Positions 1-64,000 of a stretch of DNA of 64,000 bases are shown one piece after another. This DNA is from Salinispora mooreana. Its GTDB lineage: Bacteria > Actinomycetota > Actinomycetes > Mycobacteriales > Micromonosporaceae. The DNA lies in contig NZ_KB900614.1 in the NCBI RefSeq assembly GCF_000379065.1, forward strand, positions 4,802,033-4,866,032, read 5' to 3'. Every line of letters starts with the position of its first letter. The first letter of the stretch is position 1. The notes below the pieces were generated by a model. That model worked only from the letters and a program-made list of their open reading frames with translations, ran no database searches and had not been told where the DNA came from. Position numbers and translations under genes: made by a program.

Positions 1-260
1 CCGTTGACCGTGCCGCCCTGCACGCCGCGGTCCTCGGGCCGGTGCTCACCCCCGCCAACGCCCACCTGCTCGAAGGCCTGCATGCGTACCTCACGCACGG
101 GTCGGCGATCGAGGCCGCGACCGCGGTCGGACTGCACCCGCAGACCATGCGCCATCGGCTCCGCCGGCTCACCGAGCTCACCGGCCGCAGCCTGACCCAC
201 TCCTGGGACCGGCTCGTGCTCGCGGTGACGCACGCCTCACTCCCGCCCCCGGGGCGGTGA
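1..260 (+). CDS. PucR-family transcriptional regulator, C-terminal fragment
   Basis: Only the last ~85 codons are present; the frame is open from base 3 to the TGA at 258-260, so the start lies outside the window. The fragment reads as the C-terminal helix-turn-helix of PucR/CdaR-type regulators: a stretch around AYLTHGSAIEAATAVGLHP followed by QTMRHRLRRLTELTGRSL, matching the family pattern of a recognition helix that ends in a TxxxRLxxIxxLtG-like motif. PucR proteins are DNA-binding regulators often linked to purine or metabolite control, but nothing here reveals the target. It is co-oriented with the next gene after a 136-bp gap, so it need not share its operon. Confidence 0.7.
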   Translation, partial: VDRAALHAAVLGPVLTPANAHLLEGLHAYLTHGSAIEAATAVGLHPQTMRHRLRRLTELTGRSLTHSWDRLVLAVTHASLPPPGR

Positions 261-396
261 GCCGCCCGCCCCGCGGGCCTGGCTCCCACCCGCCGACGGC
301 GCACCCTCAGCACGGCATCAGGGGGCGTACAGATGGCGCTCAGCCAAGGGTGGTGCACTGGAGGCCGGCGGCGCCGGAGCTTCAAGGAGGAGCGGC

Positions 397-741
397 ATGG
401 GCTGGTTCAGTCGGAAGCGGTCGCGTACCTGGGGATCTGACGGCGTGCCGACGAAGCTCGACCGGGAGGGCACCCGCGCGGACCTGGTGGCGCTGGAGCA
501 GTTCGTCGCCAGCCGGACCGGGGTCGAGTTCTACCTGGAGCCGGAGACGACGGCGACGGACACGACGGTGGTGGCGATCGCTCACGACGGTGAGTGGATC
601 CGCCGTCGTACCAGGTCACCACGGGTTGCCGCGGAGCTTGCCCGCCGGCTGGCCCTGCCGCTGTACGAAGCGGCCAAGGTGGGCTATCCGGAGCGGATGC
701 GCGCCTGGAACCGGGCCCACCCGGAACGGCGTCTTCGGTAG
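397..741 (+). CDS. Small conserved hypothetical protein
   Basis: I do not recognise this 114-residue protein. A good ribosome binding site (AAGGAGGAG) lies just before the ATG, which supports the start. There is no signal peptide or membrane segment; the N-terminus is basic (MGWFSRKRSR) and the rest mixes charged and hydrophobic residues, consistent with a small cytoplasmic alpha/beta protein. It sits alone between the PucR-type fragment and the cobalamin riboswitch, and a separate promoter is expected for the cobalamin operon downstream. Codon use with G/C third positions matches its neighbours, so it is probably a real gene rather than a chance ORF. Confidence 0.6.
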   Translation: MGWFSRKRSRTWGSDGVPTKLDREGTRADLVALEQFVASRTGVEFYLEPETTATDTTVVAIAHDGEWIRRRTRSPRVAAELARRLALPLYEAAKVGYPERMRAWNRAHPERRLR

Positions 742-825
742 CCGCCGCACCTCCCGGGCCGTGGCTCCGGGAGGTGGTCGACTGTGGGTCTCCCCTCCCG
801 TCGTTGACCGGGACGTATTGGTGTG

Positions 826-1005
826 GCAGAGTTCGCGGCCGGACGGCAGTGAAGGAAGCCGGTGTGAATCCGGCGCGGTCCCGCCACTGTCACCGGGGAG
901 TGATCCTCCTTGTGGAGCCACGACCGTGCGTCGCGCGGTTGGAAGGCCGGGGGTGAGCATCGATCCGGGAGCCAGGATACTTCGGCCGTCGTTGCACCCC
1001 AGGGC
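826..1005 (+). promoter_or_regulatory. Cobalamin (B12) riboswitch
   Basis: The conserved B12-box core is visible: GCCGGTGTGAATCCGGCGC followed closely by GTCCCGCCACTGT at about 858-890. A second conserved element, GAGCCAGGATAC, lies near 969-980. This is the standard arrangement of the AdoCbl riboswitch aptamer. It lies directly upstream of the cobN-led operon, so it most likely represses cobalamin synthesis when B12 is abundant. The outer boundaries are estimated, because the P1 stem was not folded. Confidence 0.9.
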
Positions 1006-1027
1006 GTGGATACCCGAGGAGGACCCG

Positions 1028-1111
1028 ATGACGCGCAGCATCTCACCCATTGACATGTGTCGCATCAACCCGGCGGGTGGCGGTATGCCCGCGACCGGTC
1101 CGCGCGGTTGA
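1028..1111 (+). CDS. Possible 27-residue leader ORF between riboswitch and cobN
   Basis: A short ORF starts at an ATG preceded by a strong GAGGAGGACCCG ribosome binding site right after the riboswitch and ends with TGA 125 bp before cobN. The peptide starts MTRSISPIDMCRINPAGG and has one Cys. It could be a leader peptide that couples riboswitch switching to translation, or simply expose the riboswitch-controlled RBS. I do not know a named family for it. The ribosome binding site is better than that of cobN itself, which is the main argument for it being translated. Confidence 0.45.
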   Translation: MTRSISPIDMCRINPAGGGMPATGPRG

Positions 1112-1236
1112 TCGCTGCCTGACGCGCTCAGTCGGCCGCCCGGTCGGGCGGCCCGAGACGGCGTCCGCGACGTCGAATCTTCTCCCGTTTCGCTGAGCTC
1201 GCACCTCGGCGCGGGCGTCACTCACCGGAGTTTGCC

Positions 1237-4200
1237 GTGCGCATTCTGCTGCTCTCCACCGCCGACACCGACCTGCTCGCCGCGCGGGCCAGCGGGGCCG
1301 ACTATCGCCTGGCCAACCCGACCCGAGTAGCCGTTGACGGCGTCCCGGAACTGCTCGACGGCGTGGACCTGGCCGTCGTACGCCTGCTCGGCGGCCGAGC
1401 CGCATGGCCGGACGGATTGGCCGCGGTCCTCGCCTCGGACGTGCCAACGGTGGTGCTGGGCGGGGAGAGCGTCCCCGACGCCGAGCTGACCGCCGCCTCC
1501 ACCGTGCCCTCCGGTGTCACCACCCAAGCCCTCTCCTACCTGGTCGAGGGGGGCCCGGAGAACCTGGCGCAGCTGGCCCGGTTCCTCTCGGACACGGTGC
1601 TGCTCACCGGTGAGGGGTTCGCGCCCCCCGCACCGACCCCGGCCTACGGGATGCACGGTGACTGGTCGACCGACCCGGACCGACCGACCGTCGGGATCGT
1701 CTTCTACCGCGCGCACGCGCTCGCCGGCAACACTGCCTTCGTGGACACGCTCGCCGACGCGGTGGAGGCCGCGGGGGGCAACGCGGCGCCGATCTTCTGC
1801 GGCTCGCTGCGCGGGCTGACCGCCGGCACCGGCCCACTGGAACTCTTCGCCCGCTGCGACGCGCTGCTGGTCACCGTGCTCGCCGCTGGGGGCACGGTGG
1901 CCGCCGACGCGGCCGGCGGTGGCGACGAGGACGCCTGGGACGTGGGCGCACTCGCCGCCCTCGACCTGCCGGTCATCCAGGCGCTCTGTCTCACCAGCAC
2001 ACGGGAGCAGTGGGCCGACAGTGACGCCGGGTTGTCTCCATTGGACGCGGCGATGCAGGTGGCGATCCCCGAGTTCGACGGGCGGATCGTTACCGTGCCG
2101 TTCTCGTTCAAACAGCTCGACGCCGACGGGCTGTCGGTCTATGCGCCGGACCCGGAGCGCGCCGCCAGGGTGGCCGGAATCGCCGTCCGGCACGCCCGGC
2201 TGCGGCACCTGCCGAACGCCGGCAAGCGGGTGGCGGTGGTGCTCAGCTCGTACCCGACGAAGCACTCCCGGGTCGGCAACGCCGTCGGCCTGGACACCCC
2301 GGCCAGTGCGGTGCGGCTGCTCACCGCGCTCGCCGCCGCCGGCTACGACCTCGGCGCAACGCCCGTACCGGACGACGGGGACGCCCTCATCCACGCGCTC
2401 ATCGCCGCCGGCGGCCACGATGTCGAGTGGCTCACCCCCGAGCAGCTCGCGACCGCCAGCGCGCGGGTACCGCGGGAGACGTACCGGCGGTGGTTCGACG
2501 AGGTGCCGGCGCCGCTGCGCGCCGCCATGGTCAGCCACTGGGGGGAGCCGCCGGGGGAGCTGTACACCGACGGCGGTGACCTCGTCCTGGCCGGCCTGCG
2601 GTTCGGCAACGTGGTCCTGCTGATCCAGCCGCCCCGCGGCTTCGGGGAGAACCCGATCGCCATCTACCACGACCCGGACCTGCCCCCGAGCCACCACTAC
2701 CTGGCCGCGTACCGGTGGCTGGCCGCCCCCGCCGCGGCGGGGGGCTTCGGCGCGGACGCTGTGGTGCACCTGGGCAAGCACGGAACTCTGGAGTGGCTGC
2801 CGGGCAAGGGCCTCGGGCTGGCCGCCGACTGCGCTCCGGACGCGGTCCTCGGCGACCTGCCGTTGGTGTACCCGTTCATCGTCAACGACCCGGGAGAGGG
2901 GACGCAGGCCAAGCGCCGTGCGCACGCGGTCGTCGTCGACCACCTGGTACCGCCGATGGCCCGCGCCGAGACGTACGGGGACCTGGCGAAGCTGGAGCAG
3001 CTGCTCGACGAGTACGCGACCGTGCAGGCGCTCGACCCGGCGAAGGTGCCCGTCGTCCGCGGGCAGATCTGGGAGCTGGTGCGCACCGCGGAGCTGCACC
3101 ACGACCTGCACCAGTCGGAGATGCCGGCCGCCGACGACTTCGACGACTTCGTGTTGCACCTCGACGGCTACCTCTGTGAGGTCAAGGACGTGCAGATTCG
3201 CGACGGCCTGCACGTGCTGGCCGAAGCACCCGTCGGCGAGGCGCGGGTCAACCTGGTGCTCGCCGTGCTGCGTGCCCCGCAGGTGTGGGGCGGGACCCGG
3301 GCCCTGCCCGGCCTGCGGCAGGCCCTCGCCGCCAGCTACGGCCTGGACGAGTCCGCGCTGCTCGCCGCGCCCGGCGACCGGGTGCGGGTGCCGGCCGCGT
3401 TGACTGAGGTGGCTGACGGGCCGGCCGGCACCGCCGCCGACGCCGTCGACCTGATCGAGGGTCTGGCCCGGCGCCTCGCCCTCGGGATGGAGACGCTCGG
3501 CTGGCCCTCCGACCGGGCGCAGGAGGTCGTCGTCGAGGTCACCGGTCGGGCGATTCCGGAGGCCGCCGCGGTGCTGCGCTTCGCCGCCACCGAACTGGTG
3601 CCGCGGCTGCAGCGCACCACCGACGAGCTGACGCACACCCTCGCCGCCCTCAACGGGCGGTTCGTGCCCCCGGGGCCGTCCGGCTCACCCACCCGGGGCC
3701 TGGTCAACGTGCTGCCCACCGGCCGCAACTTCTACTCGGTTGACCCGAAGGCGATCCCGAGCCGTAACGCCTGGGATGTCGGCGTGGCCCTGGCTGATTC
3801 GCTGTTGAGCCGGCACCTCGCCGACACCGGGGTGTACCCGCGCTCGGTCGGGCTCACCGTCTGGGGCACCAGCGCCATGCGGACGCAGGGCGACGACATC
3901 GCCGAGGTGCTCGCGTTACTCGGCTGTCGACCCGTCTGGGACGACCGGTCCCGGCGGGTGACCGGGGTCGAGGTGGTGCCCCTGGCCGAGTTGGGTCGCC
4001 CCCGCATCGATGTGACCGTCCGTATCTCCGGCTTCTTCCGGGATGCCTTCCCGCACGTGGTGGCACTCGTGGATGACGCGGTACGACAGGTGGCGGCGCT
4101 GGACGAGTCGGCCGCGGACAACCACCTTCGGGCGCACGTGGCCGAGGACCTCGCCAGGCACGGCGACGAGCGCCGGGCCACCGCGCGGATCTTCGGGTCG

Positions 4201-4905
4201 AAGCCGGGCGCGTACGGGGCCGGGCTGCTGCCGCTGATCGACGCCCGGAACTGGCGCAGTGACGCCGATCTGGCCGAGGTGTACGCGGTGTGGGGTGGTT
4301 ACGCGTACGGGCGGGGGCTGGACGGCCGGGAGGCCCGCGCCGACATGGAACGCGCCTTCGCGCGGATCGCCGTGGCGGTGAAGAACCAGGACACCCGGGA
4401 GCACGACATCGTCGACTCCGACGACTACTTCCAGTACCACGGCGGGATGGTGGCGATGGTCCGGCACCTCACCGGGGCCGCCCCGGCCGCATACGTCGGC
4501 GACTCGGCGATGCCGCACGACGTGCGGACCCGCACCCTCAGCGAGGAGACCCGTCGGGTGTTCCGGGCCCGGGTGGTCAACCCGAAGTGGGTCGCGGCGA
4601 TGCGCCGGCACGGCTACAAGGGCGCGTTCGAGCTGGCGGCCACCGTCGACTACCTGTTCGGCTACGACGCCACCGCGGGTGTGGTGGACGACTGGATGTA
4701 CGAGCGGCTCGCCGAGGCGTACCTGTTTGACGAAGAGACCCGGGAGTTCCTGGAGCGGTCCAACCCGTGGGCGCTGCGCGGCATGACCGAACGGCTGCTT
4801 GAGGCCGCCGACCGGGGGCTGTGGGCAAAGCCGGAGCCGAGCACCCTGGACCGGCTCCGGGAAGCGTATCTGGCCAGTGAGGGTGATCTGGAGGACCGCG
4901 GATGA
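1237..4905 (+). CDS. cobN: Cobaltochelatase subunit CobN
   Basis: This 1222-residue protein is the large subunit of the ATP-dependent aerobic cobaltochelatase, which inserts cobalt into hydrogenobyrinic acid a,c-diamide. The length (about 1200-1300 in the family) and characteristic stretches such as [31 protein letters not shown] and [17 protein letters not shown] identify the CobN/BchH superfamily. The partner motor subunit is the ChlI/ChlD-type gene immediately downstream, which overlaps by ATGA. The GTG start gives the expected MRILLLS N-terminus. It is the first enzyme gene after the B12 riboswitch, so the whole operon is probably B12-repressed. Confidence 0.95.
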
Positions 4906-7124
4906 GCACGACGAGTGAACCGGGCCTGCGGGTCCCACGGCCGTCGCGACCGGAGGTGCCCGGGGCGAACTACCCGTTCTCGGCCGTACTCGGCATGGCC
5001 GACATGCGCCTGGCGCTGCTGCTGAACGCGGTCCACCCGGCGATCGGCGGGGTGCTGGTGCGGGGCGAGAAGGGCACCGCCAAGTCGACCGCGGTGCGCG
5101 CCCTCGCCGCCCTGCTGCCGGCGGTGGTTCGGGTCGCCGGCTGTCGGTTCGCCTGTGATCCGCAGACGCCCGACCCCGGCTGCCCGGACGGGCCTCACCC
5201 GGCGGTGCCGGCGACCGAAACCCGTCCGGCCACGTTGGTCGAGTTGCCGGTCGGCGCCGCCGAAGATCGGGTGGTCGGCTCGCTCGACCTGGAGCGGGTG
5301 CTCGCCGACGGGGTCCGCGCCTACGAGCCCGGCCTGCTCGCCGCCGCCCACCGGGGGGTGCTCTATGTCGACGAGGTGAACCTGCTCCACGACCACCTGG
5401 TTGACCTGCTGTTGGACGCCGCCGCGATGGGGCGCTGCCACGTCGAGCGGGAGGGCGTGTCGGTCCGCCACGCGGCCCGGTTTCTGCTGGTCGGCACGAT
5501 GAACCCGGAGGAGGGGGAGCTGCGTCCACAATTCCTCGACCGGTTCGGGCTGACCGTGGAGGTGACGGCCAGCCGCGACCCGGCCGTACGGGTGGAGGTG
5601 GTGCGCCGCCGGCTCGACGCCGACGCGGACCCGGCCGGCTTCGCCGCCCGCTGGGCTGGGGAGGACGCGGCGGTTGCCGGGCGGGTGGCGGAGGCCCGCG
5701 CCCGGCTGGACCGGGTGGTGTTGACCGACGCGGCACTGCGTCAGATTGCCGAGGTCTGCGCGGCGTTCGACGTGGACGGGATGCGGGCCGACATTGTCAC
5801 CGCCCGGACCGCCGTGGCGCACGCCGCCTGGCAGGGCCGGGACCGGGTGAGCGCGGAAGACGTGCGGGTGGCCGCCCGACTCGCCCTGCCGCACCGTCGC
5901 CGCCGGGACCCGTTCGACCCGCCGGGACTGGACGAACAACGCCTCGACGAGGCGCTGAACCGGGCACAGGAGGAACATCCCGACGACCCGGACCACGACG
6001 GCGGCCCCGGCCGTGGTCCAGGGGATGACGTCGGCCCCGACGGTGGTCCGGGGGGCGGCACACCACCCGACGGTGGTCCGGGCGGGGGCAGCGGTCCCAG
6101 TGGTGCGGGCGACCCGGCGGGCGACACCGGGCCCGAGCCGGTCACCGGCTCCGCGGCAGACCTCCACTCTGGTGGCAGCGCCGACTCGATGGCTGATCCA
6201 TCCGGTCCGGACCGACCCGCGGTCCCCGAAGACGGTGCCTCCCAGTCCGCGCATTCGAGCCGGGACGCGGATCCGAGCCGGGTCCCGCACCCGGTGGCCG
6301 CGCCACAGCTCGGGCTACGGGCGCGGTTGTTCACCGTGCCGGGCATCGGGGAGGGGGTGCCGGGCCGGCGGTCGCGGGCGCGGACCGGGCGGGGTCGCAC
6401 CACCGGCGCCCGGATACCGGCCGGGCGCCTCGGTGCGCTGCACCTGCCGGCGACGGTTCGGGCCGCCGCCGGGCATCAGGTCGCCCGGGGACGGGCCGGT
6501 GGACCGCTGCGGTTACGCCCGGCCGACGTACGGGAGGCTGTCCGGGAAGGGCGTGCGGGCAACCTGGTGCTCTTCGTGGTGGACGCCAGCGGTTCGATGG
6601 GTGCCCGGCAGCGGATGAGTGCCGTCAAGGGCGCGGTGCTCGCCCTGCTCACCGACGCCTACCAGCGCCGCGACAAGGTAGCGGTGGTCGCCTTCCGCGG
6701 TGCGGGCGCGCAGGTCCTGTTGCCCGCTACCGCCTCGGTGCTCGCCGCCTCCACCCGGCTTGCCGAGCTGCCCACCGGCGGGCGTACCCCGCTCGCGGAG
6801 GGCCTGCTCGCCGCCGCCGAGCTGCTGCGGGTGGAGCGCCTGCGGGACCCCCGTCGGCAACCGCTGACCCTGGTCCTGACCGATGGTCGGGCCACCGCCG
6901 GCGCGGACCCGTTGCCGCGCGCCGCGCGGGCGGCGGCGGTGCTGCGCGCAACCGGCGCCCCCTGTGTCGTCGTGGACTGCGAGTCCGGCCCCGTCCGCCT
7001 CGACCTGGCTCGCCGCCTGGCCACCCAGCTGGCCGCCGCCCACCACCCCCTGCCCACCGTGACGACCGCCCCGCTGGCGGCGTTGGCGACCGCCGGCTTC
7101 GCCGCGGAGCGGAGCGTGCTCTGA
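4902..7124 (+). CDS. Fused ChlI/ChlD-type chelatase ATPase subunit
   Basis: A 740-residue protein that replaces CobS/CobT as the AAA+ motor of the cobaltochelatase. The N-terminal part (about 1-340) is a ChlI-like AAA+ domain with Walker [10 protein letters not shown] near residue 56 and Walker B-like [11 protein letters not shown] Gly/Asp/Pro-rich linker of roughly 345-490 follows. The C-terminal part is a von Willebrand A domain with the metal-ion-dependent adhesion motif DASGSMG near residue 560. This I+linker+D layout is like magnesium chelatase ChlD with a complete ATPase site. It overlaps cobN and cobO by 4 and 1 nt, so the three are translated together. Some annotators call it magnesium chelatase; the context says cobalt. 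Confidence 0.88.
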
Positions 7125-7735
7125 TGCCGCAGGGTAAACCGACGCACGTGCCGGCCGACGGGCTCACGACCCGGCAGCGGCGGAACCGCCCGCTGCTGAT
7201 CGTCCACACCGGATCGATGAAGGGGAAGTCCACCGCCGCCTTTGGCCTCGCGCTGCGGGCCTGGACCGCGGGGCTGCCGATCGGGGTATTCCAGTTCGTC
7301 AAGAGCGCCAAGTGGCGGGTGGGCGAGGAGAGTGCCTTCCGCGCCCTCGGTGAGGTACACGAGCAGACCGGTCAGGGCGCCCCGGTGAGCTGGCACAAGA
7401 TGGGTGAGGGCTGGTCCTGGATCCAGCGCGAGGGTGCGGCCGACCACGCCGCCGACGCCCGCGAGGGGTGGCGGCAGATCCAGCGCGACCTGACCGCCCA
7501 GCGGTACGGCCTCTACGTGCTCGACGAGTTCACCTACCCGATGAAGTGGGGCTGGGTGGACGTCGCCGAGGTGGTCGAGACCCTCACCACCCGACCCGGT
7601 TTTCAACACGTGGTCATCACCGGCCGAGCTGCCGACCCGCGCCTGGTGGCCGCCGCCGACCTGGTTGCCGAGCTGACCAAGGTGAAACATCCGATGGACG
7701 CCGGCCAGAAGGGCCAGAAGGGCATCGAATGGTGA
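7124..7735 (+). CDS. cobO: Cob(I)yrinic acid a,c-diamide adenosyltransferase
   Basis: Transfers the 5'-deoxyadenosyl group from ATP to the reduced corrinoid. The 203-residue length and the P-loop TGSMKGKSTAAFGLALRA near residues 29-46 are typical of the CobA/CobO/BtuR family, as are VLDEFTYPMKWGW and the C-terminal VKHPMDAGQKGQKGIEW. The ATG overlaps the stop of the chelatase gene (TGATG). In the aerobic pathway adenosylation follows cobalt insertion, which matches its position directly after the chelatase genes. Confidence 0.95.
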   Translation: MPQGKPTHVPADGLTTRQRRNRPLLIVHTGSMKGKSTAAFGLALRAWTAGLPIGVFQFVKSAKWRVGEESAFRALGEVHEQTGQGAPVSWHKMGEGWSWIQREGAADHAADAREGWRQIQRDLTAQRYGLYVLDEFTYPMKWGWVDVAEVVETLTTRPGFQHVVITGRAADPRLVAAADLVAELTKVKHPMDAGQKGQKGIEW

Positions 7736-9087
7736 GCGTCCCCTGGTCACTGCCGCGGGTCGTGGTCGCCGCACCGGCCAGCGGCCACGGCAAGACCACG
7801 ATCGCCACCGGGCTGCTCGCCGCGCTGCGCCGTCGGGGCCACACGGTCAGTCCACACAAGGTCGGCCCGGACTACATCGACCCCGGCTACCATGCCCTCG
7901 CCGCCGGCCGACCCGGCCGCAACCTCGACCCGTGGCTGGTGGGGGAGGAGCGGATCGCCGGTCTGCTGCGGCACGGCGCGGCCGTACCCCGTCCCGCCGA
8001 CATCGCGGTGGTCGAGGGGGTGATGGGGCTGCACGACGGTGCGGTCGGTCACCGCGGGTATGCCTCTACCGCCCACGTCGCCCGGCTCGTCGCCGCGCCC
8101 GTGCTGCTGGTGCTCGACACCACCGCCCAGGGGCGCAGCGCCGCCGCCCTGGCCCTCGGAATGGGCGCCTTCGACCCGGCGGTGCGAATCGGCGGGGTGG
8201 TGCTCAACCGGGTCGGTTCGCCCCGGCACGAGTCGTTGCTGCGCGAGGCCCTGGCCGAGGTCGGAGTACCGGTGCTGGGCGCGGTCACCCGCGCCGCCGA
8301 GGTCGCCGCCCCCGCCCGCCACCTCGGCCTGGTGCCGGTCGCGGAGCGGGCCGCCGAGTCGATCGCCGTGGTTGACGCGTTGGCCGACCTGGTGGGAGCG
8401 ACGGTGGACCTCGACGCGGTGCTGGAGCTGGCCCGGAGCGCGCCGCCGCTGACCACGCCGCCCTGGGACCCGGCCGCCGCCGTCGGCGGCGTGGCCGGGT
8501 CCGACCGTCCGGTGGTCGCCGTCGCCGGTGGCCCAGCCTTCACCTTCGGTTACGCCGAGACGACCGAGCTGCTCACCGCCGCCGGTGGGACCGTCGTTTT
8601 CTTCGACCCGCTCCGCGATGCGGCGTTGCCGCCGGGTACCCGGGCGGTGGTTGTCGGCGGGGGCTTTCCCGAGGTGTACGTGGAGGCGCTCGCCGCCAAC
8701 ACCGGGCTGCGCGCCGATCTGGCCGCCTTCGACGGGCCGGTGGTGGCCGAGTGCGCGGGCCTGCTCTACCTGGGACGCGAGCTGGACGGGGTGCCGATGT
8801 GCGGCCGACTTGACCTGACCGGCCGAATGACCGGCCGGCTCACCCTCGGCTACCGGACGGCCGTCGCCGCCGCCGATTCGGTGGCGCACGCCGCCGGTGA
8901 CCGGGTCCGCGGGCACGAGTTCCACCGCACCGGCACCGATCCCGGTCACGGTGAGCTGCCGGCGTGGCGCTGGGACGGCGCCGCGCACGGCTTCGTCGCG
9001 GGCCGGATCCACGCCTCTTACCTGCACACCCACTGGGCGGGCCATCCCCGAGCAGCCCAGCGGCTGGTAACGGCGGCGTCCGGGTGA
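7729..9087 (+). CDS. cobB: Cobyrinic/hydrogenobyrinic acid a,c-diamide synthase
   Basis: Amidates the a and c side chains using glutamine and ATP. The N-terminal half is a P-loop synthetase domain (ASGHGKTT followed by HKVGPDYIDPGYH). The C-terminal half is a class I glutamine amidotransferase with the nucleophile Cys in VAECAGLLYLG and FPEVYVEAL. At 452 residues it has the usual CobB/CbiA length. Two starts are possible, ATG at 7729 or GTG at 7732, both overlapping cobO; I chose the ATG. It is not the deacetylase also named CobB. Confidence 0.92.
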   Translation: MVSVPWSLPRVVVAAPASGHGKTTIATGLLAALRRRGHTVSPHKVGPDYIDPGYHALAAGRPGRNLDPWLVGEERIAGLLRHGAAVPRPADIAVVEGVMGLHDGAVGHRGYASTAHVARLVAAPVLLVLDTTAQGRSAAALALGMGAFDPAVRIGGVVLNRVGSPRHESLLREALAEVGVPVLGAVTRAAEVAAPARHLGLVPVAERAAESIAVVDALADLVGATVDLDAVLELARSAPPLTTPPWDPAAAVGGVAGSDRPVVAVAGGPAFTFGYAETTELLTAAGGTVVFFDPLRDAALPPGTRAVVVGGGFPEVYVEALAANTGLRADLAAFDGPVVAECAGLLYLGRELDGVPMCGRLDLTGRMTGRLTLGYRTAVAAADSVAHAAGDRVRGHEFHRTGTDPGHGELPAWRWDGAAHGFVAGRIHASYLHTHWAGHPRAAQRLVTAASG

Positions 9088-9827
9088 CCGTGACGCTGAC
9101 CGGGGTCGGGGTGGGCCCCGGCGACCCCGAGCTACTCACTGTGCGCGCGGTACGGGTGCTGCGCGAGGCCGACGTGGTCTTCGTACCCGTGCTGGACCGG
9201 CCCGAGGGTGTCCTGGCCGCCGGCCGGGCCGAGACCACCATCGCCTCGTACGTCCCGTCGGAGCGGCTGCGCCGACTGCCGTTCGCCCTGGCCGACCGGG
9301 GCGGGGTGACCCAACGGCGGGAGCGCGCGTGGAACGCTGCCGCGCGGGCGGTCGCCACCGCCGTTGACGAGGGCGCCCGGGCACTGGCCTTCGCCACCAT
9401 CGGCGACCCCAACGTCTACTCCACCTTCGGCTACCTGGCGCAGACCCTCCGCGAACTGCGGCCGGGGGTCGCCGTGCACACCGTCCCCGGCATCACGGCC
9501 ATGCAGGAACTCGCCGCCAGAAGCGGAGTTCCACTCTGCGAGGGGCGGGAGCCGCTGACCCTGCTGCCGGCCACCGCCGGACTGGCGCTCTTCGCCGACG
9601 CGGTCGCCGGGCCGGGCACGGTCGTCGCCTACAAGGGGTGGCGGCGGCACCCGGAGCTGCTGGCCGAGCTGCGCCGGCAGGGTCGACTCACCGACGCGGT
9701 GCTGGGCAGCGGGCTGGGTCTGGCCGACGACCGTGTCGGTCCGGCCGCCGAGGCCGGCGACGAACCGCCGTATCTGTCGACACTGCTGGTCCCGGCCCGC
9801 CGGGACCGCCGAGGGGGGAAACTGTGA
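9084..9827 (+). CDS. cobI: Precorrin-2 C20-methyltransferase
   Basis: SAM-dependent tetrapyrrole methylase that makes precorrin-3A. The glycine-rich loop GVGVGPGDPELLTVRAV lies at the N-terminus, and ATIGDPNVYSTFGYL, a motif specific to CobI/CbiL, follows in mid-protein; VPGITAMQELAARSG is also typical. The GTG start overlaps the cobB stop (GTGA), and the 247-residue length fits the family. It works on the product of the CobA domain encoded at the end of this operon. Confidence 0.93.
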   Translation: MTVTLTGVGVGPGDPELLTVRAVRVLREADVVFVPVLDRPEGVLAAGRAETTIASYVPSERLRRLPFALADRGGVTQRRERAWNAAARAVATAVDEGARALAFATIGDPNVYSTFGYLAQTLRELRPGVAVHTVPGITAMQELAARSGVPLCEGREPLTLLPATAGLALFADAVAGPGTVVAYKGWRRHPELLAELRRQGRLTDAVLGSGLGLADDRVGPAAEAGDEPPYLSTLLVPARRDRRGGKL

Positions 9828-10645
9828 GCGGCACCGTCTGGTTCGTGGGTGCCGGGCCTGGCGCGGCAGATTTGCTGACCCTGCGCGCGGCCCGGGTGAT
9901 CGCCGCCGCCGACGTGGTGGTCTGGGCGGCCAGCCTGGTCCACGCCGACGTGCTGGCCCATGCCCGACCGGACGCCGAGATCGTCGACTCATCGCGGTTG
10001 CCGATGGAGGGGGTGCTGCCCCTGTTCCGGCGGGCCGCCGCCGACGGGTTGACCGTGGCCCGGATCCACTCCGGCGACCCGGCGCTGTGGGGCGCGGTGC
10101 AGGAGCAGCTCGACCTGTGTCAGGCGCTCGGGCTGGCCGTGGAGATCGTGCCGGGGGTCTCCTCGTTCACCGCGGTCGCCGCCCGAGTCGGTCGGGAGCT
10201 GACGGTTCCCGAGATCGCGCAGTCGGTCATTCTCACCCGGCTGGAGGGTGGGAAAACGCCGATGCCGCCGGGTGAGCGGGTGCGCGAGTTCGCCCGACAC
10301 GGCACCACGATGGCGTTGTTCCTCTCCGCCGCGCGCTCCGGCCAGGTGCAGGCCGAGCTGCTCGCCGGGGGGTATCCGGCGGACACCCCGGCGGTCGTGG
10401 CCTATCAGGTGACCTGGCCGGACGAGCTGGTGGCGCACTGCACCGTCGGCACCCTCGCGGCGACGGTCAGGAATCATCGGCTCTGGAAGCACACCCTCAT
10501 CCTGGTCGGGCCGGCGCTGGAGGCTGCCGGTACCCGTTCGCACCTCTACCATCCGGGGCACTTCCACGGTCACCGGCGGGCGGAGCCGGCCGCGCGGGCC
10601 GCCCTTCGTCGGGAGCTCACCGATCGGGCGGATCGGCCGACCTGA
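9824..10645 (+). CDS. cobM: Precorrin-4 C11-methyltransferase
   Basis: Tetrapyrrole methylase of the CobM/CbiF group, 273 residues. The SAM-binding loop WFVGAGPGAADLLTLRAARV is at the N-terminus. The HSGDPALWGAVQEQ block and VPGVSSFTAVAARVGREL are diagnostic for C11 methylation. It starts with GTG overlapping the cobI stop. The C-terminus carries a basic, Arg-rich tail of about 25 residues. Its neighbour CbiD performs the following C1 methylation in the oxygen-independent version of the pathway. Confidence 0.93.
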   Translation: MSGTVWFVGAGPGAADLLTLRAARVIAAADVVVWAASLVHADVLAHARPDAEIVDSSRLPMEGVLPLFRRAAADGLTVARIHSGDPALWGAVQEQLDLCQALGLAVEIVPGVSSFTAVAARVGRELTVPEIAQSVILTRLEGGKTPMPPGERVREFARHGTTMALFLSAARSGQVQAELLAGGYPADTPAVVAYQVTWPDELVAHCTVGTLAATVRNHRLWKHTLILVGPALEAAGTRSHLYHPGHFHGHRRAEPAARAALRRELTDRADRPT

Positions 10646-11787
10646 TGGCCTACGACATGCCGCCGTTGCGCGAGCCGGACCTGCCGCGTACCGCGAAGGT
10701 CCGGCCCGTGGCTCTGCGTACCGGCTGGACCACCGGCGCCTGTGCGACGGCCGCGACGAAGGCCGCGCTGACCGCCCTGGTCACCGGCGTGGTGCCGGCG
10801 CAGGTCGAGATCGGACTGCCGGCCGGGCGGCGGGTGTGTTTCCCGGTGGCCCGCTGTGCCCGTACGGCTGGCGGCGCCGAGGCAGTGGTGATCAAGGACG
10901 CCGGCGACGACCCGGACGTCACCCATGGCGCCGAGCTGACCGCCACGGTCGGCTGGCGGCAGGTCCCCGGACTGGACCTGGTGGGTGGGCCCGGGGTGGG
11001 CACGGTGACCAAGCCGGGGCTGGGACTGCCGGTCGGCGGACCGGCGATCAACGACACCCCGCGCCAGATGATCGGCGCGGCGGTCGCCGAGCTGGTCGAC
11101 CTGGCCGTCCTTGGCGTCCGGGTGGTGATCAGCGTCCCGCGCGGCGAGATCATGGCTCGGAAGACCACGAACCGTCGGCTCGGCATCCTCGGCGGTATTT
11201 CGATCCTCGGTACGACCGGCGTGGTCAGACCCTTCTCCACCGCGTCCTGGCGGGCCAGCGTCGTGCAGGCCGTTCAGGTGGCGGCTGCGCAGGGAGAGTC
11301 GACAGTGGTGCTGTGCACGGGCGGGCGGACCGAGCGGGCCGCCCGAGAGCTGCGGCCGGAGCTGCCCGAGGTGTGCTTCGTGGAGGTGGGTGACTTCACC
11401 GGTGCGGCGGTCACCGCCGCGGTCACCCACGGACTGTCCGGGGTGGCCTTCGTCGGCATGGCCGGCAAGCTGGCCAAGCTCGCCGCCGGGGTGCTGATGA
11501 CCCACTACACCCGCTCCAAGGTGGACCTGTCGCTTCTCGGCGCCGTCACCGTCGAGGCGGGCGGCACCGCTGAGCTGGCCGCCGCCGTCACCGCCGCCAA
11601 CACCGGTCGGCACGCGTACGAGCTGTGGGAGGCCGCCGGCCTGCTCGGTTCCGCCGGCGACCTGCTCTGCGGTCGGGTCCGCGCGGTGCTGCGACGCTTC
11701 GCCGGGGAGGCCGTCGCCGTTGATGTGGCGATGGTTGACTTCACCGGGGTGCGGTGCGTGGCCGCCAGCGGGCGGTGGGCCCGGTGA
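10645..11787 (+). CDS. cbiD: Cobalt-precorrin-5B C1-methyltransferase CbiD
   Basis: A 380-residue CbiD protein, recognised by the N-terminal signature RTGWTTGACATAATKAAL and by GTTGVVRPFSTASWRASV. CbiD replaces the aerobic CobF in C1 methylation. Its presence beside CobN-type cobalt insertion shows a hybrid gene set, which is common in actinobacteria. The ATG shares one base with the cobM stop (TGATG). No membrane segments or unusual insertions are apparent. Confidence 0.93.
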   Translation: MAYDMPPLREPDLPRTAKVRPVALRTGWTTGACATAATKAALTALVTGVVPAQVEIGLPAGRRVCFPVARCARTAGGAEAVVIKDAGDDPDVTHGAELTATVGWRQVPGLDLVGGPGVGTVTKPGLGLPVGGPAINDTPRQMIGAAVAELVDLAVLGVRVVISVPRGEIMARKTTNRRLGILGGISILGTTGVVRPFSTASWRASVVQAVQVAAAQGESTVVLCTGGRTERAARELRPELPEVCFVEVGDFTGAAVTAAVTHGLSGVAFVGMAGKLAKLAAGVLMTHYTRSKVDLSLLGAVTVEAGGTAELAAAVTAANTGRHAYELWEAAGLLGSAGDLLCGRVRAVLRRFAGEAVAVDVAMVDFTGVRCVAASGRWAR

Positions 11788-13076
11788 CCGGTACGTCGGG
11801 TGCGGGTTGGCGGAACGCCAGCGCCGGCCACCCCGATGACTCCGTCGTCGCCGGTGGTTCCGTTCTCGGAGCGCCGGTGGTGACGGTGGCCGGTGTGGAT
11901 GCCGCCGGTAACCCGGCGCACCCCACCCTCGCCGCCGAGCTGGTGCGGGCGGGGCTCGTGGTCGGTGCGGCCCGGCACCTGGCGGCTGCGCCGGTGCCGG
12001 CTGGCGTGGAGACGGTCGTGCTCGGTCCGTTGGCGCCGGCCCTGGAGCGGCTCACCGCCGCGGTTGCCGCTGGCACCCCGGCCGTCGTCCTGGCCAGCGG
12101 TGATCCAGGCTGCTTCGGGATCGTGCGGCGGCTGCGGGCGGCCGGGCTGCCGGTGCGGGTGTTACCGGCGGTGTCCAGCGTCGCCGCCGCGTTCGCCCGG
12201 GCCGGGCTCTCCTGGGACGGGGCGGCCGTGGTCAGCGCCCATGGCCGGGACGCCCGGGAGGCGCTCAACGCCTGCCGCGCGCTGCCCCGGGTCGCGGTGC
12301 TCACCGCGCCGGGCGCGGGGGCCGCGGAGCTCGGTGCCGGCCTGGCGGGCTGGTCGCGTCGTCTGGTGGTGGCCGAGCAGCTCGGCACCGACGCCGAGCG
12401 GGTCACCTGGACGACCCCGGCGGCGGCGGCGGCCGGTAGCTGGACCGATCCGCATGTGCTGCTGAGCCTCGCCCCCGGCCCGGTCGGGGCGGCCCGGGTG
12501 GACAACCAGCCGGCTGCCGCCCCGGCCGCCGGGTGGGCGCTGCCCGAGGGGGCGTACCGGCACCGCGATTCGATGATCACCAAGGCGGAGGTACGGGCGC
12601 TGGTCGTGGCCGGGCTGCGGCCCCGGCTCGGCCGGCTGGTGTGGGACGTGGGTGCCGGCAGCGGCTCGGTGGGCATCGAATGTGCCCTGCTCGGCGCGGC
12701 GGTCGTCGCGGTTGAGCGGGACCCCGCCGCCGTGGACCTGGTTCGCGGCAACGCCGCTCGGCACGGCGTGGACGTACGGGTGGTAGCCGGTGCCGCCCCG
12801 GCCGCCCTGGCCGGGCTCCCCGACCCCGACGCGGTCTTCGTCGGCGGGGGCGGCACCGGGGTGCTCGCCGCGGTGGCGGCCCGCCGGCCGGCGCGGGTAC
12901 TCGTCGCGCTCGCCGCGCTGGACCGGGTCGCGCCGGCCCGGGACGTGCTGCGGGCCGCCGGCTACACGGTCAACGGTGTCCAACTCTCCGCCGCCCGCCT
13001 CGCAGATCTGCCCGGCGGGTCGATCCGTCTCGCGGCCACCAATCCGGTGGTCGTCCTCACCGGGGAGCTCCTGTGA
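11784..13076 (+). CDS. cobL: Precorrin-6Y C5,15-methyltransferase (CbiE-CbiT fusion)
   Basis: A 430-residue two-domain enzyme. The N-terminal CbiE part is a tetrapyrrole methylase (VLASGDPGCFGIVRRLRAAG, VVSAHGRDAREAL). The C-terminal CbiT part, from about residue 255, is a Rossmann methyltransferase that also decarboxylates the C12 acetate; its SAM motif is VWDVGAGSGSVGIE, preceded by YRHRDSMITKAEVRAL. The GTG start overlaps the cbiD stop. The first ~30 residues are Gly/Ser-rich and may be a non-conserved extension. Confidence 0.92.
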   Translation: MTGTSGAGWRNASAGHPDDSVVAGGSVLGAPVVTVAGVDAAGNPAHPTLAAELVRAGLVVGAARHLAAAPVPAGVETVVLGPLAPALERLTAAVAAGTPAVVLASGDPGCFGIVRRLRAAGLPVRVLPAVSSVAAAFARAGLSWDGAAVVSAHGRDAREALNACRALPRVAVLTAPGAGAAELGAGLAGWSRRLVVAEQLGTDAERVTWTTPAAAAAGSWTDPHVLLSLAPGPVGAARVDNQPAAAPAAGWALPEGAYRHRDSMITKAEVRALVVAGLRPRLGRLVWDVGAGSGSVGIECALLGAAVVAVERDPAAVDLVRGNAARHGVDVRVVAGAAPAALAGLPDPDAVFVGGGGTGVLAAVAARRPARVLVALAALDRVAPARDVLRAAGYTVNGVQLSAARLADLPGGSIRLAATNPVVVLTGELL

Positions 13077-14806
13077 AGCACGTCGAATGCACCGAGGCGC
13101 GGTCGCGTCGGATCGGGCTGGTCGCGGTCACCGCGGCGGGGCGCCGGCACGCCCGTGTCCTCGCCGATGCCTGGCCGCAGGCCCGGCTGCTGGAGGCGGA
13201 GAGCGCCGCCGCCGGACTCCGGGCCGCCTGGTCGGAGTGCGACCAGATCGTCGCGTTCCTGGCCACCGGAGCGGTGGTCCGCCTCCTCGCGCCGCTGCTC
13301 GGCGACAAGCACCGCGATCCGGCGGTGGTGACGGTGGACGAGGCGGCCCGGCACGCGGTGGCCCTGCTCGGTGGGCACGCCGGCGGTGCCAACGCGCTCG
13401 CTGCCGAGGTCGGGGCGCTACTCGACGCGGCCCCGGTGGTCACCACCGCCACCGACGCGGTCGACCTGCCTGGCCTGGACACCCTGGGCTGGCCGGTCGA
13501 GGGGGCGGTCGCCGCGGTGAGCCGGGCGATCCTGGACGGTGAACCGGTCACGGTGGTCGCCGACGCGCCCTGGCCACTGCCGGCACTGCCAGCCAACGTC
13601 CACGTCGCCCCGGCCGGCCCCGCCGGTGCCCCTGCGACGGGCTATCGGGTGCTGGTCACCGACCGGATCGTGCCCCTGGACGGGCGAACCGTCGTGCTCC
13701 GGCCCCCCTCCCTGGTCGCCGGGGTCGGGGCGAGCCGCGGCGTGCCCGCCGCGGAGGTGCGTGCCCTGCTGGATCGGGTGCTCGCCACCGCGGGCCTCAG
13801 CGCGGCGAGCCTGCGCTGTCTGGCCAGCGCCGACATCAAAGCCGATGAGGACGGTATTCGCGCCACCGCCGACACGCTGCGGATACCTCTGAGGACCTGG
13901 TCCGCCGCGGAACTGGCGACGGTTGCGGTGCCTAATCCCAGCGAGGTGGTTCGCGCCGCGGTTGGCACGCCGAGCGTCGCGGAGGCCGCGGCGTTGCTCG
14001 GCGGGGACGCCGAACTGCTGGTGGCCAAGACCGCGACCGCGATGGCGACCGTCGCGGTCGCCCGGCACGCGCCGCGCGGCCGGCTCGCCCTGGTCGGCCT
14101 CGGACCCGGTGCGGCCGACCTGCGTACCCCCGGGGCGGTGACCGAGCTACGGCGGGCCGCCGTCGTGGTCGGTCTGGACCAGTACCTGGACCAGATCCGC
14201 GGCCTGTTGCGCCCGGGGACCCGGGTACTCGCCAGCGGGCTCGGCGCCGAGGAGGAGCGGGCCCGGTCCGCCGTCGCCGAGGCCACCGCCGGCCAGGCCG
14301 TCGCCCTGGTCGGATCCGGCGACGCCGGGGTGTACGCGATGGCGAGCCCTGCCCTGGAGTACGCCGACGAGCGGGTCGATGTGGTCGGCGTGCCCGGGGT
14401 GACCGCTGCCCTCGCGGCGGCGGCCCTGCTCGGGGCGCCGCTGGGGCACGACCACGCCTACCTGAGCCTCTCCGACCTGCACACCCCCTGGGAGGTCATC
14501 GCCCGTCGGGTGGCCGCCGCGGCGCAGGGGGACTTCGTCGCGGTGCTCTACAACCCGCGTAGCCGGAACCGGGACTGGCAGTTGCCGGCGGCGCTGCGGC
14601 TCTTCGCGGAGCAACGGGCACCGGAGACACCGGTCGGCGTGGTCCGCAACGCCAGCCGGGACGGGCAGCGGGTGCACCTGGCCACCCTGGCCACCCTCGA
14701 CCCGGCGATCGTCGACATGTACAGCGTCGTGGTCGTGGGCAGTAGCCAGACGCGCCGGATCGCCGGTCGGATGGTCACCCCGCGGGGCTACCGGTGGCGG
14801 GCATGA
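13073..14806 (+). CDS. cobJ: CbiG-CobJ fusion (C17 methylation and ring contraction)
   Basis: A 577-residue fusion. Residues 1 to about 325 form a CbiG-like module (WSECDQIVAFLATGAVVRLL, LGGHAGGANALAAEVG), which opens the delta-lactone in the cobalt-early pathway. From about 335 a CobJ/CbiH methylase follows (LALVGLGPGAADLRTPGAV, LVGSGDAGVYAMASPALEY, LYNPRSRNRDWQL). Such a fusion lets the lactone intermediate pass directly between the two activities. It overlaps cobL by GTGA and the ferredoxin gene by ATGA. A fused CbiG suggests ring contraction does not use the oxygen-dependent CobG enzyme, and no cobG is in the window. Confidence 0.9.
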   Translation: MKHVECTEARSRRIGLVAVTAAGRRHARVLADAWPQARLLEAESAAAGLRAAWSECDQIVAFLATGAVVRLLAPLLGDKHRDPAVVTVDEAARHAVALLGGHAGGANALAAEVGALLDAAPVVTTATDAVDLPGLDTLGWPVEGAVAAVSRAILDGEPVTVVADAPWPLPALPANVHVAPAGPAGAPATGYRVLVTDRIVPLDGRTVVLRPPSLVAGVGASRGVPAAEVRALLDRVLATAGLSAASLRCLASADIKADEDGIRATADTLRIPLRTWSAAELATVAVPNPSEVVRAAVGTPSVAEAAALLGGDAELLVAKTATAMATVAVARHAPRGRLALVGLGPGAADLRTPGAVTELRRAAVVVGLDQYLDQIRGLLRPGTRVLASGLGAEEERARSAVAEATAGQAVALVGSGDAGVYAMASPALEYADERVDVVGVPGVTAALAAAALLGAPLGHDHAYLSLSDLHTPWEVIARRVAAAAQGDFVAVLYNPRSRNRDWQLPAALRLFAEQRAPETPVGVVRNASRDGQRVHLATLATLDPAIVDMYSVVVVGSSQTRRIAGRMVTPRGYRWRA

Positions 14807-15051
14807 CCGGCGCCGCAGCGGTATTCGTTGGCGCCTGCCAGGGCTGTGGAGCCTGTCTGTTGACCTGCCCGACGCACGCCATCCGGCCGGTCTCCGGCGG
14901 CCTCGTCATCCGGGCCGACCGCTGCACGGGTTGCCTGGAATGTCTGGAGATCTGTCCGGTCGGCGCCATCCGCGCCGCCGGCCCTCGACACCTGGAGGAG
15001 CCGATGGTCATCACCCCGGTCAACCCCGCACCTGAGCGGGAGGACGGATGA
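14803..15051 (+). CDS. 2[4Fe-4S] ferredoxin in cobalamin operon
   Basis: An 82-residue ferredoxin with two clustered Cys sets, CQGCGACLLTCP and CTGCLECLEICP, each able to bind a [4Fe-4S] cluster. The ATG at 14803 overlaps the CbiG-CobJ stop; an ATG at 14794 would add three residues. Its place inside the operon suggests it delivers electrons to a corrin-pathway step, such as cobalt reduction before adenosylation or an iron-sulfur-containing step around CbiX or CbiG. Which one cannot be told from sequence. The last ~20 residues after the second cluster are not part of the usual fold. Confidence 0.88.
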   Translation: MTGAAAVFVGACQGCGACLLTCPTHAIRPVSGGLVIRADRCTGCLECLEICPVGAIRAAGPRHLEEPMVITPVNPAPEREDG

Positions 15052-15638
15052 GCCGGCGGGTGCATCCGATCGAGGTGGAGTCGTACCGGATTCTGCGGGA
15101 GCGGGTTGACCTCCGGCACCTGTCGCCGCTGACCCGCGCGGTCACCGAGCGGGTGGTGCACGCCAGCGCGGACCTGAGCTACGTGACGGATCTGGTCTGT
15201 GACGAGACCGCGCTGGCCGGCGGGCTGGCCGCGCTCCGGTCCGGTGCCCCGGTCGTGGCCGACGTGGCGATGGTCGCCGCCGGGATCACCGGCCGGGCGA
15301 CGGTCTGCCCGGTTGCCGAGGCGGGCACCGCCCGGCTGGCCCGGCAGGCCGGGATCACCCGCTCGGCCGCCGCGGTGCGGATCGCCCTGGACCGGGTGGG
15401 GCCCGGGGCGGTGTGGGTGGTCGGCTGCGCGCCCACCGCGCTGACCGAACTGCTCGCCCTTCAGGCCCGGCCGGCTCTGGTGGTCGGCCTGCCGGTGGGC
15501 TTCGTCGGCGCCGCGGAGTCGAAGGCCGCGCTGCGGATCAGCGGTCTGCCGGGAGTCTCGAACCGGGGCGAGAAGGGCGGGTCGGCGGTGGCCGCCGCCG
15601 CCCTCAACGCCCTGCTCTATCTGGAGGGGGAAGAGTGA
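15048..15638 (+). CDS. cobH: Precorrin-8X methylmutase
   Basis: Moves the methyl group from C11 to C12, giving hydrogenobyrinic/cobyrinic acid. The 196-residue length, the N-terminal HPIEVESYRILRERVDL, and the active-site His in ERVVHASADLSY identify CobH/CbiC. VGFVGAAESKAAL and SNRGEKGGSAVAAAALNALL are typical C-terminal motifs. It overlaps the ferredoxin gene by ATGA and the CbiX-CobA gene by GTGA. Confidence 0.94.
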   Translation: MSRRVHPIEVESYRILRERVDLRHLSPLTRAVTERVVHASADLSYVTDLVCDETALAGGLAALRSGAPVVADVAMVAAGITGRATVCPVAEAGTARLARQAGITRSAAAVRIALDRVGPGAVWVVGCAPTALTELLALQARPALVVGLPVGFVGAAESKAALRISGLPGVSNRGEKGGSAVAAAALNALLYLEGEE

Positions 15639-17356
15639 CCGCATTGGTCATCGTCGGGCACGGTACCCGCAGCGCCGAGGGGGTGGCGCAGTTCGCCGCG
15701 CTGGTCGAGCGGGTGCGCACCTGCGCCGGCGGTACGGTCGGCGACGTCGAGGGCGGCTTCATCGAGTTGTCTCGGCCGCCCCTGACCGACGCCGTCGGCG
15801 CGCTCGTCGAGCGGGGGCACAAGGCGCTGGTGGCGCTGCCGCTGGTGTTGACCGCGGCCGGGCACGGCAAGGGCGACATCCCGGCCGCACTGGCCCGGGA
15901 ACAGCAGCGCCACCCCGGCCTGTCCTACGCCTATGGCCGTCCGCTCGGTCCGCACCCGATGCTGCAGACCGCCCTTGCGGAGCGGATCGACGCGGCGCTG
16001 GCCGGTGCGGATCGGGCCGGCACGTGGGTGGCGTTGATCGGGCGTGGCTCCACCGATCCGGACGCGAACGCCGAGGTTGCCAAGGTGGCTCGGTTGTTGT
16101 GGGAGGGTCGGGGCTACGCGGGCGTTGAACCGGGCTTCATCTCGCTCGCCGAGCCGTCCGTGCCGGCGGTGCTGGACCGGCTGCGCCGGCTCGGGGCGCG
16201 ACGGATCGTCGTCGCCCCGTACTTCCTGTTCGCCGGGGTGTTACCGGATCGGATCCGGGCCCAGGCGCGGGAGTTCGCCGCCGCCCACCCGGAGCTGGAC
16301 CTGCGGATGGCGGATCTGATCGGCGACTGCGACGCCCTCGCCGACCTGGTGTTGGAACGCCACGCCGAGGCGGTCCGCGGCGACATCCGGATGAACTGCG
16401 ACACCTGTGCGTACCGGGTGTCGATGCCGGGCTTCGTCGACAAGGTGGGTCGGCCGCAGACCCCGCACGACCACCCGGACGACCCGGTGGGTGGGCACAG
16501 TCACCCGCACCCGCACCCACATGCGCACGCGCACGCGCACGCGCACGCGGACCCACATGCGCACCCGCACGCGCACGCGCACGCGGACCCCGAGCCCGCG
16601 TTGCGGCCGGGTGCGGTGGCGATCGTCGGAGGCGGGCCGGGCCCGGCGGATCTGATCACCGTCCGGGGCCGGGCGTTGCTGGAGGTCGCCGACGTGGTGG
16701 TGGTGGACCGGCTCGCCCCGCAGGGCCTGCTCGCCGGATTACGCCCGGGGGTGCGGGTGGTGGATGCGGCGAAGTCACCCCGGGGGCCGTCCGTCGGGCA
16801 GGACGCCATCAACACCGTACTGGTCCGGCACGCCCGCGCCGGGCGGCGGGTGGTCCGGCTCAAGGGTGGCGACCCGTACGTCTTCGGGCGCGGGCACGAG
16901 GAGGTGTTGGCCTGCGCGGCGGCCGGGGTGCCGGTGACCGTGGTGCCGGGGGTGACCAGCGCGGTGGCGGCGGCGGCCCTGGCCGGGGTGCCGGTCACCC
17001 ACCGCGGGACGGCGCACGAGTTCACCGTGGTCTCCGGGCACCTACCACCCGGGCATCCGGACTCGCTGGTCGACTGGGCGGCGCTGGGCCGGGCCCGGGG
17101 CACCCTGGTGGTGCTGATGGGGGTGGAGACGATCGGCGCTGTCGCCGCGGAGCTGATCGCGCACGGGCGCGCCCCGGGCACCCCCGTCCTCGCCGTGCAG
17201 GATGCCGGCCTTCCCGGGCAGCGCTCGTTGCCCGCGCGCCTGGATGAGATCGCTGCGGCCGCGGCTCGGGCGGGCGTGTGCCCCCCGGCGGTCTTTGTGA
17301 TCGGCCCGGTCGCGGCGTTCGCCGCGGAGCCGGTCCTGGCCGCGTCGGGCCATTGA
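15635..17356 (+). CDS. CbiX-CobA fusion: sirohydrochlorin chelatase plus uroporphyrinogen-III methyltransferase
   Basis: A 573-residue fusion. Residues 1 to ~260 are a CbiX/SirB-type chelatase (VIVGHGTRSAEG, AAGHGKGDIPAAL, IGRGSTDPDANAEVAKVARL) ending in MNCDTCAYRV (Cys255 and Cys258), which recalls the CxxC tail of iron-sulfur CbiX proteins. Residues 278-316 are a linker with 16 histidines alternating with Ala, Pro, Asp. From ~323 a SUMT domain follows (AIVGGGPGPADLITVRGRAL, RLKGGDPYVFGRGHEEV, VPGVTSAVAAAALAGVPVTH). SUMT makes precorrin-2, and the chelatase can insert Co or Fe into sirohydrochlorin. The GTG start overlaps cobH and this gene ends the operon. Confidence 0.92.
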   Translation: MTALVIVGHGTRSAEGVAQFAALVERVRTCAGGTVGDVEGGFIELSRPPLTDAVGALVERGHKALVALPLVLTAAGHGKGDIPAALAREQQRHPGLSYAYGRPLGPHPMLQTALAERIDAALAGADRAGTWVALIGRGSTDPDANAEVAKVARLLWEGRGYAGVEPGFISLAEPSVPAVLDRLRRLGARRIVVAPYFLFAGVLPDRIRAQAREFAAAHPELDLRMADLIGDCDALADLVLERHAEAVRGDIRMNCDTCAYRVSMPGFVDKVGRPQTPHDHPDDPVGGHSHPHPHPHAHAHAHAHADPHAHPHAHAHADPEPALRPGAVAIVGGGPGPADLITVRGRALLEVADVVVVDRLAPQGLLAGLRPGVRVVDAAKSPRGPSVGQDAINTVLVRHARAGRRVVRLKGGDPYVFGRGHEEVLACAAAGVPVTVVPGVTSAVAAAALAGVPVTHRGTAHEFTVVSGHLPPGHPDSLVDWAALGRARGTLVVLMGVETIGAVAAELIAHGRAPGTPVLAVQDAGLPGQRSLPARLDEIAAAAARAGVCPPAVFVIGPVAAFAAEPVLAASGH

Positions 17357-17425
17357 GCTGACTCCCGGTTGGCGTCCGCCGCGCAGGTGACCCACGCGGT
17401 GGTGGGGGAGCGCGGCGGGGCCGGC

Positions 17426-17791
17426 TCACGACCAGGGCAGGGCGGTCGCCGCGAGGTGGCCGAGCGTCGCCGCGGCCACCGCCGCGGCGACGCCGAGGAA
17501 CGCGTTGGCCACCGCCGGACGAAACCGACCGGCGGTGGCCAGGCGCAGCGTCTCGTAGCTGGCTGTCGAGTAGGTGGTGAGGGCGCCGCAGAGCCCGGTG
17601 CCGAGCAGCACGCCAGCCGCCGGTGGGAGCGGGAGTCCCAGCAGGAACCCGAGCAGCAGCGAGCCGGCCACGTTGACGGTCAACGTGCCCCAGGGGAAGC
17701 GGGCACCGAAGCGGTCCTGTACCGCTCGGTCGGCGAGGTAGCGCAGCGGCGCCCCGACGGCCGCGCCGAGTGCGACGAGCAGCGCGGTCAT
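17426..17791 (-). CDS. crcB: Fluoride channel/exporter CrcB (Fluc), first subunit gene
   Basis: A 121-residue four-helix membrane protein of the CrcB/Fluc family, which expels fluoride. Diagnostic pieces are GAPLRYLADRAV near the N-terminus, WGTLTVNVAGSLLLGFLLG in helix 2 and GLCGALTTYSTASYETL at the helix-3 break. The start is the ATG whose four bases overlap the stop of the second crcB gene, so the two are co-translated. Paired crcB genes usually encode the two different subunits of a heterodimer. It converges on the end of the cobalamin operon with a ~70-bp gap. Confidence 0.92.
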   Translation of the reverse strand: MTALLVALGAAVGAPLRYLADRAVQDRFGARFPWGTLTVNVAGSLLLGFLLGLPLPPAAGVLLGTGLCGALTTYSTASYETLRLATAGRFRPAVANAFLGVAAAVAAATLGHLAATALPWS

Positions 17792-18303
17792 CTGTGCACC
17801 CGCCGCTGTCCCGTCCCGGTGCCGCTGACCGACGGCGTGAGCCGGTCGGTGGCCGCGTACCCGACCCAGACCGCGAGCAGCGCGCCGGCCAGGGTCGCCG
17901 CGAGGTAGGCCAGGGCGATCGCCGCCGCGCCGTCGGCGGCCAGCTGCCGTGCCTCCACGGCGTGGGTGGCGAAGGTGGTGTAGCCGCCGAGCACCCCGAC
18001 CCCGAGAAACGGCCGGGCCAGCACCGGTGGGTTGGCCTGCTTGGCGAGCACCGCCATCAGCACGCCGATCAGCAGACACCCGCTCAGGTTGACCGCGAAC
18101 GTCGGCCACGGGAAGCCCGCGGGATCGTACGGCAGCGCGGCCGAGAGGCCGGCGCGGGCGAGCGCGCCCAGCACACCGCCCGCGGAGACGGCGGCGAGCA
18201 CCGCGGCCGGGTGGGCGGGCAGCTCGGCTCGATCGGCGGGCACGGCCAGGTCCACATCGGGGTCGACGCGTCGCTGCTCCGGTCCGGACACCCGTTCCCC
18301 CAT
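17788..18303 (-). CDS. crcB: Fluoride channel/exporter CrcB (Fluc), second subunit gene
   Basis: A CrcB homologue with a longer N-terminus than its partner. The core begins near AAVSAGGVLGALARAGLSAAL, then WPTFAVNLSGCLLIGVLMAV and VGVLGGYTTFATHAVEARQL. I used the ATG giving MGERVSGPEQ; the frame is open to an ATG at 18327. The N-terminal ~38 residues are charged and probably cytoplasmic. It is the upstream gene of the pair. I looked for a fluoride riboswitch in the leader and did not find a convincing one. Confidence 0.88.
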   Translation of the reverse strand: MGERVSGPEQRRVDPDVDLAVPADRAELPAHPAAVLAAVSAGGVLGALARAGLSAALPYDPAGFPWPTFAVNLSGCLLIGVLMAVLAKQANPPVLARPFLGVGVLGGYTTFATHAVEARQLAADGAAAIALAYLAATLAGALLAVWVGYAATDRLTPSVSGTGTGQRRVHR

Positions 18304-18328
18304 CCACGCCGCCGTCGACCGAGCCACC

Positions 18329-20746
18329 CTATCGGCGGGGCAGCACGGCCACGTGGCAGCGGGGTGCGGCCAGGTGTCGGTGGTGCCGGACTCGCGGCGT
18401 TGGCGTACGGTGGCAAGATCGCCGAAGTGTTCGTCCGGCGCAGTGAGGAGAGCGGCGATGTCGGATCGTCCGCCCCACCGGGACCGGCGGGAGCCTACCG
18501 GGTGGGAGAGCGCGACGGCGCCGGAGCCGGATGGGTCCGCTCACCGTCCGGTGTCGGACCCGCAGCGACACAACGCCGCGTACGACATGTTTGCTGCCGA
18601 TGTCGCCTCGCGTGCGCTCGGTATCGAGCTGGTCGAGGCGGCGGCGGGGGCGGCGGTGGCCCGGATGCGGGTAACCGCCGCGATGGTCAACGGTCACCGC
18701 ATCGCCCACGGTGGCTATCTGTTCCTGCTCGCCGACACCGCGTTCGCGTTGGCCTGTAACAGCTATGGCCCGGTGACGGTCGCCGCTGGCGGGGACATTG
18801 TCTTTGTTCGACCCGCGCGCGAGGGGGATGTGCTGCTTGCCCGGGCCGCCGAGTGCGTTCGCTACGGTCGCAGCGGGATCTACGACGTCACCGTCGCCCG
18901 GGACGACGGTGCGGTGATCGCCGAATTCCGTGGCCGTAGCCGCACCCTGAACGGGGCCTGAGCCGGCCGGGACGGCGGCGCGGGTGCGCCATTCGGTCCG
19001 GACCGCCCGGGTGAGCCGGGCGGCGGCGACGGAGGCGACCACCGGGTCCGGCACGGTGTAGCCGTCCGGCCCTGCGGCCAGCAGGTCCTGGTTCGCCAGA
19101 TCGTGTAGCGCCGCGACCGCCCAACCTGGTGGCCAGCCGAGTACGCGGTCCAGCAGCACCGGCGTGACAGGCGTCCCGATGGCGGCGGCGGCCATCAACA
19201 CTGCCCGGCGGGTACCGTCCAGCTGGTCGAGCCGAGTGTCGAGGGCGCGCCGGATCGGATCGGGAACCGATGGTGCGGAGCCGGCGGCCAGCGACGCCAC
19301 GTACGCGGCGGCCCGACCGGGGAGGCCGCGGACCAGCGGTAGCAGCGCTGTGGCGAGCGTAGCTGGCTGACCGGCCTGGTGCAGCAGGTGGCGCAGGAGC
19401 CGTTCAGACTCGCTGGTCGACAAGTGGTGCAACGGCAGTCCCTCCCGCCGGCTCCCGATGAGCCGGGCAGCCGTTGGCGCCGGACCGTGCAGGGCGATCA
19501 CCACGAGGGGCAGTGCCCGGATCCGGGCGGCGGCGAGCAGCCGGTGCAGGAAGCGGCTCACCTCTGGGGCACCGCGGTCGAGGTCGTCAACCGCCACCAC
19601 CACGGGCTGTCGCTCGGCGAGGCCGAGCAGGCACTCCTGCCACCCTGCCACCCCCCGATGAGCGTTGCCGCCGGCGTCCGGCTCCGCCAGCAGTTCCTGC
19701 AGCGCGGTTACCACCTCAATGCGGCGCGTCGGCGGGACCACCGTGGCGACGGCGGAGGCGAGCCGGGCCCGGACCACCGGGGTCGGATCCAGGTCACCGA
19801 TTCCGGCGAAGGCGCGAACCAGGTCGGCTACGGGTGCCAGTGGCTGCTCCGGATACGGCGGGCACGCCGTCACGCACCAGTGGACCGGGGCTCCGTCGAT
19901 CGCCGGGACCGCGCGTACCAGCTCGTGGAGCAGCCGGCTGCGTCCGCTGCCCGCCGGGCCGGTCGCCGAGACCCAACAGGGTCGGCGGTCCCGCACCGCC
20001 CGCACCAGCTGATCCCGGGCGGCGGCGAGCTCCCCGCGGCGCCCGATCAGGGGCCCGCGGTGCCGCGTCGGCTCCGGCCGGGCCGGGCCGATGGCGTGCC
20101 AGATCTCGATGGGCCGCGACGTGCCGACGACCGCCACCGCGGGCACCGGACGTTGACCGATCAGTCGGTTGGTCGCCCGATGGGTGATAGCGCAGAGGAC
20201 GACCCCGCCCGGCGGGGCGGCGGTCTGGAGGCGGGCGGCGAGGGTGATGACCGCGCCGCTGGCCATGCCGTGCGCGCCGTCGTGGATGGTGCTGAGATCG
20301 ACCACCGCCTCGCCGGTCGCCACCCCGACCCGGACGCGTAACGTCGGTGCCCCGGGGAACGTCCGCCGGTCCAGCGAGCGCTGGATCTCCAAGCCGGCCC
20401 GGACCGCGCGGTAGGCATCGAAGCCGTCGGACTCCGTGGCGCCAAAGAGCGCCATCACCGCGTCGCCGATGTACTTCTCCACCACTCCGCCCCAGCGGCG
20501 CAGCACCCGGGCCACCGTGTCGAAGTAGGCCTGTTGCAGGGCCCGTACCTCCTCGGGGTCGAGCCGGTCAACCAGCCGGGTCGACCCGACGATGTCGGCG
20601 AAGAGGACGCTGACTGTGCGCCTCTCCTCGGGAACCGGCCAGCGGCCAGGGTTGTCGGTGCCGACTCGTGAGGTGTGAGGGGGAGTGCTGGGATGCCGGT
20701 CGGCGACCGGAGGGGGCCCAGCGGTGACGTTCAACATGGCGTGCAT
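18329..20746 (-). CDS. Class III adenylate/guanylate cyclase with AAA ATPase domain
   Basis: Residues ~45-190 are a class III nucleotide cyclase domain (RRTVSVLFADIVGSTRLVDR, VVEKYIGDAVMALFGATE, RVGVATGEAVVDLSTIHDG). From ~230 a STAND/AAA ATPase follows with P-loop SATGPAGSGRSRLLHEL and Walker B VVVAVDDLDRG. Proteins of this layout are actinobacterial signalling regulators. The ATG at 20746 has AAAGGAC upstream. The homologous part seems to fade near VAAARLTRAVRTEWRTR. The remaining ~200 codons run antisense through the thioesterase gene, end only at 18329, and do not look like a known domain. The true C-terminus may be shorter through a frameshift or sequence error. Confidence 0.75.
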   Translation of the reverse strand: MHAMLNVTAGPPPVADRHPSTPPHTSRVGTDNPGRWPVPEERRTVSVLFADIVGSTRLVDRLDPEEVRALQQAYFDTVARVLRRWGGVVEKYIGDAVMALFGATESDGFDAYRAVRAGLEIQRSLDRRTFPGAPTLRVRVGVATGEAVVDLSTIHDGAHGMASGAVITLAARLQTAAPPGGVVLCAITHRATNRLIGQRPVPAVAVVGTSRPIEIWHAIGPARPEPTRHRGPLIGRRGELAAARDQLVRAVRDRRPCWVSATGPAGSGRSRLLHELVRAVPAIDGAPVHWCVTACPPYPEQPLAPVADLVRAFAGIGDLDPTPVVRARLASAVATVVPPTRRIEVVTALQELLAEPDAGGNAHRGVAGWQECLLGLAERQPVVVAVDDLDRGAPEVSRFLHRLLAAARIRALPLVVIALHGPAPTAARLIGSRREGLPLHHLSTSESERLLRHLLHQAGQPATLATALLPLVRGLPGRAAAYVASLAAGSAPSVPDPIRRALDTRLDQLDGTRRAVLMAAAAIGTPVTPVLLDRVLGWPPGWAVAALHDLANQDLLAAGPDGYTVPDPVVASVAAARLTRAVRTEWRTRAAVPAGSGPVQGAATATEFGDHRTVVPGDGDVVDPAATVANALGGPGKQHIPLARGSNKDNVPASGDRHRAIAVTGQRERGVGEQEQIATVGDAVTVDHRGGYPHPGHRRPRRRLDQLDTERTRGDIGSKHVVRGVVSLRVRHRTVSGPIRLRRRRALPPGRLPPVPVGRTIRHRRSPHCAGRTLRRSCHRTPTPRVRHHRHLAAPRCHVAVLPRR
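18458..18961 (+). CDS. paaI: PaaI-type hotdog-fold thioesterase
   Basis: A 167-residue hotdog thioesterase. The core motif NGHRIAHGGYLFLLADTAFA, followed by an aliphatic stretch and GDIVFVRPAREGDVLLARA, matches PaaI, which hydrolyses aberrant phenylacetyl-CoA-type thioesters. The ATG is preceded by GAGGAGAGCGGCG. About 35 disordered, charged residues precede the fold. The gene lies wholly inside the opposite-strand reading frame of the adenylate-cyclase-like regulator (18329-20746), which is unusual. Of the two, the conserved motifs clearly favour this gene as the real coding sequence here. No link to a phenylacetate pathway is visible nearby. Confidence 0.82.
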   Translation: MSDRPPHRDRREPTGWESATAPEPDGSAHRPVSDPQRHNAAYDMFAADVASRALGIELVEAAAGAAVARMRVTAAMVNGHRIAHGGYLFLLADTAFALACNSYGPVTVAAGGDIVFVRPAREGDVLLARAAECVRYGRSGIYDVTVARDDGAVIAEFRGRSRTLNGA

Positions 20747-20944
20747 CTGTCCTTTCGATCCCCCGTGGGTGGAGTGGCTCCTGCGGACCTTGCCGACAAT
20801 CCGAGACTGTCAGCTTTGAGGTGCTTCGGGATCTGTTGGATGATGTATCTCCGCCGGCTGCCACTTTTGTTCACAATGCCGACGGGATGAGGACAATCAG
20901 CTAAATTGCTGGTATGATACGCCCGGGCGAGCTAGTCTGCATGG

Positions 20945-21546
20945 ATGATCAGCGATGTGGACGGTGCGCCGCTCGTCGGCCGGAGCGAATTGCTGGAGCC
21001 GGTGCGATCCACTCTGGCCGGCGCCGGTCCGGGGTAACCGACGGCGGCTTTCCTCACCGGTAGGAGTGGGGCTGGTAAGAGTCGACTGCTGCGTGAGATC
21101 GGTTCCGAGCTGCGGGCGGCTGGTGCCCCGCTGTTCGCCGGCGCCGGTCTGGATATTGGTGACGCCTCCCCGCTGCATCCACTGCGCCAGGCGCTGCGTG
21201 GCCTCGACGCCAAGTTGACCAACAGGCCTCCCGCGACTCCTCGGCCCTGCGGGGGCTGCTGAGGATGTTCGCTGACCAGGCCGGTGGCCCCGACGGTGCC
21301 GGGGCGCTGTTGGGGCAGGTCTCCCACGGACTGCACCTAATCGCCGGCGGACGGCGGTCGGTACTCATCCTCGATGACCTTCAATGGGCTGACCGCAGCG
21401 CCCGGCAGTTCCTGCTCTACCTGCTCGCCGGGCTGGCCGACCTGCACCTCTCGGTGCTGGCCGCCGTTCGCGCCGAGTCCCTCCATGTCCACGGGCTGAG
21501 GGGTTCCGCTCCCACCGGCCAGCGGCGGGAACGAAACCCCTCGTGA
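20945..21546 (+). pseudogene. Decayed LuxR/LAL-type ATPase regulator remnant
   Basis: Three frames together reconstruct the N-terminal ATPase part of a large LuxR-family (LAL) regulator. They are an initial MISDVDGAPLVGRSELLEP broken by TAA at 21035, then FLTGRSGAGKSRLLREIGSE (P-loop), then after a frameshift near 21225 a third part with SVLILDDLQWADRSARQFLL (Walker B). The frame ends at 21546 without the remaining ~600 residues or the helix-turn-helix domain. A TATGAT -10-like box at 20913-20918 remains upstream. An in-frame stop, a frameshift and the 3' truncation make a functional product unlikely. Confidence 0.75.
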
Positions 21547-21567
21547 GTCCGAGGTGTTCGGATTCTG

Positions 21568-22938
21568 CTATCCGACGCAGTCGGGTACGTCGCCGGAGCA
21601 GTTGTCCGGCCGGTTCTTGATCACAACGGTGCCGGTGGCGGTGTTCAGGTTTACCGTGCCGCCCCCCTCGTTGAAGATTCCTCCACCTTCGAGGACGGCG
21701 AGGTTCTTGATCACCTTTGTGTTGAACAGGCTGACCGTGCCGGGGTCGTCATTGTATATCCCGCCACCTATGTCCTCGGCCAGATTGCTGGCGATCTCGG
21801 AATTGCGTATTACGGTGTCTCCTTCGGTGGAGATTCCGCCGCCGTCCGCCAGGGTTATGTTCTTCTTGATCAAGGTCTTGTCGGCCACGAGCGTGGAACC
21901 AGACAGGGAAATTATTCCGGCGCCTTCGAGAGCGCTGTTCTTGAGAACCTTTACGTGCTGTAGGGTGGCTTGCGTAGACTCGTCGAGTCGGATGCCGCCC
22001 CCTTCTTCCGGGCCGGAGTTGCCCTTAATTTCTGACTTGGTGAGTTGGAGAATGCTGGCGACCACGTTTATTCCGCCGCCCTCGCTTTCGGCGACATTGT
22101 CACTAACGACACTCTTGTGTATCAGTGTGGTGCCACCCTCGTTTGCGTCAATGCCACCTCCGTTGTCCGAGGCCACGTTGACCGTGATTTCCGCTTCCGT
22201 CGCGGTGAGGTTGCCGTTGCTCTGGATGCCGCCACCCACCTCTGCGCGATTGAGGGTGATTGTGGAGCTCTTGACTCGGGTGGTGCCGTTGTTGGCGATG
22301 CCCCCACCGTCGCTATCGGCGACGTTGCGGGTGATGGTGCTGTGCCTGACGGTCAATTCACCACCTTCATTGACGAGGATGCCGCCACCATCCTCGGCTA
22401 CTCCGCCGGTAATTTTCAGTTTGTTGAGGGTGAGGTTGCCACCGGTGTTGACGGTGAGGATTCGGAATTCGTCGGCGGTGGCGGAGCGTTCGATGGTGGT
22501 GCTTTTACTGCCGTTGAGAGTGATGGGGGCGGTGATGGCGGGGAGGCCGGCGTCGTCGATGTCGGCGGTGAGCAGGTAGGTGCAGTCCTCGGCGAGGTCG
22601 AGGACGGCGCCGTCGCTGGCGTTGGCGAGGGTGATCGCGGCGATCAGTTGGTCCGCGCTGCAGGGGACGGGGGTGCCCTTGGGCTTGCTCTCCTTACCTC
22701 CCTTGTCTTTGTCGTCGCCCTTGCCCGCATCGCGGTGGCTGTCGGCGGCGGACCGGTCGGACTTCCCGGCCCGGTCGTCGGCGGTGGGAGCGCGCCCGAT
22801 GGCGGCGGCGGCCGGGGTGGCGGCAGCGGCGGTCAGGGCCAGGCCAGCTACCCCGGCCAGCCCAAGGGTCCACCATCGTCCCCTCGTCCGGCCTCCACCT
22901 GGCCGGTGCGGTTCGTGGTCCTGGTGCGGATGGTTCAT
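21568..22938 (-). CDS. Secreted right-handed beta-helix repeat protein
   Basis: A 456-residue secreted protein with a signal peptide (basic start, then TLGLAGVAGLALTAAAATPAAAA). A Lys/Asp-rich spacer and the segment PVPCSADQLIAAITLANASD follow. From about residue 160 there are some ten ~22-residue beta-helix rungs containing GGGI motifs, like polymorphic membrane protein/pectate-lyase-type repeats. It ends in DNCSGDVPDCVG, so a Cys pair may close the helix. It shares layout with the divergent gene at 23367-24809, which implies an old duplication. Function is unknown; cell-surface adhesion or polysaccharide contact is only a guess. Third-position GC is a little lower than in neighbours. Confidence 0.8.
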   Translation of the reverse strand: MNHPHQDHEPHRPGGGRTRGRWWTLGLAGVAGLALTAAAATPAAAAIGRAPTADDRAGKSDRSAADSHRDAGKGDDKDKGGKESKPKGTPVPCSADQLIAAITLANASDGAVLDLAEDCTYLLTADIDDAGLPAITAPITLNGSKSTTIERSATADEFRILTVNTGGNLTLNKLKITGGVAEDGGGILVNEGGELTVRHSTITRNVADSDGGGIANNGTTRVKSSTITLNRAEVGGGIQSNGNLTATEAEITVNVASDNGGGIDANEGGTTLIHKSVVSDNVAESEGGGINVVASILQLTKSEIKGNSGPEEGGGIRLDESTQATLQHVKVLKNSALEGAGIISLSGSTLVADKTLIKKNITLADGGGISTEGDTVIRNSEIASNLAEDIGGGIYNDDPGTVSLFNTKVIKNLAVLEGGGIFNEGGGTVNLNTATGTVVIKNRPDNCSGDVPDCVG

Positions 22939-23366
22939 CGCGGTCTCGGTGTCCTTCCCCCGTCGCGGACGAGAAGCCAGTCATCCGGGTGGTAGGGCCG
23001 GGTGCTGTTCCTCGGCTACCAGGTAGGTGGTAGCAACCATCCTCAAGCTAAACCGATATAAGCACCAAGCAGATATTAATGCGAAAAATATACCTAAATG
23101 GGGCATATGGCTCGTCTCCGTTGCCGCGTGCCGTCGGGGCAGCGAGGCGCTAACACCGACGATGGCTGTTTTCATCCGGTTAGGCCGGTATGTCCCATTG
23201 GCTCCGGACCGTAGGATGCGAGGTAAACAGGTGATTTATTCATGTTGACGGTCCTGCCCACTTTTCTCCCCGTACCGTGACGTTCGGTAACGACCACGTG
23301 GTCGCTGCCCTACCGTCCGGAGATATCCCGGCCGGCTCAGGTGTGAGGGAGAGGCAGGAGAGCGCG
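22939..23366. promoter_or_regulatory. Divergent promoter region between two beta-helix genes
   Basis: This 428-bp gap separates the two divergently transcribed beta-helix genes. Its centre (about 23030-23110) is strikingly AT-rich for this genome, with runs such as GCGAAAAATATACC and CAGATATTAATG. Small ORFs on both strands here look spurious. The region should hold both promoters; I could not fix -35/-10 boxes with confidence. Confidence 0.5.
23291..23304. promoter_or_regulatory. Perfect 14-bp palindrome, candidate operator
   Basis: CGACCACGTGGTCG is a perfect inverted repeat centred 70 bp upstream of the ATG of the beta-helix gene at 23367. Its position and symmetry suit a dimeric repressor or activator site. 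No regulator is identified, and the match could be chance in GC-rich DNA. Confidence 0.4.
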
Positions 23367-24809
23367 ATGTCCACGTATCACGACAGCCAGCGACCGCCGC
23401 GGGGCCGGCGACGGTCTCGACGGCTGCTCGCCGGCGGGCTGGTCGCCAGTGGCTTAGTCGTCGGAGCGGCGGGGCTCGGCGGCGCGGCCGCGGCGTACGA
23501 GCGGCCACCCGGCGGCGAGAATGCCGCCGTGGCCCGAGGCGACTCCGTCTATGATCGCGACGGAAAGTCCCGGGGGATCCCGGTGCCCTGCGACAGCGCC
23601 AAGCTGATCGCCGCGTTGGTCCGGGTCAACGCCGAGGGCGGCGGGGTGCTGCGGCTGGCACCGAGGTGCACCTACACACTCACCGACGCCTTCCATCAGC
23701 CCGACCAGTACGACGGTGGGATCCGGGACGCGAGGGAAGCCGCGGATTCGGCGGAGAATCCCGGCGATGCCGACGACAAGCCGCCCCGGAACCCCGCCGA
23801 CGACAAGGCCGGGCTGCCGGTCATCTACCACCCGGTCACCATCGAAGGCGAGCAGGCCACGATCGAACGTGCGCACGACGCCGAGGTGTTCCGCTTCTTC
23901 ACCGTCCGTGACGGCGGTGAGCTGACCCTGCGTGACGTTCGGCTCGTCGGCGGTCGCTCCGACGCCGAGGGGGGCGCCGTCCACGTGGTGCACGGCGCAT
24001 CGGCGACAATCGATCGGGTCACGGCGATGCACAACGCCTCGTCCTCGGCGGAGGGCGGCGGGGGAGCCCTGTTCAACGACGGCAACATGGTCGTTCAGGA
24101 CAGCAACCTCATCGACAACCACGCCTACGGGGCGGAGGGCAAGGGTGGAGGTCTGCTCAACAACGGGGTGCTGACCCTGCGCTCCTCAACCTTCAAGGGC
24201 AACAGCGCCACCGCCTACGGCGGCGGGCTGGGCAACTACCAGGCCGCGGCGGAGGTACACACGAGCACCTTCACGCACAACGCGGCGGGGCAGGGCGGTG
24301 GCCTGGCCAGCTTCTCCGCCCGGACCCGGGTCTCCGACTCCACGATCGTCAGCAACCGGGCGGAGACCGGGGGCGGGATCGCGAACTCGGACGCGCTGAT
24401 CTTCCTGCGCGGAATGGAGGTCCGGGACAACATCGCCACCGGCGACGGCGGCGGCATCTCCACCTTCCAGGGCCTCGTGCCACTGGACGACAGCGTGGTG
24501 GCGGACAACACCGCACACGGCTCCGGCGGCGGCATCCACGCGACCAAGTCGAACCTACTGGTTCGAGACAGTAAGGTCCGGAACAACCACGCCGTCGAGG
24601 CGAAGTCCACCGGTGGTGGGATCGCGGTCAGCATGGGCCGGGTCGCGCTCTACCGCAGCCTCGTCGTCGAGAACCAGTCCACACTGCCCGCCGGTGGCCT
24701 GAGTGTGGACAAGGCACAGGCGACGGTCGACTCGAAGACCGTCATCGCGAAGAACCGCCCGACCAACTGCCTGGGTAGCACCAGCCCGGTGCCAAACTGC
24801 TTCCGGTAG
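23367..24809 (+). CDS. Secreted right-handed beta-helix repeat protein, paralogue
   Basis: A 480-residue secreted protein. The signal peptide comprises a twin-arginine-rich start (RRRSRRLLAGG) and the hydrophobic GLVASGLVVGAAGLGGAAAA. It shares with the divergent gene the segment PVPCDSAKLIAALVRVNAEG, a GLPVIYHPVTIEG block, repeated beta-helix rungs with GGGI/GGGL motifs, and a C-terminal two-Cys tail (TNCLGSTSPVPNCFR). The frame is open upstream, but the ATG at 23367 with GGCAGGAG before it best starts the signal peptide. The Arg-rich n-region may direct it to the Tat pathway; this is uncertain. Function unknown, probably at the cell surface. Confidence 0.8.
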   Translation: MSTYHDSQRPPRGRRRSRRLLAGGLVASGLVVGAAGLGGAAAAYERPPGGENAAVARGDSVYDRDGKSRGIPVPCDSAKLIAALVRVNAEGGGVLRLAPRCTYTLTDAFHQPDQYDGGIRDAREAADSAENPGDADDKPPRNPADDKAGLPVIYHPVTIEGEQATIERAHDAEVFRFFTVRDGGELTLRDVRLVGGRSDAEGGAVHVVHGASATIDRVTAMHNASSSAEGGGGALFNDGNMVVQDSNLIDNHAYGAEGKGGGLLNNGVLTLRSSTFKGNSATAYGGGLGNYQAAAEVHTSTFTHNAAGQGGGLASFSARTRVSDSTIVSNRAETGGGIANSDALIFLRGMEVRDNIATGDGGGISTFQGLVPLDDSVVADNTAHGSGGGIHATKSNLLVRDSKVRNNHAVEAKSTGGGIAVSMGRVALYRSLVVENQSTLPAGGLSVDKAQATVDSKTVIAKNRPTNCLGSTSPVPNCFR

Positions 24810-24838
24810 CACCACTCGCGGCCGGTTGGGTGAACGAA

Positions 24839-24880
24839 CGACCGCACCGGGGAGCGGCGAAGCCGTCCCCGGTGCGGTCG
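24839..24880. terminator. Strong bidirectional hairpin terminator
   Basis: CGACCGCACCGGGGA and TCCCCGGTGCGGTCG form a perfect 15-bp stem around a 12-nt loop. It lies between the convergent beta-helix gene and the helix-hairpin-helix gene, so it can end both transcripts. There is no U-tract, as is usual for actinomycetes. Confidence 0.85.
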
Positions 24881-24914
24881 TATACCCGTCCGCCCACACC
24901 ACTGGAGGGCGCGC

Positions 24915-25676
24915 TCAGGCGTCCGCGCTGCCCCCGGTCGACGGCACGACCGCTGCCTCGGCCAAGGCCTTCGCCTGCTTCGGCCAGGTTGGCAGGCTGG
25001 CCGCGCCCCGCAGGCCAGCGCCGCGAATCAGTTCCCGCAGCGCCGGTTCGTCCAGCTCGGCGAGCTGCTGGTAGGTGCGGATGCCGGCGGCCTGCAGCCC
25101 CGCGGCCATCTTGGGTCCGACTCCCTGGATCCGGCGGAAGTCGTCGGCGGCACCGGACTCCAGCTCGGACGCAGCCTGCTCCGGCTTCGGTTTCGGCTCG
25201 GTGGCAACCGGCGCCCGGTCCGCCGGCTCGGTGTCGGGCTCCACCGGGGGGGCCGCGACCACCGGGGACGCCACCGCGTCGGTGTCGGCTGGCTCAGTCT
25301 GGCTGCTGTCAGCCGCCAGAGTGTGCTCCGGGACCGGTGCCGGGTCGACTTGCTCCGGTGTGGTGGCGGTCTGCTCCGGTGTGGTGGCGGTCTGCTCCGG
25401 TGTGGTGGCGGTCCGCTCCGGTGCGGTCGCGGTCTGCTCCTGCGCGGTGGGGGTCTGCTCCGGCGCTGCTTCGGCTGCGCGGGAACGGCTGGTGTCGGTG
25501 CTGGTACCAGCGGATGGGGACATCGGTTCGCTTACGGCCGTCGTTGTCGTGGACGCCGGCGTAGCATCCCCAGTGGTGCCAGCCCGCACGGCGTTTTGCC
25601 GGCCGCGGACCACCCAGCCGGCAGCGGCGCCCACCAGCAGGGCCACGACAATCAACGGCCATTCCGACCAGGCCAC
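24915..25676 (-). CDS. Membrane-anchored protein with C-terminal helix-hairpin-helix domain
   Basis: A 253-residue protein. The GTG start at 25676 follows GGGGAGG at good spacing and gives MAWSEWPLIVVALLVGAAAGWVVRG, a single N-terminal membrane helix. A long Thr/Pro/Glu/Ala-rich region contains a repeated TATTPEQ unit. Residues ~188-250 form a helix-hairpin-helix domain (DFRRIQGVGPKMAAGLQAAG followed by TYQQLAELDEPAL), like the DUF4332/ribosomal S13-type fold that binds nucleic acid or protein. Such proteins are found in actinobacteria without a firm function. The frame is open further upstream, but that extension is low-complexity and unlikely. Confidence 0.72.
   Translation of the reverse strand: MAWSEWPLIVVALLVGAAAGWVVRGRQNAVRAGTTGDATPASTTTTAVSEPMSPSAGTSTDTSRSRAAEAAPEQTPTAQEQTATAPERTATTPEQTATTPEQTATTPEQVDPAPVPEHTLAADSSQTEPADTDAVASPVVAAPPVEPDTEPADRAPVATEPKPKPEQAASELESGAADDFRRIQGVGPKMAAGLQAAGIRTYQQLAELDEPALRELIRGAGLRGAASLPTWPKQAKALAEAAVVPSTGGSADA
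25351..25455 (-). repeat. 21-bp tandem repeat inside the helix-hairpin-helix gene
   Basis: The unit TGCTCCGGTGTGGTGGCGGTC occurs three times without mismatch (25351-25413) and then twice in diverged form to 25455. It encodes the TATTPEQ repeats of the linker on the minus strand. Copy number may vary between strains by slippage. Confidence 0.85.
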
Positions 25677-25951
25677 GGCAGACCTCCCCTTTTCGTTTGG
25701 TGAGTTAGTCGAGAAAAGCTCGCCGAAGCTTGCCACATGCCCGGTGCGATACGACACCATAGCCTGGTAGTCCAGCACATAGCTGGGCTGGATCACACCG
25801 GTGGTGGTCGGAGTGTGACGCAACGTTGAATAGTCGGTCGGTGGTGACCGGACGGCCTGGACCCAGCACCCGACGGCCGGACCCGGCGCGCCGCCGCCGG
25901 ACCCCGGGGAGCCGCGGCCGGACCCCAGCACCAGGGGCCCGGCCGTGCCGG

Positions 25952-27304
25952 TCAGTCCTCCTCCTCGCCCCGGTAGCTGTAGAAGTCATCGACAAACCGT
26001 CGGGCGAGTCGCGGTACCCGGCTGGTGACGCCGAAGTAGCCACGGGCACCGAGCAGGGCGAGGCGGCCGACGACGGGTCGGTACATAGGGTCGTCGCCGC
26101 TGGTGCCGCTGCGGTTCAACGAGTCGGCCACCCGCGCGAAGCCGTACGGCAACATGACCGCCTCGTAGTCGGCTACCGCCTGCAACAGCGTCTTTGCTCC
26201 GGCCGCGGTGTGGCGTAACTGCCGGTTGAGCAGGGCGGCGTCCCGGAGGGCGGTGTTCGCACCCACCCCGCGCCCCGGGGTCATCGTGTGGATGGCGTCG
26301 CCGAGCAGGGTGACGGTGCTGCTCTTCCACGGTGGAACCGGTTCGCTGGTGGAGACCTTGATCGGCAGGGCGCTGGCCGGATCGGCGAGGACCAACAGCT
26401 GGCGCAGGTGCGGGTGCCAGTTCTGGGTCAGACCCAGCGCGGTCTGAACCAACTCCTCGCCACGGAGCCGCATGATGTCGGGCGGAAACCGTCGGGCGGT
26501 ACTCCAGACAACCAGGTTCACATTGTCGCGGGTGCTGTCGTGCGCCCGGCCCGGCCAGCTGTTCAGCAGCGCTGCCTCGGCGGGATCGAGGCCGCTCTTC
26601 AGCGCGCCGGAGTGGTCCCACGGAAACTCCATGACATGCAGGACACCCATCACGCCACCGCTGCCGAAGATGAGCGAGATGCCGTGCTCGATCCGCTCCG
26701 GCAGCAGCGCCCGTACCTCCTCGGTGAGCGAGATTCGGGTGGCGATGTTGATGGTGCCCGCGCTGCGGGTCACGGCGTGCGGCAGGTATTGGCGCCGGAC
26801 CGCCGAGTGGGTGCCGTCGGCCCCCACCAGCAGGTCGCCGGTAGCGCTGTCCCCGTCGGCGAAGTACGCGGTGACGCTGCCGTCATCCCGCTGCTCGAAG
26901 TGGGTGAGGGCCTTGCCGAAGTGGACAGCGTCCTCCAGCCCGGTGAGCAGGACCTGGCGCAGGGTCATCCGGGCGACGGAGCGCTCGGTGTTCACCTCCT
27001 CGGTCTCTGGTCGCAGCGGAAACGACGCGGTCTGCCGGAGCCGTTGGGTGACGACATTGAAGTAGCGGGGAGACCTGGCGCAGGTGGCCCGGTAGATGCG
27101 GAACAGGTCGGGCGGCAGGCACTCGCGCAGTGCCCGGCTGCCGGTGGGTCCGATGCCGACCCGGTAGCCGAGTAGGCCATCGCCCCGGGTGCGGTATCGC
27201 TCGTAGACGGTCACGGCGATTCCAGCCTGGCGCAGTCCGTGCGCCAGGCAGAGTCCACCGGTCCCCGCCCCGATGATCAGAACGTGCGGTCGGTTGCGGG
27301 ACAC
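25952..27304 (-). CDS. FAD-dependent aromatic polyketide monooxygenase
   Basis: A 450-residue flavoprotein of the PHBH-like class A monooxygenases. The dinucleotide motif VLIIGAGTGGLCLAHGLRQA is at the N-terminus, DLLVGADGTHSAVRRQYL (the DG motif) in the middle, and TLLGDAIHTMTPGRGVGANT (GD motif) later. The GTG at 27304 lies 8 bp past the stop of the TcmI-type cyclase, so translation is probably coupled; longer N-terminal frames overlap that gene. In whiE-type spore-pigment loci the equivalent enzyme (ORFVIII) hydroxylates the aromatic polyketide, the likely role here. It is the last gene of the minus-strand operon led by the SARP regulator. Confidence 0.88.
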   Translation of the reverse strand: MSRNRPHVLIIGAGTGGLCLAHGLRQAGIAVTVYERYRTRGDGLLGYRVGIGPTGSRALRECLPPDLFRIYRATCARSPRYFNVVTQRLRQTASFPLRPETEEVNTERSVARMTLRQVLLTGLEDAVHFGKALTHFEQRDDGSVTAYFADGDSATGDLLVGADGTHSAVRRQYLPHAVTRSAGTINIATRISLTEEVRALLPERIEHGISLIFGSGGVMGVLHVMEFPWDHSGALKSGLDPAEAALLNSWPGRAHDSTRDNVNLVVWSTARRFPPDIMRLRGEELVQTALGLTQNWHPHLRQLLVLADPASALPIKVSTSEPVPPWKSSTVTLLGDAIHTMTPGRGVGANTALRDAALLNRQLRHTAAGAKTLLQAVADYEAVMLPYGFARVADSLNRSGTSGDDPMYRPVVGRLALLGARGYFGVTSRVPRLARRFVDDFYSYRGEEED

Positions 27305-27311
27305 GTGGCGG

Positions 27312-27659
27312 TCAGCCGGCCACGTGGGGTGCGGCGGCAGCCGCTGAGTCCCAACGGTAGAAGCAGCCGGCAATGGCGTCACGCGGTGAGCGCCAGGTCG
27401 GCAGATACGGGGAGGTATGCGCGGAGAGCCGCTCGTTGACCTGTTGGTAGAGCGGATGGTTACGGGCACCGGCCAGGGTGTCCGGGTCCACGTCGGCGGT
27501 CTCCATCAGGTGGATACAGACATCGTGCAGGCAGTACAGGGAGCGATGCCGGACACCGGTGAGGCCGGGCAACTCGGTGGCGTCAGACTCGGCGAAGATC
27601 TGGGCTACCCGTCCCTCCGCGCCGGGGACGATCCTGCTCACGATCAGTAGTCGGCTCAT
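27312..27659 (-). CDS. TcmI-family type II polyketide cyclase (copy 1)
   Basis: A 115-residue cyclase of the TcmI/WhiE-ORFVII family with a dimeric ferredoxin-like fold. The family signature IFAESDATELPGLTGVRHRS is followed by LYCLHDVCIHLMET and TSPYLPTWRSPRDAIAGCFY. The RBS AAGGAG precedes the ATG. Such enzymes close the later rings of linear polyphenols. A second copy with near-identical motifs lies at 28959-29291 on the other strand. This copy pairs with the downstream FAD monooxygenase. Confidence 0.92.
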   Translation of the reverse strand: MSRLLIVSRIVPGAEGRVAQIFAESDATELPGLTGVRHRSLYCLHDVCIHLMETADVDPDTLAGARNHPLYQQVNERLSAHTSPYLPTWRSPRDAIAGCFYRWDSAAAAAPHVAG

Positions 27660-27737
27660 TTGGGGACTCCTTCCGCCGTGGTGCCCCGTGCGGCCGGGCC
27701 GGGGCGGGTACCGTCCCCCACGCTGCCGAGGCCACTG

Positions 27738-28565
27738 TCACCTGCCCGTCACATCAATGTCCGTTCTGGTGACGCGGGGCGTGGGGGGCGCCTGCCGGCG
27801 TCCCTGAGGTTCACGGCTGGCCTGTCGGATCGGCCGGAGCGTCTCGTCGAGCAGGGCGGTCATCGCGGCCGATGGTTCCAGTCGCAGTTCCCGCCGCAGC
27901 AGGTCGCGGTAGACGTAGAACGCGTGCACCGCCTCGAAGGCGTTGCCCTCGGCGAGGTGGATGCGGACCACCAGGCGGTGCGGTGTCTCGCGGAGCGGTT
28001 CGGCGGCCATCGCCTCCAACGCCGCCTCGAGCGCCTCACCGTGTCGGCCCGCCGTCAGGTAGTGGTCGGCCAGCTCCTCGAGCATGTGCAGCCGCAGTTG
28101 GCGCAGCCGTTCCCGTTCGGCCAACACCCAGTCGTCGTACCAGCCGGGCAGCAGATCGTGGCGGCCCTTCGCGAGCACGGACGCGGCGGTGTTCGGGTCA
28201 TCGCCGTCACGGACCCGGGTAGCCATGCCAACCAGGGCGTCCACGTCAACCTGGACGGCGGGCCCGAGTCGGAGGGTGTCTCCACTGGTACGCAGCGGAC
28301 AGTAGGGGTCCTGCCGTAGTCGCCACAGGGCGGTGCGGAGCGAGGAGAGGGCGCGCTCCTCCGGATTGTCCGGCCAGAGCAGCCCGGCGAGGTGGCTGCG
28401 GGTGGTGCCGGGGCGGAGGCCGACCAGCGCGAGTACGCGTTGCAGCCCGCGTGGTACGACCACCGGGGCGTTGCCGTGCAACAGCCGGAACCCGCCCAGC
28501 AGGTGCAGCCGGATCGGGGTACCCGGACGGTCCCCGGCGGTCGGCATGGACGGACCAGCGGCCAT
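27738..28565 (-). CDS. SARP-family pathway activator
   Basis: Streptomyces antibiotic regulatory protein of ~275 residues. An N-terminal OmpR-like winged helix (RLHLLGGFRLLHGNAPVVVP, HLAGLLWPDNPEERALSSLR) is followed by a bacterial transcriptional activation domain (HYLTAGRHGEALEAALEAMA, AFYVYRDLLRRELRLEPS). The frame is open to 28709, but homology starts near PIRLHLLGG, so an ATG at 28565 or 28547 is preferred. SARPs bind direct heptamer repeats near promoters; candidate repeats lie in the divergent region at 28705-28831. It probably activates both the minus operon and the plus-strand PKS operon. Confidence 0.88.
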   Translation of the reverse strand: MAAGPSMPTAGDRPGTPIRLHLLGGFRLLHGNAPVVVPRGLQRVLALVGLRPGTTRSHLAGLLWPDNPEERALSSLRTALWRLRQDPYCPLRTSGDTLRLGPAVQVDVDALVGMATRVRDGDDPNTAASVLAKGRHDLLPGWYDDWVLAERERLRQLRLHMLEELADHYLTAGRHGEALEAALEAMAAEPLRETPHRLVVRIHLAEGNAFEAVHAFYVYRDLLRRELRLEPSAAMTALLDETLRPIRQASREPQGRRQAPPTPRVTRTDIDVTGR

Positions 28566-28704
28566 GACGGACCCCCTGCGGAATGCTCCTCGGCTGTGTC
28601 CCCCGGCGCGGCTGCCCGTGACCTCCACCGGTCGGGTAGCTGGTCCCGCGGCACGGCGTCGGGTCACGGCCACCGGGTTAACCGTGACGGAGATTATCAA
28701 TTCA

Positions 28705-28831
28705 GTCACGCACCGTCAACATGCTGTCGGGTGTGTAGCTGCTGTGAAACCCGCTCTGAACTGCGGATAGGCCACTATGTGCAGGTTGCATGTCACAGCT
28801 CCTACACAGTCAGCGTCAACGCACCGTCACC
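28705..28831. promoter_or_regulatory. Candidate SARP operator repeats in divergent promoter region
   Basis: The 393-bp gap 28566-28958 has two nearly identical segments, GTCACGCACCGTCAAC at 28705-28720 and GTCAACGCACCGTCAC at 28815-28830. Within the second, heptamers CGTCAAC (28814) and CGTCACC (28825) are spaced 11 bp apart, the one-helical-turn spacing known for SARP binding sites. The gap is also AT-richer than its surroundings. Binding is inferred. Confidence 0.5.
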
Positions 28832-28958
28832 AAAGTCTGGGCCGGAGACGGCTCCGGTGACGCGTCGGTGACGGTGGCGCCGCCAAGGTGGGGATAGTCG
28901 TCCGGCTTGTCGGCGTACGGCGCCACCGGCGCCCGTAGCCGTTGGGGGAGGTTCATCG

Positions 28959-29291
28959 ATGGAGCGTTCGTTGATCGTCGCGAAGGTCGACCCGAGTGCG
29001 GAGGAGCGGATCGCCGAGATCTTCGCCGAGTCCGACGCGACCGAGTTGCCTCGCCTGGCCGGGGTTCAGCACCGGTCGCTGTACCGGTTGCAAGACCTGT
29101 ACCTACACCTCCTGGAAACGGAGCTGCCGGGGGAGACGGCGGTCGCCGAGGCCCGGTGCCACCCGGAGTTTCTCCGGGTCAGCGAGCGGCTGCGCCCGTA
29201 CGTCTCGCCGTACCTGCCAACCTGGCGGGAGCCGCGAGACGCGATGGCCCGGTGCGTGTACCGGTTCGATGCTCCCGGAGACCGGGCATGA
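28959..29291 (+). CDS. TcmI-family type II polyketide cyclase (copy 2)
   Basis: A 110-residue paralogue of the minus-strand cyclase, with IFAESDATELPRLAGVQHRS, YLHLLET and YVSPYLPTWREPRDAMARCV. It starts at an ATG after GGGGGAGG and overlaps the AccDA gene by ATGA. It leads the plus-strand operon that carries the carboxylase, ACP-cyclase, KS and CLF. Two members with the same motifs in one locus suggest separate ring closures or a heterodimer. Confidence 0.92.
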   Translation: MERSLIVAKVDPSAEERIAEIFAESDATELPRLAGVQHRSLYRLQDLYLHLLETELPGETAVAEARCHPEFLRVSERLRPYVSPYLPTWREPRDAMARCVYRFDAPGDRA

Positions 29292-30988
29292 ACCCCACCA
29301 CGCCCCGGGGCGGGCAGCTCTGGTCGCGCTGCGGCGGCTGCGCCAGCCTGCTGTATCGCAAGCGGCTGCGGCGAAACCTGGACGTGTGCCCGGAGTGCGG
29401 CGCGCACTCCCGGCTCGACGCGCCGGCCCGCCTGGCCCTGCTGGTGGACCCCGGGTCGTTTGACGCGCTCGCCGACCCGGCGCCGGAGGTGGATCCGATC
29501 GGCTTCGTTGACGTGCTCCCCTACCCCCACCGGCTCACCGCCGCGCGCAGTGGCACCGGGCTGGCCGAGGCGGTTGTCTGCGGCACCGCCACGGTGGCCG
29601 GGAGCCGCTGCGTGATCGCCGTGATGGACTTCCGCTTCCTCGGTGGCAGCCTCGGTTGCGCGGTCGGGGAGCTGATCACCCGGGCCGCCGAGCGAGCCCT
29701 CGCCGACCGGGTTCCGCTGGTGGTGGTGACCGCCTCCGGCGGAGCGCGGATGCAGGAAGGGGTGCTGTCGTTGATGCAGATGGCGACGGTCAGCCAGGCC
29801 GTCGCCGCGTTGCGTGAGTCCGGGGTGCCCAGCGTCAGCGTGCTCACCGACCCTACGTACGGCGGGGTGGCCGCCTCGTTCGCCACCAACACCGACGTGG
29901 TGGTCGCCGAGAGCGGTGCCCGGATGGGCTTCGCCGGCCCCCGGGTGATCCGCCAGGTCACCGGCCGGGAACTGCCCGACGGGTTCCAGACCGCCGAGTT
30001 TCTGCTGCGGCACGGCCAGGTCGACCTGGTGGTCCCCCGGCACGCTCTGCGCGGTTGCCTCGCCACCCTGCTCGCTGCCGCATCCGGCGGGCGAAAACCG
30101 GTGGGTGCCGGGCCCGGATCAGCGTGCCCCACCGGGGACAGCCTGCCGGCGCAGGGGCGTGGTGCGGACAGGCGGGATGCCTGGGAGACGGTCCGGCTGG
30201 CCCGGCATCCGGGTCGACCAACCACCCTGGACTATCTGGGGACGGCCTTCGACAGCTTCGTCGAGCTGCACGGTGACCGACTGGGCGCGGATTGCCCGGC
30301 GGTCGTCGGTGGGCTGGCCGAACTGGCTGGCCGGCCGGTCCTGGTGGTCGGCCATCAGAAGGGCCACACCACCGCCGACCTGGTGTCCCGCAACTTCGGA
30401 ATGGCGAGTCCGGCCGGGCACCGGAAGGCGCTCCGGCTGGTCCGGCTGGCCGCGCGGTGGGGGCTGCCCGTCGTCACCCTCGTTGACACCCCGGGTGCTG
30501 ACCCGGGAGTGGGCGCGGAGGAACAGGGCCAGGCCGCGGCGATCGCGGAGAACATCCTGACCCTGACGATGCTGCCCACCCCGGTCGTCGCGGTGATCAC
30601 TGGCGAGGGCGGCAGCGGCGGTGCGCTGGCGCTCGCGGTCGCCGACCGGGTGCTGATGCTGGAACACGCCGTCTACTCGGTGATCAGCCCGGAGGGGTGC
30701 GCCGCAATCCTCTGGCCAGACCGGTCCGCGGCCCCGCAGGCGGCCCGCGCGCTGCGGTTGACCAGCGCCGACCTCTGTCGTCTCGGGGTGGTCGACGCGG
30801 TGGTGCCCGAACCGGCGCCGGCCGCGCACCACGACCCACCGGCTGCCATGCAGGCGGTGCGGGAGGCGGTGCTGGCGCACCTGGTGCCGTTGCTCGACGT
30901 GCCCACCGCGACCCTGGTTCGCCGCCGAAGGCGGCGGTTCCGCCGGTTCGGTTCCGCCGGCCTCGGAGCCCGGGCGGGTGCCCGATGA
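29288..30988 (+). CDS. Fused acetyl-CoA carboxylase carboxyltransferase (AccD-AccA)
   Basis: A 566-residue fusion of the beta and alpha carboxyltransferase subunits. The N-terminus has the AccD zinc ribbon (CGGC ... CPEC at about residues 13-39) and crotonase-like core (VVVTASGGARMQEGVLSLMQ). The C-terminal half, from about residue 300, is AccA-like (LDYLGTAFDSFVELHGDRLG, DTPGADPGVGAEEQGQAAAI). It transfers carboxyl groups from biotin to acetyl-CoA, making malonyl-CoA. Together with the BCCP and biotin carboxylase genes that follow, it gives the PKS its own extender supply, as in several aromatic PKS clusters. The last ~25 residues are Arg-rich. Confidence 0.9.
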   Translation: MNPTTPRGGQLWSRCGGCASLLYRKRLRRNLDVCPECGAHSRLDAPARLALLVDPGSFDALADPAPEVDPIGFVDVLPYPHRLTAARSGTGLAEAVVCGTATVAGSRCVIAVMDFRFLGGSLGCAVGELITRAAERALADRVPLVVVTASGGARMQEGVLSLMQMATVSQAVAALRESGVPSVSVLTDPTYGGVAASFATNTDVVVAESGARMGFAGPRVIRQVTGRELPDGFQTAEFLLRHGQVDLVVPRHALRGCLATLLAAASGGRKPVGAGPGSACPTGDSLPAQGRGADRRDAWETVRLARHPGRPTTLDYLGTAFDSFVELHGDRLGADCPAVVGGLAELAGRPVLVVGHQKGHTTADLVSRNFGMASPAGHRKALRLVRLAARWGLPVVTLVDTPGADPGVGAEEQGQAAAIAENILTLTMLPTPVVAVITGEGGSGGALALAVADRVLMLEHAVYSVISPEGCAAILWPDRSAAPQAARALRLTSADLCRLGVVDAVVPEPAPAAHHDPPAAMQAVREAVLAHLVPLLDVPTATLVRRRRRRFRRFGSAGLGARAGAR

Positions 30989-31599
30989 GCGCGGAACTGG
31001 CGTCGACCGGCGCGACGAAGCTCAACGGGGAGGCGGCGGTGGACGCGGCGCCCCGGTCCGGCGGGGCCTTCGACGACACTCCGACCCCGGTGTCGGTCCC
31101 GGCGGCGGAGGCCGGGCTGGCCGAGCTGTGCACCCAGGCCCGAGAACTCCTCGCCGACCTCGCCGGGCCGATACGGCGGATCCGGCTGGGTAGCGGGAAC
31201 GCGAGCCTGGAGGTGGAGTGGCACCCCGCGGGGGCCGCCGGACAGCCACTCCCGGCATCGACGGTGTCGGTCCTCGCCCCGCAGCCGGTCGTTCCACAGC
31301 AGGCGGTCGTCTCACCGCCGCCGGTCGTCGCCCCGCCGCCGGTCGCCGCACCCGCCACCCGGCACGCTGTGCGGTCACCGATCGTCGGCACCTTCTACCG
31401 GGCGCCGGAGCCCGGCGCGGCGCCGTTCGTCGCCGTCGGCGATCGGGTCCACCCCGGCCAGGTCGTCGGCATCGTCGAGGCGATGAAGCTGATGAACGAG
31501 GTGACCGCCGATCGGGCTGGGCGAGTCGCCGAGGTCCTCGCCGACGACGGCCAACCGGTGGAGTACGACCAGCCGCTCCTCGCGGTGGTTCCGGTCTGA
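30985..31599 (+). CDS. accB: Biotin carboxyl carrier protein of acetyl-CoA carboxylase
   Basis: A 204-residue BCCP. The C-terminal lipoyl/biotinyl domain contains the biotin attachment Lys in VEAMKLMNEV near residue 169, preceded by HAVRSPIVGTFYRAPEPGA. A Pro/Val/Ala-rich hinge (about 95-130) separates it from an N-terminal part with a coiled-coil-like AELCTQARELLADLAGPIRR. The ATG overlaps the AccDA stop. The protein carries the carboxybiotin between the two catalytic parts encoded around it. Confidence 0.92.
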   Translation: MSAELASTGATKLNGEAAVDAAPRSGGAFDDTPTPVSVPAAEAGLAELCTQARELLADLAGPIRRIRLGSGNASLEVEWHPAGAAGQPLPASTVSVLAPQPVVPQQAVVSPPPVVAPPPVAAPATRHAVRSPIVGTFYRAPEPGAAPFVAVGDRVHPGQVVGIVEAMKLMNEVTADRAGRVAEVLADDGQPVEYDQPLLAVVPV

Positions 31600-31612
31600 G
31601 GCGGGTGGGCTG

Positions 31613-34105
<2,493 letters not shown>

Positions 34106-34127
34106 GCGCGAAGATCGGAGTGGCGCC

Positions 34128-35399
34128 GTGACCGGGCGCCGCTCGGTGGTGACCGGCGTTGGGGTGGTCGCGCCGGGTGGCGCCACTCGGGACCGGTTCT
34201 GGAAGGCGATCACCGAGGGGCGTACGGCGACCCGGCGGATCTCCTTCTTCGATCCGTCACCGTTCCGGTCGCGAATCGCCGCCGAGTGCGACTTCGAGCC
34301 GGTGGCCGCCGGCCTCAGCATCGCCGAACATCGTCGTGCTGACCGGTACGTGCAGTTCGCGCTCGCCTGCGCGGCCGAGGCGGTCGTGGACGCCGGCCTG
34401 GAGTTCACCGACACGCTGCGGGATTGCACCGGGGTGGTCCTGGGCACCGCCGTCGGCGGGACGATGGCGCTGGAACAGGAGTACGTCACGGTCAGCGACG
34501 GCGGCCGGAACTGGCTGGTTGACGCCGCCCGGGGCGGCCCGTACCTGTACCAGGCGTTGGTGCCGAGCAGCCTCGCCGCCGACGTGGCCTGCCGGTACGG
34601 GCTGCACGGCCCGGTTCAGGTGGTCTCCACCGGCTGCACGTCCGGCATCGACGCGATCGGCTACGCCCACCAGCTCATCGCCGAGGGGGAGGCGGACGTG
34701 GTGCTCAGCGGTGCCGCCGACTCGCCGATCTCCCCGGTCACCGTCGCCTCGTTCGACGCCATCCAGGCGACCAGCCCCGACAACGACGACCCGGAGCACG
34801 CCTCCCGCCCGTTCGACGCCGACCGGCACGGCTTCGTCCTCGCCGAGGGCGCCGCGGTGCTGGTGCTGGAGGAGGAGGAGCGGGCCCGGCGGCGGGGCGC
34901 GCACATCTACTGTGAGGTCGCCGGGTACGCCAGCCGCAGCAACGGCTACCACATGACCGGGCTCCGTCCGGATGGGCTGGAGATGGGGCTCGCCATCACC
35001 GACGCGCTCGGCCAGGGGCGGATCCGGGCCGATCAGGTCTCCTACATCAGCGCCCATGGCTCCGGGACTCGGCAGAACGACCGGCATGAGACCGCCGCGT
35101 TCAAACGGGCGCTCGGCGAGGTCGCGTACCAGGTGCCGGTCAGCTCGATCAAGTCGATGGTGGGGCACTCGCTCGGCGCGATCGGTTCGATCGAGATGGC
35201 CGCCTGCGCGCTGGCCATCGAGTTCGGCGTGGTACCGCCGACGGCCAACTGGGCGACCCGCGACCCGGAGTGCGACCTGGATTACGTGCCGAACGAGGCG
35301 CGGGAGTTGCCGGTGAACGTGGCGTTGTCGGTCGGCAGCGGATTCGGTGGTTTCCAGTCCGCGATGGTGTTTCGGCGGTTGTCGGCGGTGCCGTCGTGA
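34128..35399 (+). CDS. Type II PKS ketosynthase alpha
   Basis: A 423-residue KS-alpha. The catalytic triad is intact: Cys170 in [19 protein letters not shown], His in [16 protein letters not shown] and His in [19 protein letters not shown]. It builds the poly-beta-ketone with the CLF encoded next (GTGA overlap) and the ACP-cyclase fusion. The GTG at 34128 begins 23 nt after the cupin stop; a 9-codon ORF (ATG 34102) bridges the gap and may couple translation. Best matches by motif are spore-pigment KS-alphas, without a ketoreductase gene nearby, so an unreduced aromatic product is expected. Confidence 0.95.
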
Positions 35400-36643
35400 C
35401 CGCGCGGGCGGTGGTGACCGGGATCGGGGTGGTGGCACCGAGCGGTGTCGGCGTGGACGCGCACTGGCAGACGGTGCTCACCGGAACCCGGCGCACCGGG
35501 CGGATCACCCTGTTCGATCCGTCCAGCTACCCGACCCGCTTCGGCGGCGAGGTGTCGGGATTCGACGCCGCAGCCTACGCCGACAACCGTCGGCTGGTGC
35601 AGACCGACCGGTGGACGCACCTCGGGTTCGCCGCCACCCGGCTGGCCCTGGCCGACGCGGGGCTGCCGCTGCGGGCCCCGGACCCGTACGGCTACGCGGT
35701 CGCCCTGGCCAGTTCGTCCGGGGGGAACCTGTTTGGGCAGCGGGAGCTGCAACGGCTGTGGGGTGGATCCACCCGGACGGTCGGGGCGTATCAGTCGATC
35801 GCCTGGTTCTACGCCGCCAGCGTCGGTCAGCTCTCGATCCATCATCAGTTCAAGGGGCCGTGCGGGGTGCTGGTTGCCGAGACCGCCGGGGGGCTGGACA
35901 GCCTGGCGCACGCGGCCCGGGCGGTCCGGCGGGGGACCCCGGTGGTGATCGCCGGCGCGACCGAGTGCCCGTTGAGCCCGTACGCGTTGGCGTGTCAGCT
36001 CGCCTCCGGGATGCTCAGCGAGGGGGCGGACCCGGAGCGGGCGTACCGACCATTCGATGTGGCGGCGAGTGGCTACCTGCCGGCGGAGGGGGGCGCGGTC
36101 TTCGTCGTGGAGGAGTTGAGCCATGCCCTGGCACGCGGAGCTCGGGTCTACGGTGAGGTGATGGGGTGGGGCGCCACCCACGACGGTGCGCACACCACTG
36201 CGGACACAGCGGGCGATCCGGTGCAGTATGCCCGGGCGATGCGGCTGGCGCTGGATCGGGCCGGGGTCGGCGCGGACGCGGTCGACGTGGTGGTACCGGA
36301 TGCGTTGGGGGTGCCGCGCTACGACCGCAGCGAGGCGATCGCGTTGCGCGCTGTCTTCGGGGATCGGCCGCCCCCGGTCACCACGCAGAAGTCGCTGACC
36401 GGGCGGGCCCATCAGGGGGGAGCCGCCATGGATGTGGCGACCGCGTTGCTCGCCTTCGCGCATGACACGCTGCCCGCGTCCGCCGGGCCGGATGAGGTTG
36501 CGCCCGGGTGCGAACTGGACTTCCTGCGGGAGCAGCGGCAGCCGGTGAACCGGTTGTCTCTGGTCTGCGCCCGCGGCTTCGACGGGTTCAACAGTGCGCT
36601 GGTCCTGCTTGGGGCGGCGCCGAGTGACGGCGGTGAGCAGTGA
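35396..36643 (+). CDS. Type II PKS chain-length factor (KS-beta)
   Basis: A 415-residue CLF, the partner of KS-alpha. The active-site Cys is absent, as expected. At that point the sequence reads [12 protein letters not shown], with Thr163 where many antibiotic CLFs have Gln (AEQAGG). The His motifs are also lost: [16 protein letters not shown] and [19 protein letters not shown]. The Gln is linked to starter decarboxylation, so its replacement might change priming. GTG start overlapping KS-alpha; GTGA overlap with the ABM gene. Confidence 0.92.
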
Positions 36644-37002
36644 CCGAACTGGACGAACGAAAGGCGGCGACCCGATCTGACGGTGCCGGTGGGGCCCGGG
36701 CGCGGGTGGTGTTCCTGGTGCGGGTGCCAGCCGAGCGGACGGAGGCGTTCCTGGCCGCGTACGAGGCGGTGCGCCACCTCGTCGCGGACGGGGTGCCGGG
36801 ACACCGGGTCGACCAGGTATGCCGGTCAGCGGCGGACCCGGAGCAGTGGTTGATCACCAGCGAGTGGGCGAGTTTGGCGGACTTCGAGGCGTGGGAACGG
36901 AGCGCGGAGCACCGCGACCTGGTGCGCCCGATGCGGGAGTGTTTCACCGATGCCCGTTCGTTGCGCTTCCACATCCTTGCCCAGACGCCGACTCTGCCCT
37001 GA
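36640..37002 (+). CDS. ABM-family (antibiotic biosynthesis) monooxygenase
   Basis: A 120-residue protein with the ABM/dimeric alpha-beta barrel pattern: VVFLVRVPAERTEAFLAAYE, then DQVCRSAADPEQWLITSEWA and LADFEAWERSAEHRDLV. TcmH and ActVA-ORF6 are cofactor-free quinone-forming oxygenases in this family, so it may oxidise an anthrone-type intermediate. About 15 polar residues precede the fold. It is the last gene of the plus-strand PKS operon, which ends at the hairpin directly downstream. Confidence 0.85.
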   Translation: MTELDERKAATRSDGAGGARARVVFLVRVPAERTEAFLAAYEAVRHLVADGVPGHRVDQVCRSAADPEQWLITSEWASLADFEAWERSAEHRDLVRPMRECFTDARSLRFHILAQTPTLP

Positions 37003-37009
37003 CAGTACC

Positions 37010-37045
37010 GGGGCACCCCGCGCCCTGGCGGGTGCGGGGTGCCCC
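37010..37045 (+). terminator. Hairpin terminator after the PKS operon
   Basis: GGGGCACCCCGC and GCGGGGTGCCCC make a perfect 12-bp stem with a 12-nt loop, 7 bp after the ABM stop codon. It separates the spore-pigment-type operon from the ligase/KS block. Confidence 0.85.
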
Positions 37046-37237
37046 CCGCTGGCGTCGGCCTCCGGATGCGCGGGCAGCGGTCGGGGCGGGAGCCGGTTGT
37101 GGGGCGGGCGCATCATGCGTTCGGGGTATCGAAGGTCCTCCTAACGCGTGAAGGGTCACCCGTTGGTTTCGGTCCGGGTGCACGCGCGCGATACTGCACG
37201 GCGAAGTGGTTGCCGGCAATCCGGCCAGCCGCTTTTT

Positions 37238-37266
37238 TTGATCTATCCTTTCGCACCTGTTAGCGG
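37238..37266 (+). promoter_or_regulatory. Candidate promoter of the second biosynthetic block
   Basis: The 356-bp gap 37003-37358 holds the terminator and then this AT-richer stretch. TTGATC at 37238 and TAGCGG at 37261 are 17 bp apart, acceptable for a vegetative actinomycete promoter. The start codon follows 93 bp later. Nothing else in the gap was recognised. Confidence 0.3.
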
Positions 37267-37358
37267 ATCTGGAGTCTGCCGTAGGGTCGGCCGCAGCATC
37301 TCAGTGAAACTCCCTCAAGGGCAGGAATGCCCTTATTTGTGCTGGGCGGTGAACGGCA

Positions 37359-38759
37359 GTGAACGGGAACCCCTCGTCCCGCGACTCCAATGCGATCGAT
37401 CCCGACTGGATAGACGAATTTCTGTTTACCGGCCGACCGGCCGACGTCTGCCTCCGGCTCCCCGACCCGGTTGACCAGGGCACTTTACACCGGCTGGTCA
37501 CCGAGGCGCAGACCCGCCTCGGCGCCGCTGGGCTGCGTCCCGGGGGTGCCGTCGCGCTCCGGCTGCCGCCGTCCCTGGCGTACGTGGTGAACCTACTCGC
37601 TACCTGGCGGAGCGGTGCCCAGGCCATCCTGCTGGACCATCGTCTCACCGACCACGAGGCCGACCGCGCGCTGCGGCGGCTCACCCCTCAGGTAGTCGTT
37701 GCGCCGGTCCGCACCGGTGGCACTGCACTACGCGTTTTCGTCGAGGTCACCGAGGGGGTCACTCCGTACGGCGACCGCCCGGCCGCCACCGACCACGCGG
37801 TGATCCAACTCAGCTCCGGCTCCACCGGACCCTCCAAGGTGATCGGTCGGACCGCCGCCGACCTGGTCGCTGAGGTGCGTCGCTACACCCAGCTCGACGG
37901 CGTCGCCCTACCCGGCGAACGACTCATCCTGCTGCCGTCCATGGTGCACGTGCTTGGCCTCGTCGGTGGCCTGCTCTATGGGCTGCACGCCGGCGTCGAA
38001 CTGGTCCCACCGGAACGACTCAGCGGCGCGGCGGTGCTCGATGCTATCGGCGCAGCCGACAGTCCGGCCACCGTCCTCGGCGTGCCATTCCACATCGGAC
38101 TCCTGGCCGCCACCCAGCTCGATCGGCCACTGCCCATGTTCACCCGGATGATCACTGGTGGGGAGCTGGTCTCGGCTGCCACGGCCCGCGCTTTCACCGA
38201 TCGGTTCGGCGTGCCACTCGGCAACATGTACGGGATGACCGAGGTCGGCGTCATCGGCACCGACCTGTATGGACGACACCGGCCAGGGATCATGCCCGCC
38301 CCCGGCATCGACGTCCGCGAGGTCGCCGGCGAGCTCCGGGTGAGCTGCCCCGCCTCCCCGTACCTCGGTGGCACCGATCCGTCCCGCTGGTCCGCCGGTT
38401 GGCTACACACCCGGGACGCGGGCACCGTGGACGCGGACAGCGGCCTGGTGACCATCCGCGGCCGGCTCGACTCCCAGGTCTCGGTCGGCGGGATGAAGGT
38501 CGATCTCACCGAGGTGGAGCACACGGTCGCCGAGTTGCCGGGGGTCGCCGCCGCCGTGGTGGTCTGGGACGACGGCATCACCGCGTACGTGCAGCCGGTG
38601 GGCGCCCTCGCCGAGGAGACCCTGGACCAGCAGCTCGCCGAGCGGCTGGCCAGCTACAAGCGGCCCCGTACCCTGCGGCTGCTCGACCGGCTGCCCCGCA
38701 CGACCACCGGCAAGCTGGTCCGTTCGGTGGAGACGCTGCGGACGGCAGGGACATCGTGA
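37359..38759 (+). CDS. Acyl-adenylating enzyme (AMP-dependent ligase) 1
   Basis: A 466-residue ANL-superfamily enzyme, shorter than most acyl-CoA ligases (500-550). The P-loop-like motif LSSGSTGPSKVIGRTAADL, the YGMTEVGVIGTDL motif, and the catalytic C-terminal Lys in RTTTGKLVRS are present. The substrate is unknown. Its shortness is mainly in the N-terminal domain, as in some stand-alone enzymes that load free ACPs. It begins the second block and converges on the PPTase gene with a 5-bp gap. A GTG start is used, with no clear RBS. Confidence 0.85.
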   Translation: MNGNPSSRDSNAIDPDWIDEFLFTGRPADVCLRLPDPVDQGTLHRLVTEAQTRLGAAGLRPGGAVALRLPPSLAYVVNLLATWRSGAQAILLDHRLTDHEADRALRRLTPQVVVAPVRTGGTALRVFVEVTEGVTPYGDRPAATDHAVIQLSSGSTGPSKVIGRTAADLVAEVRRYTQLDGVALPGERLILLPSMVHVLGLVGGLLYGLHAGVELVPPERLSGAAVLDAIGAADSPATVLGVPFHIGLLAATQLDRPLPMFTRMITGGELVSAATARAFTDRFGVPLGNMYGMTEVGVIGTDLYGRHRPGIMPAPGIDVREVAGELRVSCPASPYLGGTDPSRWSAGWLHTRDAGTVDADSGLVTIRGRLDSQVSVGGMKVDLTEVEHTVAELPGVAAAVVVWDDGITAYVQPVGALAEETLDQQLAERLASYKRPRTLRLLDRLPRTTTGKLVRSVETLRTAGTS

Positions 38760-38764
38760 CCGGG

Positions 38765-39382
38765 CTACTCCGCCTCTCCGACGACAACCATCTCAGCTTC
38801 GCCACCGACCACCGCTACCGCCAGGAGCAGCGTCCCGGGGCAGTGGGGATGGCCGACCCAGACATCGGTGACGGCTGGCACCGGGCGTATCCGTCCCGGG
38901 GCGGGGACGGGCATCTGACGGCGCGGACCTCCGGCGCGCAGACCGAGGCCGAGCGCCTTGCCGACGGCCTCCTTCGCGGTCCACAACCGCAGGAAGTCCC
39001 GACTCCGGCCCGCTTCCGCGCGGGCGGCGAGCCAGGCCACCTCGGCCGGGCTGTACCAGCGGCGGGCCAGGTCCAGCGCGGGCAGCTGGCGGCACCGCTC
39101 GACGTCCACCCCCACCGGCCCGCCGGTTCGGACGGCGACCACCGTCACGCCGCCGCCACGGCTCACACTCGCCGGCACGGTGACCTGGCCGTGGCCGGTG
39201 TCCCCGGTGACCAGCGCAGCCGCGCCGGGCCGGCGGGTCACCACGATGTCCGCCTCCGGACAGTCCAGCACTCCAGCGGCGGCCTGCCGCAACAGTCGCT
39301 CGGCTACGGCCGGCCGACCGCCATTGTCCCGACCAATCCACACGTAAACGGTGTCCCGACCCGACACCGGTGACAGGTTCAC
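38765..39382 (-). CDS. Sfp-type 4'-phosphopantetheinyl transferase
   Basis: A 205-residue PPTase that attaches the phosphopantetheine arm to carrier proteins. The two conserved motifs are visible: GPVGVDVERCR and RLWTAKEAVGKALGLGLR, with the Asp/Glu metal ligands. It lies antisense between ligase 1 and the ACP gene: its stop is 5 bp from the ligase stop and its GTG start is 15 bp from the ACP ATG. A leader for it or for the ACP gene can hardly fit, so their promoters must lie inside coding DNA. Likely partners are the ACP and ACP-like proteins next door. Confidence 0.9.
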   Translation of the reverse strand: MNLSPVSGRDTVYVWIGRDNGGRPAVAERLLRQAAAGVLDCPEADIVVTRRPGAAALVTGDTGHGQVTVPASVSRGGGVTVVAVRTGGPVGVDVERCRQLPALDLARRWYSPAEVAWLAARAEAGRSRDFLRLWTAKEAVGKALGLGLRAGGPRRQMPVPAPGRIRPVPAVTDVWVGHPHCPGTLLLAVAVVGGEAEMVVVGEAE

Positions 39383-39397
39383 GGAGAGAGGTTAACC

Positions 39398-39664
39398 ATG
39401 AGAGCCGAGGTCCGCGCCTTCGTCATCGAGCAACTCATCGACATGAACTACGACGTGGAGGAGGTCGACGACGAGTCCACTCTCGGGCCCGCGGGGGTGG
39501 ACCTGGAGTCCCTGGCCCTCGCCGACCTGGCTGTCCGGGTCGAGGACCGGTACGGGCTGACGTTCGCCGAGGAGGAGTCGGAGAAGCTGGCTCTGATGAC
39601 GGTGGGCGAGTTCACCACGATGGTCGCCAACCGGGTTGCCGGGGCGCCGAGCGACCGCTCCTGA
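39398..39664 (+). CDS. Acyl carrier protein
   Basis: An 88-residue acidic ACP. The attachment site is in GVDLESLALADLAVRVEDRY (Ser at DLESLAL), preceded by VDDESTLGPA, with helix III near EEESEKLALMTVGEF. An RBS (GGAGAGAGG) precedes the ATG. It starts the ACP/KS gene string and overlaps the ACP-like gene by one base. It is distinct from the PKS ACP at 32986, so this block has its own carrier. Confidence 0.92.
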   Translation: MRAEVRAFVIEQLIDMNYDVEEVDDESTLGPAGVDLESLALADLAVRVEDRYGLTFAEEESEKLALMTVGEFTTMVANRVAGAPSDRS

Positions 39665-39903
39665 TGGCCGGTCAGCCAGACCTGGGGCGAGGCGACCTGG
39701 TCGCCATGCTCGCCCAGCTCACCGACCGACCCACCGACCAGCCTGAGCGGATCGGCTCGATGGAGCTGGCCTGGCTGGTGCACCTGGTCGAGCAGCGCTA
39801 TGACCGGCGACTCGACCTCACCGACGACCAACTCGCCGGGATTCGTACCGTTGACGACGCACTGGTGGTCTTCCAGACGGCCCTGGTCGCCGCCGATGGT
39901 TGA
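39664..39903 (+). CDS. ACP-like protein
   Basis: A 79-residue protein with ACP-like helices but a divergent site: IGSMELAWLVHLVEQRYDRR, where the usual Asp before Ser is Gly. The Ser is kept, so modification is possible but not certain. The region after it (LDLTDDQLAGIRTVDDALV) matches ACP helices III/IV. It shares one base with the ACP stop (TGATG) and overlaps the KS gene by 8 nt. A paired ACP plus ACP-like protein beside several KS genes is a layout seen in aryl-polyene-like systems. Confidence 0.75.
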   Translation: MAGQPDLGRGDLVAMLAQLTDRPTDQPERIGSMELAWLVHLVEQRYDRRLDLTDDQLAGIRTVDDALVVFQTALVAADG

Positions 39904-40975
39904 GCCAGCCGATGTTCTCCTCACTGGTGTCCACGCGACCAGTGCACTCGGCCGGGGCGCCGAGGCGCAGCTGGCCGGGGCGCTTGCCGGAATCCCCGCG
40001 TTCCGGCCGGTTCGCCGGTTCGACGCCGGCCCCCGGCGGGTCAACGCGGCGGCCACCCTGCCGGATACCGGTCCGCTCACCGACGAACTGACCGAGGCGG
40101 TGCTGGCGGCGTGCCGGTCGGCGGGGCTCACCGCGTCGCATCGCGCTGAGGCGGCACTGCTGCTCGCGGTGCACGGCGGGAGGTCCGTGCCGGCATTGAG
40201 CGCTGGCCTCGCCGCGGCCACCGGCTTCCCCACCGTGCGCACGTACACCACGGCGTGTGTTTCGGGAACCAACGCGGTCGCCGACGCGGCGGTGTTGTTG
40301 CGTCGCGGCGAGGTCAACCGGGCCGTGGTCGCCGCCGGCTACCTGGTCGAGCCCGACCAGTACGCCCTCTTCGACGTCGGCCGGGCGCTCGCCACCGATG
40401 CGGCGGTGCGTCCGTTCAGCGCCGGGCGTACCGGCCTGCTGCTTGGCGACGGAGTGGCGGCGGTGGTGCTGGAACGCGCCGACATCGCCCGGCAACCGAT
40501 CGCCGCTCTGCTCGGCTGGGGACGGGCGGGTGACGCCTTCCACCCGTGCCAGCCGGAACCGAAGGGCCGTGGCCTGGCCCGGGCGATCACCGCCGCGCTG
40601 GGCCGTGCCGGCCGTGACCCAGCGGACATCGGTTACGTCAACGCCAATGCCACCGGGTCTGGACCGGGCGACGCGGCCGAGGCGGCGGCGCTGCGGACCG
40701 CGCTGGGCCCGACGGCCCAGCGGGTGCCGGTGAGCTCCACCAAGGCTCTGCATGGGCATGCCCTGGAGGCATCTGGCCTGCTGGAACTGGTGGTGACGGT
40801 GCTCGCGCTGCGGCGCGGCAAGCTGCCGGCGAACGCCGGCTGGCTCGGTCCGGACTCGGACTGCCCGCTCGATGTCATCCGGGACGGCCCCCGACCGGCG
40901 GCCACCGGCCACGCGCTCACCCTCAACGCCGCTTTCGGCGGCGCGAGCACCGCCCTGCTGCTGGGTGCCACGTGA
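39896..40975 (+). CDS. Divergent ketosynthase with altered catalytic triad
   Basis: A 359-residue KS, about 50 residues shorter than usual. The nucleophile is kept: Cys121 in YTTACVSGTNAVADAAV. The first catalytic His is replaced: the family motif NAHGTGT reads NANATGS (Asn251). The second His is present in TKALHGHALEASGLLE (His288). Loss of the first His predicts weakened decarboxylation, so this may be an initiating KS, an acyltransferase-like KS or a partner subunit for the canonical KS at 43100. It overlaps both neighbours. Confidence 0.82.
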   Translation: MVEPADVLLTGVHATSALGRGAEAQLAGALAGIPAFRPVRRFDAGPRRVNAAATLPDTGPLTDELTEAVLAACRSAGLTASHRAEAALLLAVHGGRSVPALSAGLAAATGFPTVRTYTTACVSGTNAVADAAVLLRRGEVNRAVVAAGYLVEPDQYALFDVGRALATDAAVRPFSAGRTGLLLGDGVAAVVLERADIARQPIAALLGWGRAGDAFHPCQPEPKGRGLARAITAALGRAGRDPADIGYVNANATGSGPGDAAEAAALRTALGPTAQRVPVSSTKALHGHALEASGLLELVVTVLALRRGKLPANAGWLGPDSDCPLDVIRDGPRPAATGHALTLNAAFGGASTALLLGAT

Positions 40976-41490
40976 CCGGGCGGGAGGGACCGACCGTTCG
41001 GGCCGAGGCGGCCTGGCCGGAGCCGGGCGACGGCGCGATACCACCGCTACCAGGATTCGTCCACTCGGCGTTCAACCCGCTGGTGGCGGCGGTAGCAGAT
41101 CGGTGCCTGCGCCGGGCGTACCGAGCCGGGCCGGCCGCCGACGCAGAGCGCACCGCGATCGTGCTGGTCAGCCCGACCGGCGACGAGGCCAGCGCGGCGC
41201 ACGTGCGGGCCGCGGTGGCCGCTGACCGTCGGCCGGGACCGCTGTTCTTCTTCCAGTCGGTGCCGAACAGCGTGGCCGGCCAGGTGGCCGCCCGCTGGGG
41301 GCTGGGTGGGCCGGTGGTCTGCCTCGCGCCGACCGGCGACCCGCGGGCGGCCGGGTTCGCCGAGGCCGACCTGTTGCTGTACGACGGCGACGCCGACGCG
41401 GTGTTGCTGATCCTGATCGACACGGCACCGGACGACGGTGATGCGGAGTCAGCCGTCGCCGTGCTGCTGGGGGGAGGAGACCAACCATGA
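40972..41490 (+). CDS. Beta-ketoacyl synthase N-terminal-like protein (KS stub)
   Basis: A 172-residue protein resembling the N-terminal half of KS enzymes as in the Ketoacyl-synt_2 family. Recognisable parts are PPLPGFVHSAFNPLVAAVAD, a conserved IVLVSPTGDEASAAHV and the FFFQSVPNSVAGQVAARWGL segment, which in full KSs precedes the active-site Cys. No Cys nucleophile or His motif follows, so it cannot condense by itself. It is flanked by GTGA/ATGA overlaps and probably works with the adjacent KS proteins. Similar stubs accompany aryl-polyene-type clusters. Confidence 0.7.
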   Translation: MTGREGPTVRAEAAWPEPGDGAIPPLPGFVHSAFNPLVAAVADRCLRRAYRAGPAADAERTAIVLVSPTGDEASAAHVRAAVAADRRPGPLFFFQSVPNSVAGQVAARWGLGGPVVCLAPTGDPRAAGFAEADLLLYDGDADAVLLILIDTAPDDGDAESAVAVLLGGGDQP

Positions 41491-43103
41491 GAGCCAGGGG
41501 AATCCGTGGGCTGCTCGCCGCCGACACCCACATTGGTGCCGGGAATGTGCTCGAGCGGGTGCTTGCGCATGGCACCGACCCGGACACGCTCTGCCTGACA
41601 TTCGACACACCACTGGACGGGCACCCCGCCGAGACGGCGCTCACGCTGGGACAGCTCGACCGCCGGGTGGCAGCCCGGGCCGCCTGGCTGCACGAACGGG
41701 GTATCGGCCCGCGTGATCCGGTGGCGGTCTGGGCCACCGCGGTCGCGGACATGGTGCTGAGCTACCTCGCGCTGACCCGGCTGGGCGCGATCCCGGCGTT
41801 GATGAACGGGCAGCTGCAGCCGACCATCGCCGCCGAGTACATCCGGCGGCTGCGTGGCGTCGCGGTGCTCGCCGACGAGGCACACCGCACGCTGCTCGCC
41901 GACCATGACCTTGGGGTCCCGGTGCTCGGCACCCCGGCCGAGGCCGGCAGCGGTGATCCGGCCTCGGCGCCAGCCCACTACCGGCACCACCCGGACGACC
42001 CGATCGTGATCACCCACACGTCCGGCACCACCGGAGTGCCGAAGGCGGTGCTGCACTCGCACGCCAGCCTCTTCGCGGCGACCCGGCACCTGCTGAGCAT
42101 GCCGCAGGCGCAGGGCACCAGCCGGATCCTGAGTGCCTTGCCCGCCCCACACACCGCCACCGTGCTCATGGTCAACCAGGTGCTCGGTAACGGCGCGGAG
42201 ATGCTGCTCCTCTCCGAACAAGGTGGAGAACGGGTTCTCGACGCCATCCAGGGCTGGCGACCGGACGGGGTGTTCGGCTTCTCGGTCACCTGGGCCGAGC
42301 TGGCCCGGTGCGACCTGGCCGGGTACGACCTGAACTCGGTACGGCTGTGGTTCAACACCGGCGACTCGTCGCACGAGCCACACATCCGGCACCTGGTGGC
42401 GGCCGGTTCCCGGGACGTGATGACCCGTACGGGGGTCACCCGGGTGCCGGGCTCGGTGTTCATCGACGGTCTCGGCTCCTCCGAGATGGGACACTCGATG
42501 TTCCACATCACCCACACCCAGGAGACCGACCGGTACGGACGGTGTATCGGCCGGCCGTACCAATTCACGAAGGTAGCCGTGTTGGATGCGGCGGGCGAGC
42601 CGGTGCCCACGGGCGAGGCCGGCTGGTTGGGCATCGACTCGCCGTCGCTGTTTCGCGGCTACTGGAACGACTCGGTCACCACCCACCGTTACCGTCAGCG
42701 CGGCTGGTACCTGACCGGGGACCTGGTCTACGCCGACGCCGACGGCTGGTACTACCACCTGGACCGGGCGGTTGACTCGGTTGACTCGGTCGACGGGAAG
42801 CGCTTCTATACCGCGCTTTCCGAGGAACGGATCCTCGCCGCCTGCCCCGATGTCACCGACTGCACGGTGGTCATGGTGCGCCAGCCGGCCGGTGTCGTCA
42901 CCGACGTGCTGCTGGAACTGGCCGCCGACGCGGACGAGAGCACGGACCGCACCGCGGCGGTTCGGGCGGCGCTGGGCGGGGAGGTCGGGGCGACCCTACG
43001 GCGGGTGGTCCCGGTCCGTTCCGCCGACATCCCGGTCACGGTGACGGGCAAGGTCCGCAAGGTGGCGCTGCGGGAACGCTACCTGAGCGAGGCGTCCCGA
43101 TGA
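41487..43103 (+). CDS. Acyl-adenylating enzyme (AMP-dependent ligase) 2
   Basis: A 538-residue ANL enzyme. ITHTSGTTGVPKAVLHSHAS is the nucleotide-binding motif; the YLTGDLVYADADGWYYHLDR motif and the C-terminal Lys in VTVTGKVRKVALRERYL are typical of acyl-CoA/acyl-ACP ligases. A short direct repeat encodes DSVDSVDGK near residue 430, in the flexible hinge before the C-terminal domain. Overlaps by ATGA with the KS stub and the next KS. It may activate a starter such as a 4-hydroxyphenyl acid for the ACP, but the pocket residues were not analysed. Confidence 0.88.
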   Translation: MRARGIRGLLAADTHIGAGNVLERVLAHGTDPDTLCLTFDTPLDGHPAETALTLGQLDRRVAARAAWLHERGIGPRDPVAVWATAVADMVLSYLALTRLGAIPALMNGQLQPTIAAEYIRRLRGVAVLADEAHRTLLADHDLGVPVLGTPAEAGSGDPASAPAHYRHHPDDPIVITHTSGTTGVPKAVLHSHASLFAATRHLLSMPQAQGTSRILSALPAPHTATVLMVNQVLGNGAEMLLLSEQGGERVLDAIQGWRPDGVFGFSVTWAELARCDLAGYDLNSVRLWFNTGDSSHEPHIRHLVAAGSRDVMTRTGVTRVPGSVFIDGLGSSEMGHSMFHITHTQETDRYGRCIGRPYQFTKVAVLDAAGEPVPTGEAGWLGIDSPSLFRGYWNDSVTTHRYRQRGWYLTGDLVYADADGWYYHLDRAVDSVDSVDGKRFYTALSEERILAACPDVTDCTVVMVRQPAGVVTDVLLELAADADESTDRTAAVRAALGGEVGATLRRVVPVRSADIPVTVTGKVRKVALRERYLSEASR

Positions 43104-44344
43104 CGGCGGTCATCACCGGGATGGGGTTGTACACCCCGGTGGGCCGGGGTGTCGAGGCCACCTTTGCGGCGCTGTGCACCGGCCGTTCCGGGCTGGCCCG
43201 TCCGCCGGCCGACCACCCCGCCGCCGAAACCCTGGAGGTCGCCGGGGTGCTGCCGGCGATCGACCCGCGGTCGGTCTCGTCCGGCCCGGACACCAAGGTC
43301 CTGGACCGGATCGTGCTGCTCGCCCTGCTCACCGCCGCGGATGCCCTCGCCGATGCCGGCCTTGAGGTGGGCCGGGACGTCGCCCCGGAGCGGACGGCGG
43401 TCATCGTCGGCGGGGTCGGTGGGCTGGCCACCCTGGAGACGCAGGTGCTCACCCGAGCGGCTCGGGGGCGAGCGGGAGTCAGCCCGTACCTACTTACCGG
43501 GGTGCTGCCGAACATGCCGTCGGCCCGGATCGCGATCCGGCACGGCATCCGAGGATACAGCTCCTCGGTCGGCACCGCCTGCGCCTCCGGTGTCCAGGCG
43601 GTCGCCGACGCGGTGCGGCTGATCCAGGCCGGCGAGGCCGACGTGGTGCTCTGCGGAGCCAGCGAGGCACCGCTCTTCCCCACCTTCGCCGACACCTTCG
43701 GTAACGCCCGGGCTCTTGCCCGCGGGTGGGCCGACCCGACCGCGGCCAGCCGACCGTTCGACCTCCGCCGGAACGGTTTCGTGCTCGCCGAAGGAGCGGT
43801 GTTGTTGGTGCTGGAGAGCGCCGCACACGCCGCGGCCCGGGGCGCTACCGGGTACGCGGAGATCGCCGGGTACGGCGTAACGACCGATGCCTACCATCCG
43901 ACCGCACCCCGGCCCGACGGTAGCGGCGCGGCGGAGTCTATCCGGCGGGCGCTCACCGGCCGCCGCATGCCGGTGCCGGTGGCCGAAGTCGGCTACGTCA
44001 ACGCGCACGGCACCGGGACCAAACTCGGCGACATCGCCGAGACCACGGCACTCACCGAGGTCTTCGGCGCGAATGGGGTACCGGTCAGCTCCACCAAGGC
44101 GCTCACCGGCCACCTGCTCGGGGCCTCCGGAGTGCTGGAGACGGCGGCGACCGCCCTGGCACTCGGGCGGGGCCTGCTTCCACCGACCTGGAACCTCGAC
44201 GACCCGGACCCGGCATGCCCGGCTGATCACATCCGGAAGGAGCCCCGGGCGACCGAGACCGGCTATGCGCTGACCAACTCCTTTGGTTTCGGGGGGCAGA
44301 ACGTGAGCCTGCTGCTCGCGCGAGCCACCCGGCCGCGGACTTGA
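43100..44344 (+). CDS. Beta-ketoacyl-ACP synthase (canonical)
   Basis: A 414-residue FabF-like KS with a full triad: Cys161 in VGTACASGVQAVADAV, His in YVNAHGTGTKLGDIAE, and His in TKALTGHLLGASGVLE. FabF-like loop [20 protein letters not shown] is present. It is the only clearly complete condensing enzyme of this block. No ketoreductase or dehydratase gene is in the window, so products would stay at the beta-keto stage unless outside enzymes help. It ends 68 bp before HmaS, with a small hairpin between. Confidence 0.92.
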   Translation: MTAVITGMGLYTPVGRGVEATFAALCTGRSGLARPPADHPAAETLEVAGVLPAIDPRSVSSGPDTKVLDRIVLLALLTAADALADAGLEVGRDVAPERTAVIVGGVGGLATLETQVLTRAARGRAGVSPYLLTGVLPNMPSARIAIRHGIRGYSSSVGTACASGVQAVADAVRLIQAGEADVVLCGASEAPLFPTFADTFGNARALARGWADPTAASRPFDLRRNGFVLAEGAVLLVLESAAHAAARGATGYAEIAGYGVTTDAYHPTAPRPDGSGAAESIRRALTGRRMPVPVAEVGYVNAHGTGTKLGDIAETTALTEVFGANGVPVSSTKALTGHLLGASGVLETAATALALGRGLLPPTWNLDDPDPACPADHIRKEPRATETGYALTNSFGFGGQNVSLLLARATRPRT

Positions 44345-44357
44345 CGGTGCCACCTTT

Positions 44358-44376
44358 CGCGGGCGGAGCGCCCGCG
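44358..44376 (+). terminator. Small intercistronic hairpin before hmaS
   Basis: CGCGGGCG and CGCCCGCG pair as an 8-bp stem with a 3-nt GAG loop in the 68-bp gap between the KS and hmaS genes. It may attenuate transcription or stabilise the upstream mRNA. There is no poly-U tract. Confidence 0.35.
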
Positions 44377-44412
44377 CGACCAGCACGGGGGATCTGTGGG
44401 AAGGGCTGAGAC

Positions 44413-45510
44413 ATGGACATCCGTGGAATAGATCACATCGAACTCTATGTAGACGATGCCCACCAGGCCGCCGCGTACTTCGGCAACGCGGTGGGGCTGC
44501 GGCCGTGCAGCCAGGGTGGCCCGGAGACCGGGCTGACCGGGCAGCGGTCGCTGCTGCTCCGGCACGCCGACATCCGGTTGCTGCTCACCTCCGGGCTGAC
44601 CGCCGAGCATCCGGCGGCGGAGTATGTGCGGCGGCACGGCGACGGTATCGCCGTGGTCGCGCTGGCGGTTGACGACGCCGCCGAGGCGTACGCCGAACTG
44701 CTGGCCCGGGGCGCGGTTGGTGAGCTGCCGCCGACCACCATCACCAGCGCGGACGCCGAGGTCGTCATCGCCGAGGTGGCGGGTTTCGCCGATGTGCGGC
44801 ACCGGTTGGTCGAGCGCCGTCGAGGCGGCGGTGACTTCCTGCCGGGCCTGGCGGAGCTACCGCCGGTCGGTGCCGCCGAGAACCTGCTCGTCGAGATCGA
44901 CCATCTGGCGGTGTGCGTGCCGCCCGGGCAGCTCGCCGAGACGGTCCGCGGCTACCGAGAGGTCTTCGGCTTCGACGAAATCTTCCACGAGTACGTGGAG
45001 GTAGACGGCCAGGCGGTGAACTCCACCGTGGTGCAGAGCCGGTCTGGTCGCGCGACGTTGGTGCTGCTCGAACCGGACACCCGCCGGCGGGCTGGGCAGA
45101 TCGACGCCTTTCTCGCCGAGCACTCCGGTGCGGGCGTGCAACACATCGGGTTGCGGACCGACGACATCATTGCGGCGATCCGCGCGCTGCGCCAGCGCGG
45201 GGTGCGATTCGCGCACACCCCGGCGGCCTACTACGACGACCTGGAGAGCCGGGTCGGCCAGATCAACGGGTCTGTGGACCAGTTGCGGGAATTCGAGGTG
45301 CTGGTTGACCGGGACCACGACGGTCAACTGCTGCAGATCTTCACGGAGTCGATGCACGTACGCCGCACGTTCTTCCTGGAGCTGATCGAGCGGCGTGGGG
45401 CGCGGACCTTCGGTAGCGGCAACATCAAGGCGCTCTATGAGGCCAAGGAGCGGGAATTGGCGGTGGCCTCCCCCGGAGGTTTTGCCGTCACTCAGGAGGT
45501 GACAGGATGA
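44413..45510 (+). CDS. hmaS: 4-Hydroxymandelate synthase (HPPD superfamily)
   Basis: A 365-residue Fe(II) dioxygenase of the HPPD fold, converting 4-hydroxyphenylpyruvate. Metal ligands are His in EIDHLAVCV (~163), His in GVQHIGLRT (~243) and Glu in FFLELIERRGARTFGSGNIK (~322). The active-site strand reads NSTVVQSRSGRATLVLLEPD, like HmaS of glycopeptide clusters (STVVQS...LTLIEPD), rather than the SxVMxS...INEP of true HPPDs. That indicates oxidation at the benzylic carbon to give 4-hydroxymandelate. The presence of Hmo and HpgT downstream fits. The RBS is weak, and the stop overlaps the PhyH gene. Confidence 0.85.
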   Translation: MDIRGIDHIELYVDDAHQAAAYFGNAVGLRPCSQGGPETGLTGQRSLLLRHADIRLLLTSGLTAEHPAAEYVRRHGDGIAVVALAVDDAAEAYAELLARGAVGELPPTTITSADAEVVIAEVAGFADVRHRLVERRRGGGDFLPGLAELPPVGAAENLLVEIDHLAVCVPPGQLAETVRGYREVFGFDEIFHEYVEVDGQAVNSTVVQSRSGRATLVLLEPDTRRRAGQIDAFLAEHSGAGVQHIGLRTDDIIAAIRALRQRGVRFAHTPAAYYDDLESRVGQINGSVDQLREFEVLVDRDHDGQLLQIFTESMHVRRTFFLELIERRGARTFGSGNIKALYEAKERELAVASPGGFAVTQEVTG

Positions 45511-46436
45511 CCATTACTGATTTCGACGCAGGTTTGACCGACGAGGAGAAGGCGCTGCTCCCGTCCGACGAGGACGTGGCGTTCTATGCCGAGCACGGCT
45601 GGTATCTGTCGAAGAAGTTGCTCACCGACGACGAGGTGGATGCCCTCGCCGCGGCTACCGACCGGTACTACGCCGGTGAACGGCACCGCCAGCTACCGGT
45701 ACGGCCCCCGAAGCTCGCCTACTGGGAGCCGGCCAAGGGCGCGGTGCAGCGGCACAACGACTACGTCCACCACGAGCACGACGGGCTCGGGGCGATCCTG
45801 CGCAAGCGGCTGATCGGGGCGGTCGCCGCCCGGCTCGCACAGGCCGACGAGATTCGGATCTTCCAGTCCACGCTGATCCTCAAGCCACCGATCGACGGGG
45901 AGCCGTCGAACATCGTGCCCTGGCACTTCGACAAGCACTACTGGGCCTCCTCCTCGTCGGAGCGGATGCTGACCGCCTTCATCCCGTTCCATGACTGCGG
46001 GGAGGAGTTGGGCACCATTGTCATGGTCGACGGCTCACACCGGTGGGCCGAGGTCGGTTCCGACGACACCGTGGTGCGGCACTTCGCCGACCGCGACCGC
46101 GACCAACTCGACGACATGCTGGCCCGCAACGCGGGACACAACAACGCCGAAATTCGGAAGATCCCGATGGTGATCCCGAAGGGGCACATGAGCTTCCACC
46201 ACTGCCGGACCTACCACGGCAGCGGTGCGAACGTCAGCACACGGCCCCGCCAGGCGATCTCACTGCACCTGCAGGACGGCGACAACAGCTGGCGGGCGTA
46301 TCCGCTCTCCACCGGCGACAACGCCGCGTACAACCACGACGTGCTGGTTCGCCGTACCGACGACGGACGGCCGGACTACGCGGACCCCGAATATTGCCCG
46401 GTCATCTGGCGTCACCACGCCAAGCAGGGAGGCTGA
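45507..46436 (+). CDS. Phytanoyl-CoA dioxygenase-family Fe(II)/2-oxoglutarate oxygenase
   Basis: A 309-residue PhyH-like enzyme. The facial triad is visible: WHFDKHYW (HxD near residue 139) and distal His in TYHGSGANVSTRPRQAISLH, with Arg for 2-oxoglutarate. It probably hydroxylates or halogen-free-oxidises an intermediate; the substrate is unknown. It starts with an ATG that overlaps the hmaS stop and ends 3 bp before the DUF3050-like gene. This tight pairing with HmaS suggests it acts on a mandelate- or phenylglycine-derived compound. Confidence 0.85.
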   Translation: MTITDFDAGLTDEEKALLPSDEDVAFYAEHGWYLSKKLLTDDEVDALAAATDRYYAGERHRQLPVRPPKLAYWEPAKGAVQRHNDYVHHEHDGLGAILRKRLIGAVAARLAQADEIRIFQSTLILKPPIDGEPSNIVPWHFDKHYWASSSSERMLTAFIPFHDCGEELGTIVMVDGSHRWAEVGSDDTVVRHFADRDRDQLDDMLARNAGHNNAEIRKIPMVIPKGHMSFHHCRTYHGSGANVSTRPRQAISLHLQDGDNSWRAYPLSTGDNAAYNHDVLVRRTDDGRPDYADPEYCPVIWRHHAKQGG

Positions 46437-46439
46437 GTC

Positions 46440-47252
46440 ATGTCACGGTACGACTGGGGAAAGACGCACCCTGGGATCGAGCGGCTGGAAAAGGCGGTGA
46501 CGGCCAGCCGGGACCGGGTGGTCCAGCACCCGCTGTACGCCAGCCTCGACAACCACGCGGCGCTGGTCACCTTCATGGAGCACCACGTCTTCGCGGTCTG
46601 GGACTTCATGTCCCTGCTCAAGTCGCTGCAACGGCAGCTCACCTGCGTGACGGTGCCCTGGATCCCGACCGGGCCGACCGGCAGCCGCCGCCTGATCAAC
46701 GACATCGTGATGGTGGAGGAGAGTGACGAGCTGGGCGCCGGCTACCTCAGCCACTTCGAGCTGTACGTGCAGGGCATGACCGAGGCCGGCGCCGACACCA
46801 AGCCGGTGGAGACGTTGATCGAGTCGCTCCGTGCCGGCCACCCGGTAACCGAGTCGTTGGCTGCGGCCGGGGTGCCCGCCCCGTCCGCGGCGTTCGCCGG
46901 CACCACCTGGCGGATCATCGAAGACACCCCGGTGCACTGCCAGGCGGCCGCGTTCGCGTTCGGTCGGGAGGATCTGATCCCGGAGATGTTCACCCAGGTT
47001 GTCGCCGTCAACCACCAGTCCGGACGACTGACCCGGTTCGTTGACTACCTGGAGCGACACATCGAGGTCGATGGCGAGCAGCACACGCCCATGGCCATGC
47101 AGATGCTCGCCGACCTCTGTGGCGACGACGACACCAAGTGGCAGGAGTGCGCGGATGTCGTCAACACCGCGCTCACCGCCCGCGCCCGGTTGTGGGACGA
47201 CATCCTCGCCGCGGTCAAGGGGGCCCCGGCAACGGCATCGGGGCGCGGGTGA
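46440..47252 (+). CDS. DUF3050-like protein, possible heme-oxygenase-like di-iron enzyme
   Basis: A 270-residue, mostly helical protein that resembles DUF3050. His/Glu-rich helices include [40 protein letters not shown] and [18 protein letters not shown]. These could supply carboxylate and His ligands for iron, as in heme-oxygenase-like di-iron oxidases and oxygenases; that assignment is inference. Starts with an ATG after GGGAGGC and overlaps the E1-alpha gene by GTGA. Its neighbours are two other iron-dependent oxygenases, supporting an oxidative role in tailoring. Confidence 0.65.
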
Positions 47253-48220
47253 GCGGAGCCGACCCGATCCGGCTCTACCGGACGGTGCGGCTGATCCGCC
47301 GGTTCGAGGAGCGGGCGATCGAACTCGTCCGCTCCGGCCACATCGTCGGCGGCATTCATCCGTACCTGGGCCAGGAGGGGATCGCGGCCGGGGTGTGCGC
47401 GGCGCTGCGCCCCGACGACGTGGTCGCCGGCACCCACCGGGGGCACGGGCACGTGCTCGCGAAGGGCGCTGACCCGGGCCAGATGATGGCGGAGCTGTGC
47501 GGTCGGGTGACGGGTCTGAACCGAGGCCGGGGTGGGTCGATGCACGCCGCGGACTTCGCCGTCGGAGTTCTCGGCGCCAACGCCATCGTCGGCGCCGGTG
47601 GCGCGATTGTCACCGGCGCCGTCTGGGCTCGGCGTCGGCGCGGCGAGGACCTGGTGGGGGTCAGCTTCCTTGGCGACGGCGCGGTCAACGAGGGGATGCT
47701 GCTGGAGGCGTTCAACCTGGCCGCGCTCTGGCGGGTGCCGGTGCTGTTCGTCTGTGAGAACAACGGCTACGCCACCACCATGCCGGTGGCCGACGCGGTG
47801 GCGGGCAGCATCGTGGCGCGAGCGGAGGCGTTCGGCATCCGGGCGAGCACGGTGGACGGTCAGGACCCGGCCGCCGTGCACGCCGCCACCGCTGCCGCCC
47901 TCGCCCGGATGCGCGCCGATGGTGCGCCCGAGTTCCTGGAGGCCCGCACGTTCCGGTTTGACGCCCACCACACCTTCGAACACGCGGTCCGTCTCGACTA
48001 TCGCTCACCGGAGGAGGTCGCGCGGGGGCGTTCCCGGGACCCGGTGCGAATCGCCGGCTCCCGGCTGTCGGCCGTCGAGCGGACGGCGGTCGACGCCGAC
48101 GTGGAGGCGGTGCTCGAGGCGGCGGTGGCGCAGGCGCTCGCCGCCGCCGAGCCCGACCCCGCCACCGCGCTGGACTACCTGTACGCCAGTGGGCTGACCG
48201 CCCGCACCGGAGGTGGATAG
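47249..48220 (+). CDS. 2-Oxoacid dehydrogenase E1 component, alpha subunit
   Basis: A 323-residue E1-alpha of the pyruvate/acetoin/branched-chain dehydrogenase type. The thiamine diphosphate motif [20 protein letters not shown] runs to the conserved Asn pair in [37 protein letters not shown] and [20 protein letters not shown] are also typical. It needs the beta subunit encoded next. No E2 or E3 gene is in the window. The 2-oxoacid substrate might be the 4-hydroxybenzoylformate made by HmaS and Hmo, which would give a 4-hydroxybenzoyl thioester, or a precursor such as 4-hydroxyphenylpyruvate; this is a hypothesis. Confidence 0.9.
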
Positions 48221-49186
48221 ATGCCGCGGCTGTCGTACCGCAAGGCGCTCAACCGGGCGCTCGCCGACGAGTTGGCCCGCGACGAGGAGGTGTTCCTGCT
48301 CGGAGAGGACATCCGGGTTGCCGCGTCGGCGGTCACCGCTGGGCTACTGAAGCGGTTCGGCCCCGAGCGGGTACGCGACACCCCGCTCTCGGAGCAGGCG
48401 TTCACCAGCTTCGCCACCGGTGCGGCGCTGGTCGGGGCTCGGCCGGTGGTGGAGTTTCAGATCCCCGCACTGCTGTTCCTGGTCTTCGAACAGATCGTCA
48501 ACCACGCGCACAAGTTTCCGTTGATGACCGGCGGCCAGTGCGCGGTCCCGGTCACCTACCTGGTGCCCGGCTCCGGCTCGCGTACCGGGTGGGCGGGGCA
48601 GCACTCCGACCATCCGTACAGCCTCTTCGCCCATGCCGGGGTGACCACTGTGGTGCCGGCCACCCCGGCGGACGCGTACGGACTGCTGGTGTCGGCGATC
48701 CGCTGCGACGACCCGGTGGTGGTGTTCGCCCCGGCCGCGGCGATGGAGCTCCGCGCCGAGGTCAGTGACCCGGTGCCGGTGCCGTTGGGGCGGGGGCGGG
48801 TGCATCGATCCGGAGATGATGTGACGGTGGTCGCCGTTGGGCATCTGGTGCACGACGCGCTTGCCGTGGCCGACGAGCTGGCCGGCGAGGTCTCGGTGGA
48901 GGTCTTCGACCCACGCACCCTGTACCCGTTCGACTGGGAGGGCCTGCTCAGCTCGGTGGCCCGGACCGGGCGGCTGGTGGTGGTGGACGACTCCAACCGT
49001 TCCTGCGGCATCGCCGGCGAGGTCATCGCCACCGTGGTCGAACAGGTACGACTGCATGCTCCGCCGCGTCGGGTTACCCGCCCGGACGGCGCGGTGCTGC
49101 CGTTCGCCCCGGCCCTGGACCGAGCCGTACAACCGGGCCGTGAGCTGCTGCGGCAGGCCATCGCCCACGTCAGCAAGGATGGATGA
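48221..49186 (+). CDS. 2-Oxoacid dehydrogenase E1 component, beta subunit
   Basis: A 321-residue E1-beta. MPRLSYRKALNRALADELAR, VFLLGEDIRVAAS, DTPLSEQAFTSFATGAALVG, and the C-terminal transketolase-like domain (VEVFDPRTLYPFDWEGLLSS) are present. It begins right after the alpha stop with no gap. Together they form the alpha2beta2 decarboxylase. Pairs like this appear in phenylglycine-type pathways (pristinamycin PglB/PglC), which is a useful comparison because HmaS lies nearby. Confidence 0.9.
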   Translation: MPRLSYRKALNRALADELARDEEVFLLGEDIRVAASAVTAGLLKRFGPERVRDTPLSEQAFTSFATGAALVGARPVVEFQIPALLFLVFEQIVNHAHKFPLMTGGQCAVPVTYLVPGSGSRTGWAGQHSDHPYSLFAHAGVTTVVPATPADAYGLLVSAIRCDDPVVVFAPAAAMELRAEVSDPVPVPLGRGRVHRSGDDVTVVAVGHLVHDALAVADELAGEVSVEVFDPRTLYPFDWEGLLSSVARTGRLVVVDDSNRSCGIAGEVIATVVEQVRLHAPPRRVTRPDGAVLPFAPALDRAVQPGRELLRQAIAHVSKDG

Positions 49187-49190
49187 GCAC

Positions 49191-50558
49191 ATGACCGACG
49201 TTGACTACCGCTGGCCGTCCGCCGCACAGGCCTGGCTGGATCTGCCCGCTGACCTCCGTGCCGACCTGGTCGCCGCCGGGGTGGAGTCCTGGCGCGAGAT
49301 CTTCGACGAACGGGCTTCGTACAACCAGCAGTGGCGGTTGGCTCGACCACCGGTGATGGACAGAACTTCGCTGCGGGTGCTCAACTCCGTCTGTGACCGG
49401 CTCGCCCAGCTGATCTTCGAGTCGTGCCGGCGGCGGGCCAGGACGGCGGGGGAGCTACGCCACCTGCTCGGGATGCCGGCGGGGCAGAACCGGCTGCTCG
49501 ACGAGGCCGAGCCGCTCACGGAGGCGTTGCTCGCCGGGTTCCGCCCGGACGTGCTGCTGAGTGACGGAGTACCGCGGGTGGTGGAGTACAACATCGACAG
49601 TAGTCTCGGTGGGGCGCTCGACTCGGACACGACAATACGACGTTTTGTTGATCTCTATCGGCGGCGTGGCCTCGATCGGGTCCGGATGGAACCGGCGCCT
49701 TCGGCGGTGGACATGCGGTTCGCGGCGATTCGGGACGGCCTTGGCTTGGCGGCCGGGGCGCGGCTCGCACTGTTGATCGACTTTGCGGCCGAGTACCCGG
49801 GGCTGGACGACCCGGAGCGCTTCTACCGGAAGCTGGCACCGGTGGTTGACCGCGCCGCCGTTGCCGGCCTGGATCTGGTCGTCGCACCGGTTGCGGAGGC
49901 CACCCAGGACACCGAGGGGCGGCTGGTCATCCGGGGTGCCCCGGTTGACGGGCTGTTCCGGCTCTTCGTGCCGAACCGGGTCACGCCGAGCGCCGGGGTG
50001 GACGCCCTGGAAGCGGCGGTACGGGCAGGATCCGTGCCGATGTGGGTGTCGGCGGCCGCGTGGCTACTCGGGAACAAGCAGGTGTTCGCCTGGCTCTGGG
50101 CGGACGCTGACACGTTGCCGACGGCCGACCGGGATCTGATTCACCGGTATGTGCCGCAGACCTGGCTGTTCACTCCGGACCTGGTCGAGCAGGCGGTGGC
50201 TGACCGGCACGACCTGGTGGTCAAGCCGTCTGGTGGATCCGCCGGGGTGGACGTGCTGATCGGCCGGGAAACCGACGCGGACGTCTGGCGGGAGGCGGTG
50301 GGCCGGTTCGCCCGGCAGGGCGGCTTCATCCTGCAACGCTACGTGCACGCCGACAGCGTGCCGGTGGAGTTCGTGCACATGGAAACCGGGGACATGACCA
50401 CCGCGGAGGTGCCGTACAGCGTCGCTCCGTATCTCTTCGGCCGCCAGCCGGCGGGCGCCTGTGTTCGCATCGGCTTCCCCGGTAGCGAGGGAGTGCTCAA
50501 CCTGGCCCGTGGGGTGCTCATCTCCGGCCTGCTGGTGACGGACCCGCCGCCGTCCTGA
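49191..50558 (+). CDS. ATP-grasp-like carboxylate-amine ligase
   Basis: A ~455-residue protein. The C-terminal part has an ATP-grasp signature: DLVVKPSGGSAGVDVLIGRE followed by GGFILQRYV. The middle has RVVEYNIDSSLGGALDSDTT, similar to glutathionylspermidine-synthase-type enzymes. It may form an amide between an amino acid and an acid. By analogy with peptide ligases that use phenylglycine-type acids, such as PGM1 of pheganomycin, it could accept Hpg; that is only an analogy. Start: ATG at 49191 with AAGGA upstream; an in-frame ATG at 49179 overlaps the E1-beta gene. Confidence 0.7.
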   Translation: MTDVDYRWPSAAQAWLDLPADLRADLVAAGVESWREIFDERASYNQQWRLARPPVMDRTSLRVLNSVCDRLAQLIFESCRRRARTAGELRHLLGMPAGQNRLLDEAEPLTEALLAGFRPDVLLSDGVPRVVEYNIDSSLGGALDSDTTIRRFVDLYRRRGLDRVRMEPAPSAVDMRFAAIRDGLGLAAGARLALLIDFAAEYPGLDDPERFYRKLAPVVDRAAVAGLDLVVAPVAEATQDTEGRLVIRGAPVDGLFRLFVPNRVTPSAGVDALEAAVRAGSVPMWVSAAAWLLGNKQVFAWLWADADTLPTADRDLIHRYVPQTWLFTPDLVEQAVADRHDLVVKPSGGSAGVDVLIGRETDADVWREAVGRFARQGGFILQRYVHADSVPVEFVHMETGDMTTAEVPYSVAPYLFGRQPAGACVRIGFPGSEGVLNLARGVLISGLLVTDPPPS

Positions 50559-50567
50559 CCGGTCGTG

Positions 50568-50605
50568 CGGGGCCGTTCCCACCGTGATCCGACCCGTCGG
50601 CCCCG
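50568..50605. terminator. Possible hairpin between convergent genes
   Basis: CGGGGCCG (50568-50575) and CGGCCCCG (50598-50605) can pair over a 22-nt loop in the 47-bp gap between the ligase and SGNH hydrolase genes. The stem is short and loop large, so confidence is low. Confidence 0.3.
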
Positions 50606-51310
50606 TCAGCGGAGGACGCTCCGGTCAGCGCTCGTCGCGTCGAGATGGTGCGCGAGGCGACGGAGCGTCTCCGCCGCGGCGATGGCGTCGCTGCGGGCAC
50701 TTCCGTGGCGGCCGTCGCTGCTGTAGATCGAAGGGTCGGCGGTCAGCGGGTGGTCGGTCAGGTGTACGTGGACCGTGCCCAGACGGTTGGCCACCGCACG
50801 GGTGTGTTCGGCCAGCCGGCGCAGGCGCAGACCGAGCCCGGCGCGCCGCGCCTCGGGCACGGCGGGGCTGTGCGACACGTCGAACATTCCCACCGTGATG
50901 ACCGTTGCCCCGGCCTGTTGCAGCGCCTCGATCATCCGGGCGATCTCGGCGTCCACCGCGGCGGCGTCGAAACTGGGCCGGAACGCGTCGTTGCCGCCGC
51001 AGACGACCAGGGCAAGATCCGGCTTGAACTCCAGTGCCGGGCCGAGCTGGCTGGCCCGGACCTGGTACGCCCGCAGCCCACGCAACCCGAGATTGCGGTA
51101 GGCGAGTTCTGGCGCCCGGGCGCGCAGCTCGGCGGCGATCCGGTCGGCCAACTGCACATCCGGGTAGCCGTCAACCGGCTCACAGAGCCCTTCCGCGACG
51201 CTGTCGCCCAGCACCACGAAGCGTCGCCACGGATGCCCCTGGAGCAGGGCGTGGCTCTCCTGCTCCCGCAGGCAGTAGGGGTCGGTGGCTTCACTCCGCG
51301 TCGCTGCCAT
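50606..51310 (-). CDS. SGNH/GDSL-family hydrolase
   Basis: A 234-residue cytoplasmic SGNH hydrolase. The nucleophile Ser is in RFVVLGDSVAEGLCEPVDG, the Asn in VVCGGNDAFRPS, and the C-terminal DGRHGSARSDAIAAAETL supplies the Asp/His pair. There is no signal peptide. It is the last gene of a minus-strand operon (ligase 3, MFS transporter, hydrolase), 32 bp after the transporter stop. It could deacylate a product or intermediate of the cluster. The RBS is poor and a later start is possible. Confidence 0.85.
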   Translation of the reverse strand: MAATRSEATDPYCLREQESHALLQGHPWRRFVVLGDSVAEGLCEPVDGYPDVQLADRIAAELRARAPELAYRNLGLRGLRAYQVRASQLGPALEFKPDLALVVCGGNDAFRPSFDAAAVDAEIARMIEALQQAGATVITVGMFDVSHSPAVPEARRAGLGLRLRRLAEHTRAVANRLGTVHVHLTDHPLTADPSIYSSDGRHGSARSDAIAAAETLRRLAHHLDATSADRSVLR

Positions 51311-51342
51311 GCTCGGACGTTAGCGCAGGAGACGCCGGGGCG

Positions 51343-52581
51343 CTAAGCGGAAATCCGTCCTTGGTCCGCGGTATCGACCAACGGTGTCTCCGTCCGCGTC
51401 CGGCGTAGGACGGCGGCCAGGGGAACAGCGGTGGCGGTGAAGATGAACAGGGCCGCGGCCAGTAGTGCGGACTTGAGGCCGAGCGTGGTGACGGACGCGC
51501 CACCGAGCAGGGCACCCAGGGGTAGGCCGGCGAAGGCAAGCGCACCGGCCAGCCCAATCACCCGGGCCTGAAGTTCGACCGGGGGACGCTCGTAGAGCGC
51601 GACCCCGAGCAGTGGGTTGACCACGGCGATGCCGATTCCAGAAACGAAGGTAACCACGAGCACCACCGTGAGGTTGTCGGTGAGGGCCAGGACCAGAAGT
51701 CGGGGTGGGCCACTGACCGCGGCGCCGATCGCGAAGGTCAGGTCCCGGCGAAGCCGCGAGCCGAAGCTGGTGAACAGCACGTTGCCCAGCAGGGACCCGG
51801 CGGTGAAGGCACCGAGCACCAGCCCCAGCCCGGCCGGGTTACCGAACACGTCGGCCACCCAGAGTGGGATGTAGACCGCGATACTCGCGTTTACCACCAT
51901 GTTCAGTGCGGAGATCACCAGCAGCATGGTGAGCACCGTCCGGTCCTGCCGGAGATACCGGAGGCCGCCGGCGAGTGCCCGCGAATAGCGTTCCGGCGTC
52001 GAACTGGTCGGCCTACCGGTGCTACGACGCACCAGAGTGGAAATCAGTAGCGCGCAGACCGCGAAGGTCGCCGCGTCAACGAGAATCGCCAGGGTAGCTC
52101 CGAGCCACCAGATGAGCAGGCCGCCAACGCTCGCCCCGAGTAGGGTTGTCAGCCGGGACAGCCCGTCGTAGATCGAGGTGAGCCGGATCAACCGGACCCC
52201 GGCAGCTTCCGCGGCCGGGCGGAACATCACGTGCTTGACCCGGTCGCCGACTCCGCGCAGCGTGCCCACCAGGGCCACCAGGATCAGCAGCGCGCCGAAG
52301 CCGAGCCACGGGGTGAGCGCCACCGCCACCATCAGCGCGGCGCTACCCAGGTCGCCGAGGATCGAGGTGCGGCGTAGCCCGATCCGGTCGGCCAGCGGGG
52401 GGCCGAGCCCGCTGGAGAGCAGGTAAGGCAGGGTCTCGGCGGCGGCGACCAGCCCCATCTTCGCCGGGCTGCCGGTGGTCTCCAGCACCAGCCAGGGAAT
52501 GGCGAGGATCGAGATTCGGCTACCGAGGTTGGACAGCAGGTCGGCGCCGACGAGTGCGACCAGTTCTCGCCGTGGGGTCAC
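51343..52581 (-). CDS. MFS transporter (likely exporter)
   Basis: A 412-residue protein with about 12 hydrophobic segments (for example IAVVNPLLGVALYERPP between helices and FAGLPLGALLGGASVTTLGL), with the DRIGLRR segment typical of the loop 2-3 motif in MFS proteins. It lacks sugar-specific motifs and looks like a drug/secondary-metabolite exporter. GTG start overlaps the stop of ligase 3. A natural role is export of the product of this region, perhaps together with the SGNH hydrolase downstream. Confidence 0.88.
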   Translation of the reverse strand: MTPRRELVALVGADLLSNLGSRISILAIPWLVLETTGSPAKMGLVAAAETLPYLLSSGLGPPLADRIGLRRTSILGDLGSAALMVAVALTPWLGFGALLILVALVGTLRGVGDRVKHVMFRPAAEAAGVRLIRLTSIYDGLSRLTTLLGASVGGLLIWWLGATLAILVDAATFAVCALLISTLVRRSTGRPTSSTPERYSRALAGGLRYLRQDRTVLTMLLVISALNMVVNASIAVYIPLWVADVFGNPAGLGLVLGAFTAGSLLGNVLFTSFGSRLRRDLTFAIGAAVSGPPRLLVLALTDNLTVVLVVTFVSGIGIAVVNPLLGVALYERPPVELQARVIGLAGALAFAGLPLGALLGGASVTTLGLKSALLAAALFIFTATAVPLAAVLRRTRTETPLVDTADQGRISA

Positions 52582-54143
52582 GCGCGACGGCCGATCGATG
52601 CCTCCGGGTACTCCGCGGCCGACGGGTGGCTCGTCGCGTACCGTGCCCGCAGGGCACGTTTGTCGACCTTGTTGGCGCGGTTCAGGGGCAGTGCGGCGAC
52701 GAACTCCACCCCGCCGGGTGCCCAGGTGTCGCTGAGCGCGGCGGTCACCACGTCGATCAGCTCCGCGCTGGTCACCGCCGCACCGGGCCTCGGCACCACG
52801 TAGGCGTACGGCAGTTCGCCCGCCACCTCGTCAGGCACGCCGATCACCGCCGCCGCCCGGACGTCGGGATGCCCCGCCAGCGCGTCCTCAATCGGCCGGG
52901 AGTAGATCGGCCAGCTACGCCGGCGGGTGAGGATCCGGTCCTGCAACCGGTCGACCAGGTACAGGTAGCCATCCACGTCGAGGTGGCCAACATCTCGGGT
53001 GCGGACCCAACCATCCGCCAGGGTCTCTGCCGTCAGATCAGGGTTGCCGTAGTAGCCGGCGAAGCGCAGCGCCGTCTGTACCCAGACCTCACCGTCCACA
53101 TCCGGCGGAAGGACAGCCCCGTCCGCTCCGCGGATCTCGATTCGCACGTCGCCGTACGGCTGTCCACAGGAGCGCAGACGCTCCGGGTGCGCCGGGTCCT
53201 CGGTCAGGCCCGGTTGCGCGGTGACCACCACCGCCTCACTGAGCCCGTACACGATGCGCAGCACCGGACCGAACCGAGTGATCGCCTGGCGCAGCCGGGC
53301 GGGTGCGGCGGGCCCGGCGCCCACGTTGAACATGAACATCGAGGAGAAGTCGACCCCGGGTAGGGCGGGGTGATCGAGCACCTCGTAGAGCATCGGCGGG
53401 GTCAGAAAGGTGGAGGTGATCCGCTCGGCCGGCACGGTCTGGATGAACTCCGTCGCGTCCCAGCCCTCTCGGGGAAAGAGCACGCCGCCGGTGAAGAGAT
53501 TGAACAGGGTGGTGATCTGACCACTGGCCAGCCACATGGGGGAGTAGGACAGGTGCCGCAGCAGCGGCATCCCGGCGGCGCGGAAGCCGGTGGCCAGGGC
53601 GAGAACCTGGGCATAGAAGCTCTCCTGGTGCCGCACCAGCTTCGGGGTGCCGGTGGTGCCGGAGGTCTGCAGGAGGGAGTCCGCTGCCGGCACCGGGGTG
53701 GGTAGGTCAACAGCGGCCGGCGCGGGGACCAGGTCCACGCCGAGGCGGAGCACCGGCCGGTCACCCATCCCCGCCGCCAGCTCTGCACCGACGTTGGCCG
53801 GGTCGCGAGCGTCGTAGAGCAGGGCGTCCGGCTGGGCGAGTGCGACGAATTCCGTGATCTCCCGGCGGGAGGTCACCGGAGCGATCCACATAGTTCGGCA
53901 GCCAAGCAGGTGCAGTGCGAGCTGTAGCAGCGGGCCCTCCACCGGATTTCCGAGCGACAACAGCACCGCGGCACCGGGTCGAACCCCGTGGCGGAGCAGC
54001 GTCGTGGCGAATCCGCATACCTGGGCGCGCACGTCGGTATAGGTCAGCCGTCGTGCGCCGTCGACGATTGCCTCGCGGTCACCGAACTCGGCGAAGAGTG
54101 CCAATGCCTGGTGCACGTAGCCCGGCTGCGGTCGGTCGGCCAT
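52578..54143 (-). CDS. Acyl-adenylating enzyme (AMP-dependent ligase) 3
   Basis: An ANL enzyme of ~521 residues. The motif LLQTSGTTGTPKLVRHQESF binds ATP, YGLSEAVVVTAQPGLTED follows, and the C-terminal PLNRANKVDKRALRARYATS carries the catalytic Lys, although the Gly that usually precedes it is Asn. The ATG at 54143 has a GGGGG run upstream; an ATG at 54161 adds six residues. It starts the minus-strand operon and diverges from the secreted esterase gene over ~270 bp. It may activate an amino or hydroxy acid for the nearby ACP, but the substrate is unknown. Confidence 0.85.
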   Translation of the reverse strand: MADRPQPGYVHQALALFAEFGDREAIVDGARRLTYTDVRAQVCGFATTLLRHGVRPGAAVLLSLGNPVEGPLLQLALHLLGCRTMWIAPVTSRREITEFVALAQPDALLYDARDPANVGAELAAGMGDRPVLRLGVDLVPAPAAVDLPTPVPAADSLLQTSGTTGTPKLVRHQESFYAQVLALATGFRAAGMPLLRHLSYSPMWLASGQITTLFNLFTGGVLFPREGWDATEFIQTVPAERITSTFLTPPMLYEVLDHPALPGVDFSSMFMFNVGAGPAAPARLRQAITRFGPVLRIVYGLSEAVVVTAQPGLTEDPAHPERLRSCGQPYGDVRIEIRGADGAVLPPDVDGEVWVQTALRFAGYYGNPDLTAETLADGWVRTRDVGHLDVDGYLYLVDRLQDRILTRRRSWPIYSRPIEDALAGHPDVRAAAVIGVPDEVAGELPYAYVVPRPGAAVTSAELIDVVTAALSDTWAPGGVEFVAALPLNRANKVDKRALRARYATSHPSAAEYPEASIGRRA

Positions 54144-54414
54144 CCGGACGCCCCCATCCATGGCAGCGGTGTACCCGGGGTTGCCCGGGCACGGTGCGGG
54201 CCGCGGGCGACCGCGCCACCACCTGTGAGCCTAGGGCAGACAACGGAAATGAACACGAGCCGAAGGTGGCCCTCGGCCAGGCCAGCAGGACAGTTGATCA
54301 CGTCGATCAGGTTGATTGACGCCCCCGCACGGCGACGGTTACGTTCCGCAGCACGCCCAGGTGAGCGCCGGCAGTGGCCGGGACGGAGGCTGGGCTGCCT
54401 ACAATGGAGGTTCA

Positions 54415-55713
54415 ATGTCGACCCCGAAGAGATGGCATATCGTGGCGGGTGCCGCAGCGCTACTCATGCTGGGTACTCCCAGCGTGGTGGCGACCGCGGA
54501 TCCGTCGGCCGAGGTGTCAAGGCATCGCAAGACAACCTGGGCCGCGAGTTGGGCGACCGCGGTGGCCGGGGGCAATGCGAGCGGCCCGACCAACGCGGGC
54601 TTTGAGAACCAGACGATCCGGAACATCGTGCACACCACCGTGGGTGGGTCGGTGCTGCGGGTCCGACTCAGCAACATGTACGGCGAGCAGGACATCCAGG
54701 TCGGTCGGGCGACGATCGCCCGACCGGACGAGACGACCCCCGACGATCTGTCCGACATTGACCCGAGTACGCTGCGGAAGCTGACGTTCGGTGGGTCAAC
54801 CTCGGCGACGATGAACCAGGGCGCCGAGCTGATCAGCGACCCGGTCGATTTCCCGATCGGTGACCAGCAGGACCTGGTGGTCACGGTCTACTACCCGGCC
54901 CCGACCGGCCTGGTGACCTTCCACGGCATGTCCCGCCAGACGAGCTTCATCGGCGATGGTGATCTCGCCTCGGATGCCGGTGCCGGCCTGGGAAGGCTCT
55001 CGGACTGCTGCTGGTTGTTCCTGTCCGGCATCGATGTGCAGCGCCATAAGAGCCCCGGCTCGGTGGTGGTGTTCGGTGACTCGATCGCCGAGGGTAGCGG
55101 CAGCACGCTCAACGCCAACAAGCGCTGGCCGGATCTGCTGGCCGACCGGTACATCGATGCCCGTCCGGATTCTCGGACCCCGGCCGTGCTCAACATGAGT
55201 CTCGCCGGGAACCGGCTCAACCACGAGGGTACGGAGCCGGGGGCAGGCGGCTTTCCCGGCTACAACGAGTTGGGGCCGAACGCGCTCGCCCGGCTCGACG
55301 AGGACATCTTCGCCCAGAACGGTGCCCGGGCCGTGATCACACACCTGGGTATCAACGACATCTGGATGTCCGACGACTCCGCCGAGGCGATCATTACCTC
55401 GCTCCGGCAGGTCAACCAGCAGGTCAAGGCACGTGGTCTGCGCAGCCTGGTGGGCACGTTGACGCCGTACGAGGGTCACGGCGAGCCGGGTGTGTGGACG
55501 CCGGAGAAGGAGGCGACCCGGCAGGCGGTGAACGAGTATCTGCGCACCAGTAAGGAGTTCGACGGAGTCGTCGACTTCGATCGGGTGCTGCGCGACCCGG
55601 AGCAGCCCAGCCGCTTGTTGCCGGCATACGACTCGGGGGATCACCTTCACCCGAACGACGCCGGCAGCGAGGCAATGGCCGGCGCGGTGTCGTTGCGCCT
55701 GCTCGGTCTGTGA
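54415..55713 (+). CDS. Secreted SGNH/GDSL-type esterase
   Basis: A 432-residue exported protein. The signal peptide runs through WHIVAGAAALLMLGTPSVVA. The SGNH blocks are VVVFGDSIAEGSGSTLNANK (Ser), SLAGNRLNHEGTEPG (Gly/Asn), HLGINDIWMSDDSAEAI (Asn) and DSGDHLHPNDAGSEAMAGAV (Asp/His). An N-terminal beta-rich domain of about 150 residues precedes the catalytic one, as in actinomycete extracellular lipases/esterases of this family. RBS GGAGG lies 5 nt before the ATG. It may be unrelated to the biosynthetic genes around it. Confidence 0.9.
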   Translation: MSTPKRWHIVAGAAALLMLGTPSVVATADPSAEVSRHRKTTWAASWATAVAGGNASGPTNAGFENQTIRNIVHTTVGGSVLRVRLSNMYGEQDIQVGRATIARPDETTPDDLSDIDPSTLRKLTFGGSTSATMNQGAELISDPVDFPIGDQQDLVVTVYYPAPTGLVTFHGMSRQTSFIGDGDLASDAGAGLGRLSDCCWLFLSGIDVQRHKSPGSVVVFGDSIAEGSGSTLNANKRWPDLLADRYIDARPDSRTPAVLNMSLAGNRLNHEGTEPGAGGFPGYNELGPNALARLDEDIFAQNGARAVITHLGINDIWMSDDSAEAIITSLRQVNQQVKARGLRSLVGTLTPYEGHGEPGVWTPEKEATRQAVNEYLRTSKEFDGVVDFDRVLRDPEQPSRLLPAYDSGDHLHPNDAGSEAMAGAVSLRLLGL

Positions 55714-55717
55714 CATC

Positions 55718-55751
55718 GGTTCGGGCGGCGGAGGATCCCGCCGCCCGAACC
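55718..55751 (+). terminator. Perfect hairpin right before the P450 gene
   Basis: GGTTCGGGCGGCGG and CCGCCGCCCGAACC form a perfect 14-bp stem with a 6-nt loop, 5 bp after the esterase stop. Only 20 bp separate it from the P450 GTG, so it either ends the esterase mRNA with P450 transcribed from a nearby promoter, or regulates read-through. Confidence 0.8.
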
Positions 55752-55771
55752 GCCCTATCGTGGGAGGTACC

Positions 55772-56998
55772 GTGCTGGACGTCGAAGGGCTGCTAGCCCG
55801 TCTCTACAGTGCGCAGGGCCGGCAGGAGCCCTATCCCGTCTACGCCGACCTTCATGCGCAGGGAGCGATCGCTGCCCTGGCGTCGCGGCCGGAGCGTCAG
55901 CGGGTCGCCGCGGTGGCGGTCGGCTATGACCTGGTCGCTTCGGTGCTGCGGGACCCGGAGTGGTTCAAGCAGCCGCCGCCGGACTGGACGGAGCAGGAGA
56001 TCCTCCGGACCCTCCAGTCGTCGATGATGTTTATCAATCCTCCCGATCATGGTCGAATGCGGCACGTGTTCGCCGGCACCTTCACACCGCGTCGGCTCGG
56101 CGCCCTGGAACCGGTGATCAGCCGCGTGACCGACGAACTGCTGGACCGAATGGCCGACGCTGGGCCGGGTGAGGTGGACTTCGTCGCCGAATTCGCGTAT
56201 CCGCTGCCAGCTCGGGTGATGGCCGAGTTCATTGGTATCCCCGCGGCGGAGCTGGCCTGGTATCGGGAGCGGGTGGATCGGATCGACGCGTTCCTGGATG
56301 TGGCCGGCAAGACACCAGAGCGGCTGGCAGCGGCGAACGTCGCCGGGGCCGAACTGCGAGCCTTCTACGGGGAACTGCTCGCGCATCGCCGCCGGACTCC
56401 GGGCGAGGACCTGATCAGTGGGCTGGTGCAGGCGGTCGACTCGGGCGGTGTCGAGTTGACCGAGGACGAGTTGATCAGCAACCTGATCGTGCTCTTCAAC
56501 GCCAGCTTCGTCACCACCGTCTACCTGCTCAGCAACGGCTTACCGGTGCTGCTGGCGCATCCGGAGGTGGCCGCTGCGATGGCCGACGACCCGGAGTTGG
56601 CCGCTGGTGCCGTTGACGAGATTCTGCGGCTGCAGACGCCGGTGCACCTGCTGGCCCGCGCCGCGCCCCGGGACACGGTGCTCGGCGGGGTGTCGATCCC
56701 GCAGGGCCAGAGTGTTCTGCTGCTGATCGCCGCCGCCAACCGGGATCCGGCCCACTTTCCAGACCCGGACCGGTTCGACCCCCGGCGGTCGGGTCCGCCG
56801 TCGCTGGCGTTCGGCCTCGGCCTGCACTACTGCCTCGGCGCCGCGGTCTCCCGGTTGGAGGGCCGGCTGGCGCTGCCCCGGCTGCTGTCCCGTTTCCCGC
56901 GGCTGCGCATCCTGGAGCAGCCGGTGTACAGCGGCAGCCTCTTCCTACGTGGAATCGACAAACTCTCGGTCAGCCCGGGGGGAAGGGAGCATCCGTGA
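55772..56998 (+). CDS. Cytochrome P450
   Basis: A 408-residue P450. The heme ligand is Cys354 in LAFGLGLHYCLGAAVSRLEG, and the ExxR motif is EILRLQTPVHLLARAA. The I-helix reads IVLFNASFVTTVYLLSNG: Thr is kept, but the acidic residue before it (usually AGxET or AGxDT) is Val. That suggests an altered proton relay or an unusual reaction. The GTG at 55772 has GGGAGG upstream; a GTG at 55760 is less likely. It leads the P450-hydrolase-Hmo-HpgT gene set. The substrate could be a hydroxyphenylglycine derivative. Confidence 0.92.
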   Translation: MLDVEGLLARLYSAQGRQEPYPVYADLHAQGAIAALASRPERQRVAAVAVGYDLVASVLRDPEWFKQPPPDWTEQEILRTLQSSMMFINPPDHGRMRHVFAGTFTPRRLGALEPVISRVTDELLDRMADAGPGEVDFVAEFAYPLPARVMAEFIGIPAAELAWYRERVDRIDAFLDVAGKTPERLAAANVAGAELRAFYGELLAHRRRTPGEDLISGLVQAVDSGGVELTEDELISNLIVLFNASFVTTVYLLSNGLPVLLAHPEVAAAMADDPELAAGAVDEILRLQTPVHLLARAAPRDTVLGGVSIPQGQSVLLLIAAANRDPAHFPDPDRFDPRRSGPPSLAFGLGLHYCLGAAVSRLEGRLALPRLLSRFPRLRILEQPVYSGSLFLRGIDKLSVSPGGREHP

Positions 56999-57028
56999 GT
57001 AAGCGACCAATCGGCACGGGGTGGTGGC

Positions 57029-57970
57029 GTGACCCTGCATCCTGAGGCTGAGGCGTACCGGGCGAGCCGTGCGGCGGCCGGCACCCCACCGCTGTACACG
57101 CAGACCCTCGCCGAGGCCCGTGCGGCCGACCTCGCCGCGATCCTGGCCGGCTCCGGCCCGGTCGAGCCGGTCCACGAGGTACGCGACACCTGTGTCCCCG
57201 GCCCAGCCGGTGACATTCCGGTCCGGGTGTACCGTCCGGCCGCAACCGGGCCGCTGCCGACACTGCTCTACTTCTTCGGCGGTGGGTGGACGCTGGGTAG
57301 CATCGACACCGCGGACGGGGTCTGCCGGCGACTGGCCAATGCGGTGCCCTGCCAGGTGATCACTGTCGGCTATCGGCTTGCTCCCGAGCACCCGTTCCCC
57401 GCGGCCGTGCACGACTGCCACGCTGCCCTGCGCCATGTCGCGGTGCATCCAGCGGAGTTCGGCGCAGATCCGGAGCGGCTCGCGGTGGCCGGGGACAGCG
57501 CGGGTGGCAACCTGGCCGCAGCGGTCACGTTGCTGGCGCAGCAGGACGGTCCCCGGCTGGCTGCGCAGCTGTTGGTCTATCCGAACACCGACCAGACGAT
57601 CGAGCCGCCCGGTGACGAGGACCCGCTGCTGTTCAACCGCCGCTCGGTCGCCTGGTACCGGTCCCACTACCTGGCCGACCCGACCGACGCCCAACACCCA
57701 CTCGCGTCGCCGCTACTCGCCGACGACCTGACCGGTCTGCCGCCGGCGTTCGTGGTTACCGCCGAGTTCGACCCGCTCTGTGCCGAGGGCGAACGATACG
57801 CCGACCGGCTTCGCCTCGCCGGCGTACAGACGATCCTCACCCGGTACGCGGGCATGGTCCACGGCTTCTTCACCATGCCCGGCATCTTCGATGCGGGCCG
57901 GCAGGCTCAGGCAGCGGCCGCGACCTTCCTGCGCCGCCGCCTCCGTCGGACCGCGGCCGACGATGACTGA
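57029..57970 (+). CDS. Alpha/beta hydrolase of the hormone-sensitive lipase family
   Basis: A 313-residue hydrolase. The nucleophile is Ser in AVAGDSAGGNLAAAVTLLAQ, the acid in TAEFDPLCAEGERYADRL and the His in MVHGFFTMPGIF. The oxyanion motif reads FFGGGWTLGS, with Phe in place of the usual His of HGGG. The GTG start lies 30 bp after the P450 stop. It might remove a protecting acyl group or release the product of this cluster; the preference is unknown. The stop overlaps Hmo by 8 nt. Confidence 0.88.
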   Translation: MTLHPEAEAYRASRAAAGTPPLYTQTLAEARAADLAAILAGSGPVEPVHEVRDTCVPGPAGDIPVRVYRPAATGPLPTLLYFFGGGWTLGSIDTADGVCRRLANAVPCQVITVGYRLAPEHPFPAAVHDCHAALRHVAVHPAEFGADPERLAVAGDSAGGNLAAAVTLLAQQDGPRLAAQLLVYPNTDQTIEPPGDEDPLLFNRRSVAWYRSHYLADPTDAQHPLASPLLADDLTGLPPAFVVTAEFDPLCAEGERYADRLRLAGVQTILTRYAGMVHGFFTMPGIFDAGRQAQAAAATFLRRRLRRTAADDD

Positions 57971-59072
57971 GCCCCCGGTCGCGCTGCCCGGCGGGCCGCC
58001 GGTGGCACTGGCCGACTTCGCCGACCTCGCCCGCGCGGTACTACCGCCGGAGGTGTGGGACTTCGTGGCCGGTGGCAGCGGCGCCGAGACGACGCTGGCA
58101 GAGAATCGGCGGGCCCTGGACCGGACCGGCGTGCTGCCCCGCGTGCTGTGCGGTTCGCCGACGCCGCCGACCGACGCCCGGCTGTTGGGGGCCGCCCATG
58201 CGCTGCCGGTGGCGGTCGCGCCGATGGCGTATCAGCGGCTGTTGCACCCCGACGGGGAGGTGGCCCTCGCCGCGGCGGCGGGCGCGGCCGGCATCCCGTA
58301 TGTGGCCAGCACGCTCGGCAGCATCCCGATCGAACAGGTCGCGCGAGCCGGCGGCGACGTGTGGTTCCAGCTCTACTGGCTGCGGGACCGAGGGCTCGTC
58401 GCCGATCTGCTGGACCGAGCCGAAGCGGCGGGCTGCACCGCGTTGATGCTCACCGTGGACGTGCCAATTCTCGGCCGTCGGCTGCGGGACGTGCGCAACT
58501 CGTTCGCCATTCCCGCGGATGTGGTCGCCGCGAACCTACCCACCGGCCGGGACAGTCTCGCCCATAGGGCGACCCCGGGCGTGTCCGCGGTCGCCGCACA
58601 CACCGGTGCGGTCTTCGCGCCGGCCGTGAGCTGGGACGACCTGGAGTGGCTGCGGGAGCGGACAGCGGTCCCGCTGGTCGTCAAAGGGGTGCTCGATCCG
58701 GATGATGCCGCCCGCGCGGTGGCGGTCGGAGCAGACGCGGTGGTGGTCTCCAACCACGGGGGACGCCAGCTTGACGGCGCACCGGCCACCGCGACCGCGC
58801 TGCCCGCGGTCGTTGACGCGGTGGGTGACAACGGTGAGGTGTTGTTGGACAGCGGTGTCCGCGGTGGAGTGGACGTGCTGCGGGCCCTTGCCCTCGGCGC
58901 GCAGGGCGTCCTGGTGGGCCGCCCGCTGCTCTGGGCGTTGGCGGCCGGTGGCCGGGCCGGTGCCGAGACAGCCCTGTCGCTGCTGGCCGCAGAGTTTCAG
59001 GACGCGCTCACGTTGGCGGGGTGCGCCGACGTGGCGGCGGCACGGCACCTGCGGACGACGACGGTGCAGTGA
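57963..59072 (+). CDS. hmo: 4-Hydroxymandelate oxidase (FMN-dependent)
   Basis: A 369-residue FMN alpha-hydroxy-acid oxidase. The N-terminal FAD/FMN-family block is VAVAPMAYQRLLHPDGEVAL, catalytic His in VVVSNHGGRQLDGAPATATA (~264), and the phosphate-binding C-terminal stretch SGVRGGVDVLRALALGAQGV. It oxidises 4-hydroxymandelate, the HmaS product, to 4-hydroxybenzoylformate. Related lactate/glycolate oxidases are possible, but the neighbours HpgT and the distant HmaS (44413) give the assignment. Overlaps the hydrolase gene and HpgT (GTGA). Confidence 0.88.
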   Translation: MTEPPVALPGGPPVALADFADLARAVLPPEVWDFVAGGSGAETTLAENRRALDRTGVLPRVLCGSPTPPTDARLLGAAHALPVAVAPMAYQRLLHPDGEVALAAAAGAAGIPYVASTLGSIPIEQVARAGGDVWFQLYWLRDRGLVADLLDRAEAAGCTALMLTVDVPILGRRLRDVRNSFAIPADVVAANLPTGRDSLAHRATPGVSAVAAHTGAVFAPAVSWDDLEWLRERTAVPLVVKGVLDPDDAARAVAVGADAVVVSNHGGRQLDGAPATATALPAVVDAVGDNGEVLLDSGVRGGVDVLRALALGAQGVLVGRPLLWALAAGGRAGAETALSLLAAEFQDALTLAGCADVAAARHLRTTTVQ

Positions 59073-60388
59073 TCGTGAAAATACAGCTTGCCGACCTGCA
59101 TCCGGCGCTCGAGGATCCGGCCCTGAACTCGATGAACTTCCTCAACGAAGTGGCGCAGGAATACCCGGACGCGGTGTCGCTCGCCGCCGGCCGGCCGTAC
59201 GAGGAGTTCTTCGAGTTCTCCGCGCTGCACCGATACCTGGACATCTTTCGGCAGCACCTGGTCGATGATCTCGGGCAGGACCCGGTGCAGGTGAATCGCA
59301 CCCTGTTCCAGTACGGGCGGACCAAGGGGATCGTGCACCACCTGGTCGCCCGGAACCTCGAGGTGGACGAGGGGATAGCGGTCGACCCGGAGGCGATCGT
59401 GGTGACCGTCGGGTGCCAGGAGGCGATGTTCCTGGTGCTGCGGGCGCTGCGCGCCGGTCCCCGGGATGTCCTGCTCGCGGCGGCGCCGACCTATGTGGGG
59501 CTCACCGGCGCAGCACGGCTGCTGGACTTCCCGGTCCGCCCGGTGGCGACGACGGACTCCGGGGTGGACCTGGCGGACCTGCGTGATCAGGTGCATCGGG
59601 CTCGGGCCGAGGGGCTGCGCCCGCGTGCCTGCTATCTGATGCCGGACTTTGCCAATCCGTCGGGTACCAGCATGTCGTTGGCCGACCGGCGGACCCTGCT
59701 GGACCTGGCCGCCGAGGAGGAGTTGCTGCTGATCGAGGACAACCCGTACGGACTCTTCCCGGCCACGGAGAGTCGGCGGCTGCCCACGTTGAAGGCCTTG
59801 GACACCAACAGTCACGTGGTCTACCTGGGGTCGTTCGCGAAGACGGTGCTGCCCGGCGCACGGGTTGGCTATGTGGTGGCCGACCAGTCGGTGGCGGATG
59901 CCGGTGGGGGGAGAGGTCTCCTCGCCGACCAGCTGGCCAAGGTCAAGAGCATGGTCTCGGTGAACACCTCGCCGGTGGCCCAGGCGGTGGTCGGCGGTGT
60001 GTTACTCGCCCACGACTGCAGCCTGGTGGCGGCCACGGTCCGACAGCGCACCGTCTACGCCGACAACCTGCGTTACCTGGTGCACGGCTTGGCTCGTCGG
60101 TTCCCGGCCGGCTCGTCGGTACGGTGGACGGTGCCCGCCGGCGGGTTCTTCGTGGTGGTCACCCTGCCGTTTCCGGTGGACGACGCGCTGCTGCACCGCT
60201 CCGCCCGGGAATACGGGGTGCTGTGGACCCCGATGGCGCATTTCTACGGCGACGGTGTGCCGGTGCACGCGCTGCGGTTGTCGGTCAGCGCGGTCACCCG
60301 GGACGACATCGACCGCGGGCTGGGTCGGCTCGCCGCGTTCGTCGCCGGCGAGGTGGCGCGGCGGGAACCGGGACCGGGGGTGCGCTGA
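59069..60388 (+). CDS. hpgT: 4-Hydroxyphenylglycine aminotransferase
   Basis: A 439-residue PLP enzyme of the class I/II aminotransferases. The Schiff-base Lys is in VVYLGSFAKTVLPGARVGYV (~257), with VEDNPYG-like IEDNPYGLF and PDFANPSGTSMSLADRRTLL typical of the HpgT/KAT group. It converts 4-hydroxybenzoylformate to L-4-hydroxyphenylglycine, in glycopeptide pathways using Tyr as donor, which regenerates the HmaS substrate. The GTG start overlaps hmo; a second GTG lies 6 nt later. HmaS, Hmo and HpgT together complete an Hpg pathway. Confidence 0.9.
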   Translation: MIVKIQLADLHPALEDPALNSMNFLNEVAQEYPDAVSLAAGRPYEEFFEFSALHRYLDIFRQHLVDDLGQDPVQVNRTLFQYGRTKGIVHHLVARNLEVDEGIAVDPEAIVVTVGCQEAMFLVLRALRAGPRDVLLAAAPTYVGLTGAARLLDFPVRPVATTDSGVDLADLRDQVHRARAEGLRPRACYLMPDFANPSGTSMSLADRRTLLDLAAEEELLLIEDNPYGLFPATESRRLPTLKALDTNSHVVYLGSFAKTVLPGARVGYVVADQSVADAGGGRGLLADQLAKVKSMVSVNTSPVAQAVVGGVLLAHDCSLVAATVRQRTVYADNLRYLVHGLARRFPAGSSVRWTVPAGGFFVVVTLPFPVDDALLHRSAREYGVLWTPMAHFYGDGVPVHALRLSVSAVTRDDIDRGLGRLAAFVAGEVARREPGPGVR

Positions 60389-60465
60389 CTCTTCGCGTTC
60401 AGTGAATGGCAAAGAGCGACCACCCCCTTATGTGTGGTCCTCGATGGACGCCCATAATGGAGACT

Positions 60466-60717
60466 ATGGTCGCTTGGGAATACGCACTGTTGGTCCGCCG
60501 CTACCAAGGGCAGGGTCGCAACTTTCACGTCAGCTTCGTCTGGTATGGCCCAGACGGATCCCGCCGAGATGTCACCACCTACGGCGACACCGCGATCGCC
60601 CACCTCAACCGGGTCGGGCGCGAGGGGTGGGAGCTGGTCGCCGCGGCCGAGGACGTGAACAACGTCCAGGGCAGCACCGAGGTGCACCGCTATCACCTCA
60701 AGCGGCCGTTGACCTGA
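60466..60717 (+). CDS. DUF4177-like small protein
   Basis: An 83-residue protein. The frame is open further upstream, but the ATG at 60466 with a GGAG in front gives MVAWEYALLVRRYQGQG. The segment HLNRVGREGWELVAAAEDVN is the mark of DUF4177-like proteins, whose role is unknown. A weak inverted repeat (GACCAC...GTGGTC) lies just before it. It is isolated between hpgT and the carboxypeptidase gene and probably unrelated to the biosynthetic cluster. Confidence 0.7.
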   Translation: MVAWEYALLVRRYQGQGRNFHVSFVWYGPDGSRRDVTTYGDTAIAHLNRVGREGWELVAAAEDVNNVQGSTEVHRYHLKRPLT

Positions 60718-60807
60718 GACCAGGCACGGGCAGTGCGCCCCGCCTTTCGACGGCGGTCGTGGTGTCCGTGTCCGGTTTGCTGATCTTTGTTGGCTAGGAT
60801 CCCGGAC

Positions 60808-62058
60808 GTGAGAAATCGGCTACTGGCCGCTGCCTCCAGCGTCCTGCTGCTCCCCGTCGTGGTGCCCGGGTCGGCCGCCGTCGCCGCACCCACGCCGACG
60901 GCGGTGCCGTGCCCGCAGGCCAGCGTGCCGGCGTCGACGCCGTCCCGGCCGCCCCGCCCCTCCCCGCCACCGGCGGTGGCGCGGGACCAGGTGGTCGGCG
61001 GGGCGGCGCTGGCCACCCCCGGCCTGGTGGTCCCGGCGCGGGGAGCCCAGCCGCCCGAGGTGACCGCGACCTCGTGGCTGGTCGCGGACCTTGACACCGG
61101 TGAGGTGCTGGGTGCGTGTGGCCCGCACGAGTACGCCACCCCGGCGAGCGTGCAGAAGTTGCTGCTGACCGCCGCCCTGCTGCCGGACCTCGACCCGCAG
61201 CAGGTGGTCACGGTGACGAAGGAGGATCTGGACATCGAGCCCGGCTCGTCGGCGGTCGGCCTGCTCGTCGGCGGGCAGTATCCGGTGGAGACACTCTGGC
61301 TTGGTCTGCTGCTGCAATCCGGCAACGACGCGGCGAATGTCCTCGCCCGACTCGGCGGCGGCGCCGAGGGTCGGGCCGGGGGCGTCCGCGCGATGAACGA
61401 ACTCGCCGAGCAGCTAGGAGCTCGGCAGACGCACGCGGTCACACCATCCGGGTTGGATGGGCCGGGCCAGTTCACGAGTGCGTACGACCTCGCGCTGATC
61501 GCCCGGGCCTGCTTCGCCGAGCCGGACTTCCAGCGGTACGCGCTGACCGAAACCCACCAGATCCCCGACCAGCCGGCGCTCGGCAGGAAGGGGTTCCAGA
61601 TCCAGAACGGCAACTCCCTCATCGACCGCTATCCGGGGGCTCTCGGTGGCAAGACCGGCTTCACCACGGTGGCCCGGCACACGTACGTCGGCGCAGCCGA
61701 GCGTGAGGGCCGGCGCCTGGTGGCCACGTTGCTGGGCGCCGAGGCACGGCCGTTGCGTGGCTGGGAGCAGGGCGCCGCTCTGCTCGACTGGGGCTTCGCG
61801 CTGCCTCGGGACGCGTCGGTCGGCCGACTCGTCGAGCCGGGTGAGCTGACCGCCTCGCCGTCCGCCCCGCCCACGGCCGCCGATGCCCGGCCCGCCGCCG
61901 ACGATTCACTCCCGGACGGCCTGACCGGCCCCGGGCCGCTGCTGGTCGCGGCCGTGGTCGGGGTCGGTGGGCTGCTGGTGCTGATCGTGCGCCTGGCTCG
62001 TCGCCCCCGTCGTGAGCCGGGGCGGCGGCGTCGTGGCCAGGGGCGGCGCCGGGCCTGA
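60808..62058 (+). CDS. dacC: D-alanyl-D-alanine carboxypeptidase (peptidase S11)
   Basis: A 416-residue penicillin-binding-protein-like enzyme that trims peptidoglycan stem peptides. The signal peptide is LLAAASSVLLLPVVVPGSAA. Active-site motifs are SVQK in TPASVQKLLLTAALLPDL, SGN in LLQSGNDAANVLARLGGG and KTG in ALGGKTGFTTVARHTYVG. The C-terminus has one membrane helix (PLLVAAVVGVGGLLVLIVRL) and a basic tail, so it is anchored. A Pro-rich stretch follows the signal. GTG at 60808 with TAGGATC upstream chosen as start. Confidence 0.92.
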   Translation: MRNRLLAAASSVLLLPVVVPGSAAVAAPTPTAVPCPQASVPASTPSRPPRPSPPPAVARDQVVGGAALATPGLVVPARGAQPPEVTATSWLVADLDTGEVLGACGPHEYATPASVQKLLLTAALLPDLDPQQVVTVTKEDLDIEPGSSAVGLLVGGQYPVETLWLGLLLQSGNDAANVLARLGGGAEGRAGGVRAMNELAEQLGARQTHAVTPSGLDGPGQFTSAYDLALIARACFAEPDFQRYALTETHQIPDQPALGRKGFQIQNGNSLIDRYPGALGGKTGFTTVARHTYVGAAEREGRRLVATLLGAEARPLRGWEQGAALLDWGFALPRDASVGRLVEPGELTASPSAPPTAADARPAADDSLPDGLTGPGPLLVAAVVGVGGLLVLIVRLARRPRREPGRRRRGQGRRRA

Positions 62059-62074
62059 CCAGGCCCGACGCATG

Positions 62075-62097
62075 GCCGGGGCGGTCGCCGCCCCGGC
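62075..62097 (+). terminator. Hairpin terminator after the carboxypeptidase gene
   Basis: GCCGGGGCGG and CCGCCCCGGC form a perfect 10-bp stem with a 3-nt loop, 17 bp after the stop codon. It separates dacC-like transcription from htpG. Confidence 0.75.
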
Positions 62098-62188
62098 TCG
62101 CTTGAGGTGCTCGTATTCTTTCGGGCGACACGTCGTCGGGGGCGTCGCCGTCCGCCGACGATCCGGGCATGCGACGAAAGGACACGGC

Positions 62189-64000
62189 GTGAGTAGCGAG
62201 ACGTTGGAGTTCCAGGCTGAGGCACGCCAGCTGCTTCAGCTGATGGTTCACTCGATCTACTCGAACAAGGATGTCTTCCTGCGCGAGTTGATCTCGAACG
62301 CCTCCGACGCGTTGGACAAGCTGCGCCTGGCGTCGCTGCGGGACAAGGACCTCGACGTCGACACCGCCGACCTGCACATCGCGATCGAGGTCGACCCGGA
62401 GGCGCGGACGCTGACCGTCCGGGACAACGGGATCGGGATGTCCCGGGACGAGGTCGTTCAGGTGATCGGCACGATCGCCAAGTCCGGCACCGCCGAGCTG
62501 CTCCGGAAGCTGCGCGAGTCAGCCGACGCGGAGGCGTCGCAGGAGCTGATCGGCCAGTTCGGTGTGGGTTTCTACGCGGCGTTCATGGTCGCCGACCGGG
62601 TTGTCCTGGTCACCCGGGAGGCGGGGGCGACCGACGGCACCCGCTGGGAGTCGAGCGGGGAGGGCACGTACACGATCGCCTCGGCCACGGACGTTCCGCA
62701 GGGAACGGCGGTCACGCTGCACCTGAAGCCGGCCGACTCCGAGGACAACCTGCACGACTACGCCGCCGAGTGGACAGTTCGGCAGATCGTCAAGCGGTAC
62801 TCCGACTTCATCGCCCACCCGATCCGGATGGCGGTTGAGCGGCCCGGCACCGACGGGGGTGAGCCGACCACCGAGGTGCAGACGCTCAACTCGATGAAGG
62901 CGCTCTGGGCGCGGTCCCGCGACGAGGTGGAGCCGGCCGAGTACCACGAGTTCTACAAGCACGTCAGCCATGACTGGGCCGACCCACTCGAGGTCGTGCA
63001 CATGCGGGGGGAGGGCACCTTCGAGTACGAGGCGCTGCTCTTCCTGCCCACGCACGCACCGCTGGACCTCTTCTCCCCGCAGGGGCGACGTGGTGTGCAG
63101 CTCTACGTCAAGCGCGTCTTCATCATGGATGACTGCGAGGCGCTGATGCCGGGGTATCTGCGCTTCGTCAAGGGCGTGGTGGACGCGCACGACCTGTCGC
63201 TCAACATCTCCCGCGAGCTACTCCAGCAGGACCGGCAGATTCAGGTGGTCCGCCGCCGTCTGGTCAAGAAGATCCTCGCCACCGTCAAGGACCTCAAGGC
63301 CAACCAGCCGGAGAAGTACCGCACGTTCTGGACCGAGTTCGGCGCGGTCGTCAAGGAGGGGCTGATCGACGACACCGAGAACCGGGACTCGCTCCTGGAA
63401 CTCCTCTCCGTCGCCTCCACCCACGATCCGGCCGAGTCGACCGACCTCGCCGGCTACGTCACGCGGATGAAGGACGGCCAGACCGACATCTACTACGCCA
63501 CCGGCGAGAACCGCAGCACCATCGAGAACTCGCCGCACATGGAGGCGTTCCGGGCCAAGGGCCTCGAGGTGCTGTTGCTCACCGACCCGGTTGACGAGGT
63601 GTGGGTGGAGCGGGTCGGCGAGTACGAGGGCAAGACGCTGCGTTCGGTCGCCAAGGGCCAGGTTGACCTGGACACCGAGGAGGAGCGCTCGGCGGCCGAG
63701 GCCGAGCGGGAGCGCCAGCGCACCGAGTACGCCGACCTGCTTACCTGGCTGGGCGGTACCCTCGCCGACCAGGTCCGGGAGGTCCGCCTCTCCGCCCGGC
63801 TGACCACCTCACCGGCCTGCGTGGTCGGTGACGCGCAGGACATCACGCCGACGCTGGAGAAGATGTACCGGGCCATGGGGCACGAGGTGCCGCAGGTCAA
63901 GCGGATTCTCGAGCTGAACCCGACGCACCCGCTGGTCAGCGGGTTGCGTAAGGCCCGCGAACAGGGTGTTGCCGAAGAGTCACTGAAAGAAACCGCCGAA
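62189..64000 (+). CDS. htpG: Chaperone HtpG (Hsp90), 5' part
   Basis: Bacterial Hsp90, open to the window end (604 codons seen; the family is ~630). The GTG start follows AAAGGACACGGC. The GHKL ATPase domain shows ELISNASDALDKLRLASL, VRDNGIGMSRDEVVQVIGTI and IGQFGVGFYAAFMVADRVVL. The middle domain has YVKRVFIMDDCEALMPGYLR and LNISRELLQQDRQIQVVRRR. It is a general protein-folding factor and not part of the biosynthetic system. The missing 3' end is due to the window edge. Confidence 0.97.
   Translation, partial: MSSETLEFQAEARQLLQLMVHSIYSNKDVFLRELISNASDALDKLRLASLRDKDLDVDTADLHIAIEVDPEARTLTVRDNGIGMSRDEVVQVIGTIAKSGTAELLRKLRESADAEASQELIGQFGVGFYAAFMVADRVVLVTREAGATDGTRWESSGEGTYTIASATDVPQGTAVTLHLKPADSEDNLHDYAAEWTVRQIVKRYSDFIAHPIRMAVERPGTDGGEPTTEVQTLNSMKALWARSRDEVEPAEYHEFYKHVSHDWADPLEVVHMRGEGTFEYEALLFLPTHAPLDLFSPQGRRGVQLYVKRVFIMDDCEALMPGYLRFVKGVVDAHDLSLNISRELLQQDRQIQVVRRRLVKKILATVKDLKANQPEKYRTFWTEFGAVVKEGLIDDTENRDSLLELLSVASTHDPAESTDLAGYVTRMKDGQTDIYYATGENRSTIENSPHMEAFRAKGLEVLLLTDPVDEVWVERVGEYEGKTLRSVAKGQVDLDTEEERSAAEAERERQRTEYADLLTWLGGTLADQVREVRLSARLTTSPACVVGDAQDITPTLEKMYRAMGHEVPQVKRILELNPTHPLVSGLRKAREQGVAEESLKETAE

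Follow-up and report, generated by a model that had tools for sequence, protein, structure and literature searches.

4-Hydroxyphenylglycine (Hpg) is incorporated into NRPS products, among them the glycopeptides, ramoplanin and nocardicin. In the glycopeptide-type pathway it is supplied by HmaS, Hmo and HpgT, and by homology the same three enzymes are encoded in the 64,000 nucleotides of Salinispora mooreana analysed here (the window). Compared with glycopeptide-type NRPS clusters, the Hpg genes of this locus are divided between two modules without an NRPS, and are adjoined by ketosynthases, ANL ligases, an E1 pair and an ATP-grasp enzyme.

Further likeness is found in three described systems. 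The ATP-grasp protein shares its fold across the full length with the eukaryotic-type glutathione synthetases and glutathionylspermidine synthetases, but is only 13-15% identical to them in the better matches and is encoded in an Hpg cluster. Two ACPs and a second ketosynthase (KS) are features which we take to parallel the ApeO-ApeC systems of aryl polyenes, whereas KR and DH genes, which aryl-polyene clusters own, were not found among the scanned cluster genes here. The AmcF-AmcG KS-CYF type II PKS of cispentacin, as described in PMC10698177, likewise combines a ketosynthase and a short CLF-like partner with an ACP and an ANL ligase; the present locus differs by scores below the cut-offs, two ACPs, an extra KS, Hpg genes, and no hotdog-fold domain seen among the scanned cluster genes.

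The explanation we favour, with fair though limited confidence, is a dedicated NRPS-independent gene cluster of two modules in which Hpg would be joined to an acyl unit by the ATP-grasp enzyme. That this is the first dedicated NRPS-free Hpg pathway, its product kept across much of the genus and composed of Hpg coupled by a glutathione-synthetase-like ligase to the acyl unit of a miniature KS/CLF-like system, we hold to be slightly better than an even proposition. Many species of a well-studied genus of drug producers would then probably make a so far unseen natural product.

Two modules and the supply of Hpg

Module A of the cluster extends from ligA to the ATP-grasp gene and contains HmaS, while module B extends from an MFS gene to HpgT and contains Hmo. 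The first gene of module A, ligA (37359..38759, +), encodes an ANL adenylating ligase of 466 aa (PF00501; synteny 24/24). It is followed on the opposite strand by an Sfp-type 4'-phosphopantetheinyl transferase (PPTase; 38765..39382, −; PF01648, E 2e-16), overlooked by the earlier note, which tblastn found in 17/24 genomes and which carries WTAKEAVGK in 18/18 rows, the window included. Between the modules lies a GDSL/SGNH hydrolase (50606..51310, −; PF13472; 23/24). Module B comprises the predicted MFS exporter (51343..52581, −; PF07690), the FadD-like ANL ligase ligC (52578..54161, −), an SGNH hydrolase with a signal-peptide-like N-terminus (54415..55713, +; PF13472), a cytochrome P450 (55772..56998, +; PF00067), an esterase of the hormone-sensitive-lipase type (57029..57970, +; PF07859, NF058653), Hmo (57963..59072, +) and HpgT (59069..60388, +). 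An antisense ORF at 54796-55716, opposite the SGNH hydrolase, gave no family match and has a lower GC3.

The protein at 44413..45510 (+) had been named 4-hydroxymandelate synthase (HmaS), and this assignment needs some care. Its only NCBIfam name is that of TIGR01263 ‘4HPPD’ (324 bits, cut-off 277), and its solved relatives score almost alike: 2r5v (PCZA361.1, E 5e-82), 7yvv (4.7e-81), 3zgj (1.5e-77) and 1t47 (1.9e-65). The chains of 7yvv and 3zgj are labelled HPPD and 1t47 is an HPPD; PCZA361.1 and 3zgj we take to be 4-hydroxymandelate synthases. With the HmaS of a second trio, found in genome G239, the protein shares 46.6% identity, against 39.3% with the separate HPPD of its own genome (C1:4353226, 433 bits). 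The HPPD motif PxNEP, present in that HPPD, occurs in 0/25 of the HmaS orthologues, all 25 of which have L[LI]EP[DE] at this site, where 2r5v has LIEPD. On account of the identity comparison and the motif we regard the protein as HmaS.

The nearest solved relatives of Hmo are 4-hydroxymandelate oxidases (5zzp, E 1e-109). HpgT matches the class I/II aminotransferase profile and adjoins Hmo, and G239 contains a diverged HmaS-Hmo-HpgT trio; the name 4-hydroxyphenylglycine transaminase is thus taken from context rather than from an HpgT reference model. HmaS and Hmo are confirmed as proposed earlier, with HpgT as the probable third enzyme of the trio, and the supply of Hpg by the cluster is well supported. 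The order of reactions, as suggested by homology, gene order and co-occurrence, would be from 4-hydroxyphenylpyruvate to 4-hydroxymandelate, 4-hydroxybenzoylformate and finally Hpg.

A proposed small acyl synthase and a putative coupling enzyme

The remaining genes of module A agree largely with what had been claimed for them. A pair of ACPs was borne out, with a conserved serine motif in both in 25/25 orthologues: ACP1 (39398..39664, +; PF00550, E 0.0025, under the gathering score) carries GVDLESLAL, and ACP2 (39664..39903, +), which has no Pfam match and was assigned by size and operon position, carries GSMEL. Three adenylating ligases are likewise present, namely ligA, ligC and ligB (41487..43103, +), the nearest family of which is AvaA6 (NF058622, 481.6 bits, cut-off 975). 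Of three supposed KS-type proteins two stand, KSF (39896..40975, +) and the FabF-like KS3 with its Cys-His-His residues (43100..44344, +); the third, KSG (40972..41490, +), is with 172 aa a truncated, chain-length-factor-like partner subunit of the AmcG/ApeC type and not a complete KS. KSF and KSG are encoded side by side.

The relation of this pair to cispentacin biosynthesis deserves consideration. The AmcF model covers KSF over nearly its full length, AmcG (NF058659) is the only NCBIfam model matched by all 21 KSG orthologues, and AmcG-type genes are reported in more than 100 diverse clusters (PMC10698177). KSF-KSG could hence act like AmcF-AmcG and convert a 2-oxo acid and malonyl into a five-membered carbocycle, in which case the product would be a cyclopentenone acid-Hpg conjugate formed via the ATP-grasp enzyme or ligC. 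We consider this unlikely, as the scores fall far under the curated cut-offs (143 against 325 bits for KSF, 30 against 80 bits for the KSG of the window), the first catalytic His of KSF is replaced by Asn in 25/25 orthologues (the second is kept in 25/25), the scanned cluster genes contain no hotdog-fold domain, and the best Foldseek match of the KSG model (AF2, moderate pLDDT of 74.6) is ApeC (6qsp_B, E 7.9e-7, TM 0.56). Membership in the KS-CYF equivalogs of cispentacin and coronafacic acid was rejected for the same sub-cut-off scores.

Downstream of HmaS three features follow that bear on tailoring and on the acyl unit. The claim of three oxygenases holds for a PhyH-type Fe(II)/2-oxoglutarate oxygenase (45507..46436, +; PF05721), with SnoK (5epa, E 2.2e-10) as nearest solved relative and WHFDKH in 25/25, for a haem-oxygenase-like DUF3050 protein (46440..47252, +; PF11251, E 3.2e-96; 9vwb), the gene of which was not found in 3/24 genomes, and for the P450 of module B. 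The expected pair of ThDP-dependent 2-oxoacid dehydrogenase subunits consists of E1 alpha (47249..48220, +; PF00676) and E1 beta (48221..49186, +; PF02779/PF02780), each present in 24/24.

The last gene of module A (49191..50558, +) encodes the ATP-grasp-like ligase that had been suspected. The protein has a weak PF14403 match below the cut-off and no sequence match in the PDB. Its AF2 model, of moderate confidence (pLDDT 79.8), is predicted to fold like glutathione synthetase, with 3kal matched by Foldseek over the whole length (E 1.2e-14, TM 0.60, 496 columns). The motif VEYNIDSS is present in 25/25 and, as we assume, resembles the EINTISAS motif of the glutathione synthetase/glutathionylspermidine synthetase family.

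From these parts we propose that KSF and KSG, KS3, the two ACPs with their own PPTase, and ligA and ligB form a small type II acyl synthase that would make or activate a separate acyl unit, for which a 2-oxo acid may serve as acyl source by way of the E1 pair. No KR, DH or ER was seen among the scanned cluster genes with Pfam; reductive steps might be borrowed from primary fatty-acid synthesis. In place of an NRPS, the glutathione-synthetase-fold ligase would then probably form the amide between Hpg and this KS-made or ligase-activated unit, although the ANL enzyme ligC could do so instead. Tailoring of the product may fall to the PhyH protein, the haem-oxygenase-like protein and the P450, and its export to the MFS protein. 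Both the coupling step and the product are inferred.

Co-occurrence across genomes and the use of Hpg

The ATP-grasp gene, used as marker for module A, was found in 66 genomes, and in 24/24 of those read the 12 core genes keep the same order, a synteny far beyond chance. The comparison with related genomes called for by the earlier note shows a cluster retained by a large part of Micromonospora, Salinispora included. It is not universal, since at least 23 genomes of the same genus are without the core; ligB gave no match at E<=1e-60 in 23/23 tested genomes that do not have the ATP-grasp gene.

Of the 66 genomes with the ATP-grasp gene, 65 have an HpgT of at least 73% identity (counting G153, where residues 3-231 are found at a contig end). 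The two genes lie within 20.5 kb of each other in 57 genomes, 38.5 kb and 922 kb apart on the same contig in one each, and on different contigs in 6. At the four distant or other-contig sites that were fetched (G213, G231, G287 and G156), the genes of module B are almost complete in length. HpgT of this kind without the core was seen in 3 genomes only; it is truncated in each of them, and the other module-B genes are truncated or missing too. This co-occurrence, unlinked cases included, supports the supposed connection of the trio with the KS/ligase/ATP-grasp block.

The same counts bear on the building block, which had been left as either Hpg or 4-hydroxybenzoylformate joined to a KS-made acyl chain. 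Hpg is favoured because HpgT is almost never lost. If 4-hydroxybenzoylformate were used, the E1 pair would decarboxylate it and so provide the ketosynthases with a 4-hydroxybenzoyl starter; this would suit the presence of both HmaS and Hmo, the acceptance of 2-oxo acids by the E1 family, the absence of an E2/E3 gene seen beside the pair, and the resemblance of KSG to ApeC of aryl-polyene synthases. HpgT would be needless, yet it is kept even when unlinked, and the G239 cluster has retained Hmo but neither HmaS nor HpgT, so that we regard this use as improbable. In favour of a dedicated cluster we also count that in G239 the remaining matched reading frames are open and a second HmaS-Hmo-HpgT trio lies elsewhere in the genome; residues 1-273 of PhyH are lost as well, and the G239 cluster may be simply decaying.

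Concerning the NRPS, none of the 13 condensation domains of the window's own genome (G000) lies in the window, in line with the earlier claim. It could still be imagined that the trio feeds Hpg to an unlinked glycopeptide-type NRPS and has no relation to the KS/ligase/ATP-grasp block beside it: condensation domains exist somewhere in all but one of the 66 genomes that carry the ATP-grasp gene, and the second trio of G239 sits in a locus starting with an A domain. We think this very unlikely. In G215 the cluster is complete and open and no condensation-domain match appears even at E<=10, which refutes the idea for that genome unless an NRPS is absent from its assembly, a single one of 10 contigs on which our strongest argument rests. 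A domains elsewhere were also compared by motif with Hpg codes: no such code occurs in the one strong A domain of G215, in the only three of G162, a single-contig genome with the cluster, or in 9 of the 10 strong ones of G000 (left out of the code reading were L162, which is strong, and two masked partial domains). Besides, the 3 genomes that keep module B without module A hold it in damaged form. The NRPS independence of Hpg use is therefore well supported, and a conserved Hpg-making cluster that is complete in a genome without a detectable condensation domain indicates another route of Hpg use. G215 and G239 render the claim directly testable.

The adjacent spore-pigment genes

Directly upstream, at 28959..37002 (+), a whiE-like spore-pigment type II PKS with carboxylase genes was identified by Pfam and NCBIfam, which the earlier note had overlooked and had not split from the Hpg cluster. 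All on the + strand, it comprises a TcmI-type cyclase (28959), a fused AccD/A (29288), BCCP (30985), AccC (31613), an ACP-cyclase fusion (32986), a cupin (33698), KS-alpha (34128), a CLF (35396) and an ABM monooxygenase (36640).

One might regard the whole region as a single pathway that would link Hpg to the whiE-type aromatic polyketide of the spore pigment. The PKS is directly upstream of ligA in 22/24 core genomes read, and in G231 some 23 kb lie between it and the ATP-grasp gene downstream; in the literature, a type II PKS of all S. arenicola strains is treated as a spore-pigment cluster (PMC12838356), and a spore-pigment polyketide is suggested, its product unconfirmed, for pks3 of Salinispora tropica CNB-440 (PMC7888443). 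The KS-alpha, however, turned up in every genome tested (20/20); the Hpg core is lacking in 18 of these, and in 18/18 of them the KS-alpha is kept at 85-89% identity. In G114 it lies about 650 kb from the core. The PKS is therefore a pathway separate from the Hpg cluster, and we give the single-pathway idea hardly any weight. The region, tentatively classed as a spore-pigment PKS, thus holds two separable pathways.

The orphan pks3 cluster is probably the same locus as the Hpg cluster region; in contrast to its description in PMC7888443, the Hpg cluster is set apart here from the spore-pigment PKS. That study detected 18/25 pks3 proteins and reports two acyl ligases and one ketoacyl synthase at higher levels than in rich broth. 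By accession order these three would fit ligB, KSF and ligA. G181 carries the cluster at 2.78-2.81 Mb.

Gene content and assignment of the cluster

A real cluster in which genes for 4-hydroxyphenylglycine (Hpg) lie together with ketosynthases and an ATP-grasp enzyme is present in the window, which corresponds to C1:4802033-4866032 within the 5.2 Mb genome, and gene calling and family searches recovered all elements that the earlier note had named. Module A (37359-50558) comprises the ANL ligase ligA, a PPTase, ACP1, ACP2, the AmcF-related ketosynthase KSF, its truncated CLF-like partner KSG, ligB, the FabF-like KS3, HmaS (from 44413), PhyH, a haem-oxygenase-like DUF3050 protein (46440-47252), E1 alpha, E1 beta and the ATP-grasp protein. 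The PPTase gene (38765-39382) is located between ligA and ACP1 and runs antisense to the operon. A GDSL hydrolase gene separates module A from module B (51343-60388), which consists of an MFS transporter, ligC, an SGNH hydrolase, a P450, an esterase, Hmo (from 57963) and HpgT (from 59069). A whiE-like type II PKS, identified in the same way, occupies 28959-37002; it includes an ACP-cyclase fusion and has fused AccD/A, BCCP and AccC genes for an acetyl-CoA carboxylase of its own. Elsewhere in the window, a lower-GC stretch (21568-24809) encodes two proteins with repeat or beta-helix matches (Chlam_PMP repeat on the minus, Beta_helix on the plus strand), and a minus-strand protein at 18329-20737 combines an adenylate/guanylate cyclase domain with an AAA ATPase domain.

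The family library names HmaS 4HPPD, and its nearest solved chains (2r5v, 7yvv, 3zgj) score similarly, two of them carrying an HPPD label. The HmaS of the window shares 46.6% identity with the HmaS of a second HmaS-Hmo-HpgT trio in the sampled genome G239, versus 39.3% with the HPPD of its own genome, and the HPPD motif PxNEP occurs in 0/25 HmaS orthologues. The closest solved relatives of Hmo are 4-hydroxymandelate oxidases. HpgT is plausibly a transaminase, its name being less firm than those of HmaS and Hmo.

The ATP-grasp protein is weakly recognized by Pfam, and no sequence relative was found in the PDB. Its structural model (pLDDT 79.8) suggests a (homo)glutathione synthetase fold over the whole length (TM ~0.6), and the motif VEYNIDSS is conserved in 25/25. 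All 21 KSG orthologues match the AmcG family, the protein of the window scoring below the cut-off, and the KSG model (pLDDT 74.6) appears closest to ApeC, an aryl-polyene chain-length factor. In KSF (39896-40975) the first catalytic His is invariably replaced by Asn (NANATG in 25/25) and the second His is kept; KS3 has the normal Cys-His-His triad. A cispentacin study established that ketosynthases with a short CLF-like partner form a subfamily, found in over 100 clusters of diverse kinds (PMC10698177).

A nitro-cyclopropane role of the belactosin/hormaomycin type was considered for the haem-oxygenase-like protein and PhyH. It was rejected, since no role is stated for the solved relative, a DUF3050 protein, and since three of 24 genomes keep PhyH but have no haem-oxygenase-like gene. 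A review on HDO enzymes does not name DUF3050, and its passages on other terms offered no lead.

Conservation of the core and its separation from the spore-pigment PKS

The ATP-grasp gene served as marker of module A, and genomes holding its orthologue (at least 57% identity) are called core genomes. They account for 66 of the 300 family genomes sampled, and synteny was read in 24 of them. Twelve core genes occur in the same order in 24/24, the GDSL gene in 23/24 and the PPTase in 17/24. The DUF3050 gene is found in 21/24, and its absence from G114, G287 and G162 suggests an optional tailoring step. Module B lies at most 20 kb away in 22/24, the copy of G114 being without the P450; in G231 and G287 it is farther off or on another contig. 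The cluster closest to that of the window belongs to G181, an S. tropica-like genome.

A pattern-limited scan located the ATP-grasp gene in 51 loci of named species genomes, five from Salinispora and 46 from Micromonospora; within the family sample it also occurs in G114, a genome of another genus. It was not found in at least 23 genomes of the genus to which the window belongs. ligB was found in 24/24 core genomes and in none of 23 genomes lacking the ATP-grasp gene, where an empty match alone proves little. Distant ATP-grasp homologues (24 matches, 25-32% identity) were left out of the co-occurrence count; the 20-kb stretches around seven of these 24 gave weak MFS, carboxylase or regulator similarities, and other cluster genes were not found there. 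G181 possesses such a second, distant homologue (locus L067, 514-534 kb, 28% identity) with no further cluster gene within 20 kb. A phylum-wide search of 396 genomes returned true KSG orthologues in the genome of the window and G003 only; matches in 12 further genomes were weak (E 1e-7 to 1e-4, frames of 422-724 aa) and were discarded.

A whiE-type KS-alpha (79-89% identity) is present in 20/20 genomes tested, 18 of which have no Hpg core. It is placed ~650 kb from the core in G114 and ~23 kb from it in G231; the remaining 22 of the 24 core genomes with synteny read have it directly upstream. As KS-alpha is kept without the core, or far from it in G114, the Hpg cluster is read as a pathway separate from the aromatic PKS, to which it is usually adjacent. 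whiE genes were reported in the tested Micromonospora genomes except M. cremea (PMC5765111), and the black spore pigment has been ascribed to a type II PKS that every S. arenicola strain has (PMC12838356).

Retention of HpgT and probable independence from NRPS

HpgT with at least 73% identity accompanies the core in 65 of 66 genomes, the copy of G153 being a fragment at a contig end; homologues of 46-65% identity among the matches listed were set aside as other paralogues. The ATP-grasp contig carries 59 of these 65 genes, 57 within 20.5 kb, one at 38.5 kb and one at 922 kb. Three genomes have such an HpgT without the core, and in all of them it is truncated and other module B genes are truncated or missing. 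In two loci, L159 (G225) and L158 (G237), the whiE-type KS is followed within a few kb by module B remnants with truncated HpgT and ligC, and module A is gone. These remnants are likely a record of stepwise loss.

The sole exception, G239, has lost HmaS, HpgT and residues 1-273 of PhyH. The remaining matched reading frames of its cluster are open, and the PPTase was not detected. The second trio of this genome (47, 61 and 64% identity), whose locus opens with an A domain, fits a supply of Hpg to the cluster in trans; early decay of the cluster is a possible alternative reading. This trio (L156, 6079-11328) adjoins an ACP-like protein and, as judged by eye, a halogenase-like flavoprotein.

The earlier note had proposed Hpg or 4-hydroxybenzoylformate as the unit used. 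The nearly exceptionless retention of HpgT is an argument for Hpg, and 4-hydroxybenzoylformate is less favoured.

Condensation domains occur in 65 of the 66 core genomes. The strongest case against a supply to an NRPS is the remaining one, G215, matched to M. saelicesensis, in which no condensation-domain match was obtained even at E<=10. Its assembly (10 contigs) is rated 100% complete, and every gene of modules A and B is present with no internal stops. The single strong A domain of G215 did not show an Hpg code in a motif comparison. Hpg-like residues were seen in 0/3 strong A domains of G162 (one contig) and in 0/9 inspected of the 10 in the genome of the window, where locus L162 and two masked partial domains were unreadable. 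The complete cluster of G215 and the absence of Hpg-type A domains among those inspected are comparative evidence that strongly supports a use of Hpg independent of NRPS. With regard to ligA, ligB and ligC as Hpg activators, a motif reading did not find the NRPS-like FDxS Asp after the A3 motif.

Putative pathway and expression

In the likely scheme the trio makes Hpg, and all steps beyond it are proposed from gene content. The ligases, ACPs and KSF-KSG/KS3 would make or load an acyl unit, with the E1 pair perhaps feeding from a 2-oxo acid. The ATP-grasp enzyme would then form the amide, PhyH, the DUF3050 protein and the P450 would oxidize the product, and the MFS transporter would export it. 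The cluster varies on known natural-product cluster types, and a clear experimental test exists. Among the titles and abstracts listed in searches of open-access papers, none described a cluster that uses Hpg without an NRPS.

The orphan cluster pks3 of S. tropica is probably the region of the PKS/Hpg cluster of the window. Proteomics detected 18 of 25 pks3 proteins; relative to rich broth, the levels of two ligases and one ketoacyl synthase were raised in photosynthate medium and likewise in seawater medium (PMC7888443). The accession order of these three proteins, as given there, would fit ligB, KSF and ligA.
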